Below, piece after piece: positions 1-64,000 of a stretch of 64,000 nucleotides of DNA. Within the stretch, counting starts at the first letter, position 1; every line of letters begins with the position of its first letter. Made by a program: the position numbers and the translations under genes. Origin of the DNA: Streptomyces akebiae (lineage in GTDB: Bacteria > Actinomycetota > Actinomycetes > Streptomycetales > Streptomycetaceae). Under the pieces are notes generated by a model, which saw only the letters and a list, made by a program, of their open reading frames with translations, did no database searches and was not told the origin of the DNA. The stretch is from assembly GCF_019599145.1 (NCBI RefSeq), contig NZ_CP080647.1, positions 1,984,001 to 2,048,000 on the forward strand, written 5' to 3'.

Positions 1-373
1 CGGCCACGCCGCGGTAGGTCCGCCGATGGAAGATCAGGATGTTCAGACCTGCGAGCAGGATGAGGCCGAGCTTCCACGGAGCACTGCCACGGTCGGCGAG
101 AAGGCTCGCGCCGGGCAGGAACATGACCACGCCGGTGACTGCCGCGATCACGAAGCCGAGATGTGACATGCGGAGCAAGTAGTCGGCCGCGGTCGTCACC
201 CGCAGAGTCCGCCGGCCGAGCCCCAGCAGCCGGAGATCGAATGCCGCGGCCGGCCCTATGAGGAGGGCGATGCCGATGATGTGGACGCTTTCGAGCATCG
301 GGTACAGGTAGGCCGTGCCACGGACGGCCTCGGAGAACCAGTTGTCCTCCAGCCAGGAGAAGATGTTGTCCAT
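1..373 (-). CDS. DUF6644-type integral membrane protein (C-terminal part outside window)
   Basis: Reads leftward from ATG at 373 and runs off the window edge after about 124 codons, so it is partial. The protein opens with MDNIFSWLEDNWFSEAVRG, followed by a hydrophobic stretch (YLYPMLESVHIIGIALLIG), a DLRLLG motif and further hydrophobic segments, the pattern of the DUF6644 family of small membrane proteins. No function is established for the family. The start lies 11 nt after the stop of the DUF6152 gene and has no good ribosome site of its own, which suggests translational coupling in a two-gene operon. The family assignment is from recall of its typical N-terminus. Confidence 0.65.
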   Translation of the reverse strand, partial: MDNIFSWLEDNWFSEAVRGTAYLYPMLESVHIIGIALLIGPAAAFDLRLLGLGRRTLRVTTAADYLLRMSHLGFVIAAVTGVVMFLPGASLLADRGSAPWKLGLILLAGLNILIFHRRTYRGVA

Positions 374-384
374 GACTGGCGCCG

Positions 385-1104
385 TCACTCTCGGGGCGAG
401 CGTCGTCGCAGGTAGAAGACTCCACCTGCGATAACGGCGACCAGTACGCCACCGAGCGTGGCCCACACCACGGTCGGTGACGTGCCCTCGGAGTCCGCTG
501 CGGCCGACGGGGAATCCTGGTCGGCGTCGGCGGCGGGTGCGTCGCCCTCCGGATAAGGGACCGGCAGCGGCCTCGCCGGGAGTTCCTCGTTGAGCACCTG
601 GTTGACAGGCTTCCCCTCTTCGTACCAGAACACGACCGGACGGAACTCGTCGGTGTGACTCCTGCCGACGTAACCGACGGCTTCGATCCGCTCGCCGTCC
701 TCGAGCTCGCGGTCCAGGCCCCACATCCCCGTGAAGCTCGGCGGCGCGATGGTGACCTCCAGCTCGTCCTGAGACCCGCTGTAGGACGGTGCGGCATTGA
801 TCGGGTCGCTGTCGGCGGCGTCCCGCAGTCCCTCGGGCAGATCGCGCTCGGGGGTGTCAGCAGGGAGATCGCTGTCGATGGTCACGTTGAAGTAGGAGTG
901 CGGCTCACCCCAGCGGACCTGCGAGACAGTACCCGAGATGTAGTAGAGGCGATCGGTGTCGAAGTCGTCGAACCCGTGGTGCGCCTGCGCGGCCCCCGCC
1001 GAGAACATGATGAGCGTCGTCGCGGAGACCAGAGACGCTGTCGCCAGCCTGACGCGACGGGCGCCGGTGCGAGCCACGGGTGCGGCGATGTTGATGAAGT
1101 GCAT
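385..1104 (-). CDS. DUF6152-type exported protein with C-terminal membrane anchor
   Basis: I chose ATG at 1104 because AAAGGATC precedes it; an in-frame start at 1161 has no ribosome site. The product is 239 residues: a signal peptide ending near AGAAQA, the mature start HHGFDDFD that is typical of DUF6152, a beta-rich domain (YYISGTVSQVRWGEPHSYF, then a conserved GYVGRSH segment), an acidic Ala/Asp/Pro linker and a C-terminal helix (LGGVLVAVIAGGVFYLRRR) that should anchor it in the membrane. The domain probably faces outside the cell. The HH at the mature N-terminus could bind metal, but that is inference. It is paired with the downstream DUF6644 gene. Confidence 0.7.
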   Translation of the reverse strand: MHFINIAAPVARTGARRVRLATASLVSATTLIMFSAGAAQAHHGFDDFDTDRLYYISGTVSQVRWGEPHSYFNVTIDSDLPADTPERDLPEGLRDAADSDPINAAPSYSGSQDELEVTIAPPSFTGMWGLDRELEDGERIEAVGYVGRSHTDEFRPVVFWYEEGKPVNQVLNEELPARPLPVPYPEGDAPAADADQDSPSAAADSEGTSPTVVWATLGGVLVAVIAGGVFYLRRRSPRE

Positions 1105-1236
1105 ACCGAGTCGATCCTTTGCGAGGGCTTGGGGTGTGCCGCAGTCAGTGAACCTCAACAAACGCCCAGCGAAGAGGGGTCAATTTCCTCCCAGGATCGG
1201 GGAGTCCCTGCCTTGGGAGGTGCGTTCGGAGCACCT

Positions 1237-1386
1237 TCAGTGACCGTTCTGACACTCTCGGCAATAGTTGGTCATATCGATCAGCTGTCGCCGACTTCGT
1301 ATCGGTGGCCGACCGGGCTTCCGTCCGTTCGGCAACAGCGACTCCAGCACTGCCCATTGTTCGTCGGTGAGATCTGCATGCGCCAC
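1237..1386 (-). pseudogene. N-terminal stump of an IS5-family transposase
   Basis: A GTG-started frame of 49 codons reads VAHADLTDEQWAVLESLLP and continues with a GRKPGRPP segment and RSRRQLIDM. This is the N-terminal domain of IS5-family transposases (LTDEQW...LLP). It stops after NYCRECQNGH, with no catalytic DDE domain downstream. It is a relic, not a working gene. No matching inverted-repeat ends were seen nearby. A middle fragment of a similar transposase lies at 52123-52420. Confidence 0.7.
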
Positions 1387-1482
1387 GAATCAAGACCCCT
1401 CACGGACAAGATCCACTTTCGACACACGCCCGGACCCGTCACCTGGTGCGGGGCGAAGCAGCACGACCCGGACTACCGGACT

Positions 1483-2391
1483 TCAGGCGGCCGGCTCCAT
1501 CGTCCCCGTTGCCATCCCCACCGACACGCGCGTCGTCAGGATCCTCGCCTCGGTCGTGATCCGGCGTTCCTCCTGGTCGAAGTCGGGCGCGGCGCAGATG
1601 AACATGGTGTGGCCGTCTTCTCCTCCGATGACGGACGAGAAGGGCATCATGCCGGGCACAATCTCATCGATCACCTCGCCCCCTTCACGCAGGCGCAGGA
1701 GTTTCTCAGAACCGAGGTCGGCGATCCACAGTGCGCCCTCGGCATCGACGCACATGCCGTCAGGGCACACGAGGAACTCCGCCTGGGCCTCGGCGAACTC
1801 CGTCGTGCTGGGCAGCGGACCGAACTCGGCCCATACCCGGTGATTGATGAGCCGCCCGTCGTCGGTCAGGTCGAAGGCGGAGATGCGGTTCCCGAAGGTT
1901 TCGTTGACGAGGAAGACGTTGTCTTCGGTGAGTACGCAGCCGTTCGGGAACCAGAGGTCGGTGGCGACCTCGGTGATCCGGCCGTCCGGGTCGATCCGGT
2001 GGAGGGAGCCCGGCGCCATCGGGGCCCGGTTGTCCAGGTCGAACCCGAAGTCGCCGACATAGGCCCGGCCGTACCGGTCGACGATGACTTCGTTGCAGAA
2101 GCCGTTGACATGACCGCTCAAATCCGCGTGCACCACCATGCTGCCGTCGGCCTCGCGACGCAACAACGTGCGATCTTGCATCGACGCCACGAGCAGTCTG
2201 CCATCCGGCAGCCAGGCCAGTCCGGACGGCTGTGCGGGAACGATCGCCTCGACGCGAAGGTCGGAGCCGTCTTCCCTGGCCGACATGACGCTGCATGTGT
2301 GCAGCTCGGAGAACCAGACCCGGTTCTCGTGCCAGCGGGGCGCCTCCACGAAGGTCCGCCCGGGGATCAGCGTGTTGATCTCGTAGGTCAC
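1483..2391 (-). CDS. SMP-30/gluconolactonase family lactonase
   Basis: 302 residues from GTG at 2391, which has GGAG spaced 7 nt upstream; an in-frame start at 2409 has none. It is a six-bladed beta-propeller of the SMP-30/gluconolaconase/LRE-like family, which hydrolyses sugar or other lactones with one divalent metal. Likely metal ligands are the Glu of FVEAPRWHE near residue 14, the Asn of LWFPNGCVL and the Asp of LWIADLGSEK. No signal peptide, so it is cytoplasmic. It is the last gene of the ABC uptake operon, 48 nt after the ABC/permease fusion, which suggests that the imported compound is, or becomes, a lactone. Confidence 0.85.
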   Translation of the reverse strand: MTYEINTLIPGRTFVEAPRWHENRVWFSELHTCSVMSAREDGSDLRVEAIVPAQPSGLAWLPDGRLLVASMQDRTLLRREADGSMVVHADLSGHVNGFCNEVIVDRYGRAYVGDFGFDLDNRAPMAPGSLHRIDPDGRITEVATDLWFPNGCVLTEDNVFLVNETFGNRISAFDLTDDGRLINHRVWAEFGPLPSTTEFAEAQAEFLVCPDGMCVDAEGALWIADLGSEKLLRLREGGEVIDEIVPGMMPFSSVIGGEDGHTMFICAAPDFDQEERRITTEARILTTRVSVGMATGTMEPAA

Positions 2392-2439
2392 CGTTGTTCT
2401 CCAGTGCACGTTGTGCTCCAGTGCGAGCGGAATGGGTTG

Positions 2440-4989
2440 TCAGGCTGTGCGGATGCCGCGGTTACGGGCGCGCTCGAGCGACGCGTAGGCCCCGACGGCC
2501 ACCAGCAGAATGCCCCCGTAAAGGATCTGCTGCCAGGCATCCGGGATGTGCAGAAGCGGTGTGACGTTGTTCAGCAGGCCCAGGAACAGCGCCCCGAGCA
2601 TGGCACCGATGAACGAGCCGCGGCCACCACTGAGCACCGCTCCGCCGAGGAACACGGCGGCGAAGCAGGGAAGGGTGTAACCGGCGCCGACCGCGTTCGA
2701 CCCCAAGCCGGTCTGGCTGGCGAGGAAGACGCCACCGATTACGGCGCCGAGGGCGCAGAGGATCAGGCTGAGCACGCGTACCCGGACGACGCGTGTCCCC
2801 ACGCGACGAGCGGATTCGCCGTGGAATCCCACAGCGCGCAGGGCGAGCCCTCCGCGGCTTCGACGGAGCCAGAACTCCGCGGCGACCGCGATGACCACCA
2901 GCATGACGAACGCGGCCGGAACAAAGCCGATGCCCTGAGCGACGAGCGTGACGAGTTCCGGGGCGATCACACCTTCCGGTTGCGGGCGCAGGACGATCGC
3001 GATGCCCTGAACGATGCCCATGGTCGCCACCGTCGCGACGATCGGTGTCACTTTGAGAACTTCGATCAGTAGGACGTTGAACAGGCCGATTGCCAGGACT
3101 TCCACTGTCAGCAGGCCCAGCGTGGAGAGAACCGATGACATCCCGAGGTCGGGCAATGTCATGGAGACCAGGACGACCGTCAGGCTCATCGTCGAACCTA
3201 TGGAGATGTCCAGCAGGCCGGTGAACATCACGAACTGTTGACCGATCGCGACGAAGGCCAGCGGCAACGTGAGGATCAGCAGGTTCGCCAGGTTCGTCTT
3301 CGTCCAGAACACGTCGGACTGCGTGCCGGTGTAGAGCGCGACCATGGTGATCAGCAGCAGCAGGATGGCGATGGGCAGGTGCGCGGACACACGGCCGACG
3401 AGCCGGCGCAGCAGTCCCTGCCCCTGGATCAGAGCGGGGCCCTGTTCTTCGGCCACATCGGTCGCGCTGACGAAGCCACGCACGATCTCGGTCTCGGTCG
3501 TCGGCGCACTGAGCTCCTCGACGACCCGTCCGCGCGACATGACGTACACGCGGTCGCAGAGCCCCGCGAGTTCAGCCGAGTCGGAGGAGTTCACAAGGAC
3601 CGCGATGCCCTCGTCGGCAGCGGATGCGAGGACGCGGTAGATGTCCATACGGGCCCGCGCGTCGACGCCCTGCGTGGGCTCGTCGACGATGAGCACCTTC
3701 GGCTGACGCAGCGCGGGCCTGGCGAGCACGGACTTCTGCTGGTTGCCGCCCGACAACCCGCTGACGGGTTGATACGGCGACGCCGCGACGATGCCCAAAT
3801 CACGTTTCGCCTGCCGGAAGGCAGGCAGCAACCGTCGACTGAGCGACAACCCGGCCGGCCCTGCATCGGGGCCCAGCTGGATCGTGGCGTTGTCCATGAC
3901 CGACATCGACTCGAAGACCGATTCGGCCGCCCGGTCGCCGCTCTGGAAGCTGATGCCGGCGTCGAGCGCGGTCGCCGGCGTGACACGGCGCAACTTCTTG
4001 TCATCGACGCTGCTCGATCCGCCGGTCCGGTCGATGCCGATGATGCCGCGCAGTAGCGCTCGCTGGCCGTTGCCTTCGGCCCCGGCGACACCGACGATCT
4101 CGCCCGCACGCACGTTGATCGACACCGGCCCGAACCCGTGACCGGAGAGCTCTTGGACATCCAGCCGGACGGGCGACGAAGACGGCGGTGTACGCGTGGG
4201 GAACTCGAGTTCGGTCGGCGCGCCGACCATGAGCTCGACGATCTCGTCGACGTTCCAGTCCCGCGAAGCGTGCGTACCCTGGATGACGCCGTCGCGCAGC
4301 ACCGTGACACGGTCGGCGAGGCGCTTGACCTCGGCCAGTCGGTGGCTCACGTACACGATGGCGGTGCCCTCGTCGCGGGCCTGCTTGATGAGATCGCTGA
4401 GCTGTTCCGCCAGACGCATGTCGAGCGCGGCGGTGGGCTCGTCGAGCATCAGTACGCGGGGGCGGTGGGCCATCGCTCTCGCCACTTCGAGCAGCTGGCG
4501 GGCGCCCGGGCCGAGAGCGGAGACCAGGTCCGTGGGCTTGAACGGGAGGTTGAACCGGGCGAGCAGCTGGTCCAGGTCGGGCGGCCGCGACTCGCCGACG
4601 GCGTTGAAGCTGAGGGTGATGTTGTCGGCCACGCTCAGCTCGGGAACCAGTGAAGTGTCCTGGTAGGCGGTGATGAGTCCCAGGCGCCGGGCCCGCTGCA
4701 CACCGCCGGCACCGAGTTCCTCGCCGCCGATGAGGACGGTGCCCTCGTCCGCGCCCAGGACACCCGACGCGATCTTGATCAGGGTCGACTTCCCGGAGCC
4801 GTTCTCGCCGACCAGGGCGTGGACCTCGCCCGGCCGGCAGTCGAAGTCGACGTCGGACAATGCGCGAACGCCGGGAAACGACTTCGTGACCCCGGTAAGG
4901 GTGACAGCGGGAACGCTGCGCTCCCCGTCCGTGGTGCCGGGGGTCCTGTCCTCGGCGAGATCGTCTGTACGCGGCATGATCTTCTCCAT
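2440..4989 (-). CDS. ABC transporter ATPase (tandem, RbsA-type) fused to RbsC-type permease
   Basis: 849 residues from ATG at 4989 (GGAGG 8 nt upstream). Domain order: first ABC domain with Walker A GENGSGKST near residue 62 and LMLDEPTAALD; second ABC domain with the degenerate GAEGNGQ P-loop usual in RbsA/MglA second domains, signature SGGNQQ and LIVDEPTQGVD; then from about residue 530 a complete RbsC-type permease (QQFVMFTGLLDISIGST and about eight further membrane helices). ATPase and permease are separate proteins in most sugar importers of this class. A second, unfused permease is encoded at 6420-7517, so the membrane part may be a heterodimer. It energises import of the ligand bound by the lipoprotein at 5081-6361. 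Confidence 0.9.
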   Translation of the reverse strand: MEKIMPRTDDLAEDRTPGTTDGERSVPAVTLTGVTKSFPGVRALSDVDFDCRPGEVHALVGENGSGKSTLIKIASGVLGADEGTVLIGGEELGAGGVQRARRLGLITAYQDTSLVPELSVADNITLSFNAVGESRPPDLDQLLARFNLPFKPTDLVSALGPGARQLLEVARAMAHRPRVLMLDEPTAALDMRLAEQLSDLIKQARDEGTAIVYVSHRLAEVKRLADRVTVLRDGVIQGTHASRDWNVDEIVELMVGAPTELEFPTRTPPSSSPVRLDVQELSGHGFGPVSINVRAGEIVGVAGAEGNGQRALLRGIIGIDRTGGSSSVDDKKLRRVTPATALDAGISFQSGDRAAESVFESMSVMDNATIQLGPDAGPAGLSLSRRLLPAFRQAKRDLGIVAASPYQPVSGLSGGNQQKSVLARPALRQPKVLIVDEPTQGVDARARMDIYRVLASAADEGIAVLVNSSDSAELAGLCDRVYVMSRGRVVEELSAPTTETEIVRGFVSATDVAEEQGPALIQGQGLLRRLVGRVSAHLPIAILLLLITMVALYTGTQSDVFWTKTNLANLLILTLPLAFVAIGQQFVMFTGLLDISIGSTMSLTVVLVSMTLPDLGMSSVLSTLGLLTVEVLAIGLFNVLLIEVLKVTPIVATVATMGIVQGIAIVLRPQPEGVIAPELVTLVAQGIGFVPAAFVMLVVIAVAAEFWLRRSRGGLALRAVGFHGESARRVGTRVVRVRVLSLILCALGAVIGGVFLASQTGLGSNAVGAGYTLPCFAAVFLGGAVLSGGRGSFIGAMLGALFLGLLNNVTPLLHIPDAWQQILYGGILLVAVGAYASLERARNRGIRTA

Positions 4990-5022
4990 CAAGGATTCCT
5001 CCGCTGGCTGATTCGATGCTTC

Positions 5023-5063
5023 GGTTCTGGCCGGACCGGGCGAGGCCCGGTCCGGCCAGAACC
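5023..5063 (-). promoter_or_regulatory. 19-bp intra-operon hairpin between binding protein and ABC genes
   Basis: The 19-nt arms at 5023-5041 and 5045-5063 (GGTTCTGGCCGGACCGGGC and its exact complement) pair perfectly around a 3-nt GAG loop. It sits 17 nt after the binding-protein stop and before the ABC fusion gene. No T-run follows in the minus direction. Hairpins at this place in importer operons often protect the binding-protein mRNA or attenuate downstream genes so that binding protein is made in excess; that role here is inference. Confidence 0.7.
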
Positions 5064-5080
5064 ACCAGGTCGTTCAGGAA

Positions 5081-6361
5081 TCACGAACCTGCCGCAAGAA
5101 CCGCGGCCGCCTGCTTGGCATTGAAGAGGGTGGGTACCGGTGCGTTCGCCGGCATCGCCGGGTCGTAGGTCGGCATCACCTCGCTGATGTCGACCATCGG
5201 GTACGGAATCGACACCTCGTGGTCGACCTTCTGGCCCTGCTTGGCCATGATTCCGGCGGTGACACCGATGCGGCCGTACCACACACGGCTGTTGGCGACG
5301 AACGCGGTTGCCTTGACGCCGTCCTCCTGCGCCTGCTTGAACTGCTTGAGGAAGGCGTAGTTCACGACGTCCGACATCAGAATCGGCGGCGTACGGTCGG
5401 CCTTGAGGTACGGGGCCATGAAGTATTCCAGGGTGTAGTCGTAGGCCACCGCCTCCGGGTCCCTGCCGGAGGCGTACAGGGAGTTACCCGCCTGCGTCAT
5501 GCCCTGAGGTGTCCACTGGGTGAATCCCTCGATCGACTTGCGCCAGCCCGCGTCCTTCAGGCCCTTCTGGAGGCACGGCTGCCATGCGGCCGCGCTGGCG
5601 TTGCCGGGAACACCGGTGTAGAGACCGTAGCTGCCGGGCTTGCCGACCATCTGGGCCACCTGCTTCGCACCGTCGGTGTAGGCACCGCAGAGGTCGGCGG
5701 GCGCGTAGACGTCCACCGCCTTCGCGACCGCGTCCGGAACCGGTGTCTCCACCTGGACGACGGTGATGCCGGCCGCCTTGGCCTGCTGCACCACGGGCAG
5801 CACGGCGGCTCCCCAGATCGTGTCCATCACGATGATGTCGGGCCGCTGGGCGATCATGCTCTTGAAGTTCGCCAGGTAGCTGGCGACGTCGGACCCCAGG
5901 CTGTAGATGACCCTCGAGACCTGACCCGAGGAGATCGCCTGGGCGGTGAGTTCGGCGCGGAAGGTCTGGCGCCACGGATTGATGTTGTCGTTGGGGAAGC
6001 CGATCGTGAGCGAGCCGGTGCCGGTCTCACAGACGTTCTTCGTCAGACACTCCTGGAGCTTGGACTCCATCTTCGGCGTGAACTTGACGGCGGCCGTCTT
6101 CATGGCCTCCTGGACCACCGGGTCCATGGTTTCCAGCGGAATGTCCTTCAGGAACATGCGCTTGACGGTCGTGGCGACTGCCTTCTCGTCGACCGGCGCG
6201 GAGGACCCTGCGGACGCGTCCGCCGAGCCCGCGTTGTTCGCGGAGTTGCTCGCTGTCGTGCTGGAACAGGCGGTCAGCGCGAGTATCGCGGCGACTGTGG
6301 TGATGGTGAGCCTTTGGCGGGTCTTACGACTACGCACGCAGGCCTGCTTGCCCATCGTCAT
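5081..6361 (-). CDS. Sugar-type ABC transporter substrate-binding lipoprotein
   Basis: 426 residues from ATG at 6361, with AGGAG spaced 7 nt; the longer in-frame start at 6523 is not supported. The N-terminus is an Arg/Lys-rich n-region, a hydrophobic core and the lipobox LTAC, followed by a Ser/Ala/Asn-rich linker, so it is a membrane-anchored lipoprotein. The remainder resembles periplasmic binding proteins of the ribose type (type I fold), with GFPNDNINPWRQTF and IIVMDTIWGAAVLPVVQQA. It delivers ligand to the permeases encoded on either side. The ligand cannot be read from sequence; the lactonase at the end of the operon hints at a sugar-like or lactone compound. Confidence 0.88.
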   Translation of the reverse strand: MTMGKQACVRSRKTRQRLTITTVAAILALTACSSTTASNSANNAGSADASAGSSAPVDEKAVATTVKRMFLKDIPLETMDPVVQEAMKTAAVKFTPKMESKLQECLTKNVCETGTGSLTIGFPNDNINPWRQTFRAELTAQAISSGQVSRVIYSLGSDVASYLANFKSMIAQRPDIIVMDTIWGAAVLPVVQQAKAAGITVVQVETPVPDAVAKAVDVYAPADLCGAYTDGAKQVAQMVGKPGSYGLYTGVPGNASAAAWQPCLQKGLKDAGWRKSIEGFTQWTPQGMTQAGNSLYASGRDPEAVAYDYTLEYFMAPYLKADRTPPILMSDVVNYAFLKQFKQAQEDGVKATAFVANSRVWYGRIGVTAGIMAKQGQKVDHEVSIPYPMVDISEVMPTYDPAMPANAPVPTLFNAKQAAAVLAAGS

Positions 6362-6419
6362 TGATGTGCTCCTATCGGCATGGCAGGTAACGGAGATGCG
6401 CGGATGACACTGCTTGGGG

Positions 6420-7517
6420 TCAGCCGCCGGCAACGGGGCGTCCGGCCTTCTTGAAGCCACGCCTGAAGCTCGAGGCGCCGTACTGGCCAAGGGTGATGGC
6501 AGCGACGGCGACCACGAGGGCAAGTCCTTGGATCACCACGCGCGCTCCGGCCGAAAGGCCCATGATGGAGAGCGCCTGGTCGAGAAACTGGAGGAAGATT
6601 GCGGCGATCACGACGCTGGCGACGCTCGCCGGTCCTCCGGTGAAGATCACGCCCGCGATGCCCGCCGCCGTGATCGTGGCCATTTGGTACGGCGCGCCCG
6701 CGTAGACGTCCGGCGTCCCTATGTACCCGGCCAGCAGCACGCCCGCGATGCCGTAGAGCAGCCCGGCGAGGGCGTACGTCGACAGTTCGACCGCGGTGAC
6801 CCGGATTCCAAGTGCGCGCGCTGACCGCCGATTGGCGCCGACGGCTGCGATACGGCGACCGAAACGGGTCTTGGTCAGAACCGCGGTGAGTATCACGGCC
6901 ACGACCAGCGCGAACAGGAAGCCGGCATTGACGCCGAAGAACGTCTTCTGCGCGATCTCCTGGAGGGACTGTGGCGCCTGCCCCGAAACGGACAGCGACA
7001 CGCTCGTCCACAGCGTGATCCCACCGGAGATCATGCCGAACGTCGCCAGAGTGACGATCAGCGCGTTGAGCCGGAAAACGGCGATGAGCACTCCGTTGAC
7101 CACACTGAACACGACCGGGACCACCAACGCGAAGGCGATCACCGTCGGCACGCTCGCCCCTGGGCCGCCATAGTGCACGATCATGCCTGCCGCTACGGAC
7201 ATGATGGCCGAGACCGACAGATCGATCGATCCCAGCATGATGATCAGCATCTGCCCTATCGCGGCGATCGCCAGCACACCGGCGAGTGCGGTGACCATTT
7301 CGAGCGACGCGCTACTGAGCGTCCGCGGCGCCGCGAAGAGCACCACCGCGGCGAGCATCAGGAACGCGGCCCAGCTGGCCCGGTAGCGAGCGGGCCAGCG
7401 ATATTTCAGGTCTGTGAGCCGACCCGCACGCTCAGCCGCAGCCACTGCCACGGCATCGGCAGAGGGGGCGTCCGCGGCCACCCTCGGCAGATCCAAGCGC
7501 GTTACCTTCATCAGCAC
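6420..7517 (-). CDS. ABC transporter permease, RbsC/BPD_transp_2 family
   Basis: 365 residues from GTG at 7517; ATG at 7511 is an equally possible start, since the GAGG at about 10 nt fits it better. It has a cytoplasmic N-terminal tail of about 45 residues, then about eight to ten membrane helices with the family segment GQMLIIMLGSIDLSVSAIMS and a conserved cytoplasmic loop TRFGRRIAAVGANRRSARALG that contacts the ATPase. It is the first gene of the four-gene uptake operon (permease, binding protein, ABC/permease fusion, lactonase). A GntR-type operator and a candidate promoter lie just upstream at 7566-7606. Confidence 0.9.
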   Translation of the reverse strand: MLMKVTRLDLPRVAADAPSADAVAVAAAERAGRLTDLKYRWPARYRASWAAFLMLAAVVLFAAPRTLSSASLEMVTALAGVLAIAAIGQMLIIMLGSIDLSVSAIMSVAAGMIVHYGGPGASVPTVIAFALVVPVVFSVVNGVLIAVFRLNALIVTLATFGMISGGITLWTSVSLSVSGQAPQSLQEIAQKTFFGVNAGFLFALVVAVILTAVLTKTRFGRRIAAVGANRRSARALGIRVTAVELSTYALAGLLYGIAGVLLAGYIGTPDVYAGAPYQMATITAAGIAGVIFTGGPASVASVVIAAIFLQFLDQALSIMGLSAGARVVIQGLALVVAVAAITLGQYGASSFRRGFKKAGRPVAGG

Positions 7518-7565
7518 ACCGCCTCATTGCAGAGCGCCTGGCTCGACTTCTACCAAGCGAGCTAA

Positions 7566-7574
7566 TGTCAGACT
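7566..7574. promoter_or_regulatory. GntR-type operator in front of the ABC uptake operon
   Basis: TGTCAGACT, one of nine intergenic sites of the form TGTCANACT (core GT-N3-AC). On the minus strand a candidate promoter lies just upstream: TTGACG (7601-7606), an 18-nt spacer and TTGAAT (7577-7582). The site then falls at or just past the -10, a position suited to repression. The start codon is about 50 nt downstream. Confidence 0.5.
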
Positions 7575-7606
7575 GCATTCAAAGCTGCCTAACAACTGTC
7601 CGTCAA

Positions 7607-8113
7607 GAGGCCTGACAGTGACATTCGGGTCCGTTGCCACCTCGTGATGGGCGCATCTTCCTCGACCCTCACCGCCGACCGCCGCATCGCTTCCGGCTAC
7701 CACCGGCCTGCACACCGCCACGGGCCGTCCGAACAGCGGCTGACGACCACGGGGGGAACTGTGGCCAGCGGAGTGGCCGGCCAGTCGCGGGCGCCGGTGA
7801 TGCGGCCGCACAAGATCGCGTCAAGGGCGGGGGCAGGCCGGTCGGCGACACCAGTGCGGCGTGGTCGTATACACAGCCCCGACGAGGGGCGATCCAGCCG
7901 AGCACTCAGGAAGGCGCCCCAGGCACAACCGTCACAGACCCTCCGTCCACCATGCCAGCCCGTTACCCGTCGCTGTCGATGTGTCGATCAAGGCCGACGG
8001 AAGACCACAAAGGCCCGCCCTTCTACGCGGCACGCATCAGAGGAGAGCTGCCGTGCGGCGCGGACCAGCACCGTCAACAGGCGTCGCCACCGGAGTGCGA
8101 GTTCCGGGGAAGG
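7607..8113. other. Non-coding stretch, nothing recognised
   Basis: About 500 nt between the uptake-operon promoter and the stop of the CoA-transferase gene. Open frames exist on both strands, but their translations are low-complexity Arg/Pro/Ala sequence without recognisable motifs or ribosome sites. No strong hairpin was noticed. Confidence 0.5.
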
Positions 8114-9415
8114 TCACGCCCGTGCAGGCAGACCGCGCTGTCGCGGCGCGCCCGGGGGAAGCTCCGGGCTGGACGGCCGTCGACTCTGCTGACTGCCGTC
8201 GCCGCTCACACGGACGACACCCGCGTCCTGCAGTCGACCGATCTCCTCGCTCGTGAGGCCGAGGAGATCGGACAGCACGCCCTCGGTGTGTTCACCGAGA
8301 CGTGGCGCCGGCACGGGAGGCGCCCCGGTGCCGGCCCACCGCAGCGGTCGACCGGTGGCCAGTAGAGGGCCGATCCCGGGTTGGTCCATCTCCGCCGCCA
8401 CCGACGTCTCGTCAGCGCGTGCGGCGCGAGCCGCTTCGGCCATGTCCAGGTACGGACTCCACAGGACCTTCGCGCGCTCCAGCAGTTCGCGCACCGTGCC
8501 GAAGTCCCGCTGGGCGAACCATGGCCTCAGTACGGCGGCGATCGTCTCACGCAGCCGATACCTGTCGCCCTCCTGGCTCAGGTCCGCGCCCAGGGCCTGC
8601 TCCAGCGCGGCGAAGACTGCACCCGTCTCGGTGACGTCGCGCAGTGCGCGCCATTGCCCCTCTGTCAGGGCGACCACCATCAGCCGACGGCCGTCCGAGG
8701 TCTCGAAGTCCACGCCGAAGGAGCCGTACATGTGATTTCCCTGGCGGACTCGCGGACCACCCCTCATCTCGGCTTCCGCCAGCCATCCCATGTTGCCGAC
8801 GCCGGCCAACGCCACGTCCGCCAGGGCGAGTTCGAGCTGAGCCCCCTGCCCCTCACGCTCACGATGGAGGAGAGCTGCCAGGATTCCCGAGGCCACGACC
8901 ATTCCGGACAGCAGATCCCAGGCGGGCAGTACGTGATTGACCGGCTGTTCCACGCCCTGGGGGCCGGTCATCTGCGGTACTCCCACTTCCGCGTTGATCG
9001 TGTAGTCGACGGCCGGGGACCCGTCACTCCTGCCCTGGAGGTGCACATGGATGACGTCCTCGCGCCGAGCACGCAGTTCGTCGTACGTCAGCCGGTGTCG
9101 GCCGACCATGTTGTCCAGGAAGATCCCGGCCCCGCGTCCGGGGGCCGTGGCGAGGGCGAGCAGCAGTTCCCGTCCCTGTTCAGTGCGGTGGTCGATCGTC
9201 ACGGACCGCTTGCCCTTGTTGAGGCCGGCCCAGAACAGGCTGTCCCCGGTGGAGGAAAGCGGCCAACGAAGGAAGTCGCTTCCACCGCCCGGAGGGTCTA
9301 CCCGGATGACATCCGCCCCGAGCTGGGCGAGAGCCAGGCCGGCCGAGGGGCCGGCCACGAAGGAAGCGCCTTCGACGATGCGCAGACCGCCGAGCGGCTG
9401 GGGTGATGGCGTCAA
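8114..9415 (-). CDS. Class III CoA-transferase (CaiB/BaiF), candidate mesaconyl-CoA C1-C4 CoA transferase
   Basis: 433 residues from TTG at 9415 (AAGGGA 6 nt upstream); the in-frame extension to 9514 looks non-coding. The family fold is clear: GLRIVEGASFVAGPSAGLAL at the N-terminus, DVIRVDPPGGG, and the nucleophilic Asp in the PAWDLLSGM segment, where family III enzymes carry the catalytic Asp. The length and the VDYTINAEVG/GNHMYGSFGVDFET segments resemble 2-methylfumaryl-CoA isomerase (Mct), an intramolecular CoA transferase of the 3-hydroxypropionate bicycle. The divergent neighbours encode a hydratase and a CitE-like lyase, which would be the next two steps, and this supports the Mct reading. 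The specific substrate remains inferred. Confidence 0.8.
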   Translation of the reverse strand: MTPSPQPLGGLRIVEGASFVAGPSAGLALAQLGADVIRVDPPGGGSDFLRWPLSSTGDSLFWAGLNKGKRSVTIDHRTEQGRELLLALATAPGRGAGIFLDNMVGRHRLTYDELRARREDVIHVHLQGRSDGSPAVDYTINAEVGVPQMTGPQGVEQPVNHVLPAWDLLSGMVVASGILAALLHREREGQGAQLELALADVALAGVGNMGWLAEAEMRGGPRVRQGNHMYGSFGVDFETSDGRRLMVVALTEGQWRALRDVTETGAVFAALEQALGADLSQEGDRYRLRETIAAVLRPWFAQRDFGTVRELLERAKVLWSPYLDMAEAARAARADETSVAAEMDQPGIGPLLATGRPLRWAGTGAPPVPAPRLGEHTEGVLSDLLGLTSEEIGRLQDAGVVRVSGDGSQQSRRPSSPELPPGAPRQRGLPARA

Positions 9416-9572
9416 CGTGATTCCCTTCTGCGGAACGGCGCACTGCGGGTGCTTCCACGGCCACAAGAACCGCTGCACACCCAGGACCAGAGGGAACCGG
9501 CCAAGAGGAATCAACCGCCCTGCTTCCAGGCCGGGCGGGCGTTGTCACCGTGCGTCCATAAGCGCCTCTCTA

Positions 9573-9607
9573 TTGACAATCATGTAATTGTCTTACAACT
9601 ATGTCAA
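9573..9607. promoter_or_regulatory. Divergent promoters with a GntR-type operator in the shared spacer
   Basis: The minus promoter has TTGACA (complement of 9602-9607), a 17-nt spacer and CATGAT (9579-9584). The plus promoter has TTGACA at 9573-9578 with AACTAT about 18 nt on (9597-9602). Between the two -35 boxes lies the perfect palindromic operator TTGTCTTACAA (9588-9598), and the inverted repeat GACAAT/ATTGTC (9575-9592) overlaps it. One bound repressor would block both directions: the CoA-transferase gene to the left and the hydratase/lyase pair to the right. Confidence 0.6.
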
Positions 9608-9682
9608 GGTCGTCAGTCGACGGGCCGGGCCCATCAGCGGCGCAGCGCCCGCGTGCACCCCACCGCTCCCAAGGACGGACCG

Positions 9683-10555
9683 ATGCAGCTCAGTACGAGT
9701 CCTCTACAAGCGCACGTGGAGTCATGGAAGCCGGGCTCGGCGACCTGCGAGGACCCGCTGCTCCCAGGACCCGTCGCGGCGCTGGCGGCGCTGCTCGACA
9801 GACCCGAACCGGTCGCAGGCTCCGGGTCTCCTCTCCCGACGCTGTGGCACTGGCTCTACTTCTTGGACTGGCCCGCCCAGTGCGATCTCGGGCCCGACGG
9901 CCACCCGGCTCACGGCCATTTCCTGCCCCCCGTCCCCGACCGGCAGCGGATGTTCGCCGGAGGGCGCTGCACCGTTTCCGAACCCCTGCGTCTCGGAGAG
10001 CGGGCCGAGCGGGTCAGCAGCGTGCAGAGCGTCGAGGTCAAGCACGGCAGAACCGGCGAACTGCTCTTCGTGACCCAGCGCAACGAGTACCGGCAGGGGG
10101 GCCGGACCTGTCTCGTCGAGGAGCAGGACATTGTCTACCGGTCCGGACGCGGCCCCACCCGGAGCGCTCCCGCGGCGCTCGAAGGGTCGACGGAACCCCA
10201 GGCCGACGACGCGTGGCAGCTCGCACTGCGGCCGGACGCACCCCTACTGTTCCGCTTCAGTGCGCTCACCTCCAATGCCCATCGCATCCACTACGACCTG
10301 CCCTACGCCCGGGACGAGGAGGGCTATCCCGGGCTGGTGGTCCACGGCCCCCTTCTGGTGCTGCTCATGATGGATCTCGTCCACCGCAACGCCCCGGCCC
10401 GCCAGGTGCGGTCCGTGTCTTATCGCCTGCGGAGCCCGGCCTTCGCGGGCGACCGCCTTCTAGCCGCCGGCACCCCGGTGAACGGCCGGACGGAGCTGCG
10501 TATCGCCTCTGGACGAGAGGCCCGGCACGCCACCGCCGAGGTGATGTTCGCATGA
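9683..10555 (+). CDS. FAS1-like/HTD2-type hydratase, candidate mesaconyl-C4-CoA hydratase
   Basis: 290 residues from ATG at 9683 (AAGGA 7 nt upstream). It belongs to the double-hotdog, MaoC/HTD2-like group: an N-terminal hotdog with LWHWLYFLDW and FLPPVPDRQRMFAGG, and a C-terminal hotdog with FRFSALTSNAHRIHYDLPYA followed by GYPGLVVHGPLL, the hydratase site with its Asn/His pair. Length and motifs match mesaconyl-C4-CoA hydratase (Meh), which converts 3-methylfumaryl-CoA to (S)-citramalyl-CoA. It overlaps the lyase gene by 4 nt (ATGA), so the two are co-translated. Other 3-hydroxyacyl substrates are possible. Confidence 0.8.
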   Translation: MQLSTSPLQAHVESWKPGSATCEDPLLPGPVAALAALLDRPEPVAGSGSPLPTLWHWLYFLDWPAQCDLGPDGHPAHGHFLPPVPDRQRMFAGGRCTVSEPLRLGERAERVSSVQSVEVKHGRTGELLFVTQRNEYRQGGRTCLVEEQDIVYRSGRGPTRSAPAALEGSTEPQADDAWQLALRPDAPLLFRFSALTSNAHRIHYDLPYARDEEGYPGLVVHGPLLVLLMMDLVHRNAPARQVRSVSYRLRSPAFAGDRLLAAGTPVNGRTELRIASGREARHATAEVMFA

Positions 10556-11379
10556 CCCGCGGCAGCAGGTACATCTCGTCGGCTCGTAGCTGGCTCTTCG
10601 TCCCCGGGCACCGCCCGGACCGCTTCGCCAAGGCCGCCGCCTCCGGTGCGGACCTGGTCATCATCGACCTCGAAGACGCCGTCGCGGCTGAGGACAAGGA
10701 GCGGGCCCGCGTCAGTGCCGCCGCCTGGCTCGCTCAGGGGAACGACGCGGTCGTCCGGATCAACCCGCCGGGAACCCCTTGGTTCCAGTCCGATCTGGCG
10801 GAGGCGGCCCGCCAGGGCTGCCCGGTCATGGTGCCCAAGGCGGAGGATCCGGCCGTACTCACGGAAGTCGCCGCCCGTGTCGCCGGACGCTGCGAGCTCG
10901 TTCCGCTCATCGAGACAGCGGCCGGTGTGGAACGGGCGTGGGAGGTGTGTGCCACGGTGGGCGTCGCCCGTGCGGCATTCGGCAACGTCGACCTCGCCGG
11001 GCAGCTCGGTGTCGCCTGGGACGACCACACCGCCCTCACGTACGCGCGCTCCAAGCTCGTCTCGGCCTCCGCCGCAGCCGGCATCTGCCCGCCGGTCGAC
11101 GGGGTCACCACCGCGGTGAAGGATGCCGCGGTCCTCCACGAGGACGTCCTGCACGCGCGCCGCCTGGGCTTCACCGGGAAACTCTGCATCCACCCGGCCC
11201 AGGTCGAGGCGGTCAGCCGGGGATTCGCCCCGTCGGAGGCCGAGTTGGAGTGGGCGCGCACCGTCGTCGCCGCAGGGGACTCCGTCACCGCGGTCGACGG
11301 CCGGATGGTCGACAAGCCCGTCCTGGAGAGAGCCAGACGGCTTCTGGGCCAGACCCACGACTCCCACCCCGCGCGCTGA
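10552..11379 (+). CDS. CitE-like lyase, candidate citramalyl-CoA lyase
   Basis: 275 residues from ATG at 10552, overlapping the hydratase stop. A HpcH/HpaI/CitE TIM barrel: ARSWLFVPGHRPDRFAKA at the start, the acidic motif VIIDLEDAV for Mg and CoA-thioester chemistry, VVRINPPGTPW with the key Arg, MVPKAED, LIETAAGVE and FGNVDLAGQLG. The short length fits CitE-like acyl-CoA lyases that act alone rather than malate synthase. After Mct- and Meh-like steps the expected reaction is citramalyl-CoA to acetyl-CoA plus pyruvate. Two strong hairpins follow the stop. Confidence 0.85.
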   Translation: MTRGSRYISSARSWLFVPGHRPDRFAKAAASGADLVIIDLEDAVAAEDKERARVSAAAWLAQGNDAVVRINPPGTPWFQSDLAEAARQGCPVMVPKAEDPAVLTEVAARVAGRCELVPLIETAAGVERAWEVCATVGVARAAFGNVDLAGQLGVAWDDHTALTYARSKLVSASAAAGICPPVDGVTTAVKDAAVLHEDVLHARRLGFTGKLCIHPAQVEAVSRGFAPSEAELEWARTVVAAGDSVTAVDGRMVDKPVLERARRLLGQTHDSHPAR

Positions 11380-11388
11380 TCCACCGGC

Positions 11389-11422
11389 TTCCGTGCCTCG
11401 CCCCGCACCGCGAGGCACGGAA
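11389..11422 (+). terminator. Hairpin terminator after the lyase gene
   Basis: TTCCGTGCCTCG (11389-11400) pairs perfectly with CGAGGCACGGAA (11411-11422) around a 10-nt loop, 9 nt after the lyase stop. No T-run follows, which is common for actinobacterial terminators. Confidence 0.7.
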
Positions 11423-11443
11423 CGCCGGGCGCGGTGGTGCGAG

Positions 11444-11484
11444 CCGGAGGCAGGCGCTTACTGAGGGTGACCGCCTGCCTCCGG
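11444..11484. terminator. Second hairpin, tandem with the first
   Basis: CCGGAGGCAGGCG (11444-11456) pairs perfectly with CGCCTGCCTCCGG (11472-11484) around a 15-nt loop. It lies 21 nt after the first hairpin and may act as a back-up terminator, or serve transcription arriving from the right. Confidence 0.55.
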
Positions 11485-12019
11485 AACCTTCCCTCCGACA
11501 CGGGCACCGCATAGGTGCCCGCCCAGGACACGGCCGCTCCCCGGCGGTTCCGTACGTCACTGCGGCGATGATGACGACCGTCTCCCGAGTCCCCAGCAGC
11601 AAGATCGGGAACACGAAGTGATGAAGGGTCCGTTCGGCTGGAAGAACACTCGCCAATGGCCCCGCTGCGCACGGCTGGGTAGATCAGCGATGGCTGTTGG
11701 AACGCGTCAGAACCGTGATCGGCAGGCAGTTCGGCTCACGTGTTCTATCGCGGGAGTGTGGCGCCTGCGTGCACCGCCACGGCTGGTCGTGGCAGAGCCC
11801 GGCCAAACGGTGCTCGAACGTGACGAGCAGGCCGTCCAGTTTGGAAGCAAGAAGTGTGGCCGCAGGTGGGAGCACCCAGCGCCGCTCGAGGCCTACGTCG
11901 CCTGACGGCGACGCCGGGATATGTCGGGCGCGGCAGACTCCCCTCGCGAGAATCCGGCGACGGGTCTCGATCACCGCGATGCGCTGCTACCGGCCCCGCT
12001 TCCACCCGCCCTTTGCCAG
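11485..12019. other. No gene recognised; read-through tail of a broken phosphatase gene
   Basis: The minus frame of the SpoIIE-type pseudogene continues without a stop to 11745, but resemblance to the intact paralogue at 32404-34899 ends near 12020; past that point the translation is Arg/Pro-rich and not family-like. Nothing else convincing was seen. Confidence 0.45.
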
Positions 12020-13190
12020 GATTCGGCGTCGCATTCGGCAGCGCCTGCTCGGCCCAGATAGTCTTTCCGGTGGACGACTGGCGGGTGCCCCAGCCCTGAG
12101 TGAGCTGGGCCACGAGAAGAAGCCCGCGGCCACCCTCGTCGAAGACCCGGGCACGGCGCAGGTGAGGGGCTGTATTGCTTGCGTCGGTGACTTCGCAGAT
12201 CAGCGTGCGGTCATGGATCAGACGCAACTGGATAGGCGGTTCGCCGTACCGGATGGCGTTGGTGACCAGTTCGCTGACCACCAACTCGGTGGCGAAGAGA
12301 GCCTCTTCGTGTCCCCATTCAGCAACTTGAGCGGAGACGTTCTTGCGGGCCTGGGCCACGGCTGCGGGATCGGCCGGTATGTCCCAGGTGGCAACCTGTC
12401 CGGCGTCCAGGGCGTTGGGGCGGGCGATCAGCAGGGCAATGTCGTCCTGAGGGCGATCAGGCAACACGCTTTGAGCACCGTGTCGCATGCCTCGTCCAGT
12501 TCCACCTCGGCTGATTCGAAGGGCAGGCCACCCAGGCCCAGCGGTGGACCTGCCGGGAGGTCGAGGAGGCCGACGGTTCCCCTGGGAGTGACCATGAGGG
12601 GCAGTGGATGACCCGCGCGCGCCAGGGTGCAACCGCGGGAGACCGGGTCGTAGACCCGCGTAGAGACAAGTGGCGCCGACGATGTCCGGATCGGCATCAG
12701 GGTCGTACTCCCCGTCGGCATCCTCGTCGGCGAGGCGAGTAACCAGGTCGTCGAGATGAGTCAGCAGTTCGTCAGGTGGCAGATCCACGTCAGCCAGGGT
12801 TCGCACCGCGGTACGCAGGCGGCCCATAGTGGCGGATGCCTGGATGCCGTGGCCGACCACGTCGCCGACCACCAGCGCCACCCGCGCGCCGGAGAGCGGG
12901 ATGACGTCGAACCAGTCGCCGCCCACGCCGCCCACGCCGGCCCGGAGGTCGGCGGGAAGGTAGCGGACGCGACCTCGACCGCCGCCTGCCGTGGCAGCCG
13001 TCGGGGCAGAAGACTGCGCTGCAGAGTGAGAGCCGTGCTCCGCTCACAGGTGTAGCGACGGGCGTTGTCGATGCAAAGCCCGGCGCGGGCCGTGATCTCC
13101 TCGGCGAGCAGCAGGTCGTCGGGGTCGAACGCCTCCCGAAGCTGGCGGCCGCCGAAGACGGCCGCCCCCCAGTGTCTCCCCGCGTGCGCG
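12020..13190 (-). pseudogene. Decayed SpoIIE/RsbU-type phosphatase-kinase gene
   Basis: Homologous along its length to the C-terminal half of the intact gene at 32404-34899, but broken. The PAS and most of the GAF region are missing; what remains starts at VFGGRQLREAFDPDD near 13185. Three frame changes are visible: near 12968 (between EVAS and RYLPADLRAG), near 12656 (an extra G between CLYA and VYDPVSRG) and near 12470, where about 40 codons around the phosphatase end are also lost. The SpoIIE core (GGDWFDVIPLSGARVAL) and the HATPase part (ATELVVSELVTNAIRYG, DEGGRGLLLV) are still readable. It abuts pntB, whose stop is at 13221. Confidence 0.8.
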
Positions 13191-13220
13191 CGGCCGCGTC
13201 AGCGACCGATGGAAACGGCG

Positions 13221-14639
13221 TCAGAGTGCGCGAAGGATGTCCTCGACACGCTCCTTGGCGTCGCCGAACAGCATCGCCGAGTTCTCCCGGAAGAACAACG
13301 GGTTCTGTACTCCGGCGTATCCGGAGGCCATGGAACGCTTGAAGACCACGACGTTGTCGGCGTCCCATACCCGCAGCACGGGCATGCCGGCGATGGGGCT
13401 GCCGGGATCGTCCATCGCCGCAGGATTGACGGTGTCGTTGGCGCCGATGACGAGTACGACGGTGGTGCCGTCGAAGTCGTCGTTGATCTCGTCCATCTCC
13501 AGCACGATGTCGTAGGGCACCCTGGCTTCGGCCAGCAGCACGTTCATATGGCCCGGGAGTCGCCCGGCGACCGGATGGATCCCGAAGCGGACGTCCTTGC
13601 CCTTCTCTCTCAGGGTGCGGGTCAGTTCAGCCACACCGTGCTGTGCCTGCGCCACCGCCATGCCGTAACCGGGCGTGATGATCACTGAATCGGCGCCGGT
13701 GAGCATCTCCGCCACACCTTCGGCATTGATCTCGCGGTGCTCGCCGTAGTCACGGTCACCGCCCGGTCCCGCCTCGATCCCGAAACCACCGGCGATCACG
13801 GAGATGAAGGAACGATTCATCGCCTTGCACATGATGTACGACAGGTACGCGCCGGAGGAGCCCACCAGGGCACCGGTGATGATCAGCAGGTCGTTCTCCA
13901 GGAGGAATCCCGAGGCGGCCGCGGCCCAGCCTGAGTAGCTGTTCAGCATCGACACCACGACCGGCATGTCACCGCCGCCGATCGAGGCGACCAGGTGCCA
14001 GCCCAACAGCAGTGCGAGCGCGGTGACCGCCACCAGCAGCCAGAGGCTCGGCTCGACCACGAACCAGGTGGTCAGTATCGCGAACACCAACAACGCGCCG
14101 AGGTTGAGGGCGTTCTTGCCGGGCAGTGTCAGCGGAGCCGACTTGATCCGCGCGGACAGCTTGAGGAAGGCGACCACGGAACCGGTGAACGTCACCGCGC
14201 CGATGAACACGCCTATGAACACCTCGGCATGGTGGATGCCCAGGGTGTCCGTGGCACGCAGCGCCTGTGCCGCGTCACCGTCGAGGTGCGCCTCGACATG
14301 GAGATAGCCATTCCAGCCGACCATCACCGCGGCCAGTCCCACGAAGCTGTGCAGCAGCGCGATGAGCTCCGGCATCCCGGTCATCTCCACCGCCTTGGCC
14401 CGTCGCAGCCCGATGAGGGCTCCGACGGCGGTGGCGGCGAGCAGCAGGCCGAGGCCGGAGCCCTCCAGGTCCTGGTCGATGGCCAGGGCGACGGTCGCGA
14501 ACAGCGCGACCGCCATCCCCACGATGCCGAAGGTGTTGCCCGCCTTGGCGGTTTCGTGTCTCGACAGGCCCGCCAGGGCCAGGATGAACAGCAGTGCCGA
14601 GACGATGTAGGCCGCCTGTGCGGCGGTGTCGACAGCCAT
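13221..14639 (-). CDS. pntB: NAD(P) transhydrogenase subunit beta
   Basis: 472 residues, close to the usual 460-480. The N-terminal half is membrane domain II of the proton pump, with about nine hydrophobic helices. The C-terminal half is the NADP-binding domain III, with [47 protein letters not shown] and the terminal [17 protein letters not shown] motif. With PntA it couples proton entry to hydride transfer from NADH to NADP. The start lies 6 nt after the pntA stop. Placement next to etfBA and acyl-CoA genes suggests that it helps balance NADH and NADPH made during catabolism. Confidence 0.95.
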
Positions 14640-14645
14640 GCGGGG

Positions 14646-16175
14646 TCAGCTCCTGGAGAACATGGCGAGCATGCGCCGGGTGACGGCGAACCCACCGAAG
14701 ACATTGATGGCGGCGAGCAGGATCGCGACGGTCGAGACGGCTGTGATCGCGGTGTCGCCGTGGCCGATCTGCAGCAATGCTCCGACCACGATGACGCCGG
14801 AGATCGCGTTGGTCACCGACATCAGCGGAGTGTGCAGGGCATGGTGCACATGCCCGATCACGTAGTAACCGACCACGATCGCGAGGGCGAAGACGGTCAG
14901 GTGGCCCTGAAGCGCGCGCGGTGACAGCGCGGCGATCAGAAACAGCAGCGCGCCGACGGCCGCGACCGCCGTGAACCGCTTGGCGGGCGACACGACCCGC
15001 TGATGCACGCTCTCGGCTCGGACAGTCGCCGCCGCGGGCGCGGCAGCCGGTGCCGCCGACACCTGCACCGGCGGCGGTGGCCAGGTCAGCTCGCCCTTGC
15101 GCACGACAGTCATCGATCGCTGCACGACGTCGTCGAAGTCCAGCACCAGGGTGCCGTCCTTGTCCGGCGTCAGCAGTTTCATCAGGTTGACCAGGTTGGT
15201 GCCGTACAGCTGGGACGCCTGGGCGGGAAGCCGGCCCGCGAGGTCGGTGTAGCCGATGATCGTCACCCCGTTGTCAGTGACCACCTTCCGCCCACCGACG
15301 GAGCCCTCCACATTGCCGCCGTTGGACGCGGCCATGTCCACGATCACGCTGCCGGGCTTCATCGCGGCCACCATCTCGGCGGTGATCAGCCGGGGCGCCG
15401 GCCGTCCCGGAATCAGGGCGGTGGTGATGACGATGTCGACGTCCTGGCACTGCGCGGCGTAGAGCTCCTGCTCGCGCGCCTTGTATCCGTCGCCCATCTC
15501 CTTGGCGTATCCGGTCGCGCTGACCTGCGCCTCGACGGACTCGATCGACAGGTACTCACCGCCCAGCGACCTGACCTGGTCGGCCACCTCCGGCCTCGGG
15601 TCGGTGGCACGCACCACCGCGCCCAGACTGCCGGCCGTGCCGATCGCCGCGAGTCCGGCGACACCGGCACCGGCCACCAGCACCTTGGCCGGCGGGACCT
15701 TGCCCGCAGCGGTGACCTGCCCCGTGAAGAACCGGCCGAACTCATGGGCCGCCTCGACCACGGCCCGGTATCCGGCAATATTGGCCATCGATGACAGGAC
15801 GTCCAGCGACTGGGCCCGCGAGATCCGTGGCACAGCGTCCATGCCCAGAACGGTGATGGGGCGTCCAGCCAAGGCGTCCGCCCGTCCGGGCTCCCCCGCC
15901 AGTCCCAACTGGCTGATGAGAGTGGCGCCTTCGCGCAGCCCGTCCAACTGCTCCTCCGACGGCGGGTTCACTCCCAACACGATGTCGGCCGCCAAGGCGT
16001 CGCCCAGGGTGGCGCCGGCCTCGATGTAGGCCTCGTCGGGAAAGCTGGACGCCGCACCAGCGCCCGGCTCCACCACCACTTCGTAGCCCAGCTGCAGCAG
16101 CTGCGCGGCGGTCGTTGGCGTGGTCGCGACCCTCGTCTCGCCGGGTTTGGACTCTTTCACCACACCGATAAGCAC
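14646..16175 (-). CDS. pntA: NAD(P) transhydrogenase subunit alpha (fused alpha1-alpha2)
   Basis: 509 residues from GTG at 16175, chosen because GGAG lies 6 nt upstream; an in-frame start at 16199 has weaker support. Order: the alanine-dehydrogenase-like NAD domain with [17 protein letters not shown] at the N-terminus, the [20 protein letters not shown] loop, the Rossmann glycine motif [18 protein letters not shown] near residue 165, then from about residue 400 the short membrane part with four helices. Some actinobacteria split this protein in two; here it is one chain, like E. coli PntA. A shared promoter region separates it from etfB. Confidence 0.95.
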
Positions 16176-16292
16176 GGCGGTCTCCTTCACGTCCGGCACG
16201 CCAGGTATCGAGGCATCCGCGGGCGTTGGCGTGCAGCCGCCCAGTCATGGCCGATGCGTCGGTCCGTGGGAGTGCTTCGAGAGCAGTCAGTA

Positions 16293-16340
16293 TTGATCTA
16301 ACGAAGATTTAAATGTCATACTCTTCTCGTATTGTCAACA
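16293..16340. promoter_or_regulatory. Divergent pntA/etfB promoter region with a GntR-type operator
   Basis: The operator TGTCATACT lies at 16314-16322. On the plus strand TTGATC (16293-16298) and CATACT (16317-16322) form a candidate etfB promoter whose -10 is inside the operator. On the minus strand a perfect TTGACA (complement of 16334-16339) faces pntA with AT-rich sequence about 17 nt on. A second small palindrome, TTGTCAACAA (16332-16341), overlaps that -35. Confidence 0.5.
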
Positions 16341-16380
16341 AACAGCGCGACTGTAGAGATCGTTTGCGAAGGGGCATGCC

Positions 16381-17166
16381 TTGAGCTTGAGGATCGTTGT
16401 CACTGTGAAGTACGTGCCCGACGCCACTGGCGACCGGCACTTCGCCGATGACCTGACCGTCGACCGTGACGACGTGGACGGTCTGCTCTCCGAGCTGGAC
16501 GAGTACGCGGTCGAGCAGGCGCTGCAGATCGCCGACGAGGCGGAGGACGCCGAGATCAGCGTGCTGACCGTGGGTCCCGAGGACGCCAAGGACGCGCTGC
16601 GCAAGGCGCTGTCGATGGGTGCCGACAAGGCGATCCACGTCGAGGACGACGATCTGCACGGCACCGACGCCATCGGCACCTCGCTGGTGCTGGCGAAGGC
16701 GATCGAGAAGGCCGGTTACGACCTGGTGATCTCCGGCATGGCCTCCACCGACGGCACCGGCGGTATCGTCCCGGCGCTGGTCGCCGAGCGTCTGGGTGTC
16801 CCGCAGGTCACGCTGCTCTCCGAGGTCTCCGTCGAGGACGGCGTGGTCAAGGGCCGCCGTGACGGCGACGCCGCGTCCGAGCAGCTGGAGGCCTCCCTCC
16901 CGGCCGTCGTGTCGGTCACCGACCAGTCGGGCGAGGCCCGTTACCCGTCCTTCAAGGGCATCATGGCGGCGAAGAAGAAGCCGGTTCAGTCCTGGGACCT
17001 GTCCGACCTCGACATCGAGGCCGAGGACGTCGGTCTGGAAGGCGCCTGGACGGCCGTGGACTCCGCGACCGAGCGCCCGACGCGCACCGCCGGCACGATC
17101 GTCAAGGACGAGGGCGAGGGCGGCAAGCAGCTCGCCGAGTACCTCGCGGGCCAGAAGTTCATCTAA
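16381..17166 (+). CDS. etfB: Electron transfer flavoprotein subunit beta
   Basis: 261 residues from TTG at 16381 (AAGGGG upstream). Typical EtfB: MSLRIVVTVKYVPD at the start, the AMP-binding region DGTGGIVPALVAERLGVPQVT, and the recognition loop region near residue 195 that docks to acyl-CoA dehydrogenases. With EtfA it carries electrons from acyl-CoA dehydrogenases to the quinone pool. First of three genes (etfB, etfA, etfD). Codon use here is more strictly GC-ending than in the flanking catabolic genes, so this trio is probably well expressed. Confidence 0.96.
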   Translation: MSLRIVVTVKYVPDATGDRHFADDLTVDRDDVDGLLSELDEYAVEQALQIADEAEDAEISVLTVGPEDAKDALRKALSMGADKAIHVEDDDLHGTDAIGTSLVLAKAIEKAGYDLVISGMASTDGTGGIVPALVAERLGVPQVTLLSEVSVEDGVVKGRRDGDAASEQLEASLPAVVSVTDQSGEARYPSFKGIMAAKKKPVQSWDLSDLDIEAEDVGLEGAWTAVDSATERPTRTAGTIVKDEGEGGKQLAEYLAGQKFI

Positions 17167-17256
17167 GGCCCTGCGGCCCGCCGCGGCCCCGGCCCGGCCG
17201 AGGCCCACTCCCTCATCGCCCCTCGAAGCCTTCGCAATCCGCAGGAGAGCAATCCC

Positions 17257-18219
17257 ATGGCTGAAGTTCTCGTCTACGTCGACCACGTGGACGGTGCCGT
17301 CCGCAAGCCCACCCTGGAGCTGCTGACCCTGGCCCGCCGCATCGGCGAGCCCGTCGCCGTCGCGCTGGGCAACGGCGCCGCCGACACCGCCGCCGCGCTC
17401 GCCGAGCACGGCGCCGTCAAGGTCCTCACCCACGACGCCGCCGAGTACGCCGACTACCTCGTCGTACCCAAGGTCGACGCGCTGCAGGCCGCCGTCGCCG
17501 CCGTCTCCCCGGCCGCCGTGCTCGTTCCCTCCTCCGCCGAGGGCAAGGAGATCGCCGCCCGTCTCGCGGTCCGCATCGGCTCCGGCATCATCACCGACGC
17601 CATCGACCTGGAGGCCGGTGACGAGGGTCCGGTCGCCACGCAGTCGGTGTTCGCCGCCTCCTTCACCACCAAGTCCCGTGTCTCCAAGGGCACCCCGGTC
17701 ATCACGGTCAAGCCCAACTCCGCCGCCGTCGAGGCCGCCCCGGCCGCAGGCAGCGTCGAGGCCCTGGACGTCACCTTCGGCGCGCTGGCCACCGGCACCA
17801 AGGTCACCGGCCGCACGGCGCGCGAGTCGACCGGGCGTCCGGAGCTGACCGAGGCCGCGATCGTCGTCTCCGGCGGCCGTGGCGTCAACGGCACCGAGAA
17901 CTTCGCGATCATCGAGGCCCTCGCCGACTCCCTCGGCGCGGCCGTCGGCGCCTCCCGCGCCGCCGTCGACGCCGGCTGGTACCCGCACACCAACCAGGTC
18001 GGCCAGACCGGCAAGTCCGTCTCGCCGCAGCTGTACATCGCCAACGGCATCTCCGGCGCCATCCAGCACCGCGCCGGTATGCAGACCTCGAAGACGATCG
18101 TGGCCGTCAACAAGGACGCCGAGGCCCCGATCTTCGACCTCGTCGACTACGGCGTCGTCGGCGACCTCTTCGACGTCGTCCCCCAGCTCACCGAGGAGAT
18201 CAACACCCGCAAGGGCTGA
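17257..18219 (+). CDS. etfA: Electron transfer flavoprotein subunit alpha
   Basis: 320 residues, normal for EtfA. ATG at 17257 follows CAGGAG. The C-terminal FAD domain shows [45 protein letters not shown] and the [19 protein letters not shown] end typical of the family. It forms a heterodimer with EtfB and holds the FAD. The gene lies 90 nt after etfB and 25 nt before etfD. Confidence 0.97.
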
Positions 18220-18244
18220 ACCCACCTCAGGCGAAAGGCCTTCC

Positions 18245-20539
18245 ATGCAACTCGCCGCGATCGTCGTGTCGTTGGTCCTGACCGTGGTCGGCGTTGCGCT
18301 GATCTCGCGGGCCGTGGCGCAGATCTACCGGTTCGTGAAGCTCGGTCAGCCGGTGCCGGCGGGCAGCCGTACGGACGACCCGAAGGCGCGCACGATCACC
18401 CTGGTCCGGGAGTTCCTGGGTCACACCCGGATGAACCGGTGGGGGATCGTGGGCTTCGCCCACTGGTTCGTCGCGATCGGCTTCCTGACGCTGCCGCCCA
18501 CCCTCGCCCAGGCGTACGGCCAGCTGTTCCAGGCCGACTGGACGCTGCCGGTCATCGGCGGCTTCCTGCCGTTCGAGATGTACATCGAGTTCATCGGTGT
18601 GATGACGATCCTCGGCATCCTCGTGCTGATCGCCATCCGGCTGCTCAACCTGCCCTCCCGGGCGGGCCGCAAGTCGCGTTTCGCGGGCTCCAAGGCCTGG
18701 CAGGCGTACTTCGTCGAGTACGTCATCCTCACCATCGGCCTGGCGATCTACGCCCTGCGCGGCCTCGAGGGCGCCATCCACCACGTGGACCACTACGAGG
18801 CCGGCTACTTCGCCTCGTACCCGCTCGTCCTCGCGTTCAAGGATCTCGACCCGAACACCCTGCAGAACCTGATCTACTTCGTCGCCATGATCAAGATCGG
18901 CGTCTCGCTGATCTGGATGATCACGGTCTCGCTGAACACCAACATGGGTGTCGCCTGGCACCGCTTCCTCGGCTTCCCGAACATCTGGTTCAAGCGCAAC
19001 GCGGACGGCGCGACCGCCCTCGGCGGCCTCCAGCCGATGACGTCGGGCGGCAAGCCGATCGACTTCGCCGACCCCGGTGACGACGACGTCTTCGGTGTCT
19101 CCCAGGTGGAGCAGTTCTCCTGGAAGGGCATCCTCGACTTCTCCACCTGCACCGAGTGCGGTCGCTGTCAGTCGCAGTGCCCCGCCTGGAACACCGGCAA
19201 GCCGCTCTCCCCCAAGCTGCTGATCATGTCGCTGCGCGACCACGCGCACGCCAAGGCGCCGTATCTGCTGGCCGGTGGCGGCAAGACGACGGAGGGCGAG
19301 GAGAAGGCCTCCGAGGAGCAGCTGGCGGGCGTCCCCGCGGCGGCCCTCGCGGAGGCCGAGCGCCCGCTGATCGGGACCGTCGAGGAGAACGGCGTCATCG
19401 ACCCGGACGTCCTGTGGTCCTGCACCACCTGCGGCGCCTGCGTCGAGCAGTGCCCGGTCGACATCGAGCACGTCGACCACATCGTCGACATGCGCCGCTA
19501 CCAGGTGATGATCGAGTCCGCGTTCCCGTCCGAGGCGGGCACGATGCTCAAGAACCTGGAGAAGAAGGGCAACCCCTGGGGCCTGGCGAAGAAGCAGCGC
19601 CTGGAGTGGCTCAAGGAGGTCGAGTTCGAGGTCCCGGTCGTCGGCAAGGACATCGAGGACCTCAGCGAGGTCGAGTACCTGTACTGGGTCGGCTGCGCCG
19701 GCGCCCTGGAGGACCGCGCCAAGAAGACCACCAAGGCCTTCGCGGAGCTGCTCCACATGGCGGGCGTCAAGTTCGCCATCATGGGCGGCGACGAGAAGTG
19801 CACCGGCGACTCCGCCCGCCGCCTCGGCAACGAGCCCCTGTTCCAGGAGCTCGGCATGGAGAACGTCGCCGCGCTGAACATGGCCTTCGGCGAGGACGAC
19901 GAGGACGAGTCGACGAAGAAGCCGAAGTCGGCCAAGAAGATCGTCGCCACCTGCCCGCACTGCCTCAACACCCTGGGCAACGAGTACCCGCAGCTCGGCG
20001 GCGACTACGAGGTCATCCACCACACCCAGCTGCTCCAGCACCTCATCGACGAGGGCAAGCTGATCCCGGTGACCCCCGTCGAGGGCCTGATCACCTACCA
20101 CGACCCCTGCTACCTGGGCCGCCACAACAAGATCTACACGCCCCCGCGCGAGATCATGTCGGCCGTCCCGGGCCTGCGCCAGCAGGAGATGCACCGCCAC
20201 AAGGAACGCGGCTTCTGCTGCGGCGCCGGCGGCGCGCGGATGTGGATGGAGGAGCGCATCGGCAAGCGCATCAACAACGAGCGCGTCGACGAGGCCCTCT
20301 CCCTCAACCCGGACATCGTGTCCACGGCCTGCCCGTTCTGCCTCGTCATGCTCACGGACTCCGTGAACGGCAAGAAGAACGACGGCAAGGCCAAGGAGTC
20401 CATCACCGTCGTCGACGTCGCCCAGCTGCTGCTGGAGTCGGTCAAGACCCCGGTCCCGGACGAGGACGAGAACGAGAACGAGCCCCCGGCGGGCACCGCG
20501 GACACGGAGAGCGCGCCAGAGCCGCAGCCGGTGAAATAG
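18245..20539 (+). CDS. etfD: EtfD-type membrane iron-sulfur protein, ETF to menaquinone
   Basis: 764 residues from ATG at 18245 (AAAGG upstream). Domain order: a NarI/cytochrome-b-like membrane part (residues 1 to about 250), two 4Fe-4S motifs near residues 301 (CTECGRCQSQC) and 395 (CTTCGACVEQC), then two CCG cysteine domains (WVGCAGALEDR; ATCPHCLNTLGNEYP; YHDPCYLGRHNK with RGFCCGAGGARMWMEE) as in heterodisulfide reductase HdrD. This is the architecture of mycobacterial EtfD (Rv0338c), the membrane oxidase of ETF that replaces ETF:quinone oxidoreductase. Its place directly behind etfBA supports the role. The C-terminal tail is acidic and low-complexity. Confidence 0.9.
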   Translation: MQLAAIVVSLVLTVVGVALISRAVAQIYRFVKLGQPVPAGSRTDDPKARTITLVREFLGHTRMNRWGIVGFAHWFVAIGFLTLPPTLAQAYGQLFQADWTLPVIGGFLPFEMYIEFIGVMTILGILVLIAIRLLNLPSRAGRKSRFAGSKAWQAYFVEYVILTIGLAIYALRGLEGAIHHVDHYEAGYFASYPLVLAFKDLDPNTLQNLIYFVAMIKIGVSLIWMITVSLNTNMGVAWHRFLGFPNIWFKRNADGATALGGLQPMTSGGKPIDFADPGDDDVFGVSQVEQFSWKGILDFSTCTECGRCQSQCPAWNTGKPLSPKLLIMSLRDHAHAKAPYLLAGGGKTTEGEEKASEEQLAGVPAAALAEAERPLIGTVEENGVIDPDVLWSCTTCGACVEQCPVDIEHVDHIVDMRRYQVMIESAFPSEAGTMLKNLEKKGNPWGLAKKQRLEWLKEVEFEVPVVGKDIEDLSEVEYLYWVGCAGALEDRAKKTTKAFAELLHMAGVKFAIMGGDEKCTGDSARRLGNEPLFQELGMENVAALNMAFGEDDEDESTKKPKSAKKIVATCPHCLNTLGNEYPQLGGDYEVIHHTQLLQHLIDEGKLIPVTPVEGLITYHDPCYLGRHNKIYTPPREIMSAVPGLRQQEMHRHKERGFCCGAGGARMWMEERIGKRINNERVDEALSLNPDIVSTACPFCLVMLTDSVNGKKNDGKAKESITVVDVAQLLLESVKTPVPDEDENENEPPAGTADTESAPEPQPVK

Positions 20540-20561
20540 CCCTCCGCAGAGTCCAGTCGGT

Positions 20562-20597
20562 ACGACGCCCCCGGTCCACTCGGACCGGGGGCGTCGT
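20562..20597 (+). terminator. Strong hairpin terminator after etfD
   Basis: ACGACGCCCCCGGTCC (20562-20577) pairs perfectly with GGACCGGGGGCGTCGT (20582-20597) around ACTC. A 16-bp GC-rich stem 22 nt after the stop codon. Confidence 0.85.
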
Positions 20598-20785
20598 CGC
20601 GCCACGGCCCGCGCGGCGCAAGGCTTGTGCAGCGCACGGCCAACTCGGCACCCCACTCACACGGCTCACGAGGCGCCGACGTCGCGGGCCACCTGAGCGA
20701 CTGAGGCCACCCCTCGCCTTCGGCCCCGCGTGGTGCTGATGCTCGACCATCCAATCAAGCCAAAGTTACTCCCGGGTTGGGATAT

Positions 20786-20815
20786 TTGACCTGGAGAAAG
20801 CTTTAACGTTTAAGT
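20786..20815 (+). promoter_or_regulatory. Candidate promoter for the small membrane protein gene
   Basis: TTGACC (20786-20791) is followed after about 18 nt by TTAAGT (20810-20815), in an AT-rich patch unusual for this window. The predicted start codon is 32 nt downstream. Confidence 0.4.
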
Positions 20816-20846
20816 AACGTCCCAGCAAGCTGCGCTGAGGGCTGCA

Positions 20847-21125
20847 GTGAACGAGTCCATACGGCGAATCCAAGAAGCAAATACACCCACAAACGCCGTT
20901 CCCGCTGGCTCACCGGGAGTTCCTGGTGTCTTCCTCGCCGTCGCCACGCTGTTGGGCGGTGCCGCCCTGGTGGCCCCAGTTGCAGGAGAAGGCCAGCGCG
21001 GCCTTCACCCAGGGACTCCTGCACCGGCGCCAGAGCATGTTGGGCTCAGGATCTTCGAACAGGGCGCCAAGGGTGTCTTCACCGTGCTGCTCGGGATAGC
21101 GCTCTTCATCGGCCTCCCCAAGTGA
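20847..21125 (+). CDS. Small hypothetical membrane protein
   Basis: 92 residues from GTG at 20847, with GAGGG 5 nt upstream and a candidate promoter before it. Two hydrophobic segments are visible (GVFLAVATLLGGAALVAPVA and GVFTVLLGIALFIGLP), separated by a Pro/Ala-rich loop. I do not recognise a family. Base composition and codon bias are weaker than in neighbouring genes, so it may be a recent or non-functional frame. It stands alone between the etf terminator and the dioxygenase gene on the other strand. Confidence 0.4.
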   Translation: MNESIRRIQEANTPTNAVPAGSPGVPGVFLAVATLLGGAALVAPVAGEGQRGLHPGTPAPAPEHVGLRIFEQGAKGVFTVLLGIALFIGLPK

Positions 21126-21372
21126 CGGCCGCAGTCACTGGAGGCAACAGGGCCGTCGTCCGCCTCAGGTGGCCTAACACGGGGCCCCTATAGCACGAAA
21201 CCCGCGGCCCCGAGAAAGGCAGAACCCACATGGCGAGCAACCCAGCAGTAGACAAACGACAATTCGCCTACGCCAGATACTCTCTCGACACCCCTGGCGA
21301 TGGGATGCGGCGGGAGACGGAGATGCTGGATGTGGAGCGCGTGGAACGAACCCCGAGCCGGTCAGCGGCAGG

Positions 21373-22206
21373 TCACACGGGAACCGTCAGCGTCGCGGTG
21401 TACCCCCGCTCGACGCTGCCGGTGACCGCCGCGAGCTGCTGGTTGTAGCCGTCGCTGAAGACCATGTCCGACTCCAGGGAAAGCTCACTGAGATTCCTCA
21501 CGCTCTCGCCGTAGCCGTCGGTGGCGTACACCCTGTCGCTCACGTCCTTCGGCAGCGCGAGCTGCGAGGTGTTCGTGATGGACCTGGCCGCCGTGGCGTC
21601 GGCCAGGCTGCCGTACACCTCGAAGTGGACGTGCGGCCAGCGGCCCGGATAGCAGCCGGGGAAGATGCTCTTGAACGTGACCTGTCCCTCGTCGTCCGCC
21701 TCCTGGACGCCGCGCAGATAGTTCTCGTCCGTCACGCCGTCGTTGTACAGGGAGTACCTGCCCTCCCGGTCGCATTGCCAGATGTAGACGGCCGCGCCCT
21801 TCTTGGGAGTGCCGCACCCGGAGGCGGCGTCCACCACCGTGAGCGTGAGCGTCATGGGCACGCCCTCGGCGGTGCCCCCCGCGGAGTCGCCGAAGCTCTT
21901 CGTGATGTCGCTGCGAACGACACCGCTCTCCCTCAGGACGTTCACCCCGTTGGAACCGTCGCCGGGGAAGGGGCCTTCGGTCTCCTCGGGGATCGTCTCG
22001 CACTGAACGGGCGACGACGCGGACGACGGGGAGGACGACGACGGGGACGAGGACGCCGAGGTCTCCTCCGCGGAGGTGCAGCCCGCCAGCGGCACCAGAC
22101 TCATCCCCGCCAACAGCCGTACCATCCTGCGACGGGCGAGAAGAGGGAGATCGTAGGAGAGGCCCCGGTCGTGCTCGTGCACTTCTGCCTCGCGGTGAAC
22201 GTTCAT
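21373..22206 (-). CDS. Secreted lipoprotein intradiol ring-cleavage dioxygenase
   Basis: 277 residues. The N-terminus carries LLARRRMVRLLAGMSLVPLAGC, an Arg-rich n-region, a hydrophobic core and the lipobox LAGC, so it is an exported lipoprotein; a Ser/Pro linker follows. The catalytic domain is the protocatechuate 3,4-dioxygenase fold, with the expected non-haem Fe(III) ligands: a Tyr in DENYLRGVQ, and Tyr plus His-x-His in CYPGRWPHVHFEVY. Substrates of exported members of this group are mostly unknown; lignin-derived or other catechols are plausible. The start has no clear ribosome site and a shorter start at the internal Met is possible. It is not linked by spacing to the downstream acyl-CoA operon. 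Confidence 0.85.
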   Translation of the reverse strand: MNVHREAEVHEHDRGLSYDLPLLARRRMVRLLAGMSLVPLAGCTSAEETSASSSPSSSSPSSASSPVQCETIPEETEGPFPGDGSNGVNVLRESGVVRSDITKSFGDSAGGTAEGVPMTLTLTVVDAASGCGTPKKGAAVYIWQCDREGRYSLYNDGVTDENYLRGVQEADDEGQVTFKSIFPGCYPGRWPHVHFEVYGSLADATAARSITNTSQLALPKDVSDRVYATDGYGESVRNLSELSLESDMVFSDGYNQQLAAVTGSVERGYTATLTVPV

Positions 22207-22397
22207 GACGACTGACAGTATGAGCCGGTTGCCGTAGGCACCAGGTCTCCAAGCTGTCGGTCTCTGCGATCGGCTGTCAATTGCCTTTCAGCGCCCTCAC
22301 CCGCCGGCGGAGCGGGCCAGTCGGAGCGCCGTTCTCGGTGCTGCCCGATCACGTCACCACTCCGCTGGTGGCCGCACCGCCTTGCGGTTCGAGGCCG

Positions 22398-23201
22398 TCA
22401 GCCGCGCCGAGCGCTCGAAAAGCTGAACCGCTCCATGACGGCGACGATGCGTTCTCGGACCTCGGGGCGCGCGATCAGTTCGATGTTCGCCGCGAGGCTG
22501 TCGCGCAGGGCTGCCTCGAAGGCCGGTGTCGACGCGCCGCGGGCGATGCCCTTGACCTGCGCGAAGGTCTCGACGGGCCCGTGAGCCATCTCCGACGCCC
22601 ACCGCCGTGCGCAGGCATCCAGTTCGTCGGGCTCGCACACCTCGTTCACGATGCCGAGGCCGAAAGCCCGGTCGGCGTCGACGAAAGCGCCCGATGCCAG
22701 CAGAGCGGTGGCGGCGGGCAGGCCCGCCACCAGGGGAAGCAGGTAGGCGCCGCCGGCCACCGGGACCATCCCGAGGTTGACGTAGCTCTCGGCGAATCGC
22801 GCGGTGGACGCGGCCACGCGCACGTCGCAGGCGAGGCCGAAGTCGAGCCCCCCGGCCGTGGCCGCGCCGTTGAAGGCGGCGACGATCGGCTTCGGGGCGC
22901 CCCAGATGAGGCGGACGGTGCGTTGAACGGCGGGCATCCACACGTCGGCGAGGTAGTCCATCAGGCCGTCGGCGCCGTCGGCGTGGTACACGTCGAACAT
23001 CTCCCGGACGTCGGCACCGGCGCAGAACACCGAGCCCGTTCCGGTCAGCACGATCGCGTTGACCCCGTCCGTGTCGCACAGCCTTTGGACGGCGTCACCA
23101 AGTTCCGTAACTACGGCCGGCGTCACCGAGTTGCCACGCTCCGGGCGGTTCAACCGTACCGAACCGATCACGTCCGTACCGTCGACCACGACCTCATCCA
23201 C
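22398..23201 (-). CDS. Enoyl-CoA hydratase/isomerase family protein
   Basis: 267 residues from GTG at 23201, overlapping the end of the CoA-ligase gene by 8 nt. Crotonase fold: LNRPERGNSVTPAV, the oxyanion-hole segment FCAGADVREMF, then AAFNGAATAGGLDFGLACD and FAESYVNLGMVPVAGGAYLLP. The first catalytic Glu position is present (AESYVNLG), but the second (Glu164 of the rat enzyme) aligns with Ala in GLPAATALLASG. The canonical two-Glu hydration is therefore doubtful, and isomerase, lyase or hydrolase activity is possible. Last gene of the nine-gene minus operon that starts at 30656. Confidence 0.85.
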   Translation of the reverse strand: MDEVVVDGTDVIGSVRLNRPERGNSVTPAVVTELGDAVQRLCDTDGVNAIVLTGTGSVFCAGADVREMFDVYHADGADGLMDYLADVWMPAVQRTVRLIWGAPKPIVAAFNGAATAGGLDFGLACDVRVAASTARFAESYVNLGMVPVAGGAYLLPLVAGLPAATALLASGAFVDADRAFGLGIVNEVCEPDELDACARRWASEMAHGPVETFAQVKGIARGASTPAFEAALRDSLAANIELIARPEVRERIVAVMERFSFSSARRG

Positions 23202-24813
23202 GAGGGGCCACCACCTTTGTCACGTTGGCAGGGACGTGGGTGGGATCCGCCACCCACGCGCGGAGCATCCGCTTGATGTCGCCGCGAGCGATCTTGGACT
23301 CGCCGGAAGCCCTGGGAATAGGGTCAGCCGAGAGGTAGACGTGGCGGGGGCGCTTGAATCCGGCCAGTTTGCCGCGCACCCAGTCGGTGAGCTCCTCCGG
23401 CGTGACGGCGTCGAGATCGGGCGCATGGATCAGCGCCGCCGGGGTCTCGCCCCACTGCTCGTCGGGAACACCCACCACAACGGCCTCACGCACTCCGGGA
23501 TGCTCTTCAAAAGCGCGTTCGATCTCGACAGGCTGGATGTTGGTGCCACCGGTGATGATCGTCTCGCTGGCGCGGCCGACGATGAAGACGCGGCCCTCCT
23601 CGTCGAAGTGGCCGAGGTCCGAGGTGCGCCACCAACCGTCGGAAAGAAGGCGGTCGGCGTGCTCGGCCTCCGCGCCGAGAAGCGCCGTGGTGACGCTCGG
23701 CGTGCGGATCACCAGCTCTCCTTGGACGCCGGGCGGTACCTCGTCGAGTACGTCACCGCCGACGAGGAGGGAGAACTCCACTCCGGGAACGGGTCGGCCG
23801 ATGGAGGGCCACAGCGTCGGTGTCCTCATCTCCTGCCGACTGAGCAAGGTGGTGGACGCGGGTGCCTCGGTCTGTCCCCAGCACTGGAGCAGTGCGTCCG
23901 TATGTTCGCTGACGATCTCGAGCGCCGGCAGGGCGGCCGGTTCACCGGCCAGCATCAAGCAGGAGAGCTGCGCGTCACGCAGCAGCGGGAGTTCGTCGGA
24001 AGCGCTGATCCGGCGCAGCATGGTGGGAACGGCGAACATCCAGTCGATCCGCTCGTCCTTGATCACCCGGAGTGTCTCGTCCGCGTCGAACCGTGGGAGG
24101 ACCACGTTCGTGCCCCCGCACAGCAGCGTGGGCAGAACACTCCAGCCGCCTGCGTACACCAGGGGCGCCACCTGCAGGGTTCGGGGAGCGAGTGTCGGTC
24201 CGCTCGTGCTCATCACCCAGGTGTTGCCGAGGATCGCCGCGCGTGCCCCGCGGTGCGATATCGCGATGCCCTTGGGCCGTCCCGTCGAACCGGAGCTGAA
24301 CCTGATGTGGTACAGGTCGTCGGGACCCACGTGGACCCGTGGCCGCAGTGGCGAGCCCGCGGCGACCAGGGCTTCGAACGAACGCCAGCCCGGCCGTTCG
24401 CCCAGGACGACCTTCAGGAGCTCGTCGCCGTCGACGACCTCGTCGACAGCGGCGGCAGCCGGACCGTCAGCGACCACAAGGCGGACGTCGGCGAGTTCCA
24501 TGCACCGGCGGAGCTCGTGCGGCGTGAAACGGTGGTTGAGCGGGACCTTGACCAGTCCCGCCTTCAACAGCGCGAACTCGAGCACCACGTACTCGACGTG
24601 GTTCTGCGCGACGTAGGCCACCCGGTCCCCCGGGGCCAGCCCGAGGCCGATGAAGGCGTTGGCCAGCCGGTTCGATGCCTCGGCCAGGTCGGCGACGGTG
24701 AGCCGGTGCCGGCCGTCGGATCCCTCGACCGCGACGGAGTGGCGGGGCCGACGCTCGATCTGGCTCATGAGCTGGACGACCGTCTGCGTCGCGACGTTCA
24801 TTGCGGTAGTCAT
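23194..24813 (-). CDS. Acyl-CoA synthetase (AMP-forming, FadD-like)
   Basis: 539 residues from ATG at 24813; a longer in-frame start at 24960 would overlap the upstream gene. ANL superfamily: the P-loop-like motif FSSGSTGRPKGIAISH near residue 165, CWGQTEAP, WWRTSDLGHFDEEGRVFIVGR, and the C-terminal SKIARGDIKRML with the adenylation Lys. It activates a carboxylic acid to its CoA thioester using ATP and is the obvious entry step for this operon. The stop overlaps the crotonase gene; the start is 4 nt past the stop of the SDR gene. The chain-length or ring preference cannot be read here. Confidence 0.9.
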   Translation of the reverse strand: MTTAMNVATQTVVQLMSQIERRPRHSVAVEGSDGRHRLTVADLAEASNRLANAFIGLGLAPGDRVAYVAQNHVEYVVLEFALLKAGLVKVPLNHRFTPHELRRCMELADVRLVVADGPAAAAVDEVVDGDELLKVVLGERPGWRSFEALVAAGSPLRPRVHVGPDDLYHIRFSSGSTGRPKGIAISHRGARAAILGNTWVMSTSGPTLAPRTLQVAPLVYAGGWSVLPTLLCGGTNVVLPRFDADETLRVIKDERIDWMFAVPTMLRRISASDELPLLRDAQLSCLMLAGEPAALPALEIVSEHTDALLQCWGQTEAPASTTLLSRQEMRTPTLWPSIGRPVPGVEFSLLVGGDVLDEVPPGVQGELVIRTPSVTTALLGAEAEHADRLLSDGWWRTSDLGHFDEEGRVFIVGRASETIITGGTNIQPVEIERAFEEHPGVREAVVVGVPDEQWGETPAALIHAPDLDAVTPEELTDWVRGKLAGFKRPRHVYLSADPIPRASGESKIARGDIKRMLRAWVADPTHVPANVTKVVAPRG

Positions 24814-24817
24814 GGCT

Positions 24818-25597
24818 TCAGCCCTGTCCGAAGGACATCGGCATCGTGGCGAGGGACAGCCCGCCGTCGACGACGATCGTCTGGCCGTTGATGGCCGCGC
24901 TGCGCGGGGAACAGAGAAACGCCATGACCTCGGCGACCTCTTCCGGCGTGGGGTAGGCACCGGACGGTGTCTGGGCCAGCCAGTGGCGCTCGTAGTCCTC
25001 CCAGGCCTCGCCGGCGTAGTACCGGAAGGAATCGGTGTCGATGGGCCCCGGGCAGACCCCGACGGCGGTGATGCCGCGGCTGCCCAGTTCGATCGCGAAG
25101 TACTTCACGATCGTCTCCATGGCGGCCTTCGCCGCGCCGAGGAGTCCGTGGCCCGGGAGGACGCGGAAGCTGTCCCATCCCGAGACGGCGACGATCCTCC
25201 CGCCGGGCGGCATGTGCTGGGCGCCGGCCCGCGCCAGATCGAGGAAGCCCTGGACCGTGATGCCCATCGTCTTGGCTACGTGATGGGAGTGGATCTGCGC
25301 CAGCGGCTTGAACGCGCTGGCCGCCGCGTTGGCGACGATGACGTCGATCTTCCCGAATCGGTCGGCCGCGGTCTCCACGAGCGCCTCGACGGCTTCGGTT
25401 TCCGAGATGTCAGCCTGCACCGCCAGGGCTCTGCCGCCGGCTTCCTCGATACGGGCGACGGTCTGCTCCGCCGCCTCGGCGTCGCGCCGGTAGTTGACGA
25501 CGACGTTGGCGCCTTCGCCGCCGAGCCGGAGCGCGAGGCGCTGTCCCATGCCACGAGAGCCACCCGTGATGATGATCGTCTTGCTGTCGAGTTCCAT
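24818..25597 (-). CDS. SDR-family oxidoreductase lacking the canonical active-site Tyr
   Basis: 259 residues from ATG at 25597 (GAGG 5 nt upstream). The Rossmann motif TGGSRGMGQRLALRL, the NAA motif (VIVANAAASAF) and the C-terminal INGQTIVVDGG are all present. In the active-site stretch the Ser is there (VAVSGWDSF) but the usual YxxxK reads LGAAK, so the proton-donating Tyr is replaced by Leu. It resembles the FabL/enoyl-reductase-like SDRs more than ordinary dehydrogenases, though no displaced Tyr at the FabI spacing is visible either. The substrate is presumably an acyl-CoA made by the adjacent ligase. Confidence 0.85.
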   Translation of the reverse strand: MELDSKTIIITGGSRGMGQRLALRLGGEGANVVVNYRRDAEAAEQTVARIEEAGGRALAVQADISETEAVEALVETAADRFGKIDVIVANAAASAFKPLAQIHSHHVAKTMGITVQGFLDLARAGAQHMPPGGRIVAVSGWDSFRVLPGHGLLGAAKAAMETIVKYFAIELGSRGITAVGVCPGPIDTDSFRYYAGEAWEDYERHWLAQTPSGAYPTPEEVAEVMAFLCSPRSAAINGQTIVVDGGLSLATMPMSFGQG

Positions 25598-25670
25598 GTT
25601 GTCCTCACCATCGGGAGTTGTCCGTGCGTGCCGCCGCCGGCCGCGCCGCACTCGTCATATGTGTCCGGGT

Positions 25671-26420
25671 CTACGACCCCATGGTCAGACCGCCGCCCAC
25701 GCACAGGGTCTGGCCGGTGATGTAGCTCGCGTCGTCGAGCGCGAGGAACGTGAGGGCGGCGGCGATCTCCTCCGGCTCGCCCGCCCTGCGCAGCGGGACC
25801 CCCCGCACGATCTTCGACAGCAGTGTGTCCCCGCCCTGGCTCTCCAGCAGTGGCGTGGCGGTGATACCTGGGGCCACCGCGTTGACCCTGATGCCGTGGC
25901 GGGCCCATTCGCGGGCGAGTGACTTGACCAGGGCGATGACGCCCGCCTTGGCCGCGGAGTAGACGGTTTCGCCCGAGGTTCCCACGGTGCCCGCCTCGGA
26001 GGAGGTGAGGACGATGCTGCCGCCGTGCTCGCGCAGCACTCTTCCCGCCGCCGCCGAGAGGTAGATGCTCGACATCAGGTTCACGTCGATGATCCGCCGC
26101 CAGTACTCGGGCGACTCGTCGAGAAAAGGTGTGATGGCCGTCCAGCCCACGGTGGAGATCACGTGGTCGACGCGTCCCAGTGCATCGACGGCTTCCTCGA
26201 GCATGCGGTCGCAGGCTTCCGGGTCAGTCGCGTCCCACGGCCTGTCACCCAGGGCGACGATGTTCGGGTGCTCCTTCGCCAGCGTCTGGACGGCCTCGGC
26301 ATTCAGATCGGCCGCGGCGGTGGTGATGCCCGCGTCCGCCAGGCGCAGGGCCGTGGCGCGTCCGATGCCGGAGCCGGCGCCGACCACGAGAGCCTTCTTC
26401 GGCTGATTGACGTCGGCCAT
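25671..26420 (-). CDS. SDR-family dehydrogenase
   Basis: 249 residues from ATG at 26420 (AGGAGG 5 nt upstream). Classical SDR: VVGAGSGIGRATAL at the N-terminus, a Ser in IVLTSSEAGT, the catalytic YSAAK, PGITATP and TGQTLCVGGG. Likely an NAD(P)-dependent 3-hydroxyacyl or alicyclic alcohol dehydrogenase. Spacing to neighbours is 68 and 73 nt, looser than the rest of the operon but on the same strand. In alicyclic acid pathways an SDR (BadH) makes the ketone cut by a BadI-type hydrolase, and this protein or the one at 29913 could fill that role. Confidence 0.9.
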   Translation of the reverse strand: MADVNQPKKALVVGAGSGIGRATALRLADAGITTAAADLNAEAVQTLAKEHPNIVALGDRPWDATDPEACDRMLEEAVDALGRVDHVISTVGWTAITPFLDESPEYWRRIIDVNLMSSIYLSAAAGRVLREHGGSIVLTSSEAGTVGTSGETVYSAAKAGVIALVKSLAREWARHGIRVNAVAPGITATPLLESQGGDTLLSKIVRGVPLRRAGEPEEIAAALTFLALDDASYITGQTLCVGGGLTMGS

Positions 26421-26488
26421 GTGTCCTCCTGTCGATGCCTTCGGCCTTCCGAAGGGGGCGTTGCGGGAAGTGGGGACAACGGTTCTGG

Positions 26489-26848
26489 TCACTTCAGCTC
26501 GTCGTGCACCCAGCTGAGCGCTTCGACGACGGGGACCAAGCCCATGGAGGTGCCGAGCATGAGGATGACGACCTGCTCGATCTCCTCCAGCGTCGCGCCC
26601 GCGTCCTTGGCGCGGGTGCAGTGGACGCGGAACCCGCCCTCGTTGCGGGTGACGGCGAAGCCCGTGAGCAGACAGAGTTCGCGCTGCTTCGCGTCCAGGG
26701 TGCCGTGCGCGTCGGCCGCGTGGCGCAGGCCGCGGAACGCGTCCGCCACAGGGTTCGAGGTCTCCCTCAGCCGGTCGAGGTTGGACACGAAGGTGTCCTG
26801 CTTGCTCAGGGGGTAGACCGGCGGTCCGAGGGGCTTGGGCGTGCTCAC
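26489..26848 (-). CDS. Carboxymuconolactone decarboxylase/AhpD-like protein
   Basis: 119 residues from GTG at 26848 (AAGGAG 5 nt upstream), sharing GTGA with the stop of the preceding gene. The core QRELCLLTGFAVTRNEGGFRVHCTRAKDAGATLEEIEQ has the helical AhpD/CMD pattern with a conserved Glu and a His followed by Ala and Gly. The peroxidatic CxxC of AhpD is absent (one Cys in ELCLL, one in VHCTR), so a redox role is unlikely. CMD-like proteins act as decarboxylases or lyases on ring-derived acids, but the reaction here is unknown. Confidence 0.85.
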   Translation of the reverse strand: MSTPKPLGPPVYPLSKQDTFVSNLDRLRETSNPVADAFRGLRHAADAHGTLDAKQRELCLLTGFAVTRNEGGFRVHCTRAKDAGATLEEIEQVVILMLGTSMGLVPVVEALSWVHDELK

Positions 26849-27684
26849 TGCTTCTCCTTCGGTGCTGGGGTGGCGGGGTCGGCGAGCCGGGCCAGCGCGG
26901 GCAGCCCGTAGCTCTCGGCGTATTCGGCCGCCGCCGCCCCGATCACGTCGATGGGGGCCTTGGCGTACAGGCGTCGTCGGCTGACGAAGGAACCCGCCGC
27001 GGCACGGATCCGTACCGCCGACTCGGTCATGGCCAGCAGGGTCGCCGTGCCGTCGAGGATGGGCGCGCCGTCCACCTCGCGCAGACCGACGGAGTTGAGG
27101 AACGCCGTGATGCGGCCGCCCGCCGGGATGATGACCTCGGCCCCGCGGGCCATGGTCGCCCGGGCCGCCGCCAGGAACGAGTCGGTGGCCCGCTTGCGGC
27201 CCTCGTCGTCGGAGAAGCAGGCGTCCAGCTCGTGCGGGGTGAGGTCCATGCACTCGATGCCGGCCAGTCGTTCGCGCAGCTCGTACTTGGCGACGTTCTC
27301 CTCGAAGCGTCCTCCGAAGTAGGGGTTGACGCCGACCAGGGCGAACTTGCTGCCCATGAGGCACGCGGTCAGCATCGCGGTCTCCCCGTAGCCGAGCACG
27401 GGGATGTCGACCATGGAGCGGGCCTCGCGCAGGGCGGGGTCCAGGATGTTGCCGATCGCGACCGCGTCGAAGCCTGACTGCTCCGCGTCCAGCACGGAAT
27501 CCAGGATCGACACGGAGTCGAGGGCCTCCCAGAACCGGAAGCTGTCGATGCGTCCGACCCGGGCCCCCCTCAGTTCGACCTCGGTGCCTTCGGAGACGAA
27601 GTCATCGATGTACCGGCGCAGGAACGGGAAGTAGTTCGAGGAGTACGTGGCGTTGGACAGACTCAGATACAGGATGCGGGTCAC
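26845..27684 (-). CDS. Asp/Glu/hydantoin racemase-fold protein without catalytic cysteines
   Basis: 279 residues. The fold is that of the aspartate/glutamate/hydantoin racemase superfamily: DPALREARSMVDIPVLGYGE aligns with the hydantoin-racemase core, followed by KFALVG and the second-half motif. Both catalytic Cys positions are changed: the first (CFGDP in hydantoin racemases) reads GNILDP, and the second (GCAGM) reads PAGGR. Ordinary two-base racemisation is therefore not expected; decarboxylase, isomerase or binding roles are possible. It overlaps the CMD-like gene and follows the epimerase gene by 30 nt. Confidence 0.85.
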   Translation of the reverse strand: MTRILYLSLSNATYSSNYFPFLRRYIDDFVSEGTEVELRGARVGRIDSFRFWEALDSVSILDSVLDAEQSGFDAVAIGNILDPALREARSMVDIPVLGYGETAMLTACLMGSKFALVGVNPYFGGRFEENVAKYELRERLAGIECMDLTPHELDACFSDDEGRKRATDSFLAAARATMARGAEVIIPAGGRITAFLNSVGLREVDGAPILDGTATLLAMTESAVRIRAAAGSFVSRRRLYAKAPIDVIGAAAAEYAESYGLPALARLADPATPAPKEKQ

Positions 27685-27714
27685 AGGGTTCGTCTTCCGA
27701 TCTCTGGGTTCCGG

Positions 27715-28677
27715 TCACTGGGCCTGGTCGACGCTCTTGGCGTCTTCGCGGTACCAGTCGACGAACTCCCGCAGGCCGCTGAGCAGGTCGGTCGTCGCGG
27801 TGAGGCCCAGCACCGAGGCCAGCCTCTCGGCGCTGACGTACTGATACCTGGTGCGCTCGTCACGCCACTCGATGGCGCCCGGGTCACCGCCGTGGATACG
27901 CACGAGCTCCGTGTAAAGCTGCTCCGCCGTGACCGGCGGTCCGACGACGTTGACCGCCGTGCGCTCGACACCGACCGCCTCGACCGCGCGGAGGGTGGCC
28001 AGCGCCGCGTCGTCGACGTGGACGAGGGCGTGCACGGCGTCCCGTTGCCACGGCACCACCGGTCGCTCACCCCGGTCGAGCGCGTCGAGAATGTCGATCA
28101 GGATGCCGGCATTGGAGTCACGGTTGGCCCGTGGTCCATAGATCGTGCCGTATCGGAGGATGATGTACGGGGCGCCGCCGGCCTGGGCGAAGGCCTCCGC
28201 GAAAGCCTCCGCGGCCAGTTTGCTCGCCGCGTACATGCTCAGGCCGCGACGGATCGATGCCTGGTCCTCGGTGAAGGGCGGCGCGGCAGGGTCGCCGAAG
28301 GGGCCGTAGACGCTGTGGGTCGACCCGAGCACCAGGCGCTCGACACCGTGCTGGGCCGACAGGCTCACCAGGTCGTATGCCGCGCCCACGTTCACGTCGT
28401 GTGCGGCGCGCGGTGTCGTCGAGGATGCCTGAGTGCGGACCGCTGCGAGGTGGATGACCGTGTCGCTCGCGCTGACGGCCGTGTCGAGTGCCGCGGTGTC
28501 GCGCAGGTCCATGGGCAGGAACTCGACATGCTTGAGGGCGGCCAGGGCTTCAGCGCGTTCGGTGTGCACTACATCCGTGGCGACCACGTCGTAGTGGCCG
28601 GCCGCGCTGAGTTGCTCGACCACGTGCGAGCCGAGGAATCCGGCGGCCCCGGTCACCAGGACACGTCGCCGGCTCAT
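27715..28677 (-). CDS. NAD-dependent epimerase/dehydratase family protein (extended SDR)
   Basis: 320 residues from ATG at 28677, overlapping the thiolase stop (ATGA). Extended SDR: VTGAAGFLGSHVVEQL at the N-terminus, VIHLAAVRTQASS, Ser/Thr in LGSTHSVYGP, the catalytic YAASK, and ILRYGTIYGPRANRDS. Members act on nucleotide sugars, but in catabolic clusters they also serve as 3-hydroxy-steroid or aldehyde/ketone reductases. The operon holds no sugar-nucleotide genes, so a role in the acyl-CoA pathway is more likely. That is inference from context. Confidence 0.88.
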   Translation of the reverse strand: MSRRRVLVTGAAGFLGSHVVEQLSAAGHYDVVATDVVHTERAEALAALKHVEFLPMDLRDTAALDTAVSASDTVIHLAAVRTQASSTTPRAAHDVNVGAAYDLVSLSAQHGVERLVLGSTHSVYGPFGDPAAPPFTEDQASIRRGLSMYAASKLAAEAFAEAFAQAGGAPYIILRYGTIYGPRANRDSNAGILIDILDALDRGERPVVPWQRDAVHALVHVDDAALATLRAVEAVGVERTAVNVVGPPVTAEQLYTELVRIHGGDPGAIEWRDERTRYQYVSAERLASVLGLTATTDLLSGLREFVDWYREDAKSVDQAQ

Positions 28678-29888
28678 CGCGCGACCCGCTCGAAGATCGC
28701 CGCGATCCCCTGGCCGCCGCCGATGCACATGGTCTCCATTCCGTAGCGCGCGTCGCGTCGGTCGAGTTCCCGCAGCAGGTTCGCGAGGATCCGGCCGCCG
28801 GTGGCGCCGATGGGGTGGCCGAGGGAGATGCCCGAACCGTTGACGTTGACCCGCTCCAGGTCGCCATCGCCGAGTTTCCACTCGCGCAGGCAGGCGAGCA
28901 CCTGGGCGGCGAAGGCCTCGTTGAGTTCCACCAAGTCCAGATCGGACCACTGGAGCCCGGCTCGTTCGAGGGCTCGCTGCGCCGCGGGTACGGGCCCTAT
29001 GCCCATACGGTGCGGCTCCACCCCGGCCAGCGACCAGCTCACCAGCCGGGCGTACGCACGCAGTCCGAGCTGCTCGGCGCGCTGCGGCGTCGTCACGATG
29101 GCGACGGCGGCCGCGTCGTTCTGGCCGCTGGAGTTGCCCGCCGTCACGGTCGCCCCGTCGATGGTGCCCTCGAGCAGCGGCCGTAGTCGGGCCAGCGACT
29201 CGACCGTGGTGCCCGGCCGGGGGTGTTCGTCGGCGGTGACCGTGAGGTCGTCTCCCTTGCGAGCGGGCACCACGACCGGGATCGTCTCGTCGGCGAAGAG
29301 GCCGCGCTCCATCGCACTGACTGCGCGGGCGTGCGAGCGGACCGCCCACTCGTCCTGATCCGTGCGGCTGATGCCGTACTCGGCGCGCAGGTTCTCAGCG
29401 GTTTCGATCATCCCGCCGGACACGGGGAAGCGTCGGCCGCCCGAGTTGCCACGCGGCTGGGCGAGCCGGTCGAGCAGCTGGGGCTGGCGCCCCTGGTTCC
29501 AGCGCATACCGGGCATGTAGTACTCGGCCTGGCTCATGCTCTCCGCGCCGCCCGCGAGGACCAGCTGCGAGCCACCGGTCGCCACCTGCATACAGGCGTA
29601 GATCACGGCCTGCAGCCCCGATCCGCAACGCCTGTCGATCTGCAGGCCCGGGACGGTGATGTCCAGGCCCGCGTCCAGGGCGGCGATCCGGCCGATGGCC
29701 GCCGCCTCTCCGTTGGCGTAGCCCTGGCCGAAGATCACGTCGTCGATGTCGTCGGCGGTGACGCCGGTGCGGTCGACGAGGCCCTTGACCACCGTGGCGG
29801 CGAGGTGTGTGACCGGTACGTCCCTGAACACGCCCCCATAGCGCCCGACCGGGGTACGGACAGGCTCACAGATGACGGCCTCGAACAT
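28674..29888 (-). CDS. Thiolase (acyl-CoA C-acyltransferase)
   Basis: 404 residues; ATG at 29888 has AAAGGAG 8 nt upstream. A complete thiolase: nucleophilic Cys in DRRCGSGLQ near residue 90, EAFAAQ, the His of GHPIGATGGR, and the second Cys in MCIGGGQGIA. It cleaves a 3-ketoacyl-CoA with CoA to release acetyl-CoA, or another short acyl-CoA, and should be the final step for the chain processed by this operon. The length matches PcaF/PaaJ-type beta-ketoadipyl thiolases as well as general FadA. Confidence 0.93.
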   Translation of the reverse strand: MFEAVICEPVRTPVGRYGGVFRDVPVTHLAATVVKGLVDRTGVTADDIDDVIFGQGYANGEAAAIGRIAALDAGLDITVPGLQIDRRCGSGLQAVIYACMQVATGGSQLVLAGGAESMSQAEYYMPGMRWNQGRQPQLLDRLAQPRGNSGGRRFPVSGGMIETAENLRAEYGISRTDQDEWAVRSHARAVSAMERGLFADETIPVVVPARKGDDLTVTADEHPRPGTTVESLARLRPLLEGTIDGATVTAGNSSGQNDAAAVAIVTTPQRAEQLGLRAYARLVSWSLAGVEPHRMGIGPVPAAQRALERAGLQWSDLDLVELNEAFAAQVLACLREWKLGDGDLERVNVNGSGISLGHPIGATGGRILANLLRELDRRDARYGMETMCIGGGQGIAAIFERVAR

Positions 29889-29912
29889 TAGTACGGCTCC
29901 TTTGAGACGTGG

Positions 29913-30656
29913 TCAGACGCTGGATTCTCCGCCGTCGATGGCGATGGTCTGCCCCGTCAGGAAATCGGGGGCGTCGAGAGACAGGTAGGCCACGAGATCG
30001 GCGAGTTCCTCCGGCCGCCCCATGCGCCGGGCGGGGATCCTCCGTACCACCTTGGCCACCGCGGCCTCGTCGTCTCGCAGTTCGGCGTTGATGTCCGTCG
30101 CGAAATAGCCCGGCGCCACAGCGTTCACCTGCGCTCCGAACTTCGCCCACTCCGCAGCCGCGGCGCGGGTGAAGTTGATGACGGCACCCTTCGACGCGCC
30201 GTAGGCGGTGAACCCGGGCCGACCGAGCAGTCCGAACACCGAGGCGACGTTGATCGCCCGGCCGGAACCCGTCGACGCGAAGTGCCGGGCAGCCGCCCGA
30301 CTGCACAGGAACATGCCTCGGACGTTGATGTCGAAGATACGGTCCCAGTCGCCCTCGGTCATGTCGGCGAGTTGCACCTGCGCGGTGACGCCGGCGTTGT
30401 TGACGAGGACGTCCAGACGCCCGTACTCCTCCAGGCAGGCGTCGAAGAGGGCCTGCACCGACGCGGCGTCGGAGACGTCGGTCGTCACGGCCAGCGCGGT
30501 GCCGCCCTCATCGAGCACGGCGTCCCGGACTTCCGTCAGATGCTCGGGGGTACGTCCGGCGAGGACGACGGCGACCTTGCGGCGGGCCAGGCTGTGGGCG
30601 ACGGCGCGGCCGAGGCCTCGGCCCGCGCCCGTGACGATGGCTACCTGTGTGGACAT
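29913..30656 (-). CDS. SDR-family dehydrogenase (FabG-like), first gene of nine-gene operon
   Basis: 247 residues from ATG at 30656. Classical SDR: VTGAGRGLGRAVA, VLVNNAGVTAQVQ, a Ser in NVASVFGLLG, the catalytic YGASK, APGYFATDINAE and TGQTIAIDGG. A 3-hydroxyacyl-CoA or cyclic alcohol dehydrogenase is likely. There is no ribosome site; the predicted transcription start falls on the A of the ATG (promoter 30663-30691), so the mRNA may be leaderless. The stop lies 24 nt before the thiolase gene. Confidence 0.9.
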   Translation of the reverse strand: MSTQVAIVTGAGRGLGRAVAHSLARRKVAVVLAGRTPEHLTEVRDAVLDEGGTALAVTTDVSDAASVQALFDACLEEYGRLDVLVNNAGVTAQVQLADMTEGDWDRIFDINVRGMFLCSRAAARHFASTGSGRAINVASVFGLLGRPGFTAYGASKGAVINFTRAAAAEWAKFGAQVNAVAPGYFATDINAELRDDEAAVAKVVRRIPARRMGRPEELADLVAYLSLDAPDFLTGQTIAIDGGESSV

Positions 30657-30662
30657 GCCCAC

Positions 30663-30691
30663 AAGATGTCTGACATTCAACTCGCTGTCAA
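30663..30691 (-). promoter_or_regulatory. Promoter of the nine-gene operon with an embedded GntR-type operator
   Basis: On the minus strand a perfect TTGACA (complement of 30686-30691), a 17-nt spacer and CATCTT (complement of 30663-30668). The palindromic operator TGTCTGACA (30667-30675) overlaps the -10 and spacer. Six nt lie between the -10 and the ATG at 30656, which predicts a leaderless transcript. Confidence 0.6.
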
Positions 30692-31048
30692 GATGCAAGC
30701 GGGCGGCTCCACAGCCAATCCCATCGGCGTCTTAGCAGGTCGCCGCATCGAACTCGGCAGCCTTCCTCCAGCCGACCGCACCGAAGGGTTCCAGCTGCCG
30801 ACAGGCGAGGTCCAGGCGCGCGGAGTGCCCTATCAGTGACCCTCGCTCCGCCAGTCGCGAGCGGCAACCGGGGCCATCGAAACCGAGAGGCGGCGATCGC
30901 GCGCTGCGGCTCCCTCGGTCCGCGCTCGCACTTCCGAGTGCGAGCTTCGGGCACGTCGTCGCACTCACACCACCCTGGGGTTCCGCAGCCGGCACGCCTT
31001 GGATCGGCCCTCCAGGCCGCCGAAGAGGGCTCCCTACATCAAACAAAA
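30692..31048. other. Non-coding part of the divergent intergenic region
   Basis: Between the SDR promoter and the operator that faces the alcohol dehydrogenase gene. Open frames here translate to Arg/Gly/Pro-rich sequence with no family resemblance. No further element recognised. Confidence 0.45.
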
Positions 31049-31057
31049 AGTCAAACT
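31049..31057. promoter_or_regulatory. GntR-type operator in front of the alcohol dehydrogenase gene
   Basis: AGTCAAACT, part of the 13-mer GTCAAACTATTGC (31050-31062) that recurs exactly at 57837-57849 in front of the epoxide hydrolase gene. No canonical -35/-10 pair is obvious around it. The start codon is about 180 nt downstream. Confidence 0.45.
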
Positions 31058-31111
31058 ATTGCAAGCCTGTGAGGTGCATGCTCCACTGAGAGGCCGAAAC
31101 GCGAGATCGCC

Positions 31112-31152
31112 CCGCGCCAGGACACCCCGGACAGACGCGTGTCCTGGCGCGG
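31112..31152 (+). promoter_or_regulatory. 14-bp hairpin in the 5' leader of the alcohol dehydrogenase gene
   Basis: CCGCGCCAGGACAC (31112-31125) pairs perfectly with GTGTCCTGGCGCGG (31139-31152) around a 13-nt loop, 86 nt before the start codon at 31239. It lies after the operator and so probably inside the transcript. It could be an attenuator, a processing site or an mRNA stabiliser; no T-run follows. Confidence 0.55.
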
Positions 31153-31238
31153 CGCCTGTGCGACCGCAGCAAACCGTCCACCGGCCATCCGCGCGCCGAC
31201 GCTTTGCCCGGCGGCGTGACCCGACGTCAGGAGTCGAT

Positions 31239-32276
31239 ATGAAAGGGGCAGTCTTCCTGGGCGACCGCAGGGTCGAACTCCGGGACTTTCCCGACCCCCG
31301 GCCCGGACCCGGCGAGGTGGTGGTTGCCATCCGGGCGTCCGGCCTTTGCGGCAGCGACCTGCACTCCTACCGCGACCGACCAGGTCAGGTAACGACCTCG
31401 GGTAAGCGGGTGGTCGGGCACGAGCCGGCCGGCGTGGTACACACCGTGGGCCCGGGCGTCCCCGACGAGGTGGCAGCGATCGGGAACCGCGTCATGGTCC
31501 ACCATTACGCCGGATGCACACGATGCGACCACTGCCGCTCAGGCTGGCCCCAGATGTGCTCCACGGCCCCCACGCGCGTCTTCGGCACCCACGAGCATGG
31601 CGCGCACGCCCCGTTCATGCGGGTGCCCGCGGTGACGCTCGTGCCACTGGACAAGAAGCTCAATTTCTCAGCGGGAGCCGCGATCGGGTGCGGCACCGGC
31701 ACCGCATGGGGCGGACTCGATCGTCTTGGCGACGTCGGCGGGTCGACGGTCGCCGTGTTCGGACAGGGGCCCGTCGGGCTCTCGGCGACTTTGCTCGCCA
31801 CCGCGCGGGGCGCGCGCGTCATCGCGATCGACCCAGAGCCGGCCAGGCTGGCCAAGGCCCAGGAGTTCGGGGCCGTCGCGACGATCGATCCGTCATCCGT
31901 GCGAGCGACGACCGCGCTGCGCGACTTGACGGACGGCGCGGGTGTTCCCCTCGTTCTGGAGACCTCGGGCGCCACACGGGCAGCCGGGGACGGTCTCGCG
32001 TCACTCGCGCCCTGGGGCCGGATGTGCGTCGTCGGGCTGGGAGGCGAAGTACATTTCGACGTCCTCGACATGCACCGAAGCCAGATGACCCTGATGACGT
32101 CCTGGTCGATGTCCATCGTGCAGCAGCGGCAGTGTGCCGAATTCGTCGCCCGCAACGAGCTGCCGGTCGACGCGCTGTTCAGTCATCACTGGCGCCTGGA
32201 CCAGGTCGTGGAAGCGTACGAAGAGTTCGACAAGCAGTCCGCGGGCAAGGGCGTCATCGTCTTCGACGAGCCCTGA
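31239..32276 (+). CDS. Zinc-dependent medium-chain alcohol dehydrogenase
   Basis: 345 residues from ATG at 31239 (CAGGAG 5 nt upstream). MDR family with both zinc sites: catalytic ligands in GLCGSDLH and GHEPAG, and the structural four-Cys lobe GCTRCDHCRSGWPQMC. The Rossmann motif VFGQGPVGLSATLL and the Asp of VIAIDPEPARL point to NAD. It oxidises an alcohol, possibly a polyol or cyclic alcohol, to the aldehyde or ketone. It diverges from the nine-gene operon and is preceded by a GntR-type operator and a leader hairpin. Aldehyde dehydrogenases in the same cluster could take its product. Confidence 0.9.
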   Translation: MKGAVFLGDRRVELRDFPDPRPGPGEVVVAIRASGLCGSDLHSYRDRPGQVTTSGKRVVGHEPAGVVHTVGPGVPDEVAAIGNRVMVHHYAGCTRCDHCRSGWPQMCSTAPTRVFGTHEHGAHAPFMRVPAVTLVPLDKKLNFSAGAAIGCGTGTAWGGLDRLGDVGGSTVAVFGQGPVGLSATLLATARGARVIAIDPEPARLAKAQEFGAVATIDPSSVRATTALRDLTDGAGVPLVLETSGATRAAGDGLASLAPWGRMCVVGLGGEVHFDVLDMHRSQMTLMTSWSMSIVQQRQCAEFVARNELPVDALFSHHWRLDQVVEAYEEFDKQSAGKGVIVFDEP

Positions 32277-32403
32277 CCGTGCAGAAAAGCCGAATTCTTC
32301 GGTTTCCGTACCGGGCCTGCCCTTCGGCGCCCCGCCATACCGCAGGTGCGCGACGCCCAAGGCGAAGTCGACCCCCTGCTGAACGCGTCCGCGTTCGCGC
32401 GGT

Positions 32404-34899
32404 TCAGCCCGTCCGGATGTCGACCGCTTCGTCCATCGGCACACCCCCCGCCTCGGCAGGAGGCAGGGGCTGTTCGGCCCAGATGGTCTTGCCGTCGTGG
32501 GTATAGCGGGTGCCCCAGCGGGAGGCGAGCTGAGCGACCAGGAAAAGGCCACGACCTCCCTCGTCGGTGGCCCGGGCATGGCGTAGATGCGGGGCGCTGA
32601 GGCTGCTGTCGGAGACTTCGCAGATGAGCGTCTGGGTGTGGATGAGGCGCAGTGCGATGGGGCCACGTGCATGTTTGATGGCGTTGGTGACCAGCTCACT
32701 GACGATGAGTTCCGTGGTGAAAGCGAGAGATTCCAGGCCCCATTCGGCGAGCTGGCGGGTGGCGAGGGTGCGGGCCTGGGCGACCATGGCCGGGTCGATC
32801 GGCAGCTGAAAGGAGGCGACCCGGTCCGCTGCCAAACTGCGGGTGCGGGCGAGGAGCAGGGCCACGTCGTCGGAACGGCCCTCGGCGACGAGGGCGGACA
32901 TCACCGCGTCACCCAGCTGCTCGAGCGGTCGGCCAGGACCGGCCAGCACGCGGGCCAGCCGGTCCAGCGCGACGTCGATGTCCCGCCCAGGGTCCTGTAG
33001 CAGACCGTCCGTGTACAGCGCGAGCAGGCTGCCCTCGGGGAGTGGGTACTCGGCGGTTTCGAAGGGCAGGCCGCCCACCCCGAGCGGCGGGCCCGGCGGG
33101 GTGGCGTCGAGGAATTCCACAGTTCCGTCGGGGCGCACCAGGGCGGGCGGGGGGTGACCGGCGCGGGCGAAGGTGCACAAGCGGGAGACCGGGTCATAGA
33201 CGGCGTACAGACAACTGGCGCCCTGACAGTCAGGATCCTCCTCGGCCAGGCGGACGACGAGATCGTCGAGGTGGGCGAGGACCTCGTCGGGGTCGAGGTC
33301 GAGATCCGCCAGGGTGTGGACAGCGGTGCGCAGTCGCCCCATGATGGCCGCCGCGTGCAGGCCGTGCCCGGTGACATCGCCGACCAGCAGTGCGACTCGG
33401 GCACCGGACAGTGGCAGGACATCGAACCAGTCCCCGCCGGCACTGGCGTGGGCTGCGGCGGGCAAGTACCGATAGGCGGTATCCACCGCAGGAGAGTCGG
33501 GCAGTTCACGCGGCAGCAGGCTGCGCTGCAGGGCGAGAGCGGTGGTGTGTTCGCGCGTGTAGCGGCGGGCGTTGTCGATACACACCGCTGCACGCGAACA
33601 GAAGTCCTCGGCCAGGGCCAAAGCCCCCTCGTCGTACTGAGGGGAGTCGCGGTGGCGAGCGAAGACAGCCACACCAAGCGTGATCCCGCGCGCACGCAGT
33701 GGCACCACCATCGCCGAGCGGGTGCCGGACGCGCGTATCTTCTCGGCGATGCGCGGATCGAAGGCCGACTGCCCGCCGTCATCCAGCTTCTGCATGAGCT
33801 CCGGTCGCCCGCCCACCAAGCACCGAGCCTGAGGGGTGGCCGGGGCAAACGTCACTCTCTCGCTCACGGCATACGCGGCCTCCGGATTCCCCGGCCTCAC
33901 CGATCGGACTCCCGACCGGCGAAGCAGCGCCGGAGCGGCCACCGGCACGGGAGCCGGTTCGTCCCCGCGCACCGTGGCCTCCAATAGGTCGACGACGGCG
34001 AAGTCCGCCAGCCCGGGAACGGCCACGTCCGCCAGTTCCTGCGCGGTGCGCTCCACATCCAGCGTGGTGCCCAACCTCGCCCCGGCCTCAGTCAGCAGTT
34101 CCAGCCGCTGCTGGGCCCGATAGCCTTCGGTGACGTCGACGAACGTCTGGCACATACCAAGGACGTGTCCGGCCGAGTCTGTCAGCCGGAACGATGAGGA
34201 GGACCACATGCCCTCCCGCTCCGGGTCCGACGGGAGTCGACCGTGCACCGGAAAACCGATCTCCGGTTCGCCGGTGTCCCGCACCCGGCGCAGGCGCTCC
34301 TCGGCCGTCCGGAAGTCGATCTCCGGTGCGACCTCGTAGTTGCTGCGCCCGATAATCCGCTCGGCAGGCAGGCCCAGATCGCGCATGGCCACGGCATTGA
34401 CCGCGCGAAATTTCAGATCGATGCCCACAACGGTGATGGAGATCGGGGCCTGCTCGAACAGCGCTTTGAGGATCGACTGATCGAACTCCGACCGCTCCAC
34501 CTGTCGCACGTCGGCGGCGCCGACCGACCAACCGGCCTGCCCCTGACCACCCAGCACGGGGCGCACGCGCAGCGCGACCCGGATCACATGCCCGTCTCGG
34601 TGCCTCATGGCCAGCACACCGTCCCAGCCCTGCCCGGTTCCACCCCATCGGCGGTCGGCTGCGAGCGCGGCTTCACGGTCCGCCGGGGTAATCAGCAGAT
34701 TGACCGCAGGCGTTCCACAGATCTCTCTTGCCCGATAGCCGAGGAGGGATTCCGCCTCCGGGCTCCACAAAGAGATGCCGCCCTGCCCATCCACGACCGC
34801 AGTAGCCGCACCAAGCCCCTGCAGCACATTTCCCAGTCCTGCGCCGAGACCCCGGGAAGCCGTCGGTACACCCATCCATATCAGCCCATTTCTGGCCAT
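32404..34899 (-). CDS. PAS-PAS-GAF-SpoIIE-HATPase sensor phosphatase/anti-sigma kinase
   Basis: 831 residues from ATG at 34899 (AGAGG 7 nt upstream; ATG at 34914 is also possible). Domain order: PAS (about 25-125), PAS (about 145-270), GAF (about 285-455, ending CIDNARRYTREHT), the PP2C/SpoIIE phosphatase domain with GGDWFDVLPLSGARVALLVG and HGLHAAAIMGRL, then a GHKL/RsbW-like ATPase with TTELIVSELVTNAIKHA and DEGGRGLFLV. Proteins of this design sense a signal and switch anti-anti-sigma factors by dephosphorylation and phosphorylation. No sigma or anti-sigma gene is adjacent. The pseudogene at 12020-13190 is a close relative of its C-terminal half. Confidence 0.92.
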   Translation of the reverse strand: MARNGLIWMGVPTASRGLGAGLGNVLQGLGAATAVVDGQGGISLWSPEAESLLGYRAREICGTPAVNLLITPADREAALAADRRWGGTGQGWDGVLAMRHRDGHVIRVALRVRPVLGGQGQAGWSVGAADVRQVERSEFDQSILKALFEQAPISITVVGIDLKFRAVNAVAMRDLGLPAERIIGRSNYEVAPEIDFRTAEERLRRVRDTGEPEIGFPVHGRLPSDPEREGMWSSSSFRLTDSAGHVLGMCQTFVDVTEGYRAQQRLELLTEAGARLGTTLDVERTAQELADVAVPGLADFAVVDLLEATVRGDEPAPVPVAAPALLRRSGVRSVRPGNPEAAYAVSERVTFAPATPQARCLVGGRPELMQKLDDGGQSAFDPRIAEKIRASGTRSAMVVPLRARGITLGVAVFARHRDSPQYDEGALALAEDFCSRAAVCIDNARRYTREHTTALALQRSLLPRELPDSPAVDTAYRYLPAAAHASAGGDWFDVLPLSGARVALLVGDVTGHGLHAAAIMGRLRTAVHTLADLDLDPDEVLAHLDDLVVRLAEEDPDCQGASCLYAVYDPVSRLCTFARAGHPPPALVRPDGTVEFLDATPPGPPLGVGGLPFETAEYPLPEGSLLALYTDGLLQDPGRDIDVALDRLARVLAGPGRPLEQLGDAVMSALVAEGRSDDVALLLARTRSLAADRVASFQLPIDPAMVAQARTLATRQLAEWGLESLAFTTELIVSELVTNAIKHARGPIALRLIHTQTLICEVSDSSLSAPHLRHARATDEGGRGLFLVAQLASRWGTRYTHDGKTIWAEQPLPPAEAGGVPMDEAVDIRTG

Positions 34900-34914
34900 G
34901 CCGTTGCCTCTCAT

Positions 34915-35170
34915 GGTAATGACTTGGGTGGGGCCGCACTCGCGGAGGTCGTCTCGGCCCGCGCGGCCACCGTCGGCGACCCCGCCGTTACTTTCGGTGC
35001 AGAGGGGTGCGGCAAGAGAACGACGCCCGTAACGTCTGCGCCGTTCTCGGCTCGCCCCTACCTCAACGGCCAGATCGCGCAGCGAATCCGAGACTCACCC
35101 CTGGCGGTCGGTCGCGTAAGCCCCGGACGCCCGATCACTACAGCCCGCAGTCCAGGATTTCACACTTGCC
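34915..35170. other. Upstream region of the SpoIIE-type gene, no gene
   Basis: Nothing coding recognised. It should hold the promoter of the sensor phosphatase gene, but no clear -35/-10 pair was seen on the minus strand. Confidence 0.4.
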
Positions 35171-35209
35171 AGTGTCTGACAGTTGACCGACTGAAGCCTC
35201 AAAGCTAGA
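35171..35209 (+). promoter_or_regulatory. GntR-type operator plus promoter for aldehyde dehydrogenase
   Basis: The palindromic operator TGTCTGACA (35171-35179) lies directly before TTGACC (35181-35186), a 17-nt spacer and TAGATT (35204-35209), a good sigma-70-type promoter. The start codon is about 160 nt downstream. Placed upstream of the -35, the site could serve activation or repression. Confidence 0.6.
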
Positions 35210-35370
35210 TTCGCGAGGTGGGCAGCAGTCCATGCCATTCGCCGAGTCGCCCTCGTGCTGGTCCGGCCGGCTCACGGCCGCTTCTTCCTCCCCGCGCCCT
35301 GACGCGCAGGACCACTCCCGCTGCCCACCTCGGCGCCGCATGGCGCACACCCAGGAAAGGAAGGTCCTAG

Positions 35371-36855
35371 ATGCCGATCGAGAGCTTCTCGATACTGATC
35401 GACGGTCAGTGGCGGGCGAGCGCCGACGGCTCGACGTTCAGGTGCACCAGTCCGTTCAACGGTGAGGACTGGGCGGAGGTGCCGACGGCGACCACCGCTG
35501 ACGTGGATGCCGCGGTGGCCGCGGCACGGCGGGCCTTCGAGGAGGGTCCGTGGTCGAGCTCGACTCCCCTGGCGCGTGCGGGCCTGTTGCGCCGGTTGGG
35601 CGACCTGATCACACAGAGCGCCACCGAATTGGCAACGGTGCAGGTACGCGAGAACGGCAAGCTGATCCGCGAAGTGGCCGACCAGGCGAAGGCACTCGCG
35701 AACCACTGCTACTTCTTCGCCGGGGTGGCCGAGAGCCCGATCGGTGAGACGCTGGCGACGAGCGTGCCGAACATGCAGGCGTTCACGATGCGTGAGCCGA
35801 TCGGCGTGGTGGCTCTGATCACGCCATGGAACAGCCCGCTGATGCTGTTGATGGCCAAGCTGGCGCCGGCGCTGGCGGCCGGATGCACGGTGGTGGTCAA
35901 GCCGTCGGAGGTGACACCGGTCTCGACCTTGGTGTTCGCACGGCTGATCAAGGAAGCGGGCTTCCCCGACGGTGTGGTCAACGTGGTGACCGGGGCCGGG
36001 GAGACCGGAGCCACCCTGGTGGCTCACCCCGGCGTGGACAAGATCTCGTTCACCGGTTCGACCTCGGTCGGCAAGCAGATCGCGGCCAAGGCGGCCGCTC
36101 GGCTGGCCCGTGTGTCGCTCGAGCTGGGGGGCAAGTCGCCGAACATCGTCTTTCCCGACGCCGATCTGGACAACGCCGTCAACGGTGTGATGGCCGGAAT
36201 TTTCGCGGCCACCGGCCAGACCTGCATGGCGGGATCCCGCGTCCTGGTCCACGACGACATCTACGACGACTTCGCCAAGGCGCTCGCCACCCGGGCCTCG
36301 CAGATCCGGCTGGGTGATCCGAGCGACCCGGCGAGCGAAATGGGGACGGTCGCCTGCCGAGCACAGTACGACAAGGTGCTGCGGTACATCGACATCGCCA
36401 AGGCCGAGGGCGCGGTGCTGGCCGCCGGAGGCAAGCGCCCGGACGATCCCGCCCTGGAGAAGGGGCTCTTCGTCGAGCCGACGGTGTTCACCGAGGTCAC
36501 CAACGACATGCGCATCGCCCGGGAGGAAGTGTTCGGGCCGGTGGCCTCACTGATCCGGTTCCGTGACGAGGACGACGCCGTCCGCATCGCCAACGACACC
36601 AGTTTCGGTCTGGCCGCGGGCGTCTGGACCCGGGACATCGCGCTGGCGCACCGGATGATCCGGCGCCTGCGCGCCGGCACGGTGTGGATCAACAACTACC
36701 GCAAGGTCAACTACGTCGCCCCGTTCGGCGGCTTCAAGGAGAGCGGCATCGGCCGGGAGAACGGCATCCATGCCGTGAATGAGTACACCGAGGTCAAGTC
36801 CGCCTGGATCGACACCGGCAACACCATCAAGGACCCCTTCAACCCGCGTGCCTGA
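35371..36855 (+). CDS. NAD(P)-dependent aldehyde dehydrogenase
   Basis: 494 residues from ATG at 35371 (AAAGGAAGG upstream). Full ALDH: VALITPWNSPLMLL, the cofactor segment KPSEVTPVSTLV, the glycine motif FTGSTSVGKQI, the general-base Glu in LELGGKSPNIVF near residue 255 and the nucleophilic Cys in GQTCMAGSRVL near residue 290. It differs clearly from the two closely related ALDHs at 40203 and 52831. It precedes a hydroxyisobutyrate-type dehydrogenase by 110 nt, so alcohol-aldehyde-acid conversions may be handled together here. Confidence 0.93.
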   Translation: MPIESFSILIDGQWRASADGSTFRCTSPFNGEDWAEVPTATTADVDAAVAAARRAFEEGPWSSSTPLARAGLLRRLGDLITQSATELATVQVRENGKLIREVADQAKALANHCYFFAGVAESPIGETLATSVPNMQAFTMREPIGVVALITPWNSPLMLLMAKLAPALAAGCTVVVKPSEVTPVSTLVFARLIKEAGFPDGVVNVVTGAGETGATLVAHPGVDKISFTGSTSVGKQIAAKAAARLARVSLELGGKSPNIVFPDADLDNAVNGVMAGIFAATGQTCMAGSRVLVHDDIYDDFAKALATRASQIRLGDPSDPASEMGTVACRAQYDKVLRYIDIAKAEGAVLAAGGKRPDDPALEKGLFVEPTVFTEVTNDMRIAREEVFGPVASLIRFRDEDDAVRIANDTSFGLAAGVWTRDIALAHRMIRRLRAGTVWINNYRKVNYVAPFGGFKESGIGRENGIHAVNEYTEVKSAWIDTGNTIKDPFNPRA

Positions 36856-36965
36856 CCCCTGGGGGAAACGGCCCGGAACCCGGCCCGTTCCTCCCCGCAA
36901 GCACGACCGACGGTCATGAGTTGGGTCGACTCCGGGTCGGCCGTGAGGTGAGTGAGGTACCCGCA

Positions 36966-37835
36966 TTGCCCGAGAAGCTGGGGTTCATCGGCGTCGGCGC
37001 CATGGGTTCGGCCATCGCGAGCCGTCTCGTGGCGGATCACGATCTGTACGTGAGCGATCTGAACAGGCAGGCTGCTGACGAGCTCGTGAGCCGGGGCGCC
37101 ACCTTCATGTCGGCGGACGAGACAGCGAAGCACTGCCCGTACGTCTTCCTTTCGCTGCCGGGACCGGCGGACGTGGTCGAACTGCTCCTGGGCGACCAGG
37201 GAATCGCCCGGCACTTCGCGCGGGGAACTCTGGTCATCGACACGACCACCGGCGCGCCCACGACGGACAGGAAGATCGTTCCCGCTCTCGCCGAACTCGG
37301 CGTCGACTTCGTCGACGCGCCGATCGCCGGAGGTGTCAAACGGGCCCGGGCCGGCACGGCCACCCTGATGGTCGGAGGCTCCAAGCAGGCGTTCGCCAAG
37401 GCCCGGGACCTGTTGCTGGCCGTGACCCCTGAGGTCTTCCACGTCGGCCCCGCGGGCACGGGACACGCGATGAAGCTCGTGAACAACCTGCTCAACAGCT
37501 GCAACCGTTTCGCCGCGCTCGAGGCCGTTCGTCTCGGACAGGCGTGTGGTATCGACCAGGACACCGTGGTCGAGGTCATCAACAAGTCGAGCAGCCGCAA
37601 CTACACGACGGAGAACACGTTCCCCCAACTGCTCAGCGGCGGCTCCTACAGGGCACAAGGCTTCACGCTCCAGTTGATGCTCAAGGACCTCCACCTGGCC
37701 AACGAGATGGCGGAAGGCCTCAGGCACGCCACCCCGATCGGGCACCTCGTCGAGGAGTTCACCATGGAGGCCATCGACCGCTTCGGCCCCGAAGCGGACC
37801 AGAGTCAGTTCATGGCGGAGTGGTACGCCGACTGA
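36966..37835 (+). CDS. 3-hydroxyisobutyrate dehydrogenase-family beta-hydroxyacid dehydrogenase
   Basis: 289 residues from TTG at 36966 (GAGG 8 nt upstream); GTG at 36948 or an earlier start at 36921 are alternatives. N-terminal Rossmann motif GFIGVGAMGSAIAS, substrate-binding segment DAPIAGGVKRARAGTATLMVGG and the catalytic Lys in GHAMKLVNNLLN near residue 170, all diagnostic for the HIBADH family. It oxidises a beta-hydroxyacid such as 3-hydroxyisobutyrate, glycerate or sulfolactaldehyde-type compounds; a methyl-branched substrate would suit the rest of the cluster. Confidence 0.9.
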   Translation: MPEKLGFIGVGAMGSAIASRLVADHDLYVSDLNRQAADELVSRGATFMSADETAKHCPYVFLSLPGPADVVELLLGDQGIARHFARGTLVIDTTTGAPTTDRKIVPALAELGVDFVDAPIAGGVKRARAGTATLMVGGSKQAFAKARDLLLAVTPEVFHVGPAGTGHAMKLVNNLLNSCNRFAALEAVRLGQACGIDQDTVVEVINKSSSRNYTTENTFPQLLSGGSYRAQGFTLQLMLKDLHLANEMAEGLRHATPIGHLVEEFTMEAIDRFGPEADQSQFMAEWYAD

Positions 37836-37842
37836 TGCCCGT

Positions 37843-37888
37843 ATGACGTGTGCCCTCTCAGCCTGCAAGCTGAGAGGGCACACGTCAT
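37843..37888. terminator. 20-bp bidirectional terminator between convergent genes
   Basis: ATGACGTGTGCCCTCTCAGC (37843-37862) pairs perfectly with its complement at 37869-37888 around CTGCAA. It lies 7 nt after the dehydrogenase stop on the plus strand and about 66 nt before the gntR stop on the other strand. Confidence 0.88.
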
Positions 37889-37954
37889 CAACACCGGCTT
37901 CTGTGCACGAGCCACGCCGACTCGGACGAGTCATTCAGGTCGCCGTGCGTGCAG

Positions 37955-38695
37955 CTACGCCTTGGGCTGGGCGGTCGAATACCGCAGGACGTAGTCGAGG
38001 TGCGACTGCATCGCCTCGGCGGCCGCGTCCTCGTCCTCGGTCTCGATCGCCGCGAGGATCACCATGTGCTGCTTCACCGTCCGCTTCCCGACTTCCGCGG
38101 TCACGTCCAGGTACTGCGCCGGATGCGTGGCATCGTGCACCGCGGCGATGAACGCCGCCAGCAGACGGTTGCCGGACGCCTGCCCGATCGTCGTGTGGAA
38201 TGCCAGGTCGTAGCCTGGAATCTCCGGATCATCGATCGTCGTCGTCCGCTGCCGCTCCACGATCGACCGCAGCTCGCTCACATGCTCCTCGCTCCGATGC
38301 CGAGCGGCCAGGCGGGCGGCCGGGACCTCCAACACCCGCCGTACATCGGTCAGTTCGAGCATGTCCAAGGCACCCAGGCGCAAAATGGTGTCCACCGACT
38401 CACTCAGCATCCGGCTGAGCGAATCCGGAGTGACCGTGTTGACGAAACTCCCGCCGGCCATACCCGGAATCTTCCGGATGAGACCGCCGCTCACCAGCGC
38501 ACCCAGCGCCTCCCGCACGGTGGGACGGCTCACCCCGAACTGCTTGGCCAGCTCCGTCTCCGGTGGCAGCTTCTCCCCCTGGGCGAAACGGCCCTCCAGG
38601 ATCGCCTCCCTGATCTGCTGCTCCACCTGATCACGCGGCCGCGTCACCTGTCGCGCCCGGAACTTCTCCGCCGCCCCAGACCCCGTTTCAGCCAT
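37955..38695 (-). CDS. FCD-domain GntR-family transcriptional regulator (FadR subfamily)
   Basis: 246 residues from ATG at 38695; GGGGAGG lies 6 nt upstream. Residues about 15-85 are the winged helix (KLPPETELAKQFGVSRPTVR, then a GLI turn). The C-terminal FCD domain shows the metal/ligand pattern DLAFH, QHMVIL and SHLDYV, an Asp and three His. Such proteins bind short palindromes of the form GT-N3-AC and are released by acids or acyl-CoA esters. It is the last gene of the minus catabolic unit and has two copies of the motif at its own promoter, so autoregulation is likely. It is the best candidate to bind the nine shared sites in this window. Confidence 0.93.
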   Translation of the reverse strand: MAETGSGAAEKFRARQVTRPRDQVEQQIREAILEGRFAQGEKLPPETELAKQFGVSRPTVREALGALVSGGLIRKIPGMAGGSFVNTVTPDSLSRMLSESVDTILRLGALDMLELTDVRRVLEVPAARLAARHRSEEHVSELRSIVERQRTTTIDDPEIPGYDLAFHTTIGQASGNRLLAAFIAAVHDATHPAQYLDVTAEVGKRTVKQHMVILAAIETEDEDAAAEAMQSHLDYVLRYSTAQPKA

Positions 38696-38770
38696 ACCAC
38701 GCCTCCCCAACCGTCGACATTGCCCGACACCATCTCGTTCGGACGTACACAAGGCCTGATCCAAAGCCGC

Positions 38771-38803
38771 AGTATATGACCAGGGTCGGTAAATTGTCAT
38801 ACT
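38771..38803 (-). promoter_or_regulatory. gntR promoter with overlapping operators
   Basis: On the minus strand the -10 TATACT (complement of 38771-38776) and a -35 near ATGACA (about 38795-38800) flank a spacer of about 18 nt. The operator TGTCATACT (38795-38803) covers the -35, and a related GGTCATATACT (38771-38781, minus strand) covers the -10. This fits negative autoregulation. Confidence 0.55.
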
Positions 38804-38891
38804 GAAAAATGTCGTGCTTCAACCTGGTGACCGACAGCCTCCCTGCCGGGTCACCGGCAAGGAGGCCTGCGTCGGCTGTTCCCCGGGCTCG

Positions 38892-40085
38892 TCACATCGC
38901 GTACTCCTTGAGCAGACTGCGACCGATGATCATCTTCTGAATCTCGGACGTACCCTCACCGATGAGCATGAAGGCCGCCTCGCGGTAGAGCCGCTCGATC
39001 TCGTACTCCTTGGAATAGCCGTACCCGCCATGGATGCGGAACGACGCCTCGACCACTTCCTTGCAATACTCGCTCGCGAGCATCTTGGCCATGCCGGCCT
39101 CGACGTCGTTGCGTCGGCCGGAGTCCTTCTTGCGGGCCGCGCGAACCATCATCGCGTGGGCGGCCTCGACCTTGGTCGCCATCTCCGCCAGACGGAACAG
39201 GATCGCCTGGTGCTGCGCGATCGGCTTGCCGAACGTCTCACGCTGCTGCGCGTACGCGATGCCCAGTTCGAAGGCACGAACTGCGATGCCGCAGGCGCGC
39301 GCGGCGACGTTCACGCGGCCCACCTCGACACCGTCCATCATCTGGTAGAAGCCCTGGCCGGGCTCTCCCCCGAGGATCTGGTCGGCCCCGATCCGATGGG
39401 CGTCAAAGATCATCTCGGTGGTGTCGATGCCCTTGTAGCCCATCTTGTCGATCTTTCCCGGGACGGTGACGCCCTGGGCGGTCTCACCGAAACCAGGCTG
39501 CTTCTCGACCAGGAACGTGGTCATGTTCTTGTAGACCGAGGCCGCGCCCTCATCGGTTTTCGTCAGAACCGCGACCAGGTTCGACGAACCGCCGTTGGTC
39601 AGCCACATCTTCTGGCCGGTGATCGAGTAGGAGCCGTCGGGAAGCCTGTCGGCCTTGGTGGCCACGGCCGAGACGTCGGAGCCGAGGCCTGGCTCCGACA
39701 TCGAGAAGGCGCCCCGGACCTCGCCGGTGGCCATCCGCGGGAGGTACTTCCGCTTCTGCTCCTCGGTGCCGTGTTGCATCAGCATGTACGCGACGATGAA
39801 GTGGGTATTGATGACACCTGAGACACTCATCCAGCCTCGCGCGATCTCTTCCACGCACAGCGCGTACGTCAGGAGCGACTCACCCAGCCCGCCGTACTCC
39901 TGCGGGATCATCAGGCCGAAGACACCGAGCTCCTTCAGTCCCTCGACTATGTCGGTCGGGTACTCGTCATTGTGCTCGAGTTCGGTGGCGACCGGCAGGA
40001 TTTTCTCTTCGGCGAACTGCCTGACCACCTTGAGGATCTCCCTCTGGTCCTCGGTCAGTTCATCGGTGTGGGCAAGACGATCCAT
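38892..40085 (-). CDS. Acyl-CoA dehydrogenase
   Basis: 397 residues from ATG at 40085; GAGG upstream is rather far (13 nt), so the start could be slightly different. Complete ACAD: N-terminal helical domain with FGLMIPQEYGG, FAD segment AFSMSEPGLGSDVSAV, KMWLTNGG, then HGGYGYSKEYEIERLYREA and IGEGTSEIQ with the catalytic Glu. Uses ETF as electron acceptor, presumably the EtfBA/EtfD system at 16.4-20.5 kb. It is 117 nt after the aldehyde dehydrogenase gene and 196 nt before gntR. Confidence 0.93.
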   Translation of the reverse strand: MDRLAHTDELTEDQREILKVVRQFAEEKILPVATELEHNDEYPTDIVEGLKELGVFGLMIPQEYGGLGESLLTYALCVEEIARGWMSVSGVINTHFIVAYMLMQHGTEEQKRKYLPRMATGEVRGAFSMSEPGLGSDVSAVATKADRLPDGSYSITGQKMWLTNGGSSNLVAVLTKTDEGAASVYKNMTTFLVEKQPGFGETAQGVTVPGKIDKMGYKGIDTTEMIFDAHRIGADQILGGEPGQGFYQMMDGVEVGRVNVAARACGIAVRAFELGIAYAQQRETFGKPIAQHQAILFRLAEMATKVEAAHAMMVRAARKKDSGRRNDVEAGMAKMLASEYCKEVVEASFRIHGGYGYSKEYEIERLYREAAFMLIGEGTSEIQKMIIGRSLLKEYAM

Positions 40086-40202
40086 CTGATGGTCCGTTCC
40101 TCTCAGTCCAGTGGCCACGGTGTCGTCCCGACAACCGCGACCCGTGGGTCAGCAGGGGCGATGGGTGCGGGGCGCGGGTCGTCCCGGACTCTGCTCGGTC
40201 GG

Positions 40203-41666
40203 TCACGCGAGCGATGTCGCCAGGTCCGGCGGCAGTCCGATGGACTTCAACTCCGTGTAGGCGTCCAGCCCCTCGGGGCCGTACTCGCGCCCGATGCCAC
40301 TGGCTTTGAACCCACCGAACGGCGCCTTGAGCCCGACCGGGTGCCCATTCAGCTCCACGACACCGGTGCGGATCCGGCTCGCGAGTTCCAGCCCTCGGCG
40401 GGGGTCCGAGGTGAACACTGCCCCGCTGAGACCGTAAGGGGAGTTGTTGGCGATCTCGACCGCCTCGGCTTCGTCCCGGTAGGTCGTGACGGCGAGGACC
40501 GGCCCGAAGATCTCTTCCTGCGCGATCGTCATATCCGGCCGCACATCGGTGAAGAGCGTCGGCTCCACGAACCATCCGCGGTCAAGACCCCCCGGACGTC
40601 CGCCACCTGTGACTAGGGTCGCGCCCTCCTTGAGGCCGGTGGCGATGTAGTGCTCCACCGTCTCGCGCTGCCGCTGGGAGACCAGCGGCCCGATCTCTGT
40701 GGCCTCGTCGTACGGACTGCCCACGGGCATCGAGTCGATCAGGGAGCGGAGCCGCTCGACGAGCTCGGCCTGGCGCGCCTCAGAGACCAGCACCCTGGTT
40801 TTCAGGGTGCACACCTGACCGTTGTTGCGGAACGACCCGAGACGCATCGCCTCGACGGTCCGGTCAAGGTCGGCATCATCCAGAACGACAGCGGCCGACT
40901 TTCCCCCCAGCTCCAGCGTGACGCGCCGCAGATCGTGACCGCACAGCGCCGCGATCCGGCGGCCCGCGGCGGTTGATCCGGTGAAGGACACCTTGTCGAC
41001 GCCCCGGTGCGTGACGAGGTGCTCGCTGCTCTCCCGCTCCGCCGGAACGATGTTGACCACGCCCTCCGGGAACCCCGCCCGCTCGATCAGCTCGCCCAGG
41101 AGATACGCGTCGAGAGACGTCTGCGGAGCCGGCTTCAGAACGACCGTGCACCCCGCCAGCACGGCCGGAACGACCTTCTGGATGCTGATGCTCATGGGCA
41201 CGTTCCAAGGAACGACGGCGGCCACAACGCCGACGGGTTCCCGGGTGACGAGTGCCCTGCCCGTCTCTGCCGAGCGGATCGACCGGAACGGGTAGTCCGG
41301 CGCGAGATCGAGACACGCGTCGATCACCCGGACCGGATTGGCGGCCTGGATGGCGCGGGACTGCGTGATGGGACAGCCCATCTCGTCAGTGATGAGCTGT
41401 GCGATCGGTTCCTGCCGCTCGGCGAGCAGCCGCCGCAGTTCCCGCAGTACCGCCATGCGCGCCTCCAGCGGCATACGCGGCCACGGCCCGTTGTCGAACG
41501 CCTCACGTGCCGCGGCGACGGCACGGTCGATGTCGCTCAACGACGCCGAGGGAACCTCGGCGACGACCTCTTCCGTGAACGGCGACACAACCCTGAGGTG
41601 CTCGCCGTGTGCCGGAATCCACCGCCCTCCGATGAACAGGCGGTCGTAACGGCCCTCCCACATCAT
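40203..41666 (-). CDS. Aldehyde dehydrogenase (paralogue of 52831-54303)
   Basis: 487 residues; ATG at 41666 with GAGGAGAGG upstream. Segments: VVAAVVPWNVPMSI, KPAPQTSLDAYL, FTGSTAAGRRIA, Glu in LELGGKSAAVVL and Cys in NNGQVCTLKTRVL. It is strongly similar along its length to the protein encoded at 52831-54303, including LITDEMGCPITQSRAI and KSAAVVLDDADLD, so the two arose by duplication. It sits inside the beta-oxidation unit between two acyl-CoA dehydrogenase genes. The substrate aldehyde is unknown; CoA-acylating activity is not indicated. Confidence 0.92.
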   Translation of the reverse strand: MMWEGRYDRLFIGGRWIPAHGEHLRVVSPFTEEVVAEVPSASLSDIDRAVAAAREAFDNGPWPRMPLEARMAVLRELRRLLAERQEPIAQLITDEMGCPITQSRAIQAANPVRVIDACLDLAPDYPFRSIRSAETGRALVTREPVGVVAAVVPWNVPMSISIQKVVPAVLAGCTVVLKPAPQTSLDAYLLGELIERAGFPEGVVNIVPAERESSEHLVTHRGVDKVSFTGSTAAGRRIAALCGHDLRRVTLELGGKSAAVVLDDADLDRTVEAMRLGSFRNNGQVCTLKTRVLVSEARQAELVERLRSLIDSMPVGSPYDEATEIGPLVSQRQRETVEHYIATGLKEGATLVTGGGRPGGLDRGWFVEPTLFTDVRPDMTIAQEEIFGPVLAVTTYRDEAEAVEIANNSPYGLSGAVFTSDPRRGLELASRIRTGVVELNGHPVGLKAPFGGFKASGIGREYGPEGLDAYTELKSIGLPPDLATSLA

Positions 41667-41724
41667 GGACCTCTCCTCGTGGACAAAACCTGTGTCAGTC
41701 GGCGGCGCCGGCCGACGCGCTCGG

Positions 41725-42900
41725 TCACGGCATCATCGAGAGACGGATGTCCCGCGCGACGAGCATGCTCTGGACTTGATTGGTCCCGTCGTAGATTTCC
41801 GTGATCTTCCCGTCGCGCAGTCGGCGCTCCGCACCGATGTCGTCGCGATCTCCGTCCTCGCCGAGCAGTTCGACGCAGGCCGAGGCGACGCGCACGCCCA
41901 GGGTCGTGCAGTGCAGCTTGACCATGGCGACCTCGGCCGTGGGGTCCTCGTCGCTTGCGTCGACCAGATCGCAGACCTCCCTCAGCATCGACCGCCCGGC
42001 CGCGATCTCCGCCCGCAGGCGGGCCAGTTCGAACTGGAGGTCCTGGGCACCGCGGGTGCGGGAAGAGAGGAGGTCTCGCTCTGCGCAGTAGCGCACGGTC
42101 GCGTCGAAGGCACCCTGTGCGAAGCCCACACCCTGCGCTGCGGCGCTGATGCGCGACTTCGTGACCGACCGCAACAGCAGGGGATAGCCCTCGCCCTCGG
42201 CGCCGAGGCGCGCTTCCACAGGGATCCGGCAGTCCTGGAATCCGAGCGTGACGGTCGAGGCACCCTTCTGGCCCAGCTTCTTCATCGGCTTGCCGGCCTC
42301 GAGACCCCGCGCGTACTCCGTGTCGATGAGGAAGGCCGTGATGCCGTCTTTGCCGCGACTCGGGTCGACCGTCGCGAACAGCACGATGACATCGGCGACA
42401 TCTCCGTTGGAGATGAACGTCTTCTCGCCGTTGATCACATAGGAGTCGCCGTCACGGCGTGCCGTCGTGCGCATCGACCCGACGTCGGATCCCGCCTCGG
42501 GCTCGGTCAGGGCGATCGCTCCGATGGCCGTGCCCTCGCAGAGCGCGGGAATCCACGCCTCGTGCTGGTCGGGCCGCCCTTGGAGGTGGATCGGGTGAGC
42601 GCAGTGCATCTGGGTCATGTAGACCGTCGAGGTCGATCCGCAGGCGGCCGCGATCCGGGACAGCGCCTCGGCGTACGTCGCCGTTGACGTGCCTCTTCCT
42701 CCGAGCGAGGTCGGGATCAGAAGCCCGCCGAGACCTGCCCGGGCGAGCGCCTGGATGGACGCCGAAGGGAAGGAGCTGTCCCGGTCCACGGTCACCGCGG
42801 CCGGGGTCACGGTGTGCGCGATGACGCCGTCGAGGAGTGAGAGGACGGTGGTGCGGTCCGCCGAGGGTGGGGGCTCAGGCACAGTGTTCAATGTCGTCAC
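41725..42900 (-). CDS. Acyl-CoA dehydrogenase with Asp at the catalytic-base position
   Basis: 391 residues from GTG at 42900, which overlaps the previous stop; TTG at 42891 has better spacing from GAGGAG. ACAD fold: ALTEPEAGSDVGSMRTTA, KTFISNGDVADV and ELLGEDGDRDDIGAERRLRD. The C-terminal IYEGT motif, which carries the catalytic Glu in many ACADs, reads IYDGTNQVQ. An Asp base is known in some cyclic acyl-CoA dehydrogenases, so an alicyclic or branched substrate is possible, but that is inference. Flanked by crotonase and aldehyde dehydrogenase genes. Confidence 0.9.
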   Translation of the reverse strand: MTTLNTVPEPPPSADRTTVLSLLDGVIAHTVTPAAVTVDRDSSFPSASIQALARAGLGGLLIPTSLGGRGTSTATYAEALSRIAAACGSTSTVYMTQMHCAHPIHLQGRPDQHEAWIPALCEGTAIGAIALTEPEAGSDVGSMRTTARRDGDSYVINGEKTFISNGDVADVIVLFATVDPSRGKDGITAFLIDTEYARGLEAGKPMKKLGQKGASTVTLGFQDCRIPVEARLGAEGEGYPLLLRSVTKSRISAAAQGVGFAQGAFDATVRYCAERDLLSSRTRGAQDLQFELARLRAEIAAGRSMLREVCDLVDASDEDPTAEVAMVKLHCTTLGVRVASACVELLGEDGDRDDIGAERRLRDGKITEIYDGTNQVQSMLVARDIRLSMMP

Positions 42901-43673
42901 TCCTCGGTGAAGACGGGCTCGCGTCGCTCGGCGAAGGACGTGATGCCCTCCTGGCCGTCGACGGAGGCGATCGAAAGGGCGGCGAGTGCCGCCTCGTGTT
43001 CCAGGGCTGGGCCGGACGTGCTCTGCCGCGCGGCTTCGAGCAGGTTGGCCAGACCGGTGCGGCTCCCGGACGCGATCAGAAACGCCGTCTCCGCCACCTC
43101 ACGGGGCAGTTCGGCGGTGGGAACCGGCGGGACCGACAGCAGACCGATCTGCCAGGCACGCTCGGCGTCGATCCGGCTGCCGGTGAGCATCAGATGGAAG
43201 GCCGCCGCCTTGCCCACGGTTCTGGGCAGCCGCTGGGTGCCCCCGAATCCCGGGATACAGCCGATCCGTGCCTCCGGGAGGCCGAACTGACTGCGGTCCG
43301 AGGCGATCACCACATGGCACGCCAGCATGAGTTCGAATCCGCCGCCGAGGGCGAAGCCGTCGACCTCGGCGATCACCGGAACGGGTGAGCGCTCGATGGC
43401 GGTGATCGCACGGTGACCCCGCCGGATGAAGGCATGCGCCTGGTCGGCGTCGAGGCCGCGGATCTCCTCAAGGTCGGCGCCGGCGCTGAACGCCCGGTCA
43501 CCTGCCCCCCGGATGACCAGGCACCGGATGCCCCTGCTCTCCTCAGCGACCCGCCGGACCTCCTCGGCCAGCGTGTCCAGCACGGAGGTGTTCAGGGCAT
43601 TGAGCCGGTCCGGGCGGTTCAGGGTGATCGTCCGCACCCGCCCGTCGTCGTCCACCGCGATCAGGGAACCCAT
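42897..43673 (-). CDS. Enoyl-CoA hydratase/isomerase family protein
   Basis: 258 residues from ATG at 43673, overlapping the CoA-transferase end by 13 nt. Crotonase motifs: LNRPDRLNALNTSV, FSAGADLEEI, GFALGGGFELMLACH and LPEARIGCIPGFGGTQRLPR, with the first catalytic Glu in PEARIG. The second Glu position aligns with His in KAAAFHLMLTG. Hydratase is the default call, with isomerase or retro-Claisen activity possible. Overlapping ends with the genes on both sides show tight co-translation. Confidence 0.9.
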   Translation of the reverse strand: MGSLIAVDDDGRVRTITLNRPDRLNALNTSVLDTLAEEVRRVAEESRGIRCLVIRGAGDRAFSAGADLEEIRGLDADQAHAFIRRGHRAITAIERSPVPVIAEVDGFALGGGFELMLACHVVIASDRSQFGLPEARIGCIPGFGGTQRLPRTVGKAAAFHLMLTGSRIDAERAWQIGLLSVPPVPTAELPREVAETAFLIASGSRTGLANLLEAARQSTSGPALEHEAALAALSIASVDGQEGITSFAERREPVFTEE

Positions 43674-44863
43674 ACGACACCCGCCTCCGCGAGATCGGCG
43701 ATCCGCTCGTCGTCGAATCCTGCACTTGTAAGGATGTCGCGTCCGTGCTCTCCCCGGAGCGGTGCCGGCAGGCGGGGCGCCCGGCTGCTCTGCGAACCGA
43801 GACGCCACGGGCTCGCGACGCCCCGGAAGACGCCCGCACGCGGATGCTCCTGGCTGACGATCGCCTCGCGAGCCTCCACCTGGGGGTCGTCGACGACTTC
43901 GGACAGCGAGTTGATCCGCGCACACGGTACGCCGACATCCTGAAGCGCCTTGAGCGCCTCTTGCGAGGTCCTCATGGACAGAACCGACTGGAAGGCGTCG
44001 ACGACCTCGTCCCGGCGCGCGCGGCGTCCGGCGTTGGTGGCCAGGTCGGGCCGCTGGGCCAACTCGTCCAGGCCCAGTGCCGCGCAGGCGTGGAGCCAGA
44101 TCTTGTCGTTGCCCACGGCGACGACGATGGGGCGATCGCTCGTCCGGAACGTCTGGTAGATCGCGACCACCGAGTCGGTGCCGCCGCAGGGGCGGGGTTC
44201 CGGATCGCCCGCGAGGAAGCTGGCGATCCGAGGTGACATGAAGGCGAGGTCGGCTTCGAGCAGGGCGACGTCGATGATCTCGCCGACCCCGTGCCTCTGC
44301 TGCCTGACCAGCGCGGCCGCGATGGCGTACGCGGCGACGGTGCCGGCCGCGACATCGGACAGAGCGGTACTGACGCGCTGCGGTACCCCGGTGTCACCGG
44401 TGACGCTCATCATGCCGGAGCGGGCCTGAGCGATCAGGTCGTAGCCCGGGAGCGCGGCGTCGGGGCCGTCGATCCCGAACCCCGACAGCGCGCAGATCAC
44501 CAGTCGGGGAAAGCGTTCACGCAGTGCGTCGAGACCCAGGCCGTGCCGCTCGAGTTTGGCCGGATTCAGGTTCTCGATGAACACGTCCGCGGTCTCCAGC
44601 AGCCGGAAGAGCACCTCACGGCCCTGCTCGCCACGTATGTCCAGGCACAGGCTCTTCTTGTTGCGGTTGACCGACAGGAACCACGCGGCTTCGCCGTTGA
44701 GGAAGGGAGGTCCCCATCCACGGGCGTCGTCTCCGCGCACGGGCTCGATCTTGATGATCTCCGCTCCCATGTCGCCGAGATACATGGAAGTGGTCGGTGC
44801 CGCGTAGGACGACGAGATGTCGACCACGGTGATCCCGTGCAGCGGGCCGGAAGACGCGTTCAT
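43661..44863 (-). CDS. Class III CoA-transferase (CaiB/BaiF)
   Basis: 400 residues; ATG at 44863 with GGAGG 4 nt upstream. Family III CoA-transferase: GITVVDISSSYAAPTTSMYLGD, IIKIEPVRGDDARGWGPPF, FLSVNRNKKSLCLD, and the nucleophilic Asp in ALSDVAAGTVAAYAIA. It moves CoA between organic acids without ATP, typically from succinyl-CoA or an acyl-CoA product to the incoming substrate. Distinct from the Mct-like protein at 8114. It offers an alternative activation route to the ligase at 23194. Confidence 0.92.
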   Translation of the reverse strand: MNASSGPLHGITVVDISSSYAAPTTSMYLGDMGAEIIKIEPVRGDDARGWGPPFLNGEAAWFLSVNRNKKSLCLDIRGEQGREVLFRLLETADVFIENLNPAKLERHGLGLDALRERFPRLVICALSGFGIDGPDAALPGYDLIAQARSGMMSVTGDTGVPQRVSTALSDVAAGTVAAYAIAAALVRQQRHGVGEIIDVALLEADLAFMSPRIASFLAGDPEPRPCGGTDSVVAIYQTFRTSDRPIVVAVGNDKIWLHACAALGLDELAQRPDLATNAGRRARRDEVVDAFQSVLSMRTSQEALKALQDVGVPCARINSLSEVVDDPQVEAREAIVSQEHPRAGVFRGVASPWRLGSQSSRAPRLPAPLRGEHGRDILTSAGFDDERIADLAEAGVVWVP

Positions 44864-44915
44864 GAGGCCTCCTTCCTCGAGTGGTGCTTCAGGGACGTGG
44901 AATGCGCGAGGGCCG

Positions 44916-45875
44916 TCACGTGTCGCCCCCGGGCTTGCCGAGGCGTCGAGAGGCGATCTGCGCCAGGACGGTCCGGCGGCCGCCGCCGCGGGCTCGGAGG
45001 CTCACCGCGTCGCGCAGCAGACCGGCCACGGGGTATTCGTCGATGTACCCGTAGCCGCCGTGCACCTGGATCGCGTCCAGGCAGACGTCGACGGCGGTCC
45101 TGCCCGCCTGTGCCAGCAGCTCTGCCGTGTCGAGGTCACCGGCGGCAGCGCTGTCGAGCATCGCGTGCACCGTGCGGACACGGATCCGCATCTCGGCGAG
45201 GATCGCGCGCAGCCCGGCGAAGGTGCCGATCGCCGCACCGAACTGGCGCCGCTCGCCGGCGTACGTCTCGGCCGTGTGCAGCGCCTTCTCGGCGAGGCCG
45301 AGGCCCACAGCGGAGGTGAACAGGTCCCAGTCGCGCGCGGTGCGCCTCGTGACGGTGTCCGGCAGCGTCACGACCGTGTCGTCGAGCCGGACCGTCCGCA
45401 GGGCGGCTTCAAGCAGTCCGCTGCGCCGTGTTCCCTCGGGCTCCTCCCGCACCAGTGCGTCTCGGCGGGCCAGCACGGCCCGTTCCGTGGAGCGGTCCAG
45501 GAGCACCACCGCGGCGGGCGCGAACAAGGTCGGCACAGTGGCCGTCCACTGATTGCGCGCGGTGGGATGGGTGACCGCAGAGGTCACATCCCGCACGTCG
45601 CGGGTGTCCGTCTCCGAAGCGGCGAGACCACGTTGTGCGGCGAACCGGCCCGCGAGGGTGAACGCGGCTGCGGGCGAGAAGTGCGCGGTCGTGCGCACGG
45701 CTGCGACGAGCCAGTCGACGACGTCCTCGAGCTCGGCTGCCTCCTGTGCCAGATCCAGGACATCCGCCGCGACCAGCGCGGAGTGGATCGCGTGGGCGTC
45801 GCTCCACTCCACCGACACAAGACGCTTCGTCAGCACATCGACGAAGTCGTCGAGTTCCACATTGCGCCCGGTCAT
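44916..45875 (-). CDS. Short acyl-CoA dehydrogenase-like protein lacking the catalytic Glu
   Basis: 319 residues from ATG at 45875, overlapping the preceding stop (ATGA). The C-terminal part is clearly ACAD-like (GERRQFGAAIGTFAGLRAIL, then VHGGYGYIDEYPVAGLLRDA). The N-terminal half is shortened, with about 100 residues of the beta-domain region poorly conserved. The end reads RARGGGRR where catalytic ACADs have a YEGT motif, so the base is missing. In actinobacteria some ACADs are alpha2beta2 heteromers in which one subunit has lost its active site; this could be such a partner to the protein at 41725 or 38892. Confidence 0.8.
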   Translation of the reverse strand: MTGRNVELDDFVDVLTKRLVSVEWSDAHAIHSALVAADVLDLAQEAAELEDVVDWLVAAVRTTAHFSPAAAFTLAGRFAAQRGLAASETDTRDVRDVTSAVTHPTARNQWTATVPTLFAPAAVVLLDRSTERAVLARRDALVREEPEGTRRSGLLEAALRTVRLDDTVVTLPDTVTRRTARDWDLFTSAVGLGLAEKALHTAETYAGERRQFGAAIGTFAGLRAILAEMRIRVRTVHAMLDSAAAGDLDTAELLAQAGRTAVDVCLDAIQVHGGYGYIDEYPVAGLLRDAVSLRARGGGRRTVLAQIASRRLGKPGGDT

Positions 45876-46648
45876 CGGTAGAACCTCTCGCGACGGGGGT
45901 CGCGGCGCTCCTCGAAGGACTCCGACATCTCGGCCGCCTCCTCGGTGCTGCGGTAGGCGGTGAGCAGCAGGTCGTGCGCGAGGCGCGCCTGCCCGGCGAC
46001 ACCGGTGTGGCGGCTGGAGAAGGCGGTCTTGAGGGCGGCCAGCGCGAACGGGCCGCGCTTGCGCAAGTCCTGAGCGACTTCGACGGCTCTGTCGAGGACA
46101 GGTCGACCGGTCACCACTTCGTTGACCAGGCCCATGTCCAGGGCTTCCTGAGCGGAGTACTTGCGGTTCAGGTACCACATCTCCTTCGCCCGCCGACGGC
46201 CGATGGTCTCCTCCAGGTACCAGGTGCCGTAGCCGGCGTCGAAGCTGCCGACCATCGGGCCCACCTGACGGAACACGGCGTGCTCGGCGGCGATCGAGAG
46301 GTCGCACACGACCTGAAGCACGTTCCCTCCGCCGACGGCGTAGCCGTTGACCGCCGCGATCACCGGCTTGGGCATCGCGTCGATGAACTCATAGAGATCG
46401 ATGACGGGCATCACGCTGGAGTAGTCGAGCGAGGAGAGCTCGTCATGCTCTCCCCCGATGCAGAAGAACTTGTCGCCGGCACCGGTGAGGACCGCCACGT
46501 CGATCTCGCGGGTCTGCCGCACATTCTGTAGCGCCGCGAGCAGCTCACGGGCCGTTTCGAACCTCAGCTTGTTGGCCCGGTCGGGCCGGTTGATCGTGAT
46601 CACCGCGACGCCGTCATCGACGGCGACAGTGACGTCCTCGTAGCTCAT
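45872..46648 (-). CDS. BadI/MenB-like crotonase, candidate ring-opening 2-ketocycloalkane-carboxyl-CoA hydrolase
   Basis: 258 residues; ATG at 46648 with AGGAG 8 nt upstream. A crotonase of the MenB/BadI branch: INRPDRANKLRFETA, FCIGGEHDELSS, AAVNGYAVGGGNVLQVVCD, and the diagnostic GPMVGSFDAGYGTWYLEETI with its Asp, followed by KEMWYLNRKYSAQEALDMG. MenB makes a ring in menaquinone synthesis; BadI opens the ring of 2-ketocyclohexanecarboxyl-CoA to pimelyl-CoA. No menaquinone genes are near and all neighbours are catabolic, so the BadI-type reaction is preferred. First gene of the eight-gene minus unit. Confidence 0.82.
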   Translation of the reverse strand: MSYEDVTVAVDDGVAVITINRPDRANKLRFETARELLAALQNVRQTREIDVAVLTGAGDKFFCIGGEHDELSSLDYSSVMPVIDLYEFIDAMPKPVIAAVNGYAVGGGNVLQVVCDLSIAAEHAVFRQVGPMVGSFDAGYGTWYLEETIGRRRAKEMWYLNRKYSAQEALDMGLVNEVVTGRPVLDRAVEVAQDLRKRGPFALAALKTAFSSRHTGVAGQARLAHDLLLTAYRSTEEAAEMSESFEERRDPRRERFYR

Positions 46649-46743
46649 GCACTCAGCTCCTGATTCGACGAGTCGGCCCGTTCGGGCCTCGGCTGCGCGA
46701 GCCCGCACCTCACACTCTGACCTGTTTCTTATACAGGTGAAAA

Positions 46744-46782
46744 AGTTTGACATTACGATACTGTGTCTAGGAGGCTTGTCAA
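46744..46782 (-). promoter_or_regulatory. Promoter of the ring-cleavage unit with a GntR-type operator
   Basis: Minus strand: perfect TTGACA (complement of 46777-46782), 16-nt spacer, TATCGT (complement of 46755-46760). The operator TGTCAAACT (complement of 46744-46752) begins about 3 nt past the -10 and covers the expected start point, suited to repression. The plus-strand hydroxyacyl-CoA dehydrogenase gene diverges from the same region. Confidence 0.6.
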
Positions 46783-46838
46783 GGATCTTGGAGTTCGTCC
46801 ACACAGGACGATTCACCGATGACGTCGAGGAGACGCTG

Positions 46839-48320
46839 ATGTCACAGCCACTGGCACCCATCTGCGTGATCGGAGCGGGCACGATGGGCCGGGGGATCGC
46901 GCAGGTAGCCCTGGCCTCCGGTCACCCGGTACACCTGGTCGACCCGGACAAGAGGCAACTGGACTCGGCCAGATCCGAGATCGCCGCCCGCCTCGGCCGG
47001 AAGAACCCGGCGGCATCGGCCCAGGTCGAAGCACGACTGCTGACGCTCACCGACCTCACCCAAGCGCCGCCGGACACACGGACGATCGTCATCGAAGCCA
47101 TCCTCGAGCGCCTGGACGTCAAGCAGGAGGTCCTGCGACGTGCCGCGGAACACTTCGGACCGACGTGCATCCTCGCGACGAACACCTCGTCGCTCTCGAT
47201 CACCGCCATCGCCGCAGGCACGCCAGATCCCTCACGCGTGGTCGGCATGCACTTCTTCAACCCCGTCCCCGTCATGAAGCTCGTCGAGGTCGTCCGGGGC
47301 TTGCAAACCTCCGACGACATCGCCGACACCATCGCCGACCTGGCCGTGCGCTGGGGCAAGTCGGTAGCCCAGGTGCGGTCGGTCCCCGGTTTCATCGTCA
47401 ACCGGGTCGCCCGGGCCTTCTACGGGGAGTCACTCAGACTCGTCGAGGAACGCGCCGCCACGGCGGAGACGATCGACGAACTCATGCGGGCGGCCGGCGG
47501 ATTCCGCATGGGACCGTTCGAACTGATGGACCTGATCGGCAACGACGTCAACTTCGCTGTCACGCAGACCGTCTGGACGTCCTACAACTACGACCCGCGG
47601 TTCGCCCCCTCGCTCATCCAGAGCGAGCTCATCGCCGCAGGACGGCTCGGCCGCAAGACCGGTCATGGCTACTACGAGTACGGCGAGGGCTCCGAGCGCC
47701 CGCTCCCCCGCGCCGCAGAGTTGAGAACCGAAGCGGCGGCGCGCACCACCTCTGTGGTGCTGCACGGTTCGGACGAGCAGTTGGAGACCTTGCTCACCCG
47801 CAGCGGCCTGGACTTCGCCCGGGCGGAGACCGGCATTCCCCGCATCGAATTCGTCGGAATGGGCTCGGTCATGGTCACTGGGGGCCGCAGCGCACGCGAG
47901 GAGTCGAGGCTGCGGGGCGAGCCCGTGCTGCTCGTCGACCGCTGCCTCGACCCCACGACGGCCACCGCCGTCGCCCTCGCGTCCACCGACGCCACGCTCA
48001 CCGACACCGTCGTCGCCCTGCTGGATCGTGCTCGTATCCGCGCCTTCCCCGTTGCCGACGTACCGGGGCTCGTGGTGGCCCGAGTTCTGTCAATGATCGC
48101 GAATGAGGCGTGGGAGACGGCCTACCACGGGGTCGCGACCCCCGACGACATCGACACCGCTATGCGGCTGGGCACCAACTACCCCATGGGCCCGTTTGCC
48201 TGGAGCGCCCGATGGTCGACGCGCGGAGTGCTCGAACTGCTCGACGCGTTGTGGTCGTCCTACCACGATCCCCGGTACCGTGCCAGCAACTCCCTGCGCT
48301 CCGCGGCGCTCGAGACGTAG
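46839..48320 (+). CDS. 3-hydroxyacyl-CoA dehydrogenase (PaaH-like, duplicated C-domain)
   Basis: 493 residues from ATG at 46839 (GAGGAG 6 nt upstream). N-terminal Rossmann motif ICVIGAGTMGRGIAQVA, VIEAILERLDVKQ, catalytic-domain NTSSLSITAIA and MHFFNPVPVMKLVEVV with the conserved His, then VPGFIVNRVARAFYGESL; a second, weaker C-domain repeat ends with ATPDDIDTAMRLGTNYPMGP. The two-C-domain layout and size match PaaH/PaaC 3-hydroxyadipyl-CoA dehydrogenases, which fits a dicarboxylyl-CoA product of ring opening. It diverges from the BadI-like gene. Confidence 0.92.
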   Translation: MSQPLAPICVIGAGTMGRGIAQVALASGHPVHLVDPDKRQLDSARSEIAARLGRKNPAASAQVEARLLTLTDLTQAPPDTRTIVIEAILERLDVKQEVLRRAAEHFGPTCILATNTSSLSITAIAAGTPDPSRVVGMHFFNPVPVMKLVEVVRGLQTSDDIADTIADLAVRWGKSVAQVRSVPGFIVNRVARAFYGESLRLVEERAATAETIDELMRAAGGFRMGPFELMDLIGNDVNFAVTQTVWTSYNYDPRFAPSLIQSELIAAGRLGRKTGHGYYEYGEGSERPLPRAAELRTEAAARTTSVVLHGSDEQLETLLTRSGLDFARAETGIPRIEFVGMGSVMVTGGRSAREESRLRGEPVLLVDRCLDPTTATAVALASTDATLTDTVVALLDRARIRAFPVADVPGLVVARVLSMIANEAWETAYHGVATPDDIDTAMRLGTNYPMGPFAWSARWSTRGVLELLDALWSSYHDPRYRASNSLRSAALET

Positions 48321-48640
48321 GTCGGCAACCGAAGATGACGGCGGTCAGGGCGCTGTCTCTCCTTCGGGTCCGCCTCGATGACCACACGCCAGCCCGCTGG
48401 GGCCCGAGCTTCTACGTGTGAGGTATTCACAGTGGGCAAACGCACTTAGGGGGGACAGATTTCTCCTCAGGACGGCTCCCTCCCGGGAAGAAATCGTCCC
48501 CTTTTGTCAGGCGGTGCGATGGTGGAAGCTCTACGAGGCAGTCGGTGGTGAACACCACGACAAGGTGTTGCCTCGTCTTCCGGCAGGCGGCAGGGCTGAG
48601 CGAGTCACCCCTCCCTCTTCAACGACTGCCCAGCCCCGTC
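48321..48640. other. Non-coding flank left of the IS21 insertion
   Basis: Holds the hairpin terminator at 48451-48505 and otherwise no recognisable gene. A short plus frame from 48418 has no family resemblance. Read together with the right flank at 51006, the pre-insertion sequence would have been a leader region of the aldo/keto reductase gene. Confidence 0.45.
48451..48505 (+). terminator. Hairpin terminator with T-run after the hydroxyacyl-CoA dehydrogenase gene
   Basis: GGGGACAGATTTCT (48451-48464) pairs with AGAAATCGTCCCC (48489-48501), with one bulged A, and TTTT follows at 48502-48505. It lies about 130 nt after the stop. Confidence 0.7.
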
Positions 48641-48691
48641 TGTCGGCGTACACATGAACGTCCCCACCCGCGTACGGATGAAAAGGGACAG
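48641..48691. repeat. Left terminal inverted repeat region of the IS21 element
   Basis: Matches the complement of 50955-51005: identical for the first 11 nt, then shared TCCCCA and GCGTACGGA in the same register. Confidence 0.85.
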
Positions 48692-48765
48692 TTGTTGATG
48701 CGTTGAGGCCTGCTGCTCGGCACTCTGCTGCTTGGTCGGTGAGAGGCGGCGGAAGGCGGTCGACG

Positions 48766-50184
48766 GTGGTCTTGGATCCGCAGCGTTGGTTGGAACTGCG
48801 GCGCTTTCGGAGTCTGTTGGAATCCGGGGCGATCAGCCTGTCGGAGGTGGCCCGGGAGACCGGGCTGGACCGGAAGACGGTGCGTAAGTATCTGTCGGCG
48901 CCGGGTCCGGCGACCCCGCCGCGGCGGTCGCCGAGCGGGCGGTCGAAGGCGAGGGTGATCGATGAGTTCGCGCCGTTGGTGGACTCGATGCTGCGGGCGG
49001 AGATCTTGATGAAGGCCGCGGTGATCCACGGGCGGCTGGCCGCGGAGTACGGGTTCACCGGCAACTATCAGCGCGTCAAGCTCTACGTTCAGGAAGCCCG
49101 GCCTCGCATCGCCGAGGAACTCGGCATCACGCCGAAGGAACTCGCCGGCATGCACCGCCGCTTCGAAGTGATCCCCGGAGCCCAGGCCCAGGTGGACTGG
49201 GGCGACGAGGGCAAGATCCTCGCCCACATGGGAATCCCGAAGGTCTACTCCTTCCACATGACGCTGTCGTATTCGCGCGACCCGTTCTGCTGCTTCACCA
49301 CCAGCCAGGACCTGCAGAGCTTCTTCGACTGCCACCGCCGGGCCTTCGCCCACTTCGGCGGTGTCCCGATGACGATCGTCTACGACCGCACGAAGACCGT
49401 CGTCCGCCGGCACGTCGCTCCGGGCGAGGCGGTCCCGCTGCATCCGGAAGCGGTCGGGTTCGCCGGCCATTACGACTTCGATATCGACGTCCTGGCCGCT
49501 TACCGGCCCACCGGCAAGGGACGCGTCGAACGACAGGTCCTCATCGTCCGTGACCACGTCCTGTCCGGCCGGTCCTTCTCCTCCGTCGAGGAGATGGACG
49601 CCGCCTTCGCCGCCTGGGTGCCGCGGCGCAGGGCTCAGGCCCACAGGACTCACCAGCAGATCATCGGCGAGCGGGCCGCCCGCGACCACGTGGCCCTCAA
49701 ACCGCTGCCGGAGACTCCGTATCTGGTGGCCGAACGGCATCTGCGGCCGGTCGGCAAGGACTGTCTGGTCGCCTTCGGCGGCAATCTCTACTCGGTGCCC
49801 GCACGAAGAGTCCGACCGCGTCAGCTGGTGGAGATCCGGGCCACGAAGTCGCAGGTCATGCTGCATTCCACCATCGCGAACGCCAACGGCGAGACGCTGC
49901 TGGCCACCCATCTGCGGGCGGTCGGCCGCGGGGCCCGTGTCGTCGAGGAGGCCCACTGGGACGGTCTGCCCACCGGCAAGGGGCGCCGGACCACCACCGG
50001 CGATGTCCTGCCACGGCCTCTCCGTGAGCCTGCTCGGGGCGAGGAGACAGGGCCTCTGCAGGCCCTGTTGAACCGCACCGCGGCCACCCGCATCGAGGTC
50101 GGCCGCCGTCCGCTGTCGGTCTATGACGAGCTGACCGGAACCCGCCCCTTCACCACCCGTCCGAGCACGAGGGAAACGTCTTGA
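48766..50184 (+). CDS. istA: IS21-family transposase IstA
   Basis: 472 residues from GTG at 48766 (GGAAGG upstream); a TTG at 48703 is in frame but has no ribosome site. N-terminal HTH (LSEVARETGLDRKTVRKYL), then the rve-type DDE integrase core with Asp in AQVDWGDEGK, Asp in IVYDRTKTVV, and the Glu expected near KGRVERQV. C-terminal part GGNLYSVPARRVRPRQLVEI is the Mu-transposase C-terminal-like domain. It cuts and joins the element's ends with help from IstB. It overlaps istB by 4 nt. Confidence 0.95.
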   Translation: MVLDPQRWLELRRFRSLLESGAISLSEVARETGLDRKTVRKYLSAPGPATPPRRSPSGRSKARVIDEFAPLVDSMLRAEILMKAAVIHGRLAAEYGFTGNYQRVKLYVQEARPRIAEELGITPKELAGMHRRFEVIPGAQAQVDWGDEGKILAHMGIPKVYSFHMTLSYSRDPFCCFTTSQDLQSFFDCHRRAFAHFGGVPMTIVYDRTKTVVRRHVAPGEAVPLHPEAVGFAGHYDFDIDVLAAYRPTGKGRVERQVLIVRDHVLSGRSFSSVEEMDAAFAAWVPRRRAQAHRTHQQIIGERAARDHVALKPLPETPYLVAERHLRPVGKDCLVAFGGNLYSVPARRVRPRQLVEIRATKSQVMLHSTIANANGETLLATHLRAVGRGARVVEEAHWDGLPTGKGRRTTTGDVLPRPLREPARGEETGPLQALLNRTAATRIEVGRRPLSVYDELTGTRPFTTRPSTRETS

Positions 50185-50951
50185 GCGAGCTGGTCTCCAC
50201 CCGCATCCGCAGCACGGCCGGAAAGCTCGGCCTGCCCCACCTGGTTGAAACGATCAACGAGTACACCCGGCGGGCCGACGAGGGCAAGATGGGCTACCTC
50301 GACTTCCTCGACCTGGTGCTGTCCGAGGAACTCGCCGTCCGCGACGACCGCCGCTTCCGCCAGGGCCTGCGGCTCTCCCGGCTGCCCCACCACAAGACGC
50401 TCGACGAGTACGACTTCTCGTTCCAGCCCGACCTCGACCCGCGGAAGGTCAAGGACCTGGCCACCCTCTCATTCGTCGACGGCAAGGCGAACGCCGCTCT
50501 GCTCGGGCCGCCCGGGGTCGGCAAGACACACATCGCCGTCGCTCTCGCGGTCGCGGCCTGCCGGGCCGGCTACTCGATCTACTTCACCAGCCTCGACGAC
50601 ATGGTCCGCAACCTCAAAACCGCCGAGGCTGCCGGGCGTCTGACGAACAAGCTCGGCACCTACCTGCGGCCCAGCGTCCTGGTGGTGGACGAGGTCGGCT
50701 ACCAGCCCCTCGAACGAGCCGAGGCGAACCTGGTCTTCCAGGTCATCTCAAAGCGCTACGAGAAGGGCTCCATCATCCTGACCTCGAACAAGACCTTCAG
50801 CGAATGGGGCCAGGTCTTCGGCGACGAAGTCCTCGCCACCGCCATCCTCGACCGTCTCCTGCACCACTGCGAAGTGATCTCCATCAACGGCCCCAGCTAC
50901 CGGCTCAAGAACCGCCTCAAGGCCATCGAGCGAGAGAACGACGTGGCGTGA
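50181..50951 (+). CDS. istB: IS21-family helper ATPase IstB
   Basis: 256 residues from TTG at 50181, in the TTGA overlap with the istA stop. DnaC/IstB AAA+ ATPase: Walker A LLGPPGVGKTH near residue 112, Walker B VLVVDEVGYQPL, sensor-1 IILTSNKTF and C-terminal DRLLHHCEVI. It selects targets and stimulates the transposase. Confidence 0.96.
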   Translation: MSELVSTRIRSTAGKLGLPHLVETINEYTRRADEGKMGYLDFLDLVLSEELAVRDDRRFRQGLRLSRLPHHKTLDEYDFSFQPDLDPRKVKDLATLSFVDGKANAALLGPPGVGKTHIAVALAVAACRAGYSIYFTSLDDMVRNLKTAEAAGRLTNKLGTYLRPSVLVVDEVGYQPLERAEANLVFQVISKRYEKGSIILTSNKTFSEWGQVFGDEVLATAILDRLLHHCEVISINGPSYRLKNRLKAIERENDVA

Positions 50952-50954
50952 CAG

Positions 50955-51005
50955 CTGGGGACGTTCGTCCGTACGCAACTGGGGAGAAAAGTCCGTACGC
51001 CGACA
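50955..51005. repeat. Right terminal inverted repeat region of the IS21 element
   Basis: Complement begins TGTCGGCGTACGGACTTTTC and contains two GTACGGAC copies about 24 nt apart. See the left end at 48641-48691. Confidence 0.85.
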
Positions 51006-51050
51006 CCGTCGCCTCTTTGCCCCTTCAGACTCTCTTCCAAGGACGCTGTT

Positions 51051-51923
51051 ATGAGCACGCAGCCAACCGAACTCCCTGCCGTCGCCTCGGGCACCTTCGA
51101 TCTGGGTGGCGGCCTGACCGTGAACCGTCTTGGTTACGGCGCCATGCAGCTGACAGGCCCGGGTGTCTGGGGCGAGCCGCGCGATCCTGAGGAGGCCGTC
51201 CGGGTCCTGCGCCGGGCCGTGGAACTGGGCGTCAACTTCATCGACACGGCCGACGCCTACGGGCCGTTCGTCAACGAGCAGCTGATCCGCAGGGCTCTGC
51301 ATCCCTACGCCGATGACCTGGTCATCGCCACCAAGGGGGGCCTCCTCCGCCCGGGCCCGGACGACTGGCGTCCCAACGGCCGCCCCGAGCACCTGCGCGA
51401 GCGGGTGGAGCTGAGCCTGCGCCATCTCGGGATCGAGCGCATCGACCTGTACCAGCTGCACCGCATCGACCCCACGGTTCCGCTCGCCGACCAGATCGGT
51501 GAGCTGACTCTGCTGCAGCAGGAGGGCAAGCTGCGTCACATCGGCGTGTCCGAGGTGACGGTCCAGGAGCTGAAGGAGGCCCGCACCTACGCCGAGATCG
51601 TCTCCGTGCAGAACCTCTACAACCTCGCGAACCGCTCGGCCGAGGACGTGCTGAACTACGCCGAGGCCGAGAACATCGCGTTCATCCCCTGGTTCCCGAT
51701 CGCCACCGGCGAACTCGCCCGCCCGGGCGGCCCGCTGGACGCCGCCTCCAAACAGCATCGCGCGAGTTCTTCGCAGCTCGCACTCGCCTGGCTCCTGCGC
51801 CGCTCCCCGGTGATGCTTCCGATCCCCGGCACCTCCAAGGTCGCGCATCTGGAGGAGAACACCGCCGCTGCGCTGGTCCGACTCACCGACGACGAGTTCC
51901 GGTCCCTGACCGACGCAGTCTGA
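51051..51923 (+). CDS. Aldo/keto reductase
   Basis: 290 residues; ATG at 51051 with AAGGA 7 nt upstream. AKR TIM barrel with the catalytic tetrad: Asp and Tyr in FIDTADAYG, Lys in VIATKGG, His in YQLHRID. IGVSEVTVQEL and IPIPGTSKVAHLEEN-like NADP motifs (LPIPGTSK) complete it. It reduces aldehydes or ketones with NADPH. The IS21 element inserted about 45 nt before the start codon, so the native promoter has probably been displaced and expression may now depend on the element or be lost. Confidence 0.93.
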   Translation: MSTQPTELPAVASGTFDLGGGLTVNRLGYGAMQLTGPGVWGEPRDPEEAVRVLRRAVELGVNFIDTADAYGPFVNEQLIRRALHPYADDLVIATKGGLLRPGPDDWRPNGRPEHLRERVELSLRHLGIERIDLYQLHRIDPTVPLADQIGELTLLQQEGKLRHIGVSEVTVQELKEARTYAEIVSVQNLYNLANRSAEDVLNYAEAENIAFIPWFPIATGELARPGGPLDAASKQHRASSSQLALAWLLRRSPVMLPIPGTSKVAHLEENTAAALVRLTDDEFRSLTDAV

Positions 51924-52010
51924 TCCGAAGGGCACCAAGAGTGCCGAGGCCAGGCGCCCTTCGGTCTGGACCCGTGGCGTAGAGCGTCCGCTGCGTAGCC
52001 ACCAGTGAGC

Positions 52011-52122
52011 TGTTGCGGCAGCGCGCCTGGCAACTTCCGAGAGCTCGTAGCAGCCACTCGACAACGCAGGTTTCAGCCGGAACGCGCTGACGGCACAGGC
52101 CGACGCCGACGGGACGTCAACT
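52011..52122. other. Transposase graveyard, left part
   Basis: Between the aldo/keto reductase gene and the recognisable transposase fragment. Plus-strand translation shows only weak resemblance to transposase sequence in shifting frames. Confidence 0.3.
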
Positions 52123-52420
52123 GTGACGTCTCGGGTGGACTCGGCGATCGTACGTGCCCACGAGCATGCGGCGGGGGCCTCAAAAAAGGGGCCCCGGCAG
52201 ACGATCCCGACGATCGCGCCATCGGCCGGTCCCGCGGTGGTCCGACCACGAAGATCCACCTTGCGGCCAATGCCCACTGCTGGCCTCTCCCGTTCGTTCT
52301 CACCGCCGGACAGACCAGCTACGCGCCCGCCTTCACCGACTTCATGGCGCGCCTACGCGTTCCGCGTCGCCGAAAACGGCCTGCTCGCACACATCCATGT
52401 ACGCCGCGGCGTGACTCGCG
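52123..52420 (+). pseudogene. Frameshifted middle part of an IS5-family transposase
   Basis: One frame reads VDSAIVRAHEHAAGASKKG, the region around the first DDE Asp, and another continues KKGAPADDPDDRAIGRSRG, GPTTKIHLAANAHCWPL and FVLTAGQ with APAFTDFMARLRVPRRR. These are consecutive blocks of IS5-family (IS427-like) transposases, so a frameshift separates them near 52190. Both ends of the gene are missing. Downstream to about 52740 only vague remnants remain. Confidence 0.75.
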
Positions 52421-52740
52421 TGCGAGGCGGTCTGCCGCCGTTCCCCCACGCAAGGGATTTCGGCTACCTGGCTTTTCGCTTCGGCTGCATCTACGGGCCC
52501 GACACAGCCGAGCACTGCAACCGCTGGATGACGCTCGAAGCACTCAGAACAGTCGACCGGATGGCGTCCCTCATCTGCGTCGGTTGCGCCGTGCGAGCAG
52601 CGACCCCGGCCGATCGACCTGACCCTGCGGCTGCCTGGAGCGAGCCATGACGCTGGCATCTGGCACGAAGCTCAGGCTGAGCACCCGCTGCGCCGACCAG
52701 ACAAAGGTGGGGAGCATGACAAAAGCCGGGTATTAGCAAG
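52421..52740. other. Unassigned sequence after the transposase fragment
   Basis: No convincing gene. One plus frame near 52610-52700 (LTLRLPGASHDAGIWHEA) looks like a transposase DDE-region scrap, but this is weak. Confidence 0.3.
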
Positions 52741-52748
52741 TAATGATA

Positions 52749-52777
52749 TTGACTTACATTATAGAGATAGTTAACGT
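52749..52777 (+). promoter_or_regulatory. Promoter of the third aldehyde dehydrogenase gene
   Basis: TTGACT (52749-52754), 17-nt spacer, TAACGT (52772-52777) in an AT-rich patch. It lacks a clear TGTCANACT operator; only the half-site TTACA is present. Its gene starts at 52831. Confidence 0.55.
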
Positions 52778-52830
52778 CCAGTGAGCCGAAGTCTTGTCGC
52801 GCGCGAATCCACCGAAGGAGTGCAGAAGTC

Positions 52831-54303
52831 ATGTCCAGCGGGCTACTCGCAAGCTACGAGACGGTCTTCATCGACGGCGAATGGCTGCGGGCGGCCACAC
52901 GTGATCGAATTCAGGTGGTCTCGCCATGGAGCGAGGAGGTCATCGCTTCGGTGCCGGCCGGTTCCCGCGAGGACATCGATCGCGCCGTCGGCGCCGCGCG
53001 CCGCGCCTATGAATCCGGTCCCTGGCCCTCGATGTCGCTGGACGATCGCATCGGCATTCTGGCCAGGCTTCGTGACCTCCTGGTCGCGCACACGGCCGAG
53101 TTCGCCCAGCTGATCACAGACGAGATGGGCTGCCCGATCACTCAGTCACGGGCGATCCAGGTGAGCAATCCCGTGGGGATCCTGGAGGCCTACCTGGACG
53201 CGGCCGCCGAGTACCCCTTCCGCACGATCCGCCGCTCCAAGGTCGGCCAGGCGCTCGTCACCAAGAACCCCATCGGCGTGGTCGCGGCCGTGGTCCCTTG
53301 GAACGTGCCACTCTCCCTCACCATGCAGAAGTTGACGCCGGCGCTCCTCACGGGGTGCACCGTCGTACTCAAGCCCGCACCGGAGACTCCGCTCGACGCG
53401 TACCTCGTGGCGCGGCTGCTCGGCGAGGCCGGGTTGCCTCCAGGCGTCGTCAACGTCGTTCCGGCGGACCGAGAGGTCAGCGAGTACCTGATCTCGCACC
53501 CGGACGTCTCCAAGGTGACCTTCACCGGCTCGAGCGCCGCAGGACGCCGGATCGCCGAGATCTGCGGGCGGGACCTGCGCCGGGTCACCCTGGAGCTCGG
53601 TGGGAAGTCGGCGGCGGTCGTACTCGACGACGCCGATCTCGATGCGGCGGTGTCGTCACTGCGTCTCGGCGCGTTCCGCAACAGCGGCCAGGTCTGCAGC
53701 CTGAAGACCAGGCTCGTGGTGCCCGAGTCCCGTCTGCCGGAGTTCCTCGAGCGTCTTGAGGCACTCGTCGACTCGATGCCGGTAGGTGACCCGCACGACG
53801 AGGCGACTCACATCGGGCCCCTGGTCAGTGAGCGGCAACGATCGAGGGTCGAGGCCTACATCGAAGCCGGGAAGTCCGAGGGGGCACGACTCGTCCGCGG
53901 TGGCGGGCGCCCCGCCGGCCTGGACCGAGGTTGGTTCGTGGAACCCACTGTCTTCACCGGTGTGCGCCCCGACGCCAGGATCGCCCAAAAAGAGATCTTC
54001 GGACCTGTCGTCGCCGTCATCCCGTACAAGGACGAGGACGAGGCCATCGCGATCGCCAACGACTCGCAGTACGGGCTGAACGGATCGGTCTTCTCCTCCG
54101 ACGTCGAACGCGGACTGCGAGTTGCGGCTCGCATCCATACCGGGACGGTTGAGCTCAACGGGAGCCCCGCTGGTTTTCGAGCACCCATGGGCGGCGTCAA
54201 GCACAGCGGCCTGGGACGCGAGTTCGGTCCGGAAGGACTTGACGCCTTCGTCGAGACGAAATCCATCGGTGTCACGAAGGAAGTAGCCGACTCACTTCAG
54301 TAA
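52831..54303 (+). CDS. Aldehyde dehydrogenase (paralogue of 40203-41666)
   Basis: 490 residues; ATG at 52831 with GGAG about 10 nt upstream. VVAAVVPWNVPLSL, KPAPETPLDAYL, FTGSSAAGRRIAEI, Glu in LELGGKSAAVVL and Cys in NSGQVCSLKTRLV. It is closely similar throughout to the ALDH inside the beta-oxidation unit and shares LITDEMGCPITQSRAI with it. Unlike that copy it has its own promoter and is isolated between mobile-element debris, so it may be a transposed or duplicated copy with separate control. Confidence 0.92.
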   Translation: MSSGLLASYETVFIDGEWLRAATRDRIQVVSPWSEEVIASVPAGSREDIDRAVGAARRAYESGPWPSMSLDDRIGILARLRDLLVAHTAEFAQLITDEMGCPITQSRAIQVSNPVGILEAYLDAAAEYPFRTIRRSKVGQALVTKNPIGVVAAVVPWNVPLSLTMQKLTPALLTGCTVVLKPAPETPLDAYLVARLLGEAGLPPGVVNVVPADREVSEYLISHPDVSKVTFTGSSAAGRRIAEICGRDLRRVTLELGGKSAAVVLDDADLDAAVSSLRLGAFRNSGQVCSLKTRLVVPESRLPEFLERLEALVDSMPVGDPHDEATHIGPLVSERQRSRVEAYIEAGKSEGARLVRGGGRPAGLDRGWFVEPTVFTGVRPDARIAQKEIFGPVVAVIPYKDEDEAIAIANDSQYGLNGSVFSSDVERGLRVAARIHTGTVELNGSPAGFRAPMGGVKHSGLGREFGPEGLDAFVETKSIGVTKEVADSLQ

Positions 54304-54328
54304 GCGTCATCTGCCTGGCCCAGGCGCA

Positions 54329-54407
54329 GGTACGGGGCGCGCGAGGGGAACGGATGGTACGGGGCAGTGCCCGCCGTTAGCGGTACGGAGTAGTGCCCGC
54401 CGTTTTT
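54329..54407. repeat. Tandem GGTACGG repeats resembling an IS21-type end
   Basis: GGTACGGGGC at 54329 and 54356 and GGTACGGAGT at 54382 recur with a 26-27 nt period; the last two copies continue with (C/T)AGTGCCCGCCGTT. IS21 ends carry repeats of this kind, and the intact element in this window has GTACGGAC repeats about 24 nt apart. The esterase relic breaks off exactly here, so this may be the leftover end of another element. Inference. Confidence 0.4.
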
Positions 54408-54740
54408 GCCAACGTGTAGTCGATGGAAACCACCCAATGTCGGCCCGAACCGCCAGCTCGTCCGCGGCAGCATGTGCCATGTGCGTGGCGGAGGCATCCA
54501 CTGAGGAAGCGTCCGCCACGCACCCACAGGACACCGCCGACCTGACGCGCCGCGCCGTGTACGTCCGTACCGACACCGGACCATGCGGACCGGCTATCTC
54601 GCGGTTCACGACCACGACATCGGGCTGTACCCATTCCGCCGGATCCGTCGCGAACTCGAGGCTGGTACGTCAATCGGCCACTCGACGACCACCCGGCCGG
54701 CCGGTACGCACCCCTGCTCACGTGACCAACATCTTCCAGC
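54408..54740 (-). pseudogene. 5' fragment of an HSL-type alpha/beta-hydrolase (esterase) gene
   Basis: Minus-strand frames read ATDPAEWVQPDVVVVNREI, AGPHGPVSVRTYTAR (the HSL-family N-terminus), then in other frames VLWVRGGRFLSG (a damaged HGGGF oxyanion region), ATHMAHAAADELAVRAD and WVVSIDYTLA. Several frameshifts break it. The sequence stops matching at the GGTACGG repeats, before the catalytic GDSAGG would appear. It is a dead remnant. Confidence 0.6.
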
Positions 54741-54741
54741 G

Positions 54742-57255
54742 TCAGAGTTCGAAACTGGAATGTCCTGCGGGAGCCGTTGCCTGACTCCCGTCGAGAGCCA
54801 CGAACTTCACGGGAATCGGGCTGTCGACGGAGACCTTCCCGGCGTCGACGTTGACGCGGACCAATCCGTGCGGGGTGGGCACAGCACCGGAGAGGCGGTC
54901 GATATCGCCGGGCCTGGGAGCGACCTTCACACTGGCGTAACCAGGTTCAGCGGGGGTGACGCCAAGGACGTACCAGATGAGGTCCTTGGTCGGGGTGGAG
55001 CTCCAGGCATGGACCGGAGTGCCCCAGCCCCAGCACTCACCGAAGGTGTCGTAGCCCTCGTGGAGAAATACGCTCCAGCGGCGCAACAGGTCGGGAAGTC
55101 GTTCGGCCTGACCGGCGCGGGCCACCGCGTCGTGGACGACGTAACTGAAGAACGGCTGTGCCATCACGATCTCGTGCTCGGCGTCCCAGTCGATGCGGTA
55201 AATGCCCAGAGACTGTTCGACGATCTTGGCCATGTCATAGCCACCGTCGGCCCCGCCGATCCAGGACCGTACAACCACCCGCGCGGGGTCGGTGACCACA
55301 TCGACGATGCCGGACCACCGCTCCTGGGGAGCGAGGCCTGAGACGACCGCGACGGCGCCGGCGGCCTGAGACATCGCCGGCATTCGCTCGCCGGCGACGA
55401 TGTGGTCGACGTAGCTGCCCCGTTCCGGGTCCCAGAAGTCCTCGAATCCCTGCCGGATCCGCTCCCAGTGCGCCCGTGCCCAGTCCGCTGATGCGGCGTT
55501 GCCGAGCCAGTCGGCCATTTCGGCGTACTCGGCCAAGCCACGAGCCCACAGCCCGGTGATGAGGGCGGAGCGGTGGCTGGAGAACACACTGGACCAGTCG
55601 ATGAGGTTCCACTCCGGGACGTCGCTGAGTGTGCCGTGCTCGTCGACGTACGGCTCGTACCAGCGCAGGACCCGCTCCACGACCGGCAGCAAACTCAACG
55701 TCGCGGCATGGTCCCCGTCGTGGCGGAAGAGGTTCCACACCCCGTGGATCCAGTGCAGTGCCCAGTCCGGGATGGCGTATCCACCCCGGTGCTCGATCTC
55801 GCCCACCACTGTCATCGGCAGCATCCCGTCGGCCCGGGGCGAGGCGCCGAGGGTGACGTAGTTGCGGGCCAGCCGCCAGTCCTCATTCGCGACCAGATGC
55901 ACCATCTGGTGCACGACGCCGTCCCCGACCCAGGCGCGTTGCTCCCGGGTCGGGCAGTCGGTGAACGCGTCGAAGGAGTTCATCTCGGTCGTTCGGATGC
56001 CGGCCCGATACAGCCGGTCCAGCTCCGGGTCGCCGGAGGAGAACGAGGCATCCCCGGTGAACGGGTAGTGGTACTCGCTCACCGCGATCTGCCGGACGGT
56101 GACCTCCCTGGCGTCGCCCTCGGTCGCCGACGGGATGTGCAGGAAGATGCGGCGCAGGCCGTTGACGTCGACGGCCTTGTACCGGTCTGAATGGCCGCGG
56201 GTGACGTAGCTGGCACTTGCGCGCGGCGCGGACTCGACCGGCCCGGCCGCAGGGTCGTAGTCCGCGGACTCCTGGTACCACAGGTCCAGCCGCACCCCCG
56301 CCGGGGCATCGATGTCCAGTTCGACGTGCCCGGCGACGATCCGGCCGAAGTCGACGGTCACGATCGTCGAAGTGTCGGCATCCCGGGCGACGGTGATCGG
56401 CAGACTGATCGCGGACGTCGGCCCGGCCGCGCGCAGTCGGTCGATCAGACGTTCCGCGGGATGGTCCGGCAGGCCCTTCGCGGCCGTCTCCCCCGTCGGC
56501 GCTGTCTGCAGTGCGGCGGCCACAGGGACGACTCGTTCACCGCCGAGCATGCCGATCCCACGCGGCAGCATGGCGCCGTACGGGTCGACCGGTGGACGGG
56601 ACTCGGCCAAGCCCCCGTCGTGGCTGGTCTTCACCACCGTCGCCTCGGTCCACGCGGAGTCGTCGAAGTCGACTTCGACCCATGCCGGGTCCAGCTCGCG
56701 CGCGTCCAGCAGCTCGATCGGCACACCGTCCAGTGCTTGGCCCGACTCCAGGCCCCGCCATGCCTTGGAACGACTGGCGCGCCAGGCGGCGTCGGTGACG
56801 AGCCAGTCGCCCTCGCCCTGGCTCAGGCGGGCTTCGAGGACGAGTTGGACGTCGCGTCCCATCACGCCACTGGACGCGGCGGGCTGCCAGAACGAGTTGG
56901 CGTGGCCGTAGTACGTGACCAGCACTGCGATCACGTTACGGCCCACTCGCAGCAGGTCCGCGATGTCGTACTCGTCGTAACGCAGTCGGCGCGGCTGGGA
57001 CCGGATCGGCCCTCGGCCGACCTCTACGCCGTTGACCCACAGCACATACCGGGAGTCCGCCGAGATCCTCAGCGGTACCCGGCCCGGGACGCCCGTGTCG
57101 GTCGCCACTTCGAAGGTCCGCCGGAACTGGACCCGCGAGAAGCGCGCCGGAGGCAGATCGCCGCCCAGGCTGGTGGGGTCGATCTCGAACTCGGGCAGCT
57201 CGGCCGCGATCCAGTGGCCGTGCCAACGCCCACCAGGGAAGTCACCCATGCTCAT
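54742..57255 (-). CDS. GH78-type alpha-L-rhamnosidase
   Basis: 837 residues; ATG at 57255 with AGGA upstream (ATG at 57249 also possible). N-terminal beta domains (RISADSRYVLWVNGVEVGRG), a second beta domain, then the (alpha/alpha)6 barrel with DAFTDCPTREQRAWVGDG, the catalytic-acid region of GH78, and DVPEWNLIDWS. The C-terminal beta domain carries ECWGWGTPVHAWSSTPT and PTPHGLVRVNV. No signal peptide, so it acts on imported rhamnosides in the cytoplasm. A LacI-type operator lies upstream at 57779. Confidence 0.88.
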   Translation of the reverse strand: MSMGDFPGGRWHGHWIAAELPEFEIDPTSLGGDLPPARFSRVQFRRTFEVATDTGVPGRVPLRISADSRYVLWVNGVEVGRGPIRSQPRRLRYDEYDIADLLRVGRNVIAVLVTYYGHANSFWQPAASSGVMGRDVQLVLEARLSQGEGDWLVTDAAWRASRSKAWRGLESGQALDGVPIELLDARELDPAWVEVDFDDSAWTEATVVKTSHDGGLAESRPPVDPYGAMLPRGIGMLGGERVVPVAAALQTAPTGETAAKGLPDHPAERLIDRLRAAGPTSAISLPITVARDADTSTIVTVDFGRIVAGHVELDIDAPAGVRLDLWYQESADYDPAAGPVESAPRASASYVTRGHSDRYKAVDVNGLRRIFLHIPSATEGDAREVTVRQIAVSEYHYPFTGDASFSSGDPELDRLYRAGIRTTEMNSFDAFTDCPTREQRAWVGDGVVHQMVHLVANEDWRLARNYVTLGASPRADGMLPMTVVGEIEHRGGYAIPDWALHWIHGVWNLFRHDGDHAATLSLLPVVERVLRWYEPYVDEHGTLSDVPEWNLIDWSSVFSSHRSALITGLWARGLAEYAEMADWLGNAASADWARAHWERIRQGFEDFWDPERGSYVDHIVAGERMPAMSQAAGAVAVVSGLAPQERWSGIVDVVTDPARVVVRSWIGGADGGYDMAKIVEQSLGIYRIDWDAEHEIVMAQPFFSYVVHDAVARAGQAERLPDLLRRWSVFLHEGYDTFGECWGWGTPVHAWSSTPTKDLIWYVLGVTPAEPGYASVKVAPRPGDIDRLSGAVPTPHGLVRVNVDAGKVSVDSPIPVKFVALDGSQATAPAGHSSFEL

Positions 57256-57778
57256 CAGTTCACTTCCTTACATAAACTGCTGGATAGACAGGATCAAGAC
57301 CTGGACCGGGCCGGGCGGACCTGGTCCAACAGCACTCCTCCACTACTCAGGCGCAGGTAGCTCTGAACAGGGACAGCTCCGCGCCGAGAGCGAGCATCGA
57401 GTAGGCGTCCAGGTATGGCCCGTGCCAGCCAGGGCGGGCACTTGCAGTCCTGGCAGGTGACGGCCGTACCATCGCGCTCGAAGGAAGCGGCCGTGATCCT
57501 CTCGCGAGAGACCATGGGTGCCTCCGGGACGCGTGACACCGGGCGCCGAGGCATGTTGGGGACCTTTCGCGTTGCGGGAGCTGACGCTCTATGAGAGAAG
57601 GCGCATAAGACGACGTCAGCGGAGAGAGGAAGGGAGTCGGGCCACGGACCTCGGCCGCCCGCGTCTCGTTGGCATGTTTCCTCTGCTGTGTTCACAGCAG
57701 GGCGGACTGCCTTGACTAAATCCGCCGCCGCAACAGCTATGAGCGGTGAACTGTTCGACCCCTGAGCGTGCGACTCTT
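57256..57778. other. Upstream region of the rhamnosidase gene, no gene recognised
   Basis: Minus-strand open frames here show no family motif. The region presumably holds the rhamnosidase promoter and a leader of up to 500 nt. Confidence 0.45.
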
Positions 57779-57790
57779 TGAAACGTTTCA
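57779..57790. promoter_or_regulatory. LacI-family operator palindrome
   Basis: TGAAACGTTTCA is a perfect 12-bp palindrome with central CG, the classic LacI-family operator form. It lies between the rhamnosidase gene (minus) and the epoxide hydrolase gene (plus). No lacI gene is visible in the window. Confidence 0.65.
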
Positions 57791-57834
57791 CTCAAGATCA
57801 GAACAGCAGTAGCGGGCGATCAACCAGATGTTAT

Positions 57835-57862
57835 TTGTCAAACTATTGCGCAGCTGTACTTA
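57835..57862 (+). promoter_or_regulatory. Promoter with GntR-type operator before the epoxide hydrolase gene
   Basis: TTGTCA (57835-57840), 16-nt spacer and TACTTA (57857-57862). The operator TGTCAAACT (57836-57844) overlaps the -35, within the 13-mer GTCAAACTATTGC that recurs at 31050-31062. Confidence 0.5.
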
Positions 57863-58065
57863 CGTCAACCGATCCGGCGATCGCGCCTGCGAAGGCGAGG
57901 CGGCAGCCACGCGGAACGGCGACGTCCGCCGCTCATCGGCCGGTTCGCCAAGAGGATCGGATCCGGTCGCGAACGACATCTTCTACTCTGTGGGCCTCAA
58001 CGCCACCGCAGCCCCCTCGGCAAGCACAAGCGGCCGGATCCCTCATCCGAAAGGGCGCCCCACCA

Positions 58066-58896
58066 ATGCCCATACGTCTCACCATCCCCACCCCTGTCGG
58101 TAGTTTCGACGCGATCACCGCGGGTCCCGCGGACGGCAGGCCGGTGCTCCTGCTGCACGGGTTTCCTCAGGCGGCCATCTCTTGGGAGCACCAGGTCGAG
58201 GCGCTGGGCGCCAGGGGCTTTCGCGCCGTCGCGCCCGACACACGTGGGTACTCCGCCAGGGTTCGGCCTCAGGAGCCGGCCGCCTACGGTGTGAGCGAAC
58301 TCGTCGGGGACGTACTCGCGATCGCCGACGAGCTCGGATGGGACCGCTTCGACCTCGTCGGGCATGACTGGGGCGGGGCCGTCGCGTGGTGGACGGCCGC
58401 GAGGCACCCAGAACGCCTGCGGACCCTGACGGCCGTGTCGACGCCGCACCCCACCGCCTGGGAGGAGGCGAAGCGCACTGATGAGGAGCAGCGGAGGCGG
58501 TCTCTGTACCAACAGGACTGGCGCGACCCTGGCACGGAGAACCGGTTCCTGGCGAACGATGCCGAAATGCTACGACGCATGTTCCAGGGGAAGATCCCTG
58601 CCGACCATGTCGAGGAGTACGTGCGGCGCCTCTCCGAGCCCGGCGCCCTGAGCGCGGCGCTCAACTACTACCGCGCCGACCGGCCGGACCAGGAAGTCGG
58701 AAAGGTCGAGGTGCCGACGCTGTATGTCTGGAGCACCGGGGACGTCGCCATCGGCTCCACCGCCGCGTTCGCGACAGGCAGTTGGGTGAGCCGCGCCTAC
58801 TCGTTCCGGAAGATCGAGGACGCCACTCACTGGATCCCCGAAGAGATCCCCGAGGTCCTCACCTCACTCCTTCTGGACCACCTCGACGGGCGATAG
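58066..58896 (+). CDS. Alpha/beta-hydrolase, epoxide hydrolase-like
   Basis: 276 residues from ATG at 58066; AAGGG lies a little far upstream. PVLLLHGFPQAAISWEHQ gives the oxyanion HGFP, VAPDTRGYS, nucleophilic Asp in LVGHDWGGAVAWW, and the catalytic His in EDATHWIPEE. An Asp nucleophile in HDWGG marks epoxide hydrolases and haloalkane dehalogenases rather than serine esterases. A Tyr pair for epoxide opening may lie in the cap (LNYYRADR). The GntR-type operator upstream links it to the catabolic regulon. Confidence 0.88.
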   Translation: MPIRLTIPTPVGSFDAITAGPADGRPVLLLHGFPQAAISWEHQVEALGARGFRAVAPDTRGYSARVRPQEPAAYGVSELVGDVLAIADELGWDRFDLVGHDWGGAVAWWTAARHPERLRTLTAVSTPHPTAWEEAKRTDEEQRRRSLYQQDWRDPGTENRFLANDAEMLRRMFQGKIPADHVEEYVRRLSEPGALSAALNYYRADRPDQEVGKVEVPTLYVWSTGDVAIGSTAAFATGSWVSRAYSFRKIEDATHWIPEEIPEVLTSLLLDHLDGR

Positions 58897-59269
58897 CAGC
58901 GGTCCTCGGCCTCCGTCCCACGCGAAACCGCCACGCTGCAGAGGGTCGGGAACCGGCACGATGGCTGACGCTCCGTTTCCCGTGCCCGCCGCTCCGATCC
59001 GCACAAGCAGGCCTCTGCCGCACTGCTTGGCGGGCCTTCATCATCGCGGCCCGGTTGCTTCGTCGATCGGCCCGCATTGCCGCTCAGCCGGACGGTGCGA
59101 GGCAGCGGAGCTGCGTCTGACTGGTGGGAGTGTGGGGCTCCCGACGCGCGGAGCCGACGAAGAGAAAGGCGCTGGGACGCGTTCGACGCGGCGTTGCTGA
59201 CTGGCGGGGCAGCCTTGTGAGTTGCCCAGCGAGATCGCTCAGCTCTCCGAGGGAGAACTGAGCGGTCTG
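58897..59269. other. Intergenic, nothing recognised
   Basis: Between two convergent genes. Short open frames lack motifs. No strong hairpin was found by eye. Confidence 0.45.
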
Positions 59270-60298
59270 TCAGAGCCAGCCCTTGACCTTTTCGACGAGG
59301 CGGGCGGGGTCTGGGTCGATCATCCGGACGTTCAGCTGGGTGACGCCGGCGGCGCGGAACGCCTCGATGCGTTCGCGTACGTATCCCTCGGGGCCGCACA
59401 GCGACACAAGCTCGGTCAGTTCGTCGGGAACAGCCGCTTCCGCCTCCTTCTTCTTCCCGGAGAGGTAGAGGTCCTGGATCTTCTCGGCGGCTTCCTCGTA
59501 CCCGTAGGCGCGGGCCAGGTCGTTGTAGAAGTTCTTGCCCTTGGCGCCCATGCCGCCGAGGTAGAGGGCGATCATCGGACGGAGCAGGTCGCGGGCGGCT
59601 GCCGCGTCCTGGCCGACTGCGAGGAGGCTGCCCGCGGCGATCTGGAGATTCCCCCGTTCCGCGGGCCGGCGTGCCAGTCCCTCGGCGAGTGCGCCGCCCC
59701 AGATCTGTCCGGCCTTCTCGGGGATGAAGAGATGCGGCAGCCAGCCGTCGGCGATCTCCGCGGTCATCCGGACGTTGGCCGGGCCGAGGGCCGCGACATG
59801 GATCGGTATCTCGCTGCGTACCGGGTGGTTGAGGAACTTCAGGGGCTTGCCGAGCGTGCCGCCCTTCTCGGGCGGCAGCGGCATGTCGACGATGCCATGG
59901 TGGTCGATCACCTCGCGTCGCCAGATCCGGCGGCACAGTTCGACGGTCTCGCGGGTGCGGCCGAGCGGCTTGTCGTACGGCCGGCCGTGCCAGCCCTCGA
60001 CGACCTGCGGGCCGGACGCGCCGAGCCCGAGGAGCGCACGGCCCTGGGAGAGCACGTCGAGTCCGGCGGCGGTCTGGGCGATCAGCGCAGGCGTCCGCGA
60101 GTAGATGTTGATGATGTACGAACCGATTGTCACGCGCTCGGTGCGGGCCGCGAGATAGCCCATGAGGGTCGGGGAATCGAAACCGTACGCCTCAGCCACC
60201 CAGACGGCGTCGAGCCCGGCCTTCTCCAACCGCACAACCTCCTCGACAGCTTTGAGGGGGTTGTTCTCGGCGTACTCAAGGGTGGTGGCGAGTTCCAT
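59270..60298 (-). CDS. LLM-class F420-dependent oxidoreductase
   Basis: 342 residues; ATG at 60298 with GAGG 7 nt upstream; a longer frame to 60430 is not supported. Luciferase-like TIM barrel: LEKAGLDAVWVAEAYGFDS, TERVTIGSYIINIYSRTP, LLGLGASGPQVVEGWHG and IPIHVAALGPANVRMTAEIADGW. Close to F420-dependent reductases and dehydrogenases of actinobacteria rather than FMN monooxygenases. The substrate is unknown. An unusually symmetrical inverted repeat upstream at 60408-60453 suggests TetR-type control. Confidence 0.88.
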   Translation of the reverse strand: MELATTLEYAENNPLKAVEEVVRLEKAGLDAVWVAEAYGFDSPTLMGYLAARTERVTIGSYIINIYSRTPALIAQTAAGLDVLSQGRALLGLGASGPQVVEGWHGRPYDKPLGRTRETVELCRRIWRREVIDHHGIVDMPLPPEKGGTLGKPLKFLNHPVRSEIPIHVAALGPANVRMTAEIADGWLPHLFIPEKAGQIWGGALAEGLARRPAERGNLQIAAGSLLAVGQDAAAARDLLRPMIALYLGGMGAKGKNFYNDLARAYGYEEAAEKIQDLYLSGKKKEAEAAVPDELTELVSLCGPEGYVRERIEAFRAAGVTQLNVRMIDPDPARLVEKVKGWL

Positions 60299-60407
60299 GG
60301 GCTTTCCTCTCCGCGTCCGCTCCCGGGAACACCGGCCTACGCAAGGCGGAAGCTGATTCGGTAGGGCTGGCCATCGGTCCCCGGCCACTGTGGTGCGAGC
60401 GTGACAG

Positions 60408-60453
60408 TCAAGTGGATAAAAATCAAGCACGCCTGCTTGTTTGTCTCACTTGA
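60408..60453. promoter_or_regulatory. Nested inverted repeats upstream of the LLM gene, likely TetR-type operator
   Basis: The inner repeat CAAGCA (60424-60429)/TGCTTG (60434-60439) and outer repeat TCAAGTG (60408-60414)/CACTTGA (60447-60453) are nearly concentric. This fits two regulator dimers. No tetR gene is in the window. Confidence 0.55.
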
Positions 60454-60988
60454 TCGACATCGGTGACCAACGGTGCGTTCCCTATGGTGCAGGCCACCGA
60501 CGCCGTTCAGTCGCCGGGGCTTCCGTGTCGACCCGGGCCCTGCGCAGGCCATAGAAGTGGGCATCGTCGCCTATGGACGCACAGAGCGTGAAGATCTCCG
60601 GCGACACCATCGCAGCCGACCAAGGCATCGAACGCCTACAGAGTCACTACCGCGTCCGCGCCTGAGACAGGCCGTCTCGGACCTCCGCGACGGACGCCTC
60701 ATCATGTGATGCGAGCACGTCAGATGTAGACGGGGAAGCACCGTCGCCCGTGCCCCAACACGCCCCCACCGCAGCCCTTTACACCACGCCTCAGCCTTAG
60801 GTGAAAAAAGCAAAGGGGGAGAAAAGTCTCCCTGCCACCGGTGCCACTGGTGATGCCAGACTCCCAACGTGACGGGACCGCGGTTGTGATCCGCACGATT
60901 GTCCAGGTCCTGCGGCGACGGCGGTCCCGCCTCCTGCCGTGCCGCTGCGCTCGGCATGATCTGTCCGCTATGCAAAGGCGTACCCCCC
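60454..60988. other. Leader region of the paoABC-like operon, no gene recognised
   Basis: Frames on both strands translate to Arg-rich sequence without motifs. No clear promoter was found. Confidence 0.4.
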
Positions 60989-61636
60989 ATGCCCACTGAA
61001 CTCCCCGAGTCTGCCGCTCCACCCCCCACGGAAGCCGGCGAGTCCTCTCCAGCCCCCAGCCGGCGCACCTTCATCGCCACCACCGCGGTGGGTGGTGCCG
61101 TCGTCGCGGGCGGTGTGATCGGCGGGACGATCCTCGCCGACTCTCACGAGGCGAACGCCGCAGGGGCGCCGCCCTCCAGCCAGGTTTCCCTGACGGTCAA
61201 CGGCAAGCGCCGGACCGTGACGGTCGACAACCGAACTTCGCTGCTGGACCTGCTGCGTGAGCACTTCGATCTGACCGGTTCGAAGAAGGGCTGCAACGCC
61301 GGAGCCTGTGGTGCGTGCACGGTGCTGGTCGACGGGCGCCGGGTCAACTCCTGTCTAACGCTGGCCGTGCGTCTGGAGGGCGCCGAGGTCACGACCATCG
61401 AAGGGCTGGCCGAGGGCGACGAACTCCACCCGTTGCAGAAAGCGTTCATCGAGCAGGACGCCTTCCAGTGCGGTTACTGCACGCCGGGTCAGATCATGTC
61501 CGGTGTCGGCTGTATCGAGGAAGGCCACACCGGCTCGTCGGAGGAGATCCGGGAGTGGATGAGCGGCAACATCTGCCGCTGCGGTTGCTACGTGAAGATC
61601 GTGCGCGCGGTCGAGCAGACCGCGGGCCGGAAGTAA
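60989..61636 (+). CDS. paoA: Tat-exported 2Fe-2S subunit of aldehyde oxidoreductase (PaoA-like)
   Basis: 215 residues from ATG at 60989 (AAAGG upstream). A twin-arginine signal (PSRRTFIATTAVGGAVVAGG) precedes two 2Fe-2S domains: the plant-ferredoxin-type CNAGACGACTVLVDG and the CGYCTPGQIMSG/CRCGCYVKIV helical domain, the xanthine oxidase family pattern. The Tat signal on the small subunit is the hallmark of E. coli PaoABC, where it exports the folded complex. First of three genes in the paoA-paoB-paoC order. Confidence 0.92.
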   Translation: MPTELPESAAPPPTEAGESSPAPSRRTFIATTAVGGAVVAGGVIGGTILADSHEANAAGAPPSSQVSLTVNGKRRTVTVDNRTSLLDLLREHFDLTGSKKGCNAGACGACTVLVDGRRVNSCLTLAVRLEGAEVTTIEGLAEGDELHPLQKAFIEQDAFQCGYCTPGQIMSGVGCIEEGHTGSSEEIREWMSGNICRCGCYVKIVRAVEQTAGRK

Positions 61637-61649
61637 GGAGCGGCCCACC

Positions 61650-62630
61650 ATGCATCCCTTTACGTACACCAAAGCCTCCGACACCCGGGAGGCCCTCAAC
61701 GCGGGCCGCCGCGGTGGCCGTTACATCGCCGGGGGCACCACTCTGGTCGACCTGATGCGGGAGACCGTCGAGCACCCCGATGCCTTGGTCGACATCTCCG
61801 GTCTCCCACTGGACGAGGTCACCGTCACCGAGCGCGGCGGCCTGCGCATCGGCGCGCTGGTGACCATGGCCGAAGCCGCCGCTCACCGCAAGGTGCGCAC
61901 CCTGTTCCCGGTCGTCTCCGAGGCGTTGGAGCTGAGCGCCTCGGCCCAGCTGCGGAACATGGCCACCATCGGCGGCAACATCATGCAGCGCACCCGCTGC
62001 ACCTACTTCCGTGACGTGACCGCCGACTGCAACCGGCGCGACCCCGGCTCCGGGTGCGCCGCGCTGGAGGGCGTCAACCGTACGCACGCGATCCTGGGTA
62101 CCTCCGACTCCTGCGTCGCGACCCACCCCTCCGACGTCGCCGTGGCGTTCGCGGCACTCGAGGCGACCGTGCGCCTGCTGGGCCCGGACGGGGAGCGCAG
62201 TGTGCCCTTCAACGACTTTCTGCTCAAACCCGGGAGCACCCCACAACGTGAACAGGCGCTGCGGAGAGGCGAGTTGATCACAGGGGTGGAGATACCGGCT
62301 CTTCCGCGACCGCTGAAGTCCGGTTACCTGAAGGTCCGTGACCGGCAGTCCTACGAGTTCGCCCTGACGTCGGCCGCCGTCGCGCTGCACGTGCGCGGCG
62401 GGGCCATCCGGGAAGCGAAGGTGGCCGTCGGCGGGGTCGGCACCGTGCCGTGGAAGCTGCCCGCGGTCGAGGAACACCTCGTCGGGGAGCGCCCCTCAGA
62501 GGCATTGTGGGCAGCCGCTGCCCAGAAGGCGTCGGACGGTGCCCGCCCTCTCACGCACAACCGGTTCAAGGTCGAGCTGCTCCAGCGGACCGTGGAGCGC
62601 CAGCTGCGCATCGTAGGAGGTACGAAGTGA
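61650..62630 (+). CDS. paoB: FAD-binding subunit of aldehyde oxidoreductase (PaoB-like)
   Basis: 326 residues; ATG at 61650 follows GGAG. FAD segment YIAGGTTLVDLMRETV and ASAQLRNMATIGGNIMQ. An inserted Cys region (TRCTYFRD, ADCNRRDPGSGC and later DSCVA) matches the extra 4Fe-4S cluster described for PaoB, absent from xanthine dehydrogenase. C-terminal CO-dehydrogenase flavoprotein domain follows. It overlaps paoC by 4 nt (GTGA). Confidence 0.92.
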   Translation: MHPFTYTKASDTREALNAGRRGGRYIAGGTTLVDLMRETVEHPDALVDISGLPLDEVTVTERGGLRIGALVTMAEAAAHRKVRTLFPVVSEALELSASAQLRNMATIGGNIMQRTRCTYFRDVTADCNRRDPGSGCAALEGVNRTHAILGTSDSCVATHPSDVAVAFAALEATVRLLGPDGERSVPFNDFLLKPGSTPQREQALRRGELITGVEIPALPRPLKSGYLKVRDRQSYEFALTSAAVALHVRGGAIREAKVAVGGVGTVPWKLPAVEEHLVGERPSEALWAAAAQKASDGARPLTHNRFKVELLQRTVERQLRIVGGTK

Positions 62631-64000
62631 GCCCCCAGCCGCAGGCAGCCGTGGGCGCGCCGCTGTCCCGGGTGGACGGCCGGCTGAAGGTCACGGGCAA
62701 AGCGAAGTACGCCGCCGAACACGACGTCGACGGGGCCGTACACGCGGTCGTCGTGGACGCGAGCATCGGACGTGGTCGGATCAGGTCCATCGACACCGCC
62801 GCCGCCGAGAAGCACCGGGGTGTGCTGCGGGTGATCCACCACGGCAACGCTCCGAAGCTGCCGTACCGAGACAACGCCGGGTCCAACAACCCCCCTGGGC
62901 GCAGGTTGCGGGTGTTCCAGGACGACCGGGTCGTCTTCCACGGACAGCCGGTCGCCGTCGTGGTGGCCACAACGTTGGAGGCCGCGCAGCACGGCGCGAG
63001 TCTGGTGAAGGTCGAGTACGACGCCGAACAGTCCTCCACCGACCTGCACGAGGCCGAGCCGGACAAGCCGACGAACTACGCGCGCGGCGACGCGGAAGCC
63101 GGACTTCGCAACGCTCCCGTACGGCTGGACCTGACGTACCGGCTGGCGCGCAACCATCACAATCCGATGGAACCGCACGCCACCATCGCCCGCTGGGACG
63201 GCGACAAGCTCACCGTATGGGACAAGACGCAGTGGGTCGTCGGTACACACGACGAGCTTGCCGCCGTGTTCGACCTGCCCGCAAAGTCGGTGCGGGTCAT
63301 CAACCCGTTCGTCGGCGGCGGTTTCGGCAGCGGGCTGCGCTGCTGGCCGCACACGGTCGTCGCCGCCCTGGCCGCCCGGGTGACGGAACGTCCGGTGAAG
63401 CTGGTGCTGAGCCGCAAGCAGATGTACTTCGGCACCGGCTTCCGGCCGTTGTACGAGTACCGGCTGCGCCTCGGCAGCGACCGGCGCGGCCGGCTGACCG
63501 CCGCCATCCACGACATCGACGCCGAGACGTCGTCGTACGAGACGTTCACCGAGGCCGTCATGGCGGCGGGGCAGATGATGTACAGCATGCCCAACGTCAG
63601 CCAGGCGTACCGGCAGGTTCCCCTGGACGTGAACACCCCGATCTGGATGCGCGGCCCCGGTCTCGCCACGGCGTCGTTCGCCATCGAGTCGGCGATGGAC
63701 GAGCTCGCCCACGAGCTGGGCGTCGACCCGATCGAGCTGCGTCGGCGCAACGAACCCAGCGAGGACGAGGCGAACAACCTGCCGTTCTCCACCCGTCGGC
63801 TGCGTGAGTGCTATACCGTCGGCGCCCGCGAGTTCGGCTGGAACCGCCGTAACCCCAGGCCCCGCTCACGGCGTGAGGGGGACTGGCTGATCGGACTGGG
63901 TATGGCCGCCGGTGTCTACGACCCCGGGCGTTTCCCCGCGGAGGCCCGGGCCCGCCTCGATGCCGACGGCACCGCCGTGGTCGAGTCGGCCACCAGTGAC
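62627..64000 (+). CDS. paoC: Molybdopterin subunit of aldehyde oxidoreductase (PaoC-like), N-terminal part
   Basis: GTG at 62627 with AGGAGG 6 nt upstream; the frame stays open for 458 codons to the window end. It shows PLSRVDGRLKVTGKAKYAAE, HGQPVAVVVATTLEAAQ, HNPMEPHATIARWDG, TQWVVGTHDELA, NPFVGGGFGSGLRCWPH and MRGPGLATASFAIESAMDEL, all from the molybdenum hydroxylase large chain. It holds the Mo cofactor and oxidises aldehydes to acids. Confidence 0.93.
   Translation, partial: MSPQPQAAVGAPLSRVDGRLKVTGKAKYAAEHDVDGAVHAVVVDASIGRGRIRSIDTAAAEKHRGVLRVIHHGNAPKLPYRDNAGSNNPPGRRLRVFQDDRVVFHGQPVAVVVATTLEAAQHGASLVKVEYDAEQSSTDLHEAEPDKPTNYARGDAEAGLRNAPVRLDLTYRLARNHHNPMEPHATIARWDGDKLTVWDKTQWVVGTHDELAAVFDLPAKSVRVINPFVGGGFGSGLRCWPHTVVAALAARVTERPVKLVLSRKQMYFGTGFRPLYEYRLRLGSDRRGRLTAAIHDIDAETSSYETFTEAVMAAGQMMYSMPNVSQAYRQVPLDVNTPIWMRGPGLATASFAIESAMDELAHELGVDPIELRRRNEPSEDEANNLPFSTRRLRECYTVGAREFGWNRRNPRPRSRREGDWLIGLGMAAGVYDPGRFPAEARARLDADGTAVVESATSD

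Follow-up and report, generated by a model that had tools for sequence, protein, structure and literature searches.

AnsR of Corynebacterium glutamicum belongs to the FadR subfamily of GntR regulators and represses a catabolic operon through the operator ACCTGTCTGACAGCT (PMC9145765). It controls one operon, for asparagine use, and acts as a roadblock from an operator placed downstream of the start site (PMC9145765). AlkR is an FCD-type GntR repressor that binds ATTGTCAGACAAT over -10 regions and is released by long-chain acyl-CoA. It belongs to the VanR group and acts on alkB2 (alkane oxidation), with one main site. HypR of Streptomyces coelicolor recognizes the motif CTNTGC(A/C)ATGTCAC and controls hydroxyproline use (PMC6608401). 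The operators of LldR and PdhR have GT and AC 3 nt apart, and NanR reads direct repeats, TGGTATAW (PMC4494728).

The locus analyzed here is a 64-kb window of Streptomyces akebiae DNA (64,000 nucleotides). It encodes an FCD-type GntR regulator in a large catabolic cluster, and candidate operators lie between the genes (Table 1). Their core is identical to that of the AnsR operator, which is likewise actinobacterial (PMC9145765), and to that of the operator of AlkR, likewise FCD-type. This places the regulator and its site in an already known kind; the regulon itself would be new. The candidate TGTCWGACA fits the FadR-subfamily form, a palindrome with GT and AC 3 nt apart (TNGTNNNACNA / TKGT-ACMA), and shares this spacing with the LldR and PdhR sites, unlike the direct repeats of NanR (PMC4494728). 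The first-pass annotation had ascribed the GT-N3-AC shape to FadR-type GntR proteins, and the published consensus agrees (PMC9145765, PMC4494728). HypR resembles the regulator here as an autoregulated FCD-type repressor with several target promoters and a potential FCD metal site, but differs in motif and substrate (PMC6608401). Searches of open-licence PubMed Central text for the operator or the cluster listed AnsR, AlkR, HypR, reviews and unrelated work, with no paper on this regulon among those listed.

The N-terminal winged helix of GntR scores 72.3 bits (cut-off 27) and its C-terminal FCD domain 94.0 bits (cut-off 24.3). D163, H167, H210 and H232 are invariant in 18 sequences and follow the D-x3-H ... 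H ... H metal-site pattern shared by many FCD domains. These residues align with matching residues of LldR (2di3), which we take to be the metal site of its FCD domain. LldR, NanR and PdhR (2di3, 6on4 and 9jpj) are solved relatives of the same fold family; the NCBIfam models for them score far under cut-off (NanR NF003011 137.1/260, LldR 97/311 and PdhR 83/330 bits). GntR relatives are 69-98% identical among the matches listed (120 of 625). In the scan of window proteins, which took in all but one 32-aa ORF, GntR was the sole DNA-binding regulator of a typical kind. Other candidates were the ORF 11697-12611, with a weak HTH_33 match, and a SpoIIE-type phosphatase. Asparaginase, aspartase and asparagine permease, the gene neighbours expected of an AnsR, were not found among the window proteins scanned.

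Table 1. The regulator gene and the candidate operators in the window
Feature	Sequence	Position	Strand	Context	Matrix score
gntR, FCD-type GntR regulator (246 aa)		37955..38695	minus	Pfam GntR PF00392 + FCD PF07729	
candidate operator	TGTCAGACT	7566..7574		48 nt before ABC permease gene 6420-7517	14.8
candidate operator	TGTCTTACA	9589..9597		between CoA-transferase-like 8114-9478 and MaoC-like/CitE-lyase 9716-11379	22.8
candidate operator	TGTCATACT	16314..16322		between pntAB (13221-16199, minus) and etfBA/FeS protein (16405-20539, plus)	18.6
candidate operator	TGTCTGACA	30667..30675		10 nt before SDR-thiolase-...-CoA ligase-ECH run 22398-30656	22.3
candidate operator, variant	AGTCAAACT	31049..31057		181 nt before Zn-ADH gene 31239-32276	16.5
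candidate operator	TGTCTGACA	35173..35181		abuts -35 before ALDH/HIBADH-like genes 35371-37835	17.9
candidate operator	TGTCATACT	38795..38803		99 nt before gntR (proposed autoregulation site)	21.9
candidate operator	TGTCAAACT	46744..46752		before gene run 38892-46648, shared with 3HCDH gene 46788-48320	16.1
additional candidate operator	TGACTTACA	52750..52758		before ALDH gene 52831-54303	17.5 (seventh in window)
candidate operator	TGTCAAACT	57836..57844		221 nt before alpha/beta hydrolase gene 58066-58896	20.1
doubtful site	TGTCTCACT	60442..60450		upstream of molybdenum-hydroxylase genes 61088-64000	10.3

The motif or a near variant is present at all nine places listed in the first-pass annotation, but two positions had to be shifted: the sites given at 9588 and 35171 begin one and two nucleotides later. 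The variant at 31049 is one base off TGTCWNACW. The genes next to the sites fit the named targets (import, CoA transfer and lyase, pnt/etf, the long operons, ADH, ALDH and the FCD gntR gene, the last behind 38795), but for 57836 the evidence supports an alpha/beta hydrolase gene and not specifically an 'epoxide hydrolase'. The candidate at 52750 was absent from that first list. The site at 60442 scores close to the best coding match, and the next called gene start is 637 nt away.

TGTCWNACW occurs at nine distinct sites in the window, the eight first-listed positions that match it and 60442. All nine are intergenic and none is coding by the gene calls made in this analysis. The sites are thus intergenic as first described, and the motif is not equally frequent inside genes. 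The window holds 11 oriented matches compared to 3.2 expected, and 0 of 100 shuffles reached that number. Letter-permuted patterns (n=2000) gave a mean of 0.38 intergenic matches and a maximum of 7. A genome-wide excess is absent, since the whole genome (10,549,378 bases) has 73+62 oriented matches and the reversed control 75+70. However, 11 of the 135 matches in these 10.55 Mb fall within the window, a ~14-fold enrichment. The bare GT-N3-AC core (31 intergenic matches in 10.6 kb and 138 coding in 53 kb of the window) was uninformative and was dropped as a search pattern.

Eleven orthologue loci gave 23 intergenic sites in 18 kb versus 2 coding matches in 199 kb. Word counts in these loci, with no motif specified, ranked TCAGACA, GTCAGAC and TCTGACA first among 7-mers, GTCAGACA and GTCTGACA first among 8-mers, and TGTCAGACA third among 9-mers. 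In the window alone, unbiased word counts did not single out the motif. Word-seeded expectation-maximisation on the intergenic sequence of these loci picked up nothing but codon periodicity, which is why words were counted relative to coding DNA instead.

A matrix was built from 23 non-Streptomyces sites. Its ten best matches in the window score 14.8 to 22.8 and all lie between genes. Every one of the nine listed sites is among them, and the best coding score is 9.8. Among 300 shuffles of the intergenic DNA, such matches numbered 0.06 on average and 2 at most, compared to 10 observed, and 300 permuted matrices gave at most 3. One intergenic shuffle scored as high as 22.2. The training sites were picked with the pattern of the first-pass annotation, and the composite patterns described below were drawn after viewing the promoters, so the pattern cores are partly circular.

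The candidate operators take several positions relative to predicted promoters. Those at 9589, 16314 and 30667 lie inside the -35/-10 spacer, 46744 lies just after the -10 and 35173 lies against the -35. A TTGAC box stands 11 nt from the site in three of the ten window sites, as at 9589 and, on the pnt side, 16314 (TTGAC-N11-operator). The distance is 25 nt at 46744 (TTGACA-N16-TATCGT-AA-operator) and its two counterparts. The promoter at 35173 reads TTGACC-N17-TAGATT, with the operator centre near -42; this abutting register is clear at few promoters. Sites 31049 and 57836 share the context operator-N1-TTGC, without a clear -10. The statement that most sites overlap or abut a -35/-10 holds for these five listed sites at predicted promoters (9589, 16314, 30667, 35173 and 46744), and is less clear for 7566, 31049, 38795 and 57836.

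Related gntR clusters are found in Streptomyces, Kribbella, Marmoricola, Pedococcus, Rhodococcus, Tsukamurella and Modestobacter. Each of the six genera outside Streptomyces has a GntR orthologue in such a cluster, and five of them have sites in front of operons matching those of the window. The Tsukamurella and Modestobacter loci have one TGTCWNACW site each, and that of Tsukamurella is not upstream of any operon shared with the window. Seven of the nine listed sites have counterparts in G278, the nearest relative. Those of 7566, 16314 and 35173 are kept, and that of 38795 is the one-base variant TGTCATACC (matrix 18.5). The 9589 site and the 46744 register are kept in both G278 and a second Streptomyces genome, G384, which repeats the register of 35173 before HIBADH-etf genes. 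For 30667, position and register are equal in all six orthologous promoters compared (window, G278, G384, L031, L033 and L034; for L033 an in-frame ATG upstream of the called start was used). In L033 and L034, sites precede a permease homologous to that at 7566 (44-47% identity). Kribbella has sites before a related CoA-transferase gene (L032, the counterpart of 9589) and before pntA (L041). The operon equivalent to that at 46744 is preceded by sites in L035, L037, L038, L039, L040 and L041, and 3HCDH is divergent from it in L037-L040. Two distant GntR cousins, L060 and L061 (49% identity), were searched for the shifted operator TGTCCAACA. WRTCCRACA has five intergenic and two coding matches in L060 and two intergenic matches in L061, which is only suggestive of a shifted operator.

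The composite TTGAC-N11-WGTNWNACA has three matches in the own genome, all within the window, and none in the control. Among 392 Streptomyces genomes, 51 have at least one match, and three matches occur only in G000, G278 and G384. These are exactly the Streptomyces genomes with a GntR orthologue of at least 84%. In six whole genomes of other genera, GTANNNTGTCWKACA has 12 matches (control 1): ten are inside gntR loci and two lie ~12-13 kb outside on the same contig. The TTGAC-N11 composite is absent from two of the six.

Site distribution, conservation, fixed TTGAC spacing and co-occurrence with GntR thus provide sequence-based support for a common regulator. Because the site co-occurs with the gntR gene across genomes, GntR is the best candidate, and we consider it likely, with good confidence, that the sites are its operators. 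A site that precedes many operons and travels with one gntR into other genera makes the large cluster very probably one regulon under this single GntR. The first-pass proposal of one GntR regulon is supported by this co-occurrence and by the single typical regulator in the window scan.

A search of the own genome with this GntR gave at least 35 GntR-family matches, itself counted. As AnsR and AlkR have published operators with the same core, TGTCTGACA/TGTCAGACA, some of the sites could be read by a different FCD regulator. They could even all belong to another FCD/GntR protein encoded elsewhere, for instance an AnsR-like one, with the local GntR controlling itself or little. TGTCTGACA also occurs elsewhere in the genome, including two adjacent matches (14.7 and 12.5) near 0.675 Mb, where an aldehyde-dehydrogenase-like gene has its called start; both may be genuine operators, read by GntR or by a different regulator. 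Against a distant regulator, the composite sites track the local gntR in the 392 Streptomyces genomes and mostly adjoin gntR orthologues in the six other genera. The window scans showed no second regulator gene of a typical kind; in the other loci the scan covered 10 proteins. We regard this explanation as improbable. Four further motif matches near 6.65 Mb (three intergenic and one coding, matrix 11.0-14.5) were taken as chance; no gene there matches any window protein.

The motif could also be part of the promoter, that is, TTGACA-type -35 boxes and their reverse complements. AGTTTGACA includes TTGACA, and TGACA is denser in intergenic DNA (25 in 10.6 kb versus 41 in 53 kb). However, several sites have a separate TTGAC box at a fixed distance, what is conserved in other genera is a palindrome, and genomes without the orthologue rarely have the composite (one or two matches in 48 of 389), which makes this explanation very improbable indeed. 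There is an appreciable, though less than even, chance that just the sites conserved between species are operators, and that 31049, 57836 and 60442 are chance or decayed copies, a reading compatible with control of the cluster by GntR. Counterparts of 31049 and 57836 were not found in G278, and the hydrolase gene behind 57836 was not found in the 80 kb of G278 examined; the low score of 60442 also fits. On the other hand, 31049 and 57836 score well, and three of the four own-genome copies of their common operator-N1-TTGC context are in the cluster region.

For GntR as the regulator of the cluster, we infer binding, a dimer, the direction of control, the effector and the substrate as follows. 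A GntR dimer would read TGTC(W)GACA, a 9-bp palindrome flanked by A/T-rich sequence, from which several copies in the window have drifted to TGTCATACT or TGTCAAACT. Bound in the spacer (9589, 16314 and 30667) or after the -10 (46744), it would exclude RNA polymerase; against the -35 box at 35173 its effect may be repression or activation. It would be released when the FCD metal site holds a carboxylate or CoA-ester from the pathway, so that import, CoA activation, ring and beta-oxidation, electron transfer and NADPH supply would rise jointly. Through 38795, gntR would limit itself. The substrate is perhaps an alicyclic carboxylic acid; matches to alicyclic-enzyme families are not top-ranked, and family matches are mostly below NCBIfam cut-offs. 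In a broader scheme, which we think unlikely, one GntR would run a conserved actinobacterial degradation regulon for a possibly alicyclic natural product. Besides its many promoters, the regulon would include a satellite locus in the 16 kb upstream of the window, where MmgE/PrpD, SDR-HIBADH-ALDH and ADH genes lie. The palindrome would act in three fixed registers, repressing most operons and activating the -35-abutting ones, so that induction would be ordered and not uniform.

One 9-bp core serving at least two other published FCD regulators, in a genome with dozens of GntR-family proteins, raises a question of specificity. Through the analysis, ~50 kb of enzyme genes with generic annotations become one probable unit that can be tested, with a named regulator, listed candidate operators and predicted promoter registers. 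The candidate operator provides a handle to delimit the genes of the pathway and to trace its substrate and effector.

The first-pass annotation listed nine candidate operators in the window and tentatively assigned them to one regulator, the FCD-type GntR protein encoded by gntR. All nine carry the motif or a near variant, but two of the listed strings begin 1 or 2 bases early, and the site at 31049 is a one-base variant. The annotation's pattern TGTCWNACW occurs at nine distinct sites in the window. All nine are intergenic and none lies in the 53 kb of coding DNA; every such division rests on our own codon-based gene calls. Intergenic matches to 2000 letter-permuted patterns averaged 0.38, with a maximum of 7. 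The window contains 11 oriented matches, versus 3.2 in dinucleotide shuffles. The whole genome (10.55 Mb) shows no overall excess, with 135 oriented matches versus 145 for the reversed control. Even so, 11 of the 135 fall within 0.6% of the genome, a local concentration of the motif. The same does not hold for the bare core GT-N3-AC, also put forward earlier (31 intergenic, 138 coding), and in unbiased word counts on the window alone the motif does not stand out.

Orthologous loci were collected in one pattern-based scan of 84,980 species genomes, which yielded 12. Eleven contain close relatives of gntR (68-77% identity): three in Kribbella (one contig), two each in Marmoricola and Pedococcus, and one each in Rhodococcoides fascians, Tsukamurella, Modestobacter and a Rhodococcus MAG. 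The twelfth, L042, was set aside at only 29% identity. The eleven loci contain 23 intergenic TGTCWNACW sites in 18 kb versus 2 coding matches in 199 kb; two locus pairs overlap, and the 23 sites are nevertheless unique. Motif-blind word counts on these loci returned TCAGACA, GTCAGAC and TCTGACA as the top 7-mers and GTCAGACA and GTCTGACA as the top 8-mers. Among 9-mers, TGTCAGACA ranks third after GACAATGTA and ACAATGTAC, both overlapping with extended sites, for example TGTCAGACAATGTAC.

A symmetric matrix of 19 columns (consensus aa.TGTCaGACA.tt) was built from the 23 non-Streptomyces sites. Its ten best matches in the window score 14.8-22.8, are all intergenic and comprise the nine listed operators and one further site, at 52750; the matrix core is partly circular because the training sites were picked with the annotation's pattern, a circularity that spares the flanks and the two off-pattern matches (31049, 52750). 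Below these, the site at 60442 scores 10.3 and the best coding match 9.8. In 300 shuffles of intergenic DNA, matches at 14.5 or above averaged 0.06 with a maximum of 2, and the top single score was 22.2. Column-permuted matrices gave at most 3 matches.

Gene-by-gene comparison showed that sites precede the same targets in different genomes. Two Streptomyces genomes with close gntR orthologues, G278 and G384, were included. A site lies upstream of the SDR-thiolase-...-CoA ligase operon in the window, G278, G384, L031, L033 and L034, and upstream of the ECH operon in the window, G278, G384, L035 and L037-L041. The 3HCDH gene is divergent from the ECH operon in the window, G278, G384 and L037-L040. 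Sites also precede a homologous ABC permease gene (window, G278, L033, L034), CoA-transferase/MaoC (window, G278, G384; a related transferase in L032), pntA (window, G278, L041) and ALDH (window, G278). Thus, five of the six other genera share a target with the window. The single site in the fetched Tsukamurella locus (L036 6019) does not precede a target shared with the window. The gntR gene itself has an upstream site in the window, G278 (a one-base variant), G384 (TGTACGACA), L031 and L041, and the 53% relative in a third Streptomyces genome, G261, is preceded by CGTCAGACA. Counterparts of seven of the nine listed operators are found in G278, and none was found there for 31049 and 57836.

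The predicted regulon may extend upstream of the window, where the matrix finds three further sites. The second MmgE/PrpD gene has orthologues in G278 (96%) and Kribbella L041 (79%) that also have a site upstream. In the 20 kb downstream of the window (L055), no matrix match scores above 8.1.

Features of the predicted regulon and its surroundings (plain coordinates, window; L054, 20 kb upstream; L058, own genome; L060 and L061, Streptomyces plasmids)
Feature	Position	Observation
gntR	37955-38695 (-)	GntR and FCD domains present
ECH	45872-46648	best, MenB-type naphthoate synthases; third, BadI ring-cleaving hydrolase; solved relatives mostly MenB
SDR	25671-26420	BadH ranks second
SDR	29913-30656	glucose-1-dehydrogenase subfamily, above cut-off; hydroxycyclohexanecarboxylate dehydrogenase only tenth
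Two ACADs, best match		acryloyl-CoA reductase
Same two ACADs, second match		cyclohexanecarbonyl-CoA dehydrogenase
Transferase	8114-9478	nearest, 2-methylfumaryl-CoA isomerase
Lyase	10552-11379	nearest, RipC/CitE
Site TGACTTACA	52750	precedes ALDH gene at 52831
Site TGTCAGACC	L054	matrix 15.8; between SDR-HIBADH-ALDH run and MmgE/PrpD gene
Site AGTCAGACA	L054	matrix 14.7; precedes Zn-ADH gene
Site GGTCAGACT	L054	matrix 13.6; precedes second MmgE/PrpD gene
Two MmgE/PrpD genes	L054:14364-17562	directly upstream of window
Adjacent TGTCTGACA/AGTCTGACA sites	L058:9993-10010	called start of ALDH-like gene near 0.675 Mb
istA/istB pair, IS21-type	48817-50951	within cluster, past 3HCDH gene
PAS-GAF-SpoIIE phosphatase with ATPase domain	32404-34587	mid-cluster; kept in G278
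ORF with weak HTH_33 match	11697-12611	lies where no other gene was called; possible remnant of a transposase
Molybdenum hydroxylase and XdhC	L031:4507-9307	adjoin Kribbella gntR
Plasmid clusters	L060:13031-33019; L061:7038-29712	49%-identical GntR, smaller CoA-ester cluster, TGTCCAACA-like sites
Register B	46744	TTGACA-N16-TATCGT-AA-operator; kept in G278, G384
Register C	35173	operator-N1-TTGNNN-N17-TANNTT; kept in G278; also before HIBADH-etf in G384

Three operator/promoter arrangements, A, B and C, recur; they were read from sequence rather than from mapped starts, and the -10 boxes are weak. In register A, TTGAC-N11-operator, the operator lies within the spacer. It is found at all six SDR-operon promoters and at 9589 and 16314. 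A gap of exactly 11 nt separates TTGAC from the operator at 3 of 10 window sites; the fraction is 3 of 6 for G278 and likewise for G384, 5 of 24 for the other loci, and 0.05-0.45% for random intergenic positions. At the SDR-operon promoters, the ATG is 6-7 nt past the putative -10 (for L033, the ATG counted is in frame and lies 12 nt before the called start), so these transcripts are probably leaderless. Register C, with a weaker -35 (TTGC..), was also seen by eye upstream of the MmgE/PrpD genes in L054, G278 and L041; at 31049 and 57836, operator-N1-TTGC is present without the register-C -10. In register C, the predicted operator centre is near -42, a position used by many activators, which raises the possibility of dual control.

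The composites below were drawn after the promoters were seen, so the evidence is their genome-wide distribution, not the match itself. TTGAC-N11-WGTNWNACA has three matches in the own genome, all within the window, and its reversed control has none. Of the 392 Streptomyces genomes searched, 51 contain this composite at least once. Three matches occur only in the own genome, G278 and G384, the genomes whose orthologue is 84% identical or more; four others have two, and G261 has none. In six genomes of other genera there are 7 matches, spread over four of them: 5 coincide with fetched operators, one lies on the same contig but about 14 kb away from the fetched locus, and one is elsewhere. GTANNNTGTCWKACA has 12 matches across all six (control 1); 10 fall within gntR loci, and the other 2 are on the same contig at a distance of about 12-13 kb. 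GTCARACWMTTGC occurs four times in the own genome, three times in the cluster region and once at 1.506 Mb. It has 4 matches in eight further genomes (control 1), all on cluster contigs and one beyond the fetched loci, and none in five of the eight.

The regulator is rare in the genus. Of the 392 genomes, 4 have a match with an E-value of 1e-60 or lower: the own genome, G278 (98%), G384 (84%) and G261 (53%). A broader search, with an E-value limit of 1e-20, found 625 homologues; among the 120 listed, which belong to Streptomyces and several further genera of actinobacteria, identity is 69-98%. The closest NCBIfam families, NanR, LldR and PdhR, all score far under cut-off. Across 18 aligned sequences, the recognition helix is nearly constant, and D163, H167, H210 and H232 are kept. 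These four line up with corresponding residues in LldR 2di3, which have a metal role there. Kribbella carries three gntR copies on one contig, and Marmoricola and Pedococcus two each, within about 85 kb (L031-L034, L039-L041). Each copy adjoins different pathway modules, and the copies are possibly subfunctionalised regulators using one common operator. The plasmid clusters perhaps represent a sister regulon whose operator has shifted.

Family matches of the cluster enzymes diverge in direction and are mostly under curated cut-offs; pntA, pntB, thiolase and 3HCDH are above them. Given that CoA ligase, thiolase, ETF and transhydrogenase genes stand in the cluster together with a sugar-type ABC importer, the leading guess, a tentative one that is rather unlikely to be right, is that an alicyclic carboxylic acid is degraded to CoA-esters. 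The Fer2 subunit in L031 is 86% identical to window 61088-61636, and the Kribbella molybdenum hydroxylase beside gntR supports a pathway link, although the site at 60442 is weak. The SpoIIE phosphatase may possibly be a second layer of control; a SpoIIE-family protein is also found near the cousin GntR in L060. Among the gene calls for the 80 kb fetched from G278, none matches istA/istB.

Published operators are ACCTGTCTGACAGCT for AnsR (PMC9145765) and ATTGTCAGACAAT for AlkR (PMC12042122), and the window sites share their core. The window operator likewise agrees with the FadR-subfamily consensus (PMC2230225 and PMC4494728). HypR, an FCD repressor with multiple sites, is a Streptomyces precedent (PMC6608401). 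No description of the predicted regulon was found in the open-licence papers searched. By the features tested, the predicted system is an FCD/FadR-subfamily GntR regulon. The regulon is new, and the kind of system is already known.
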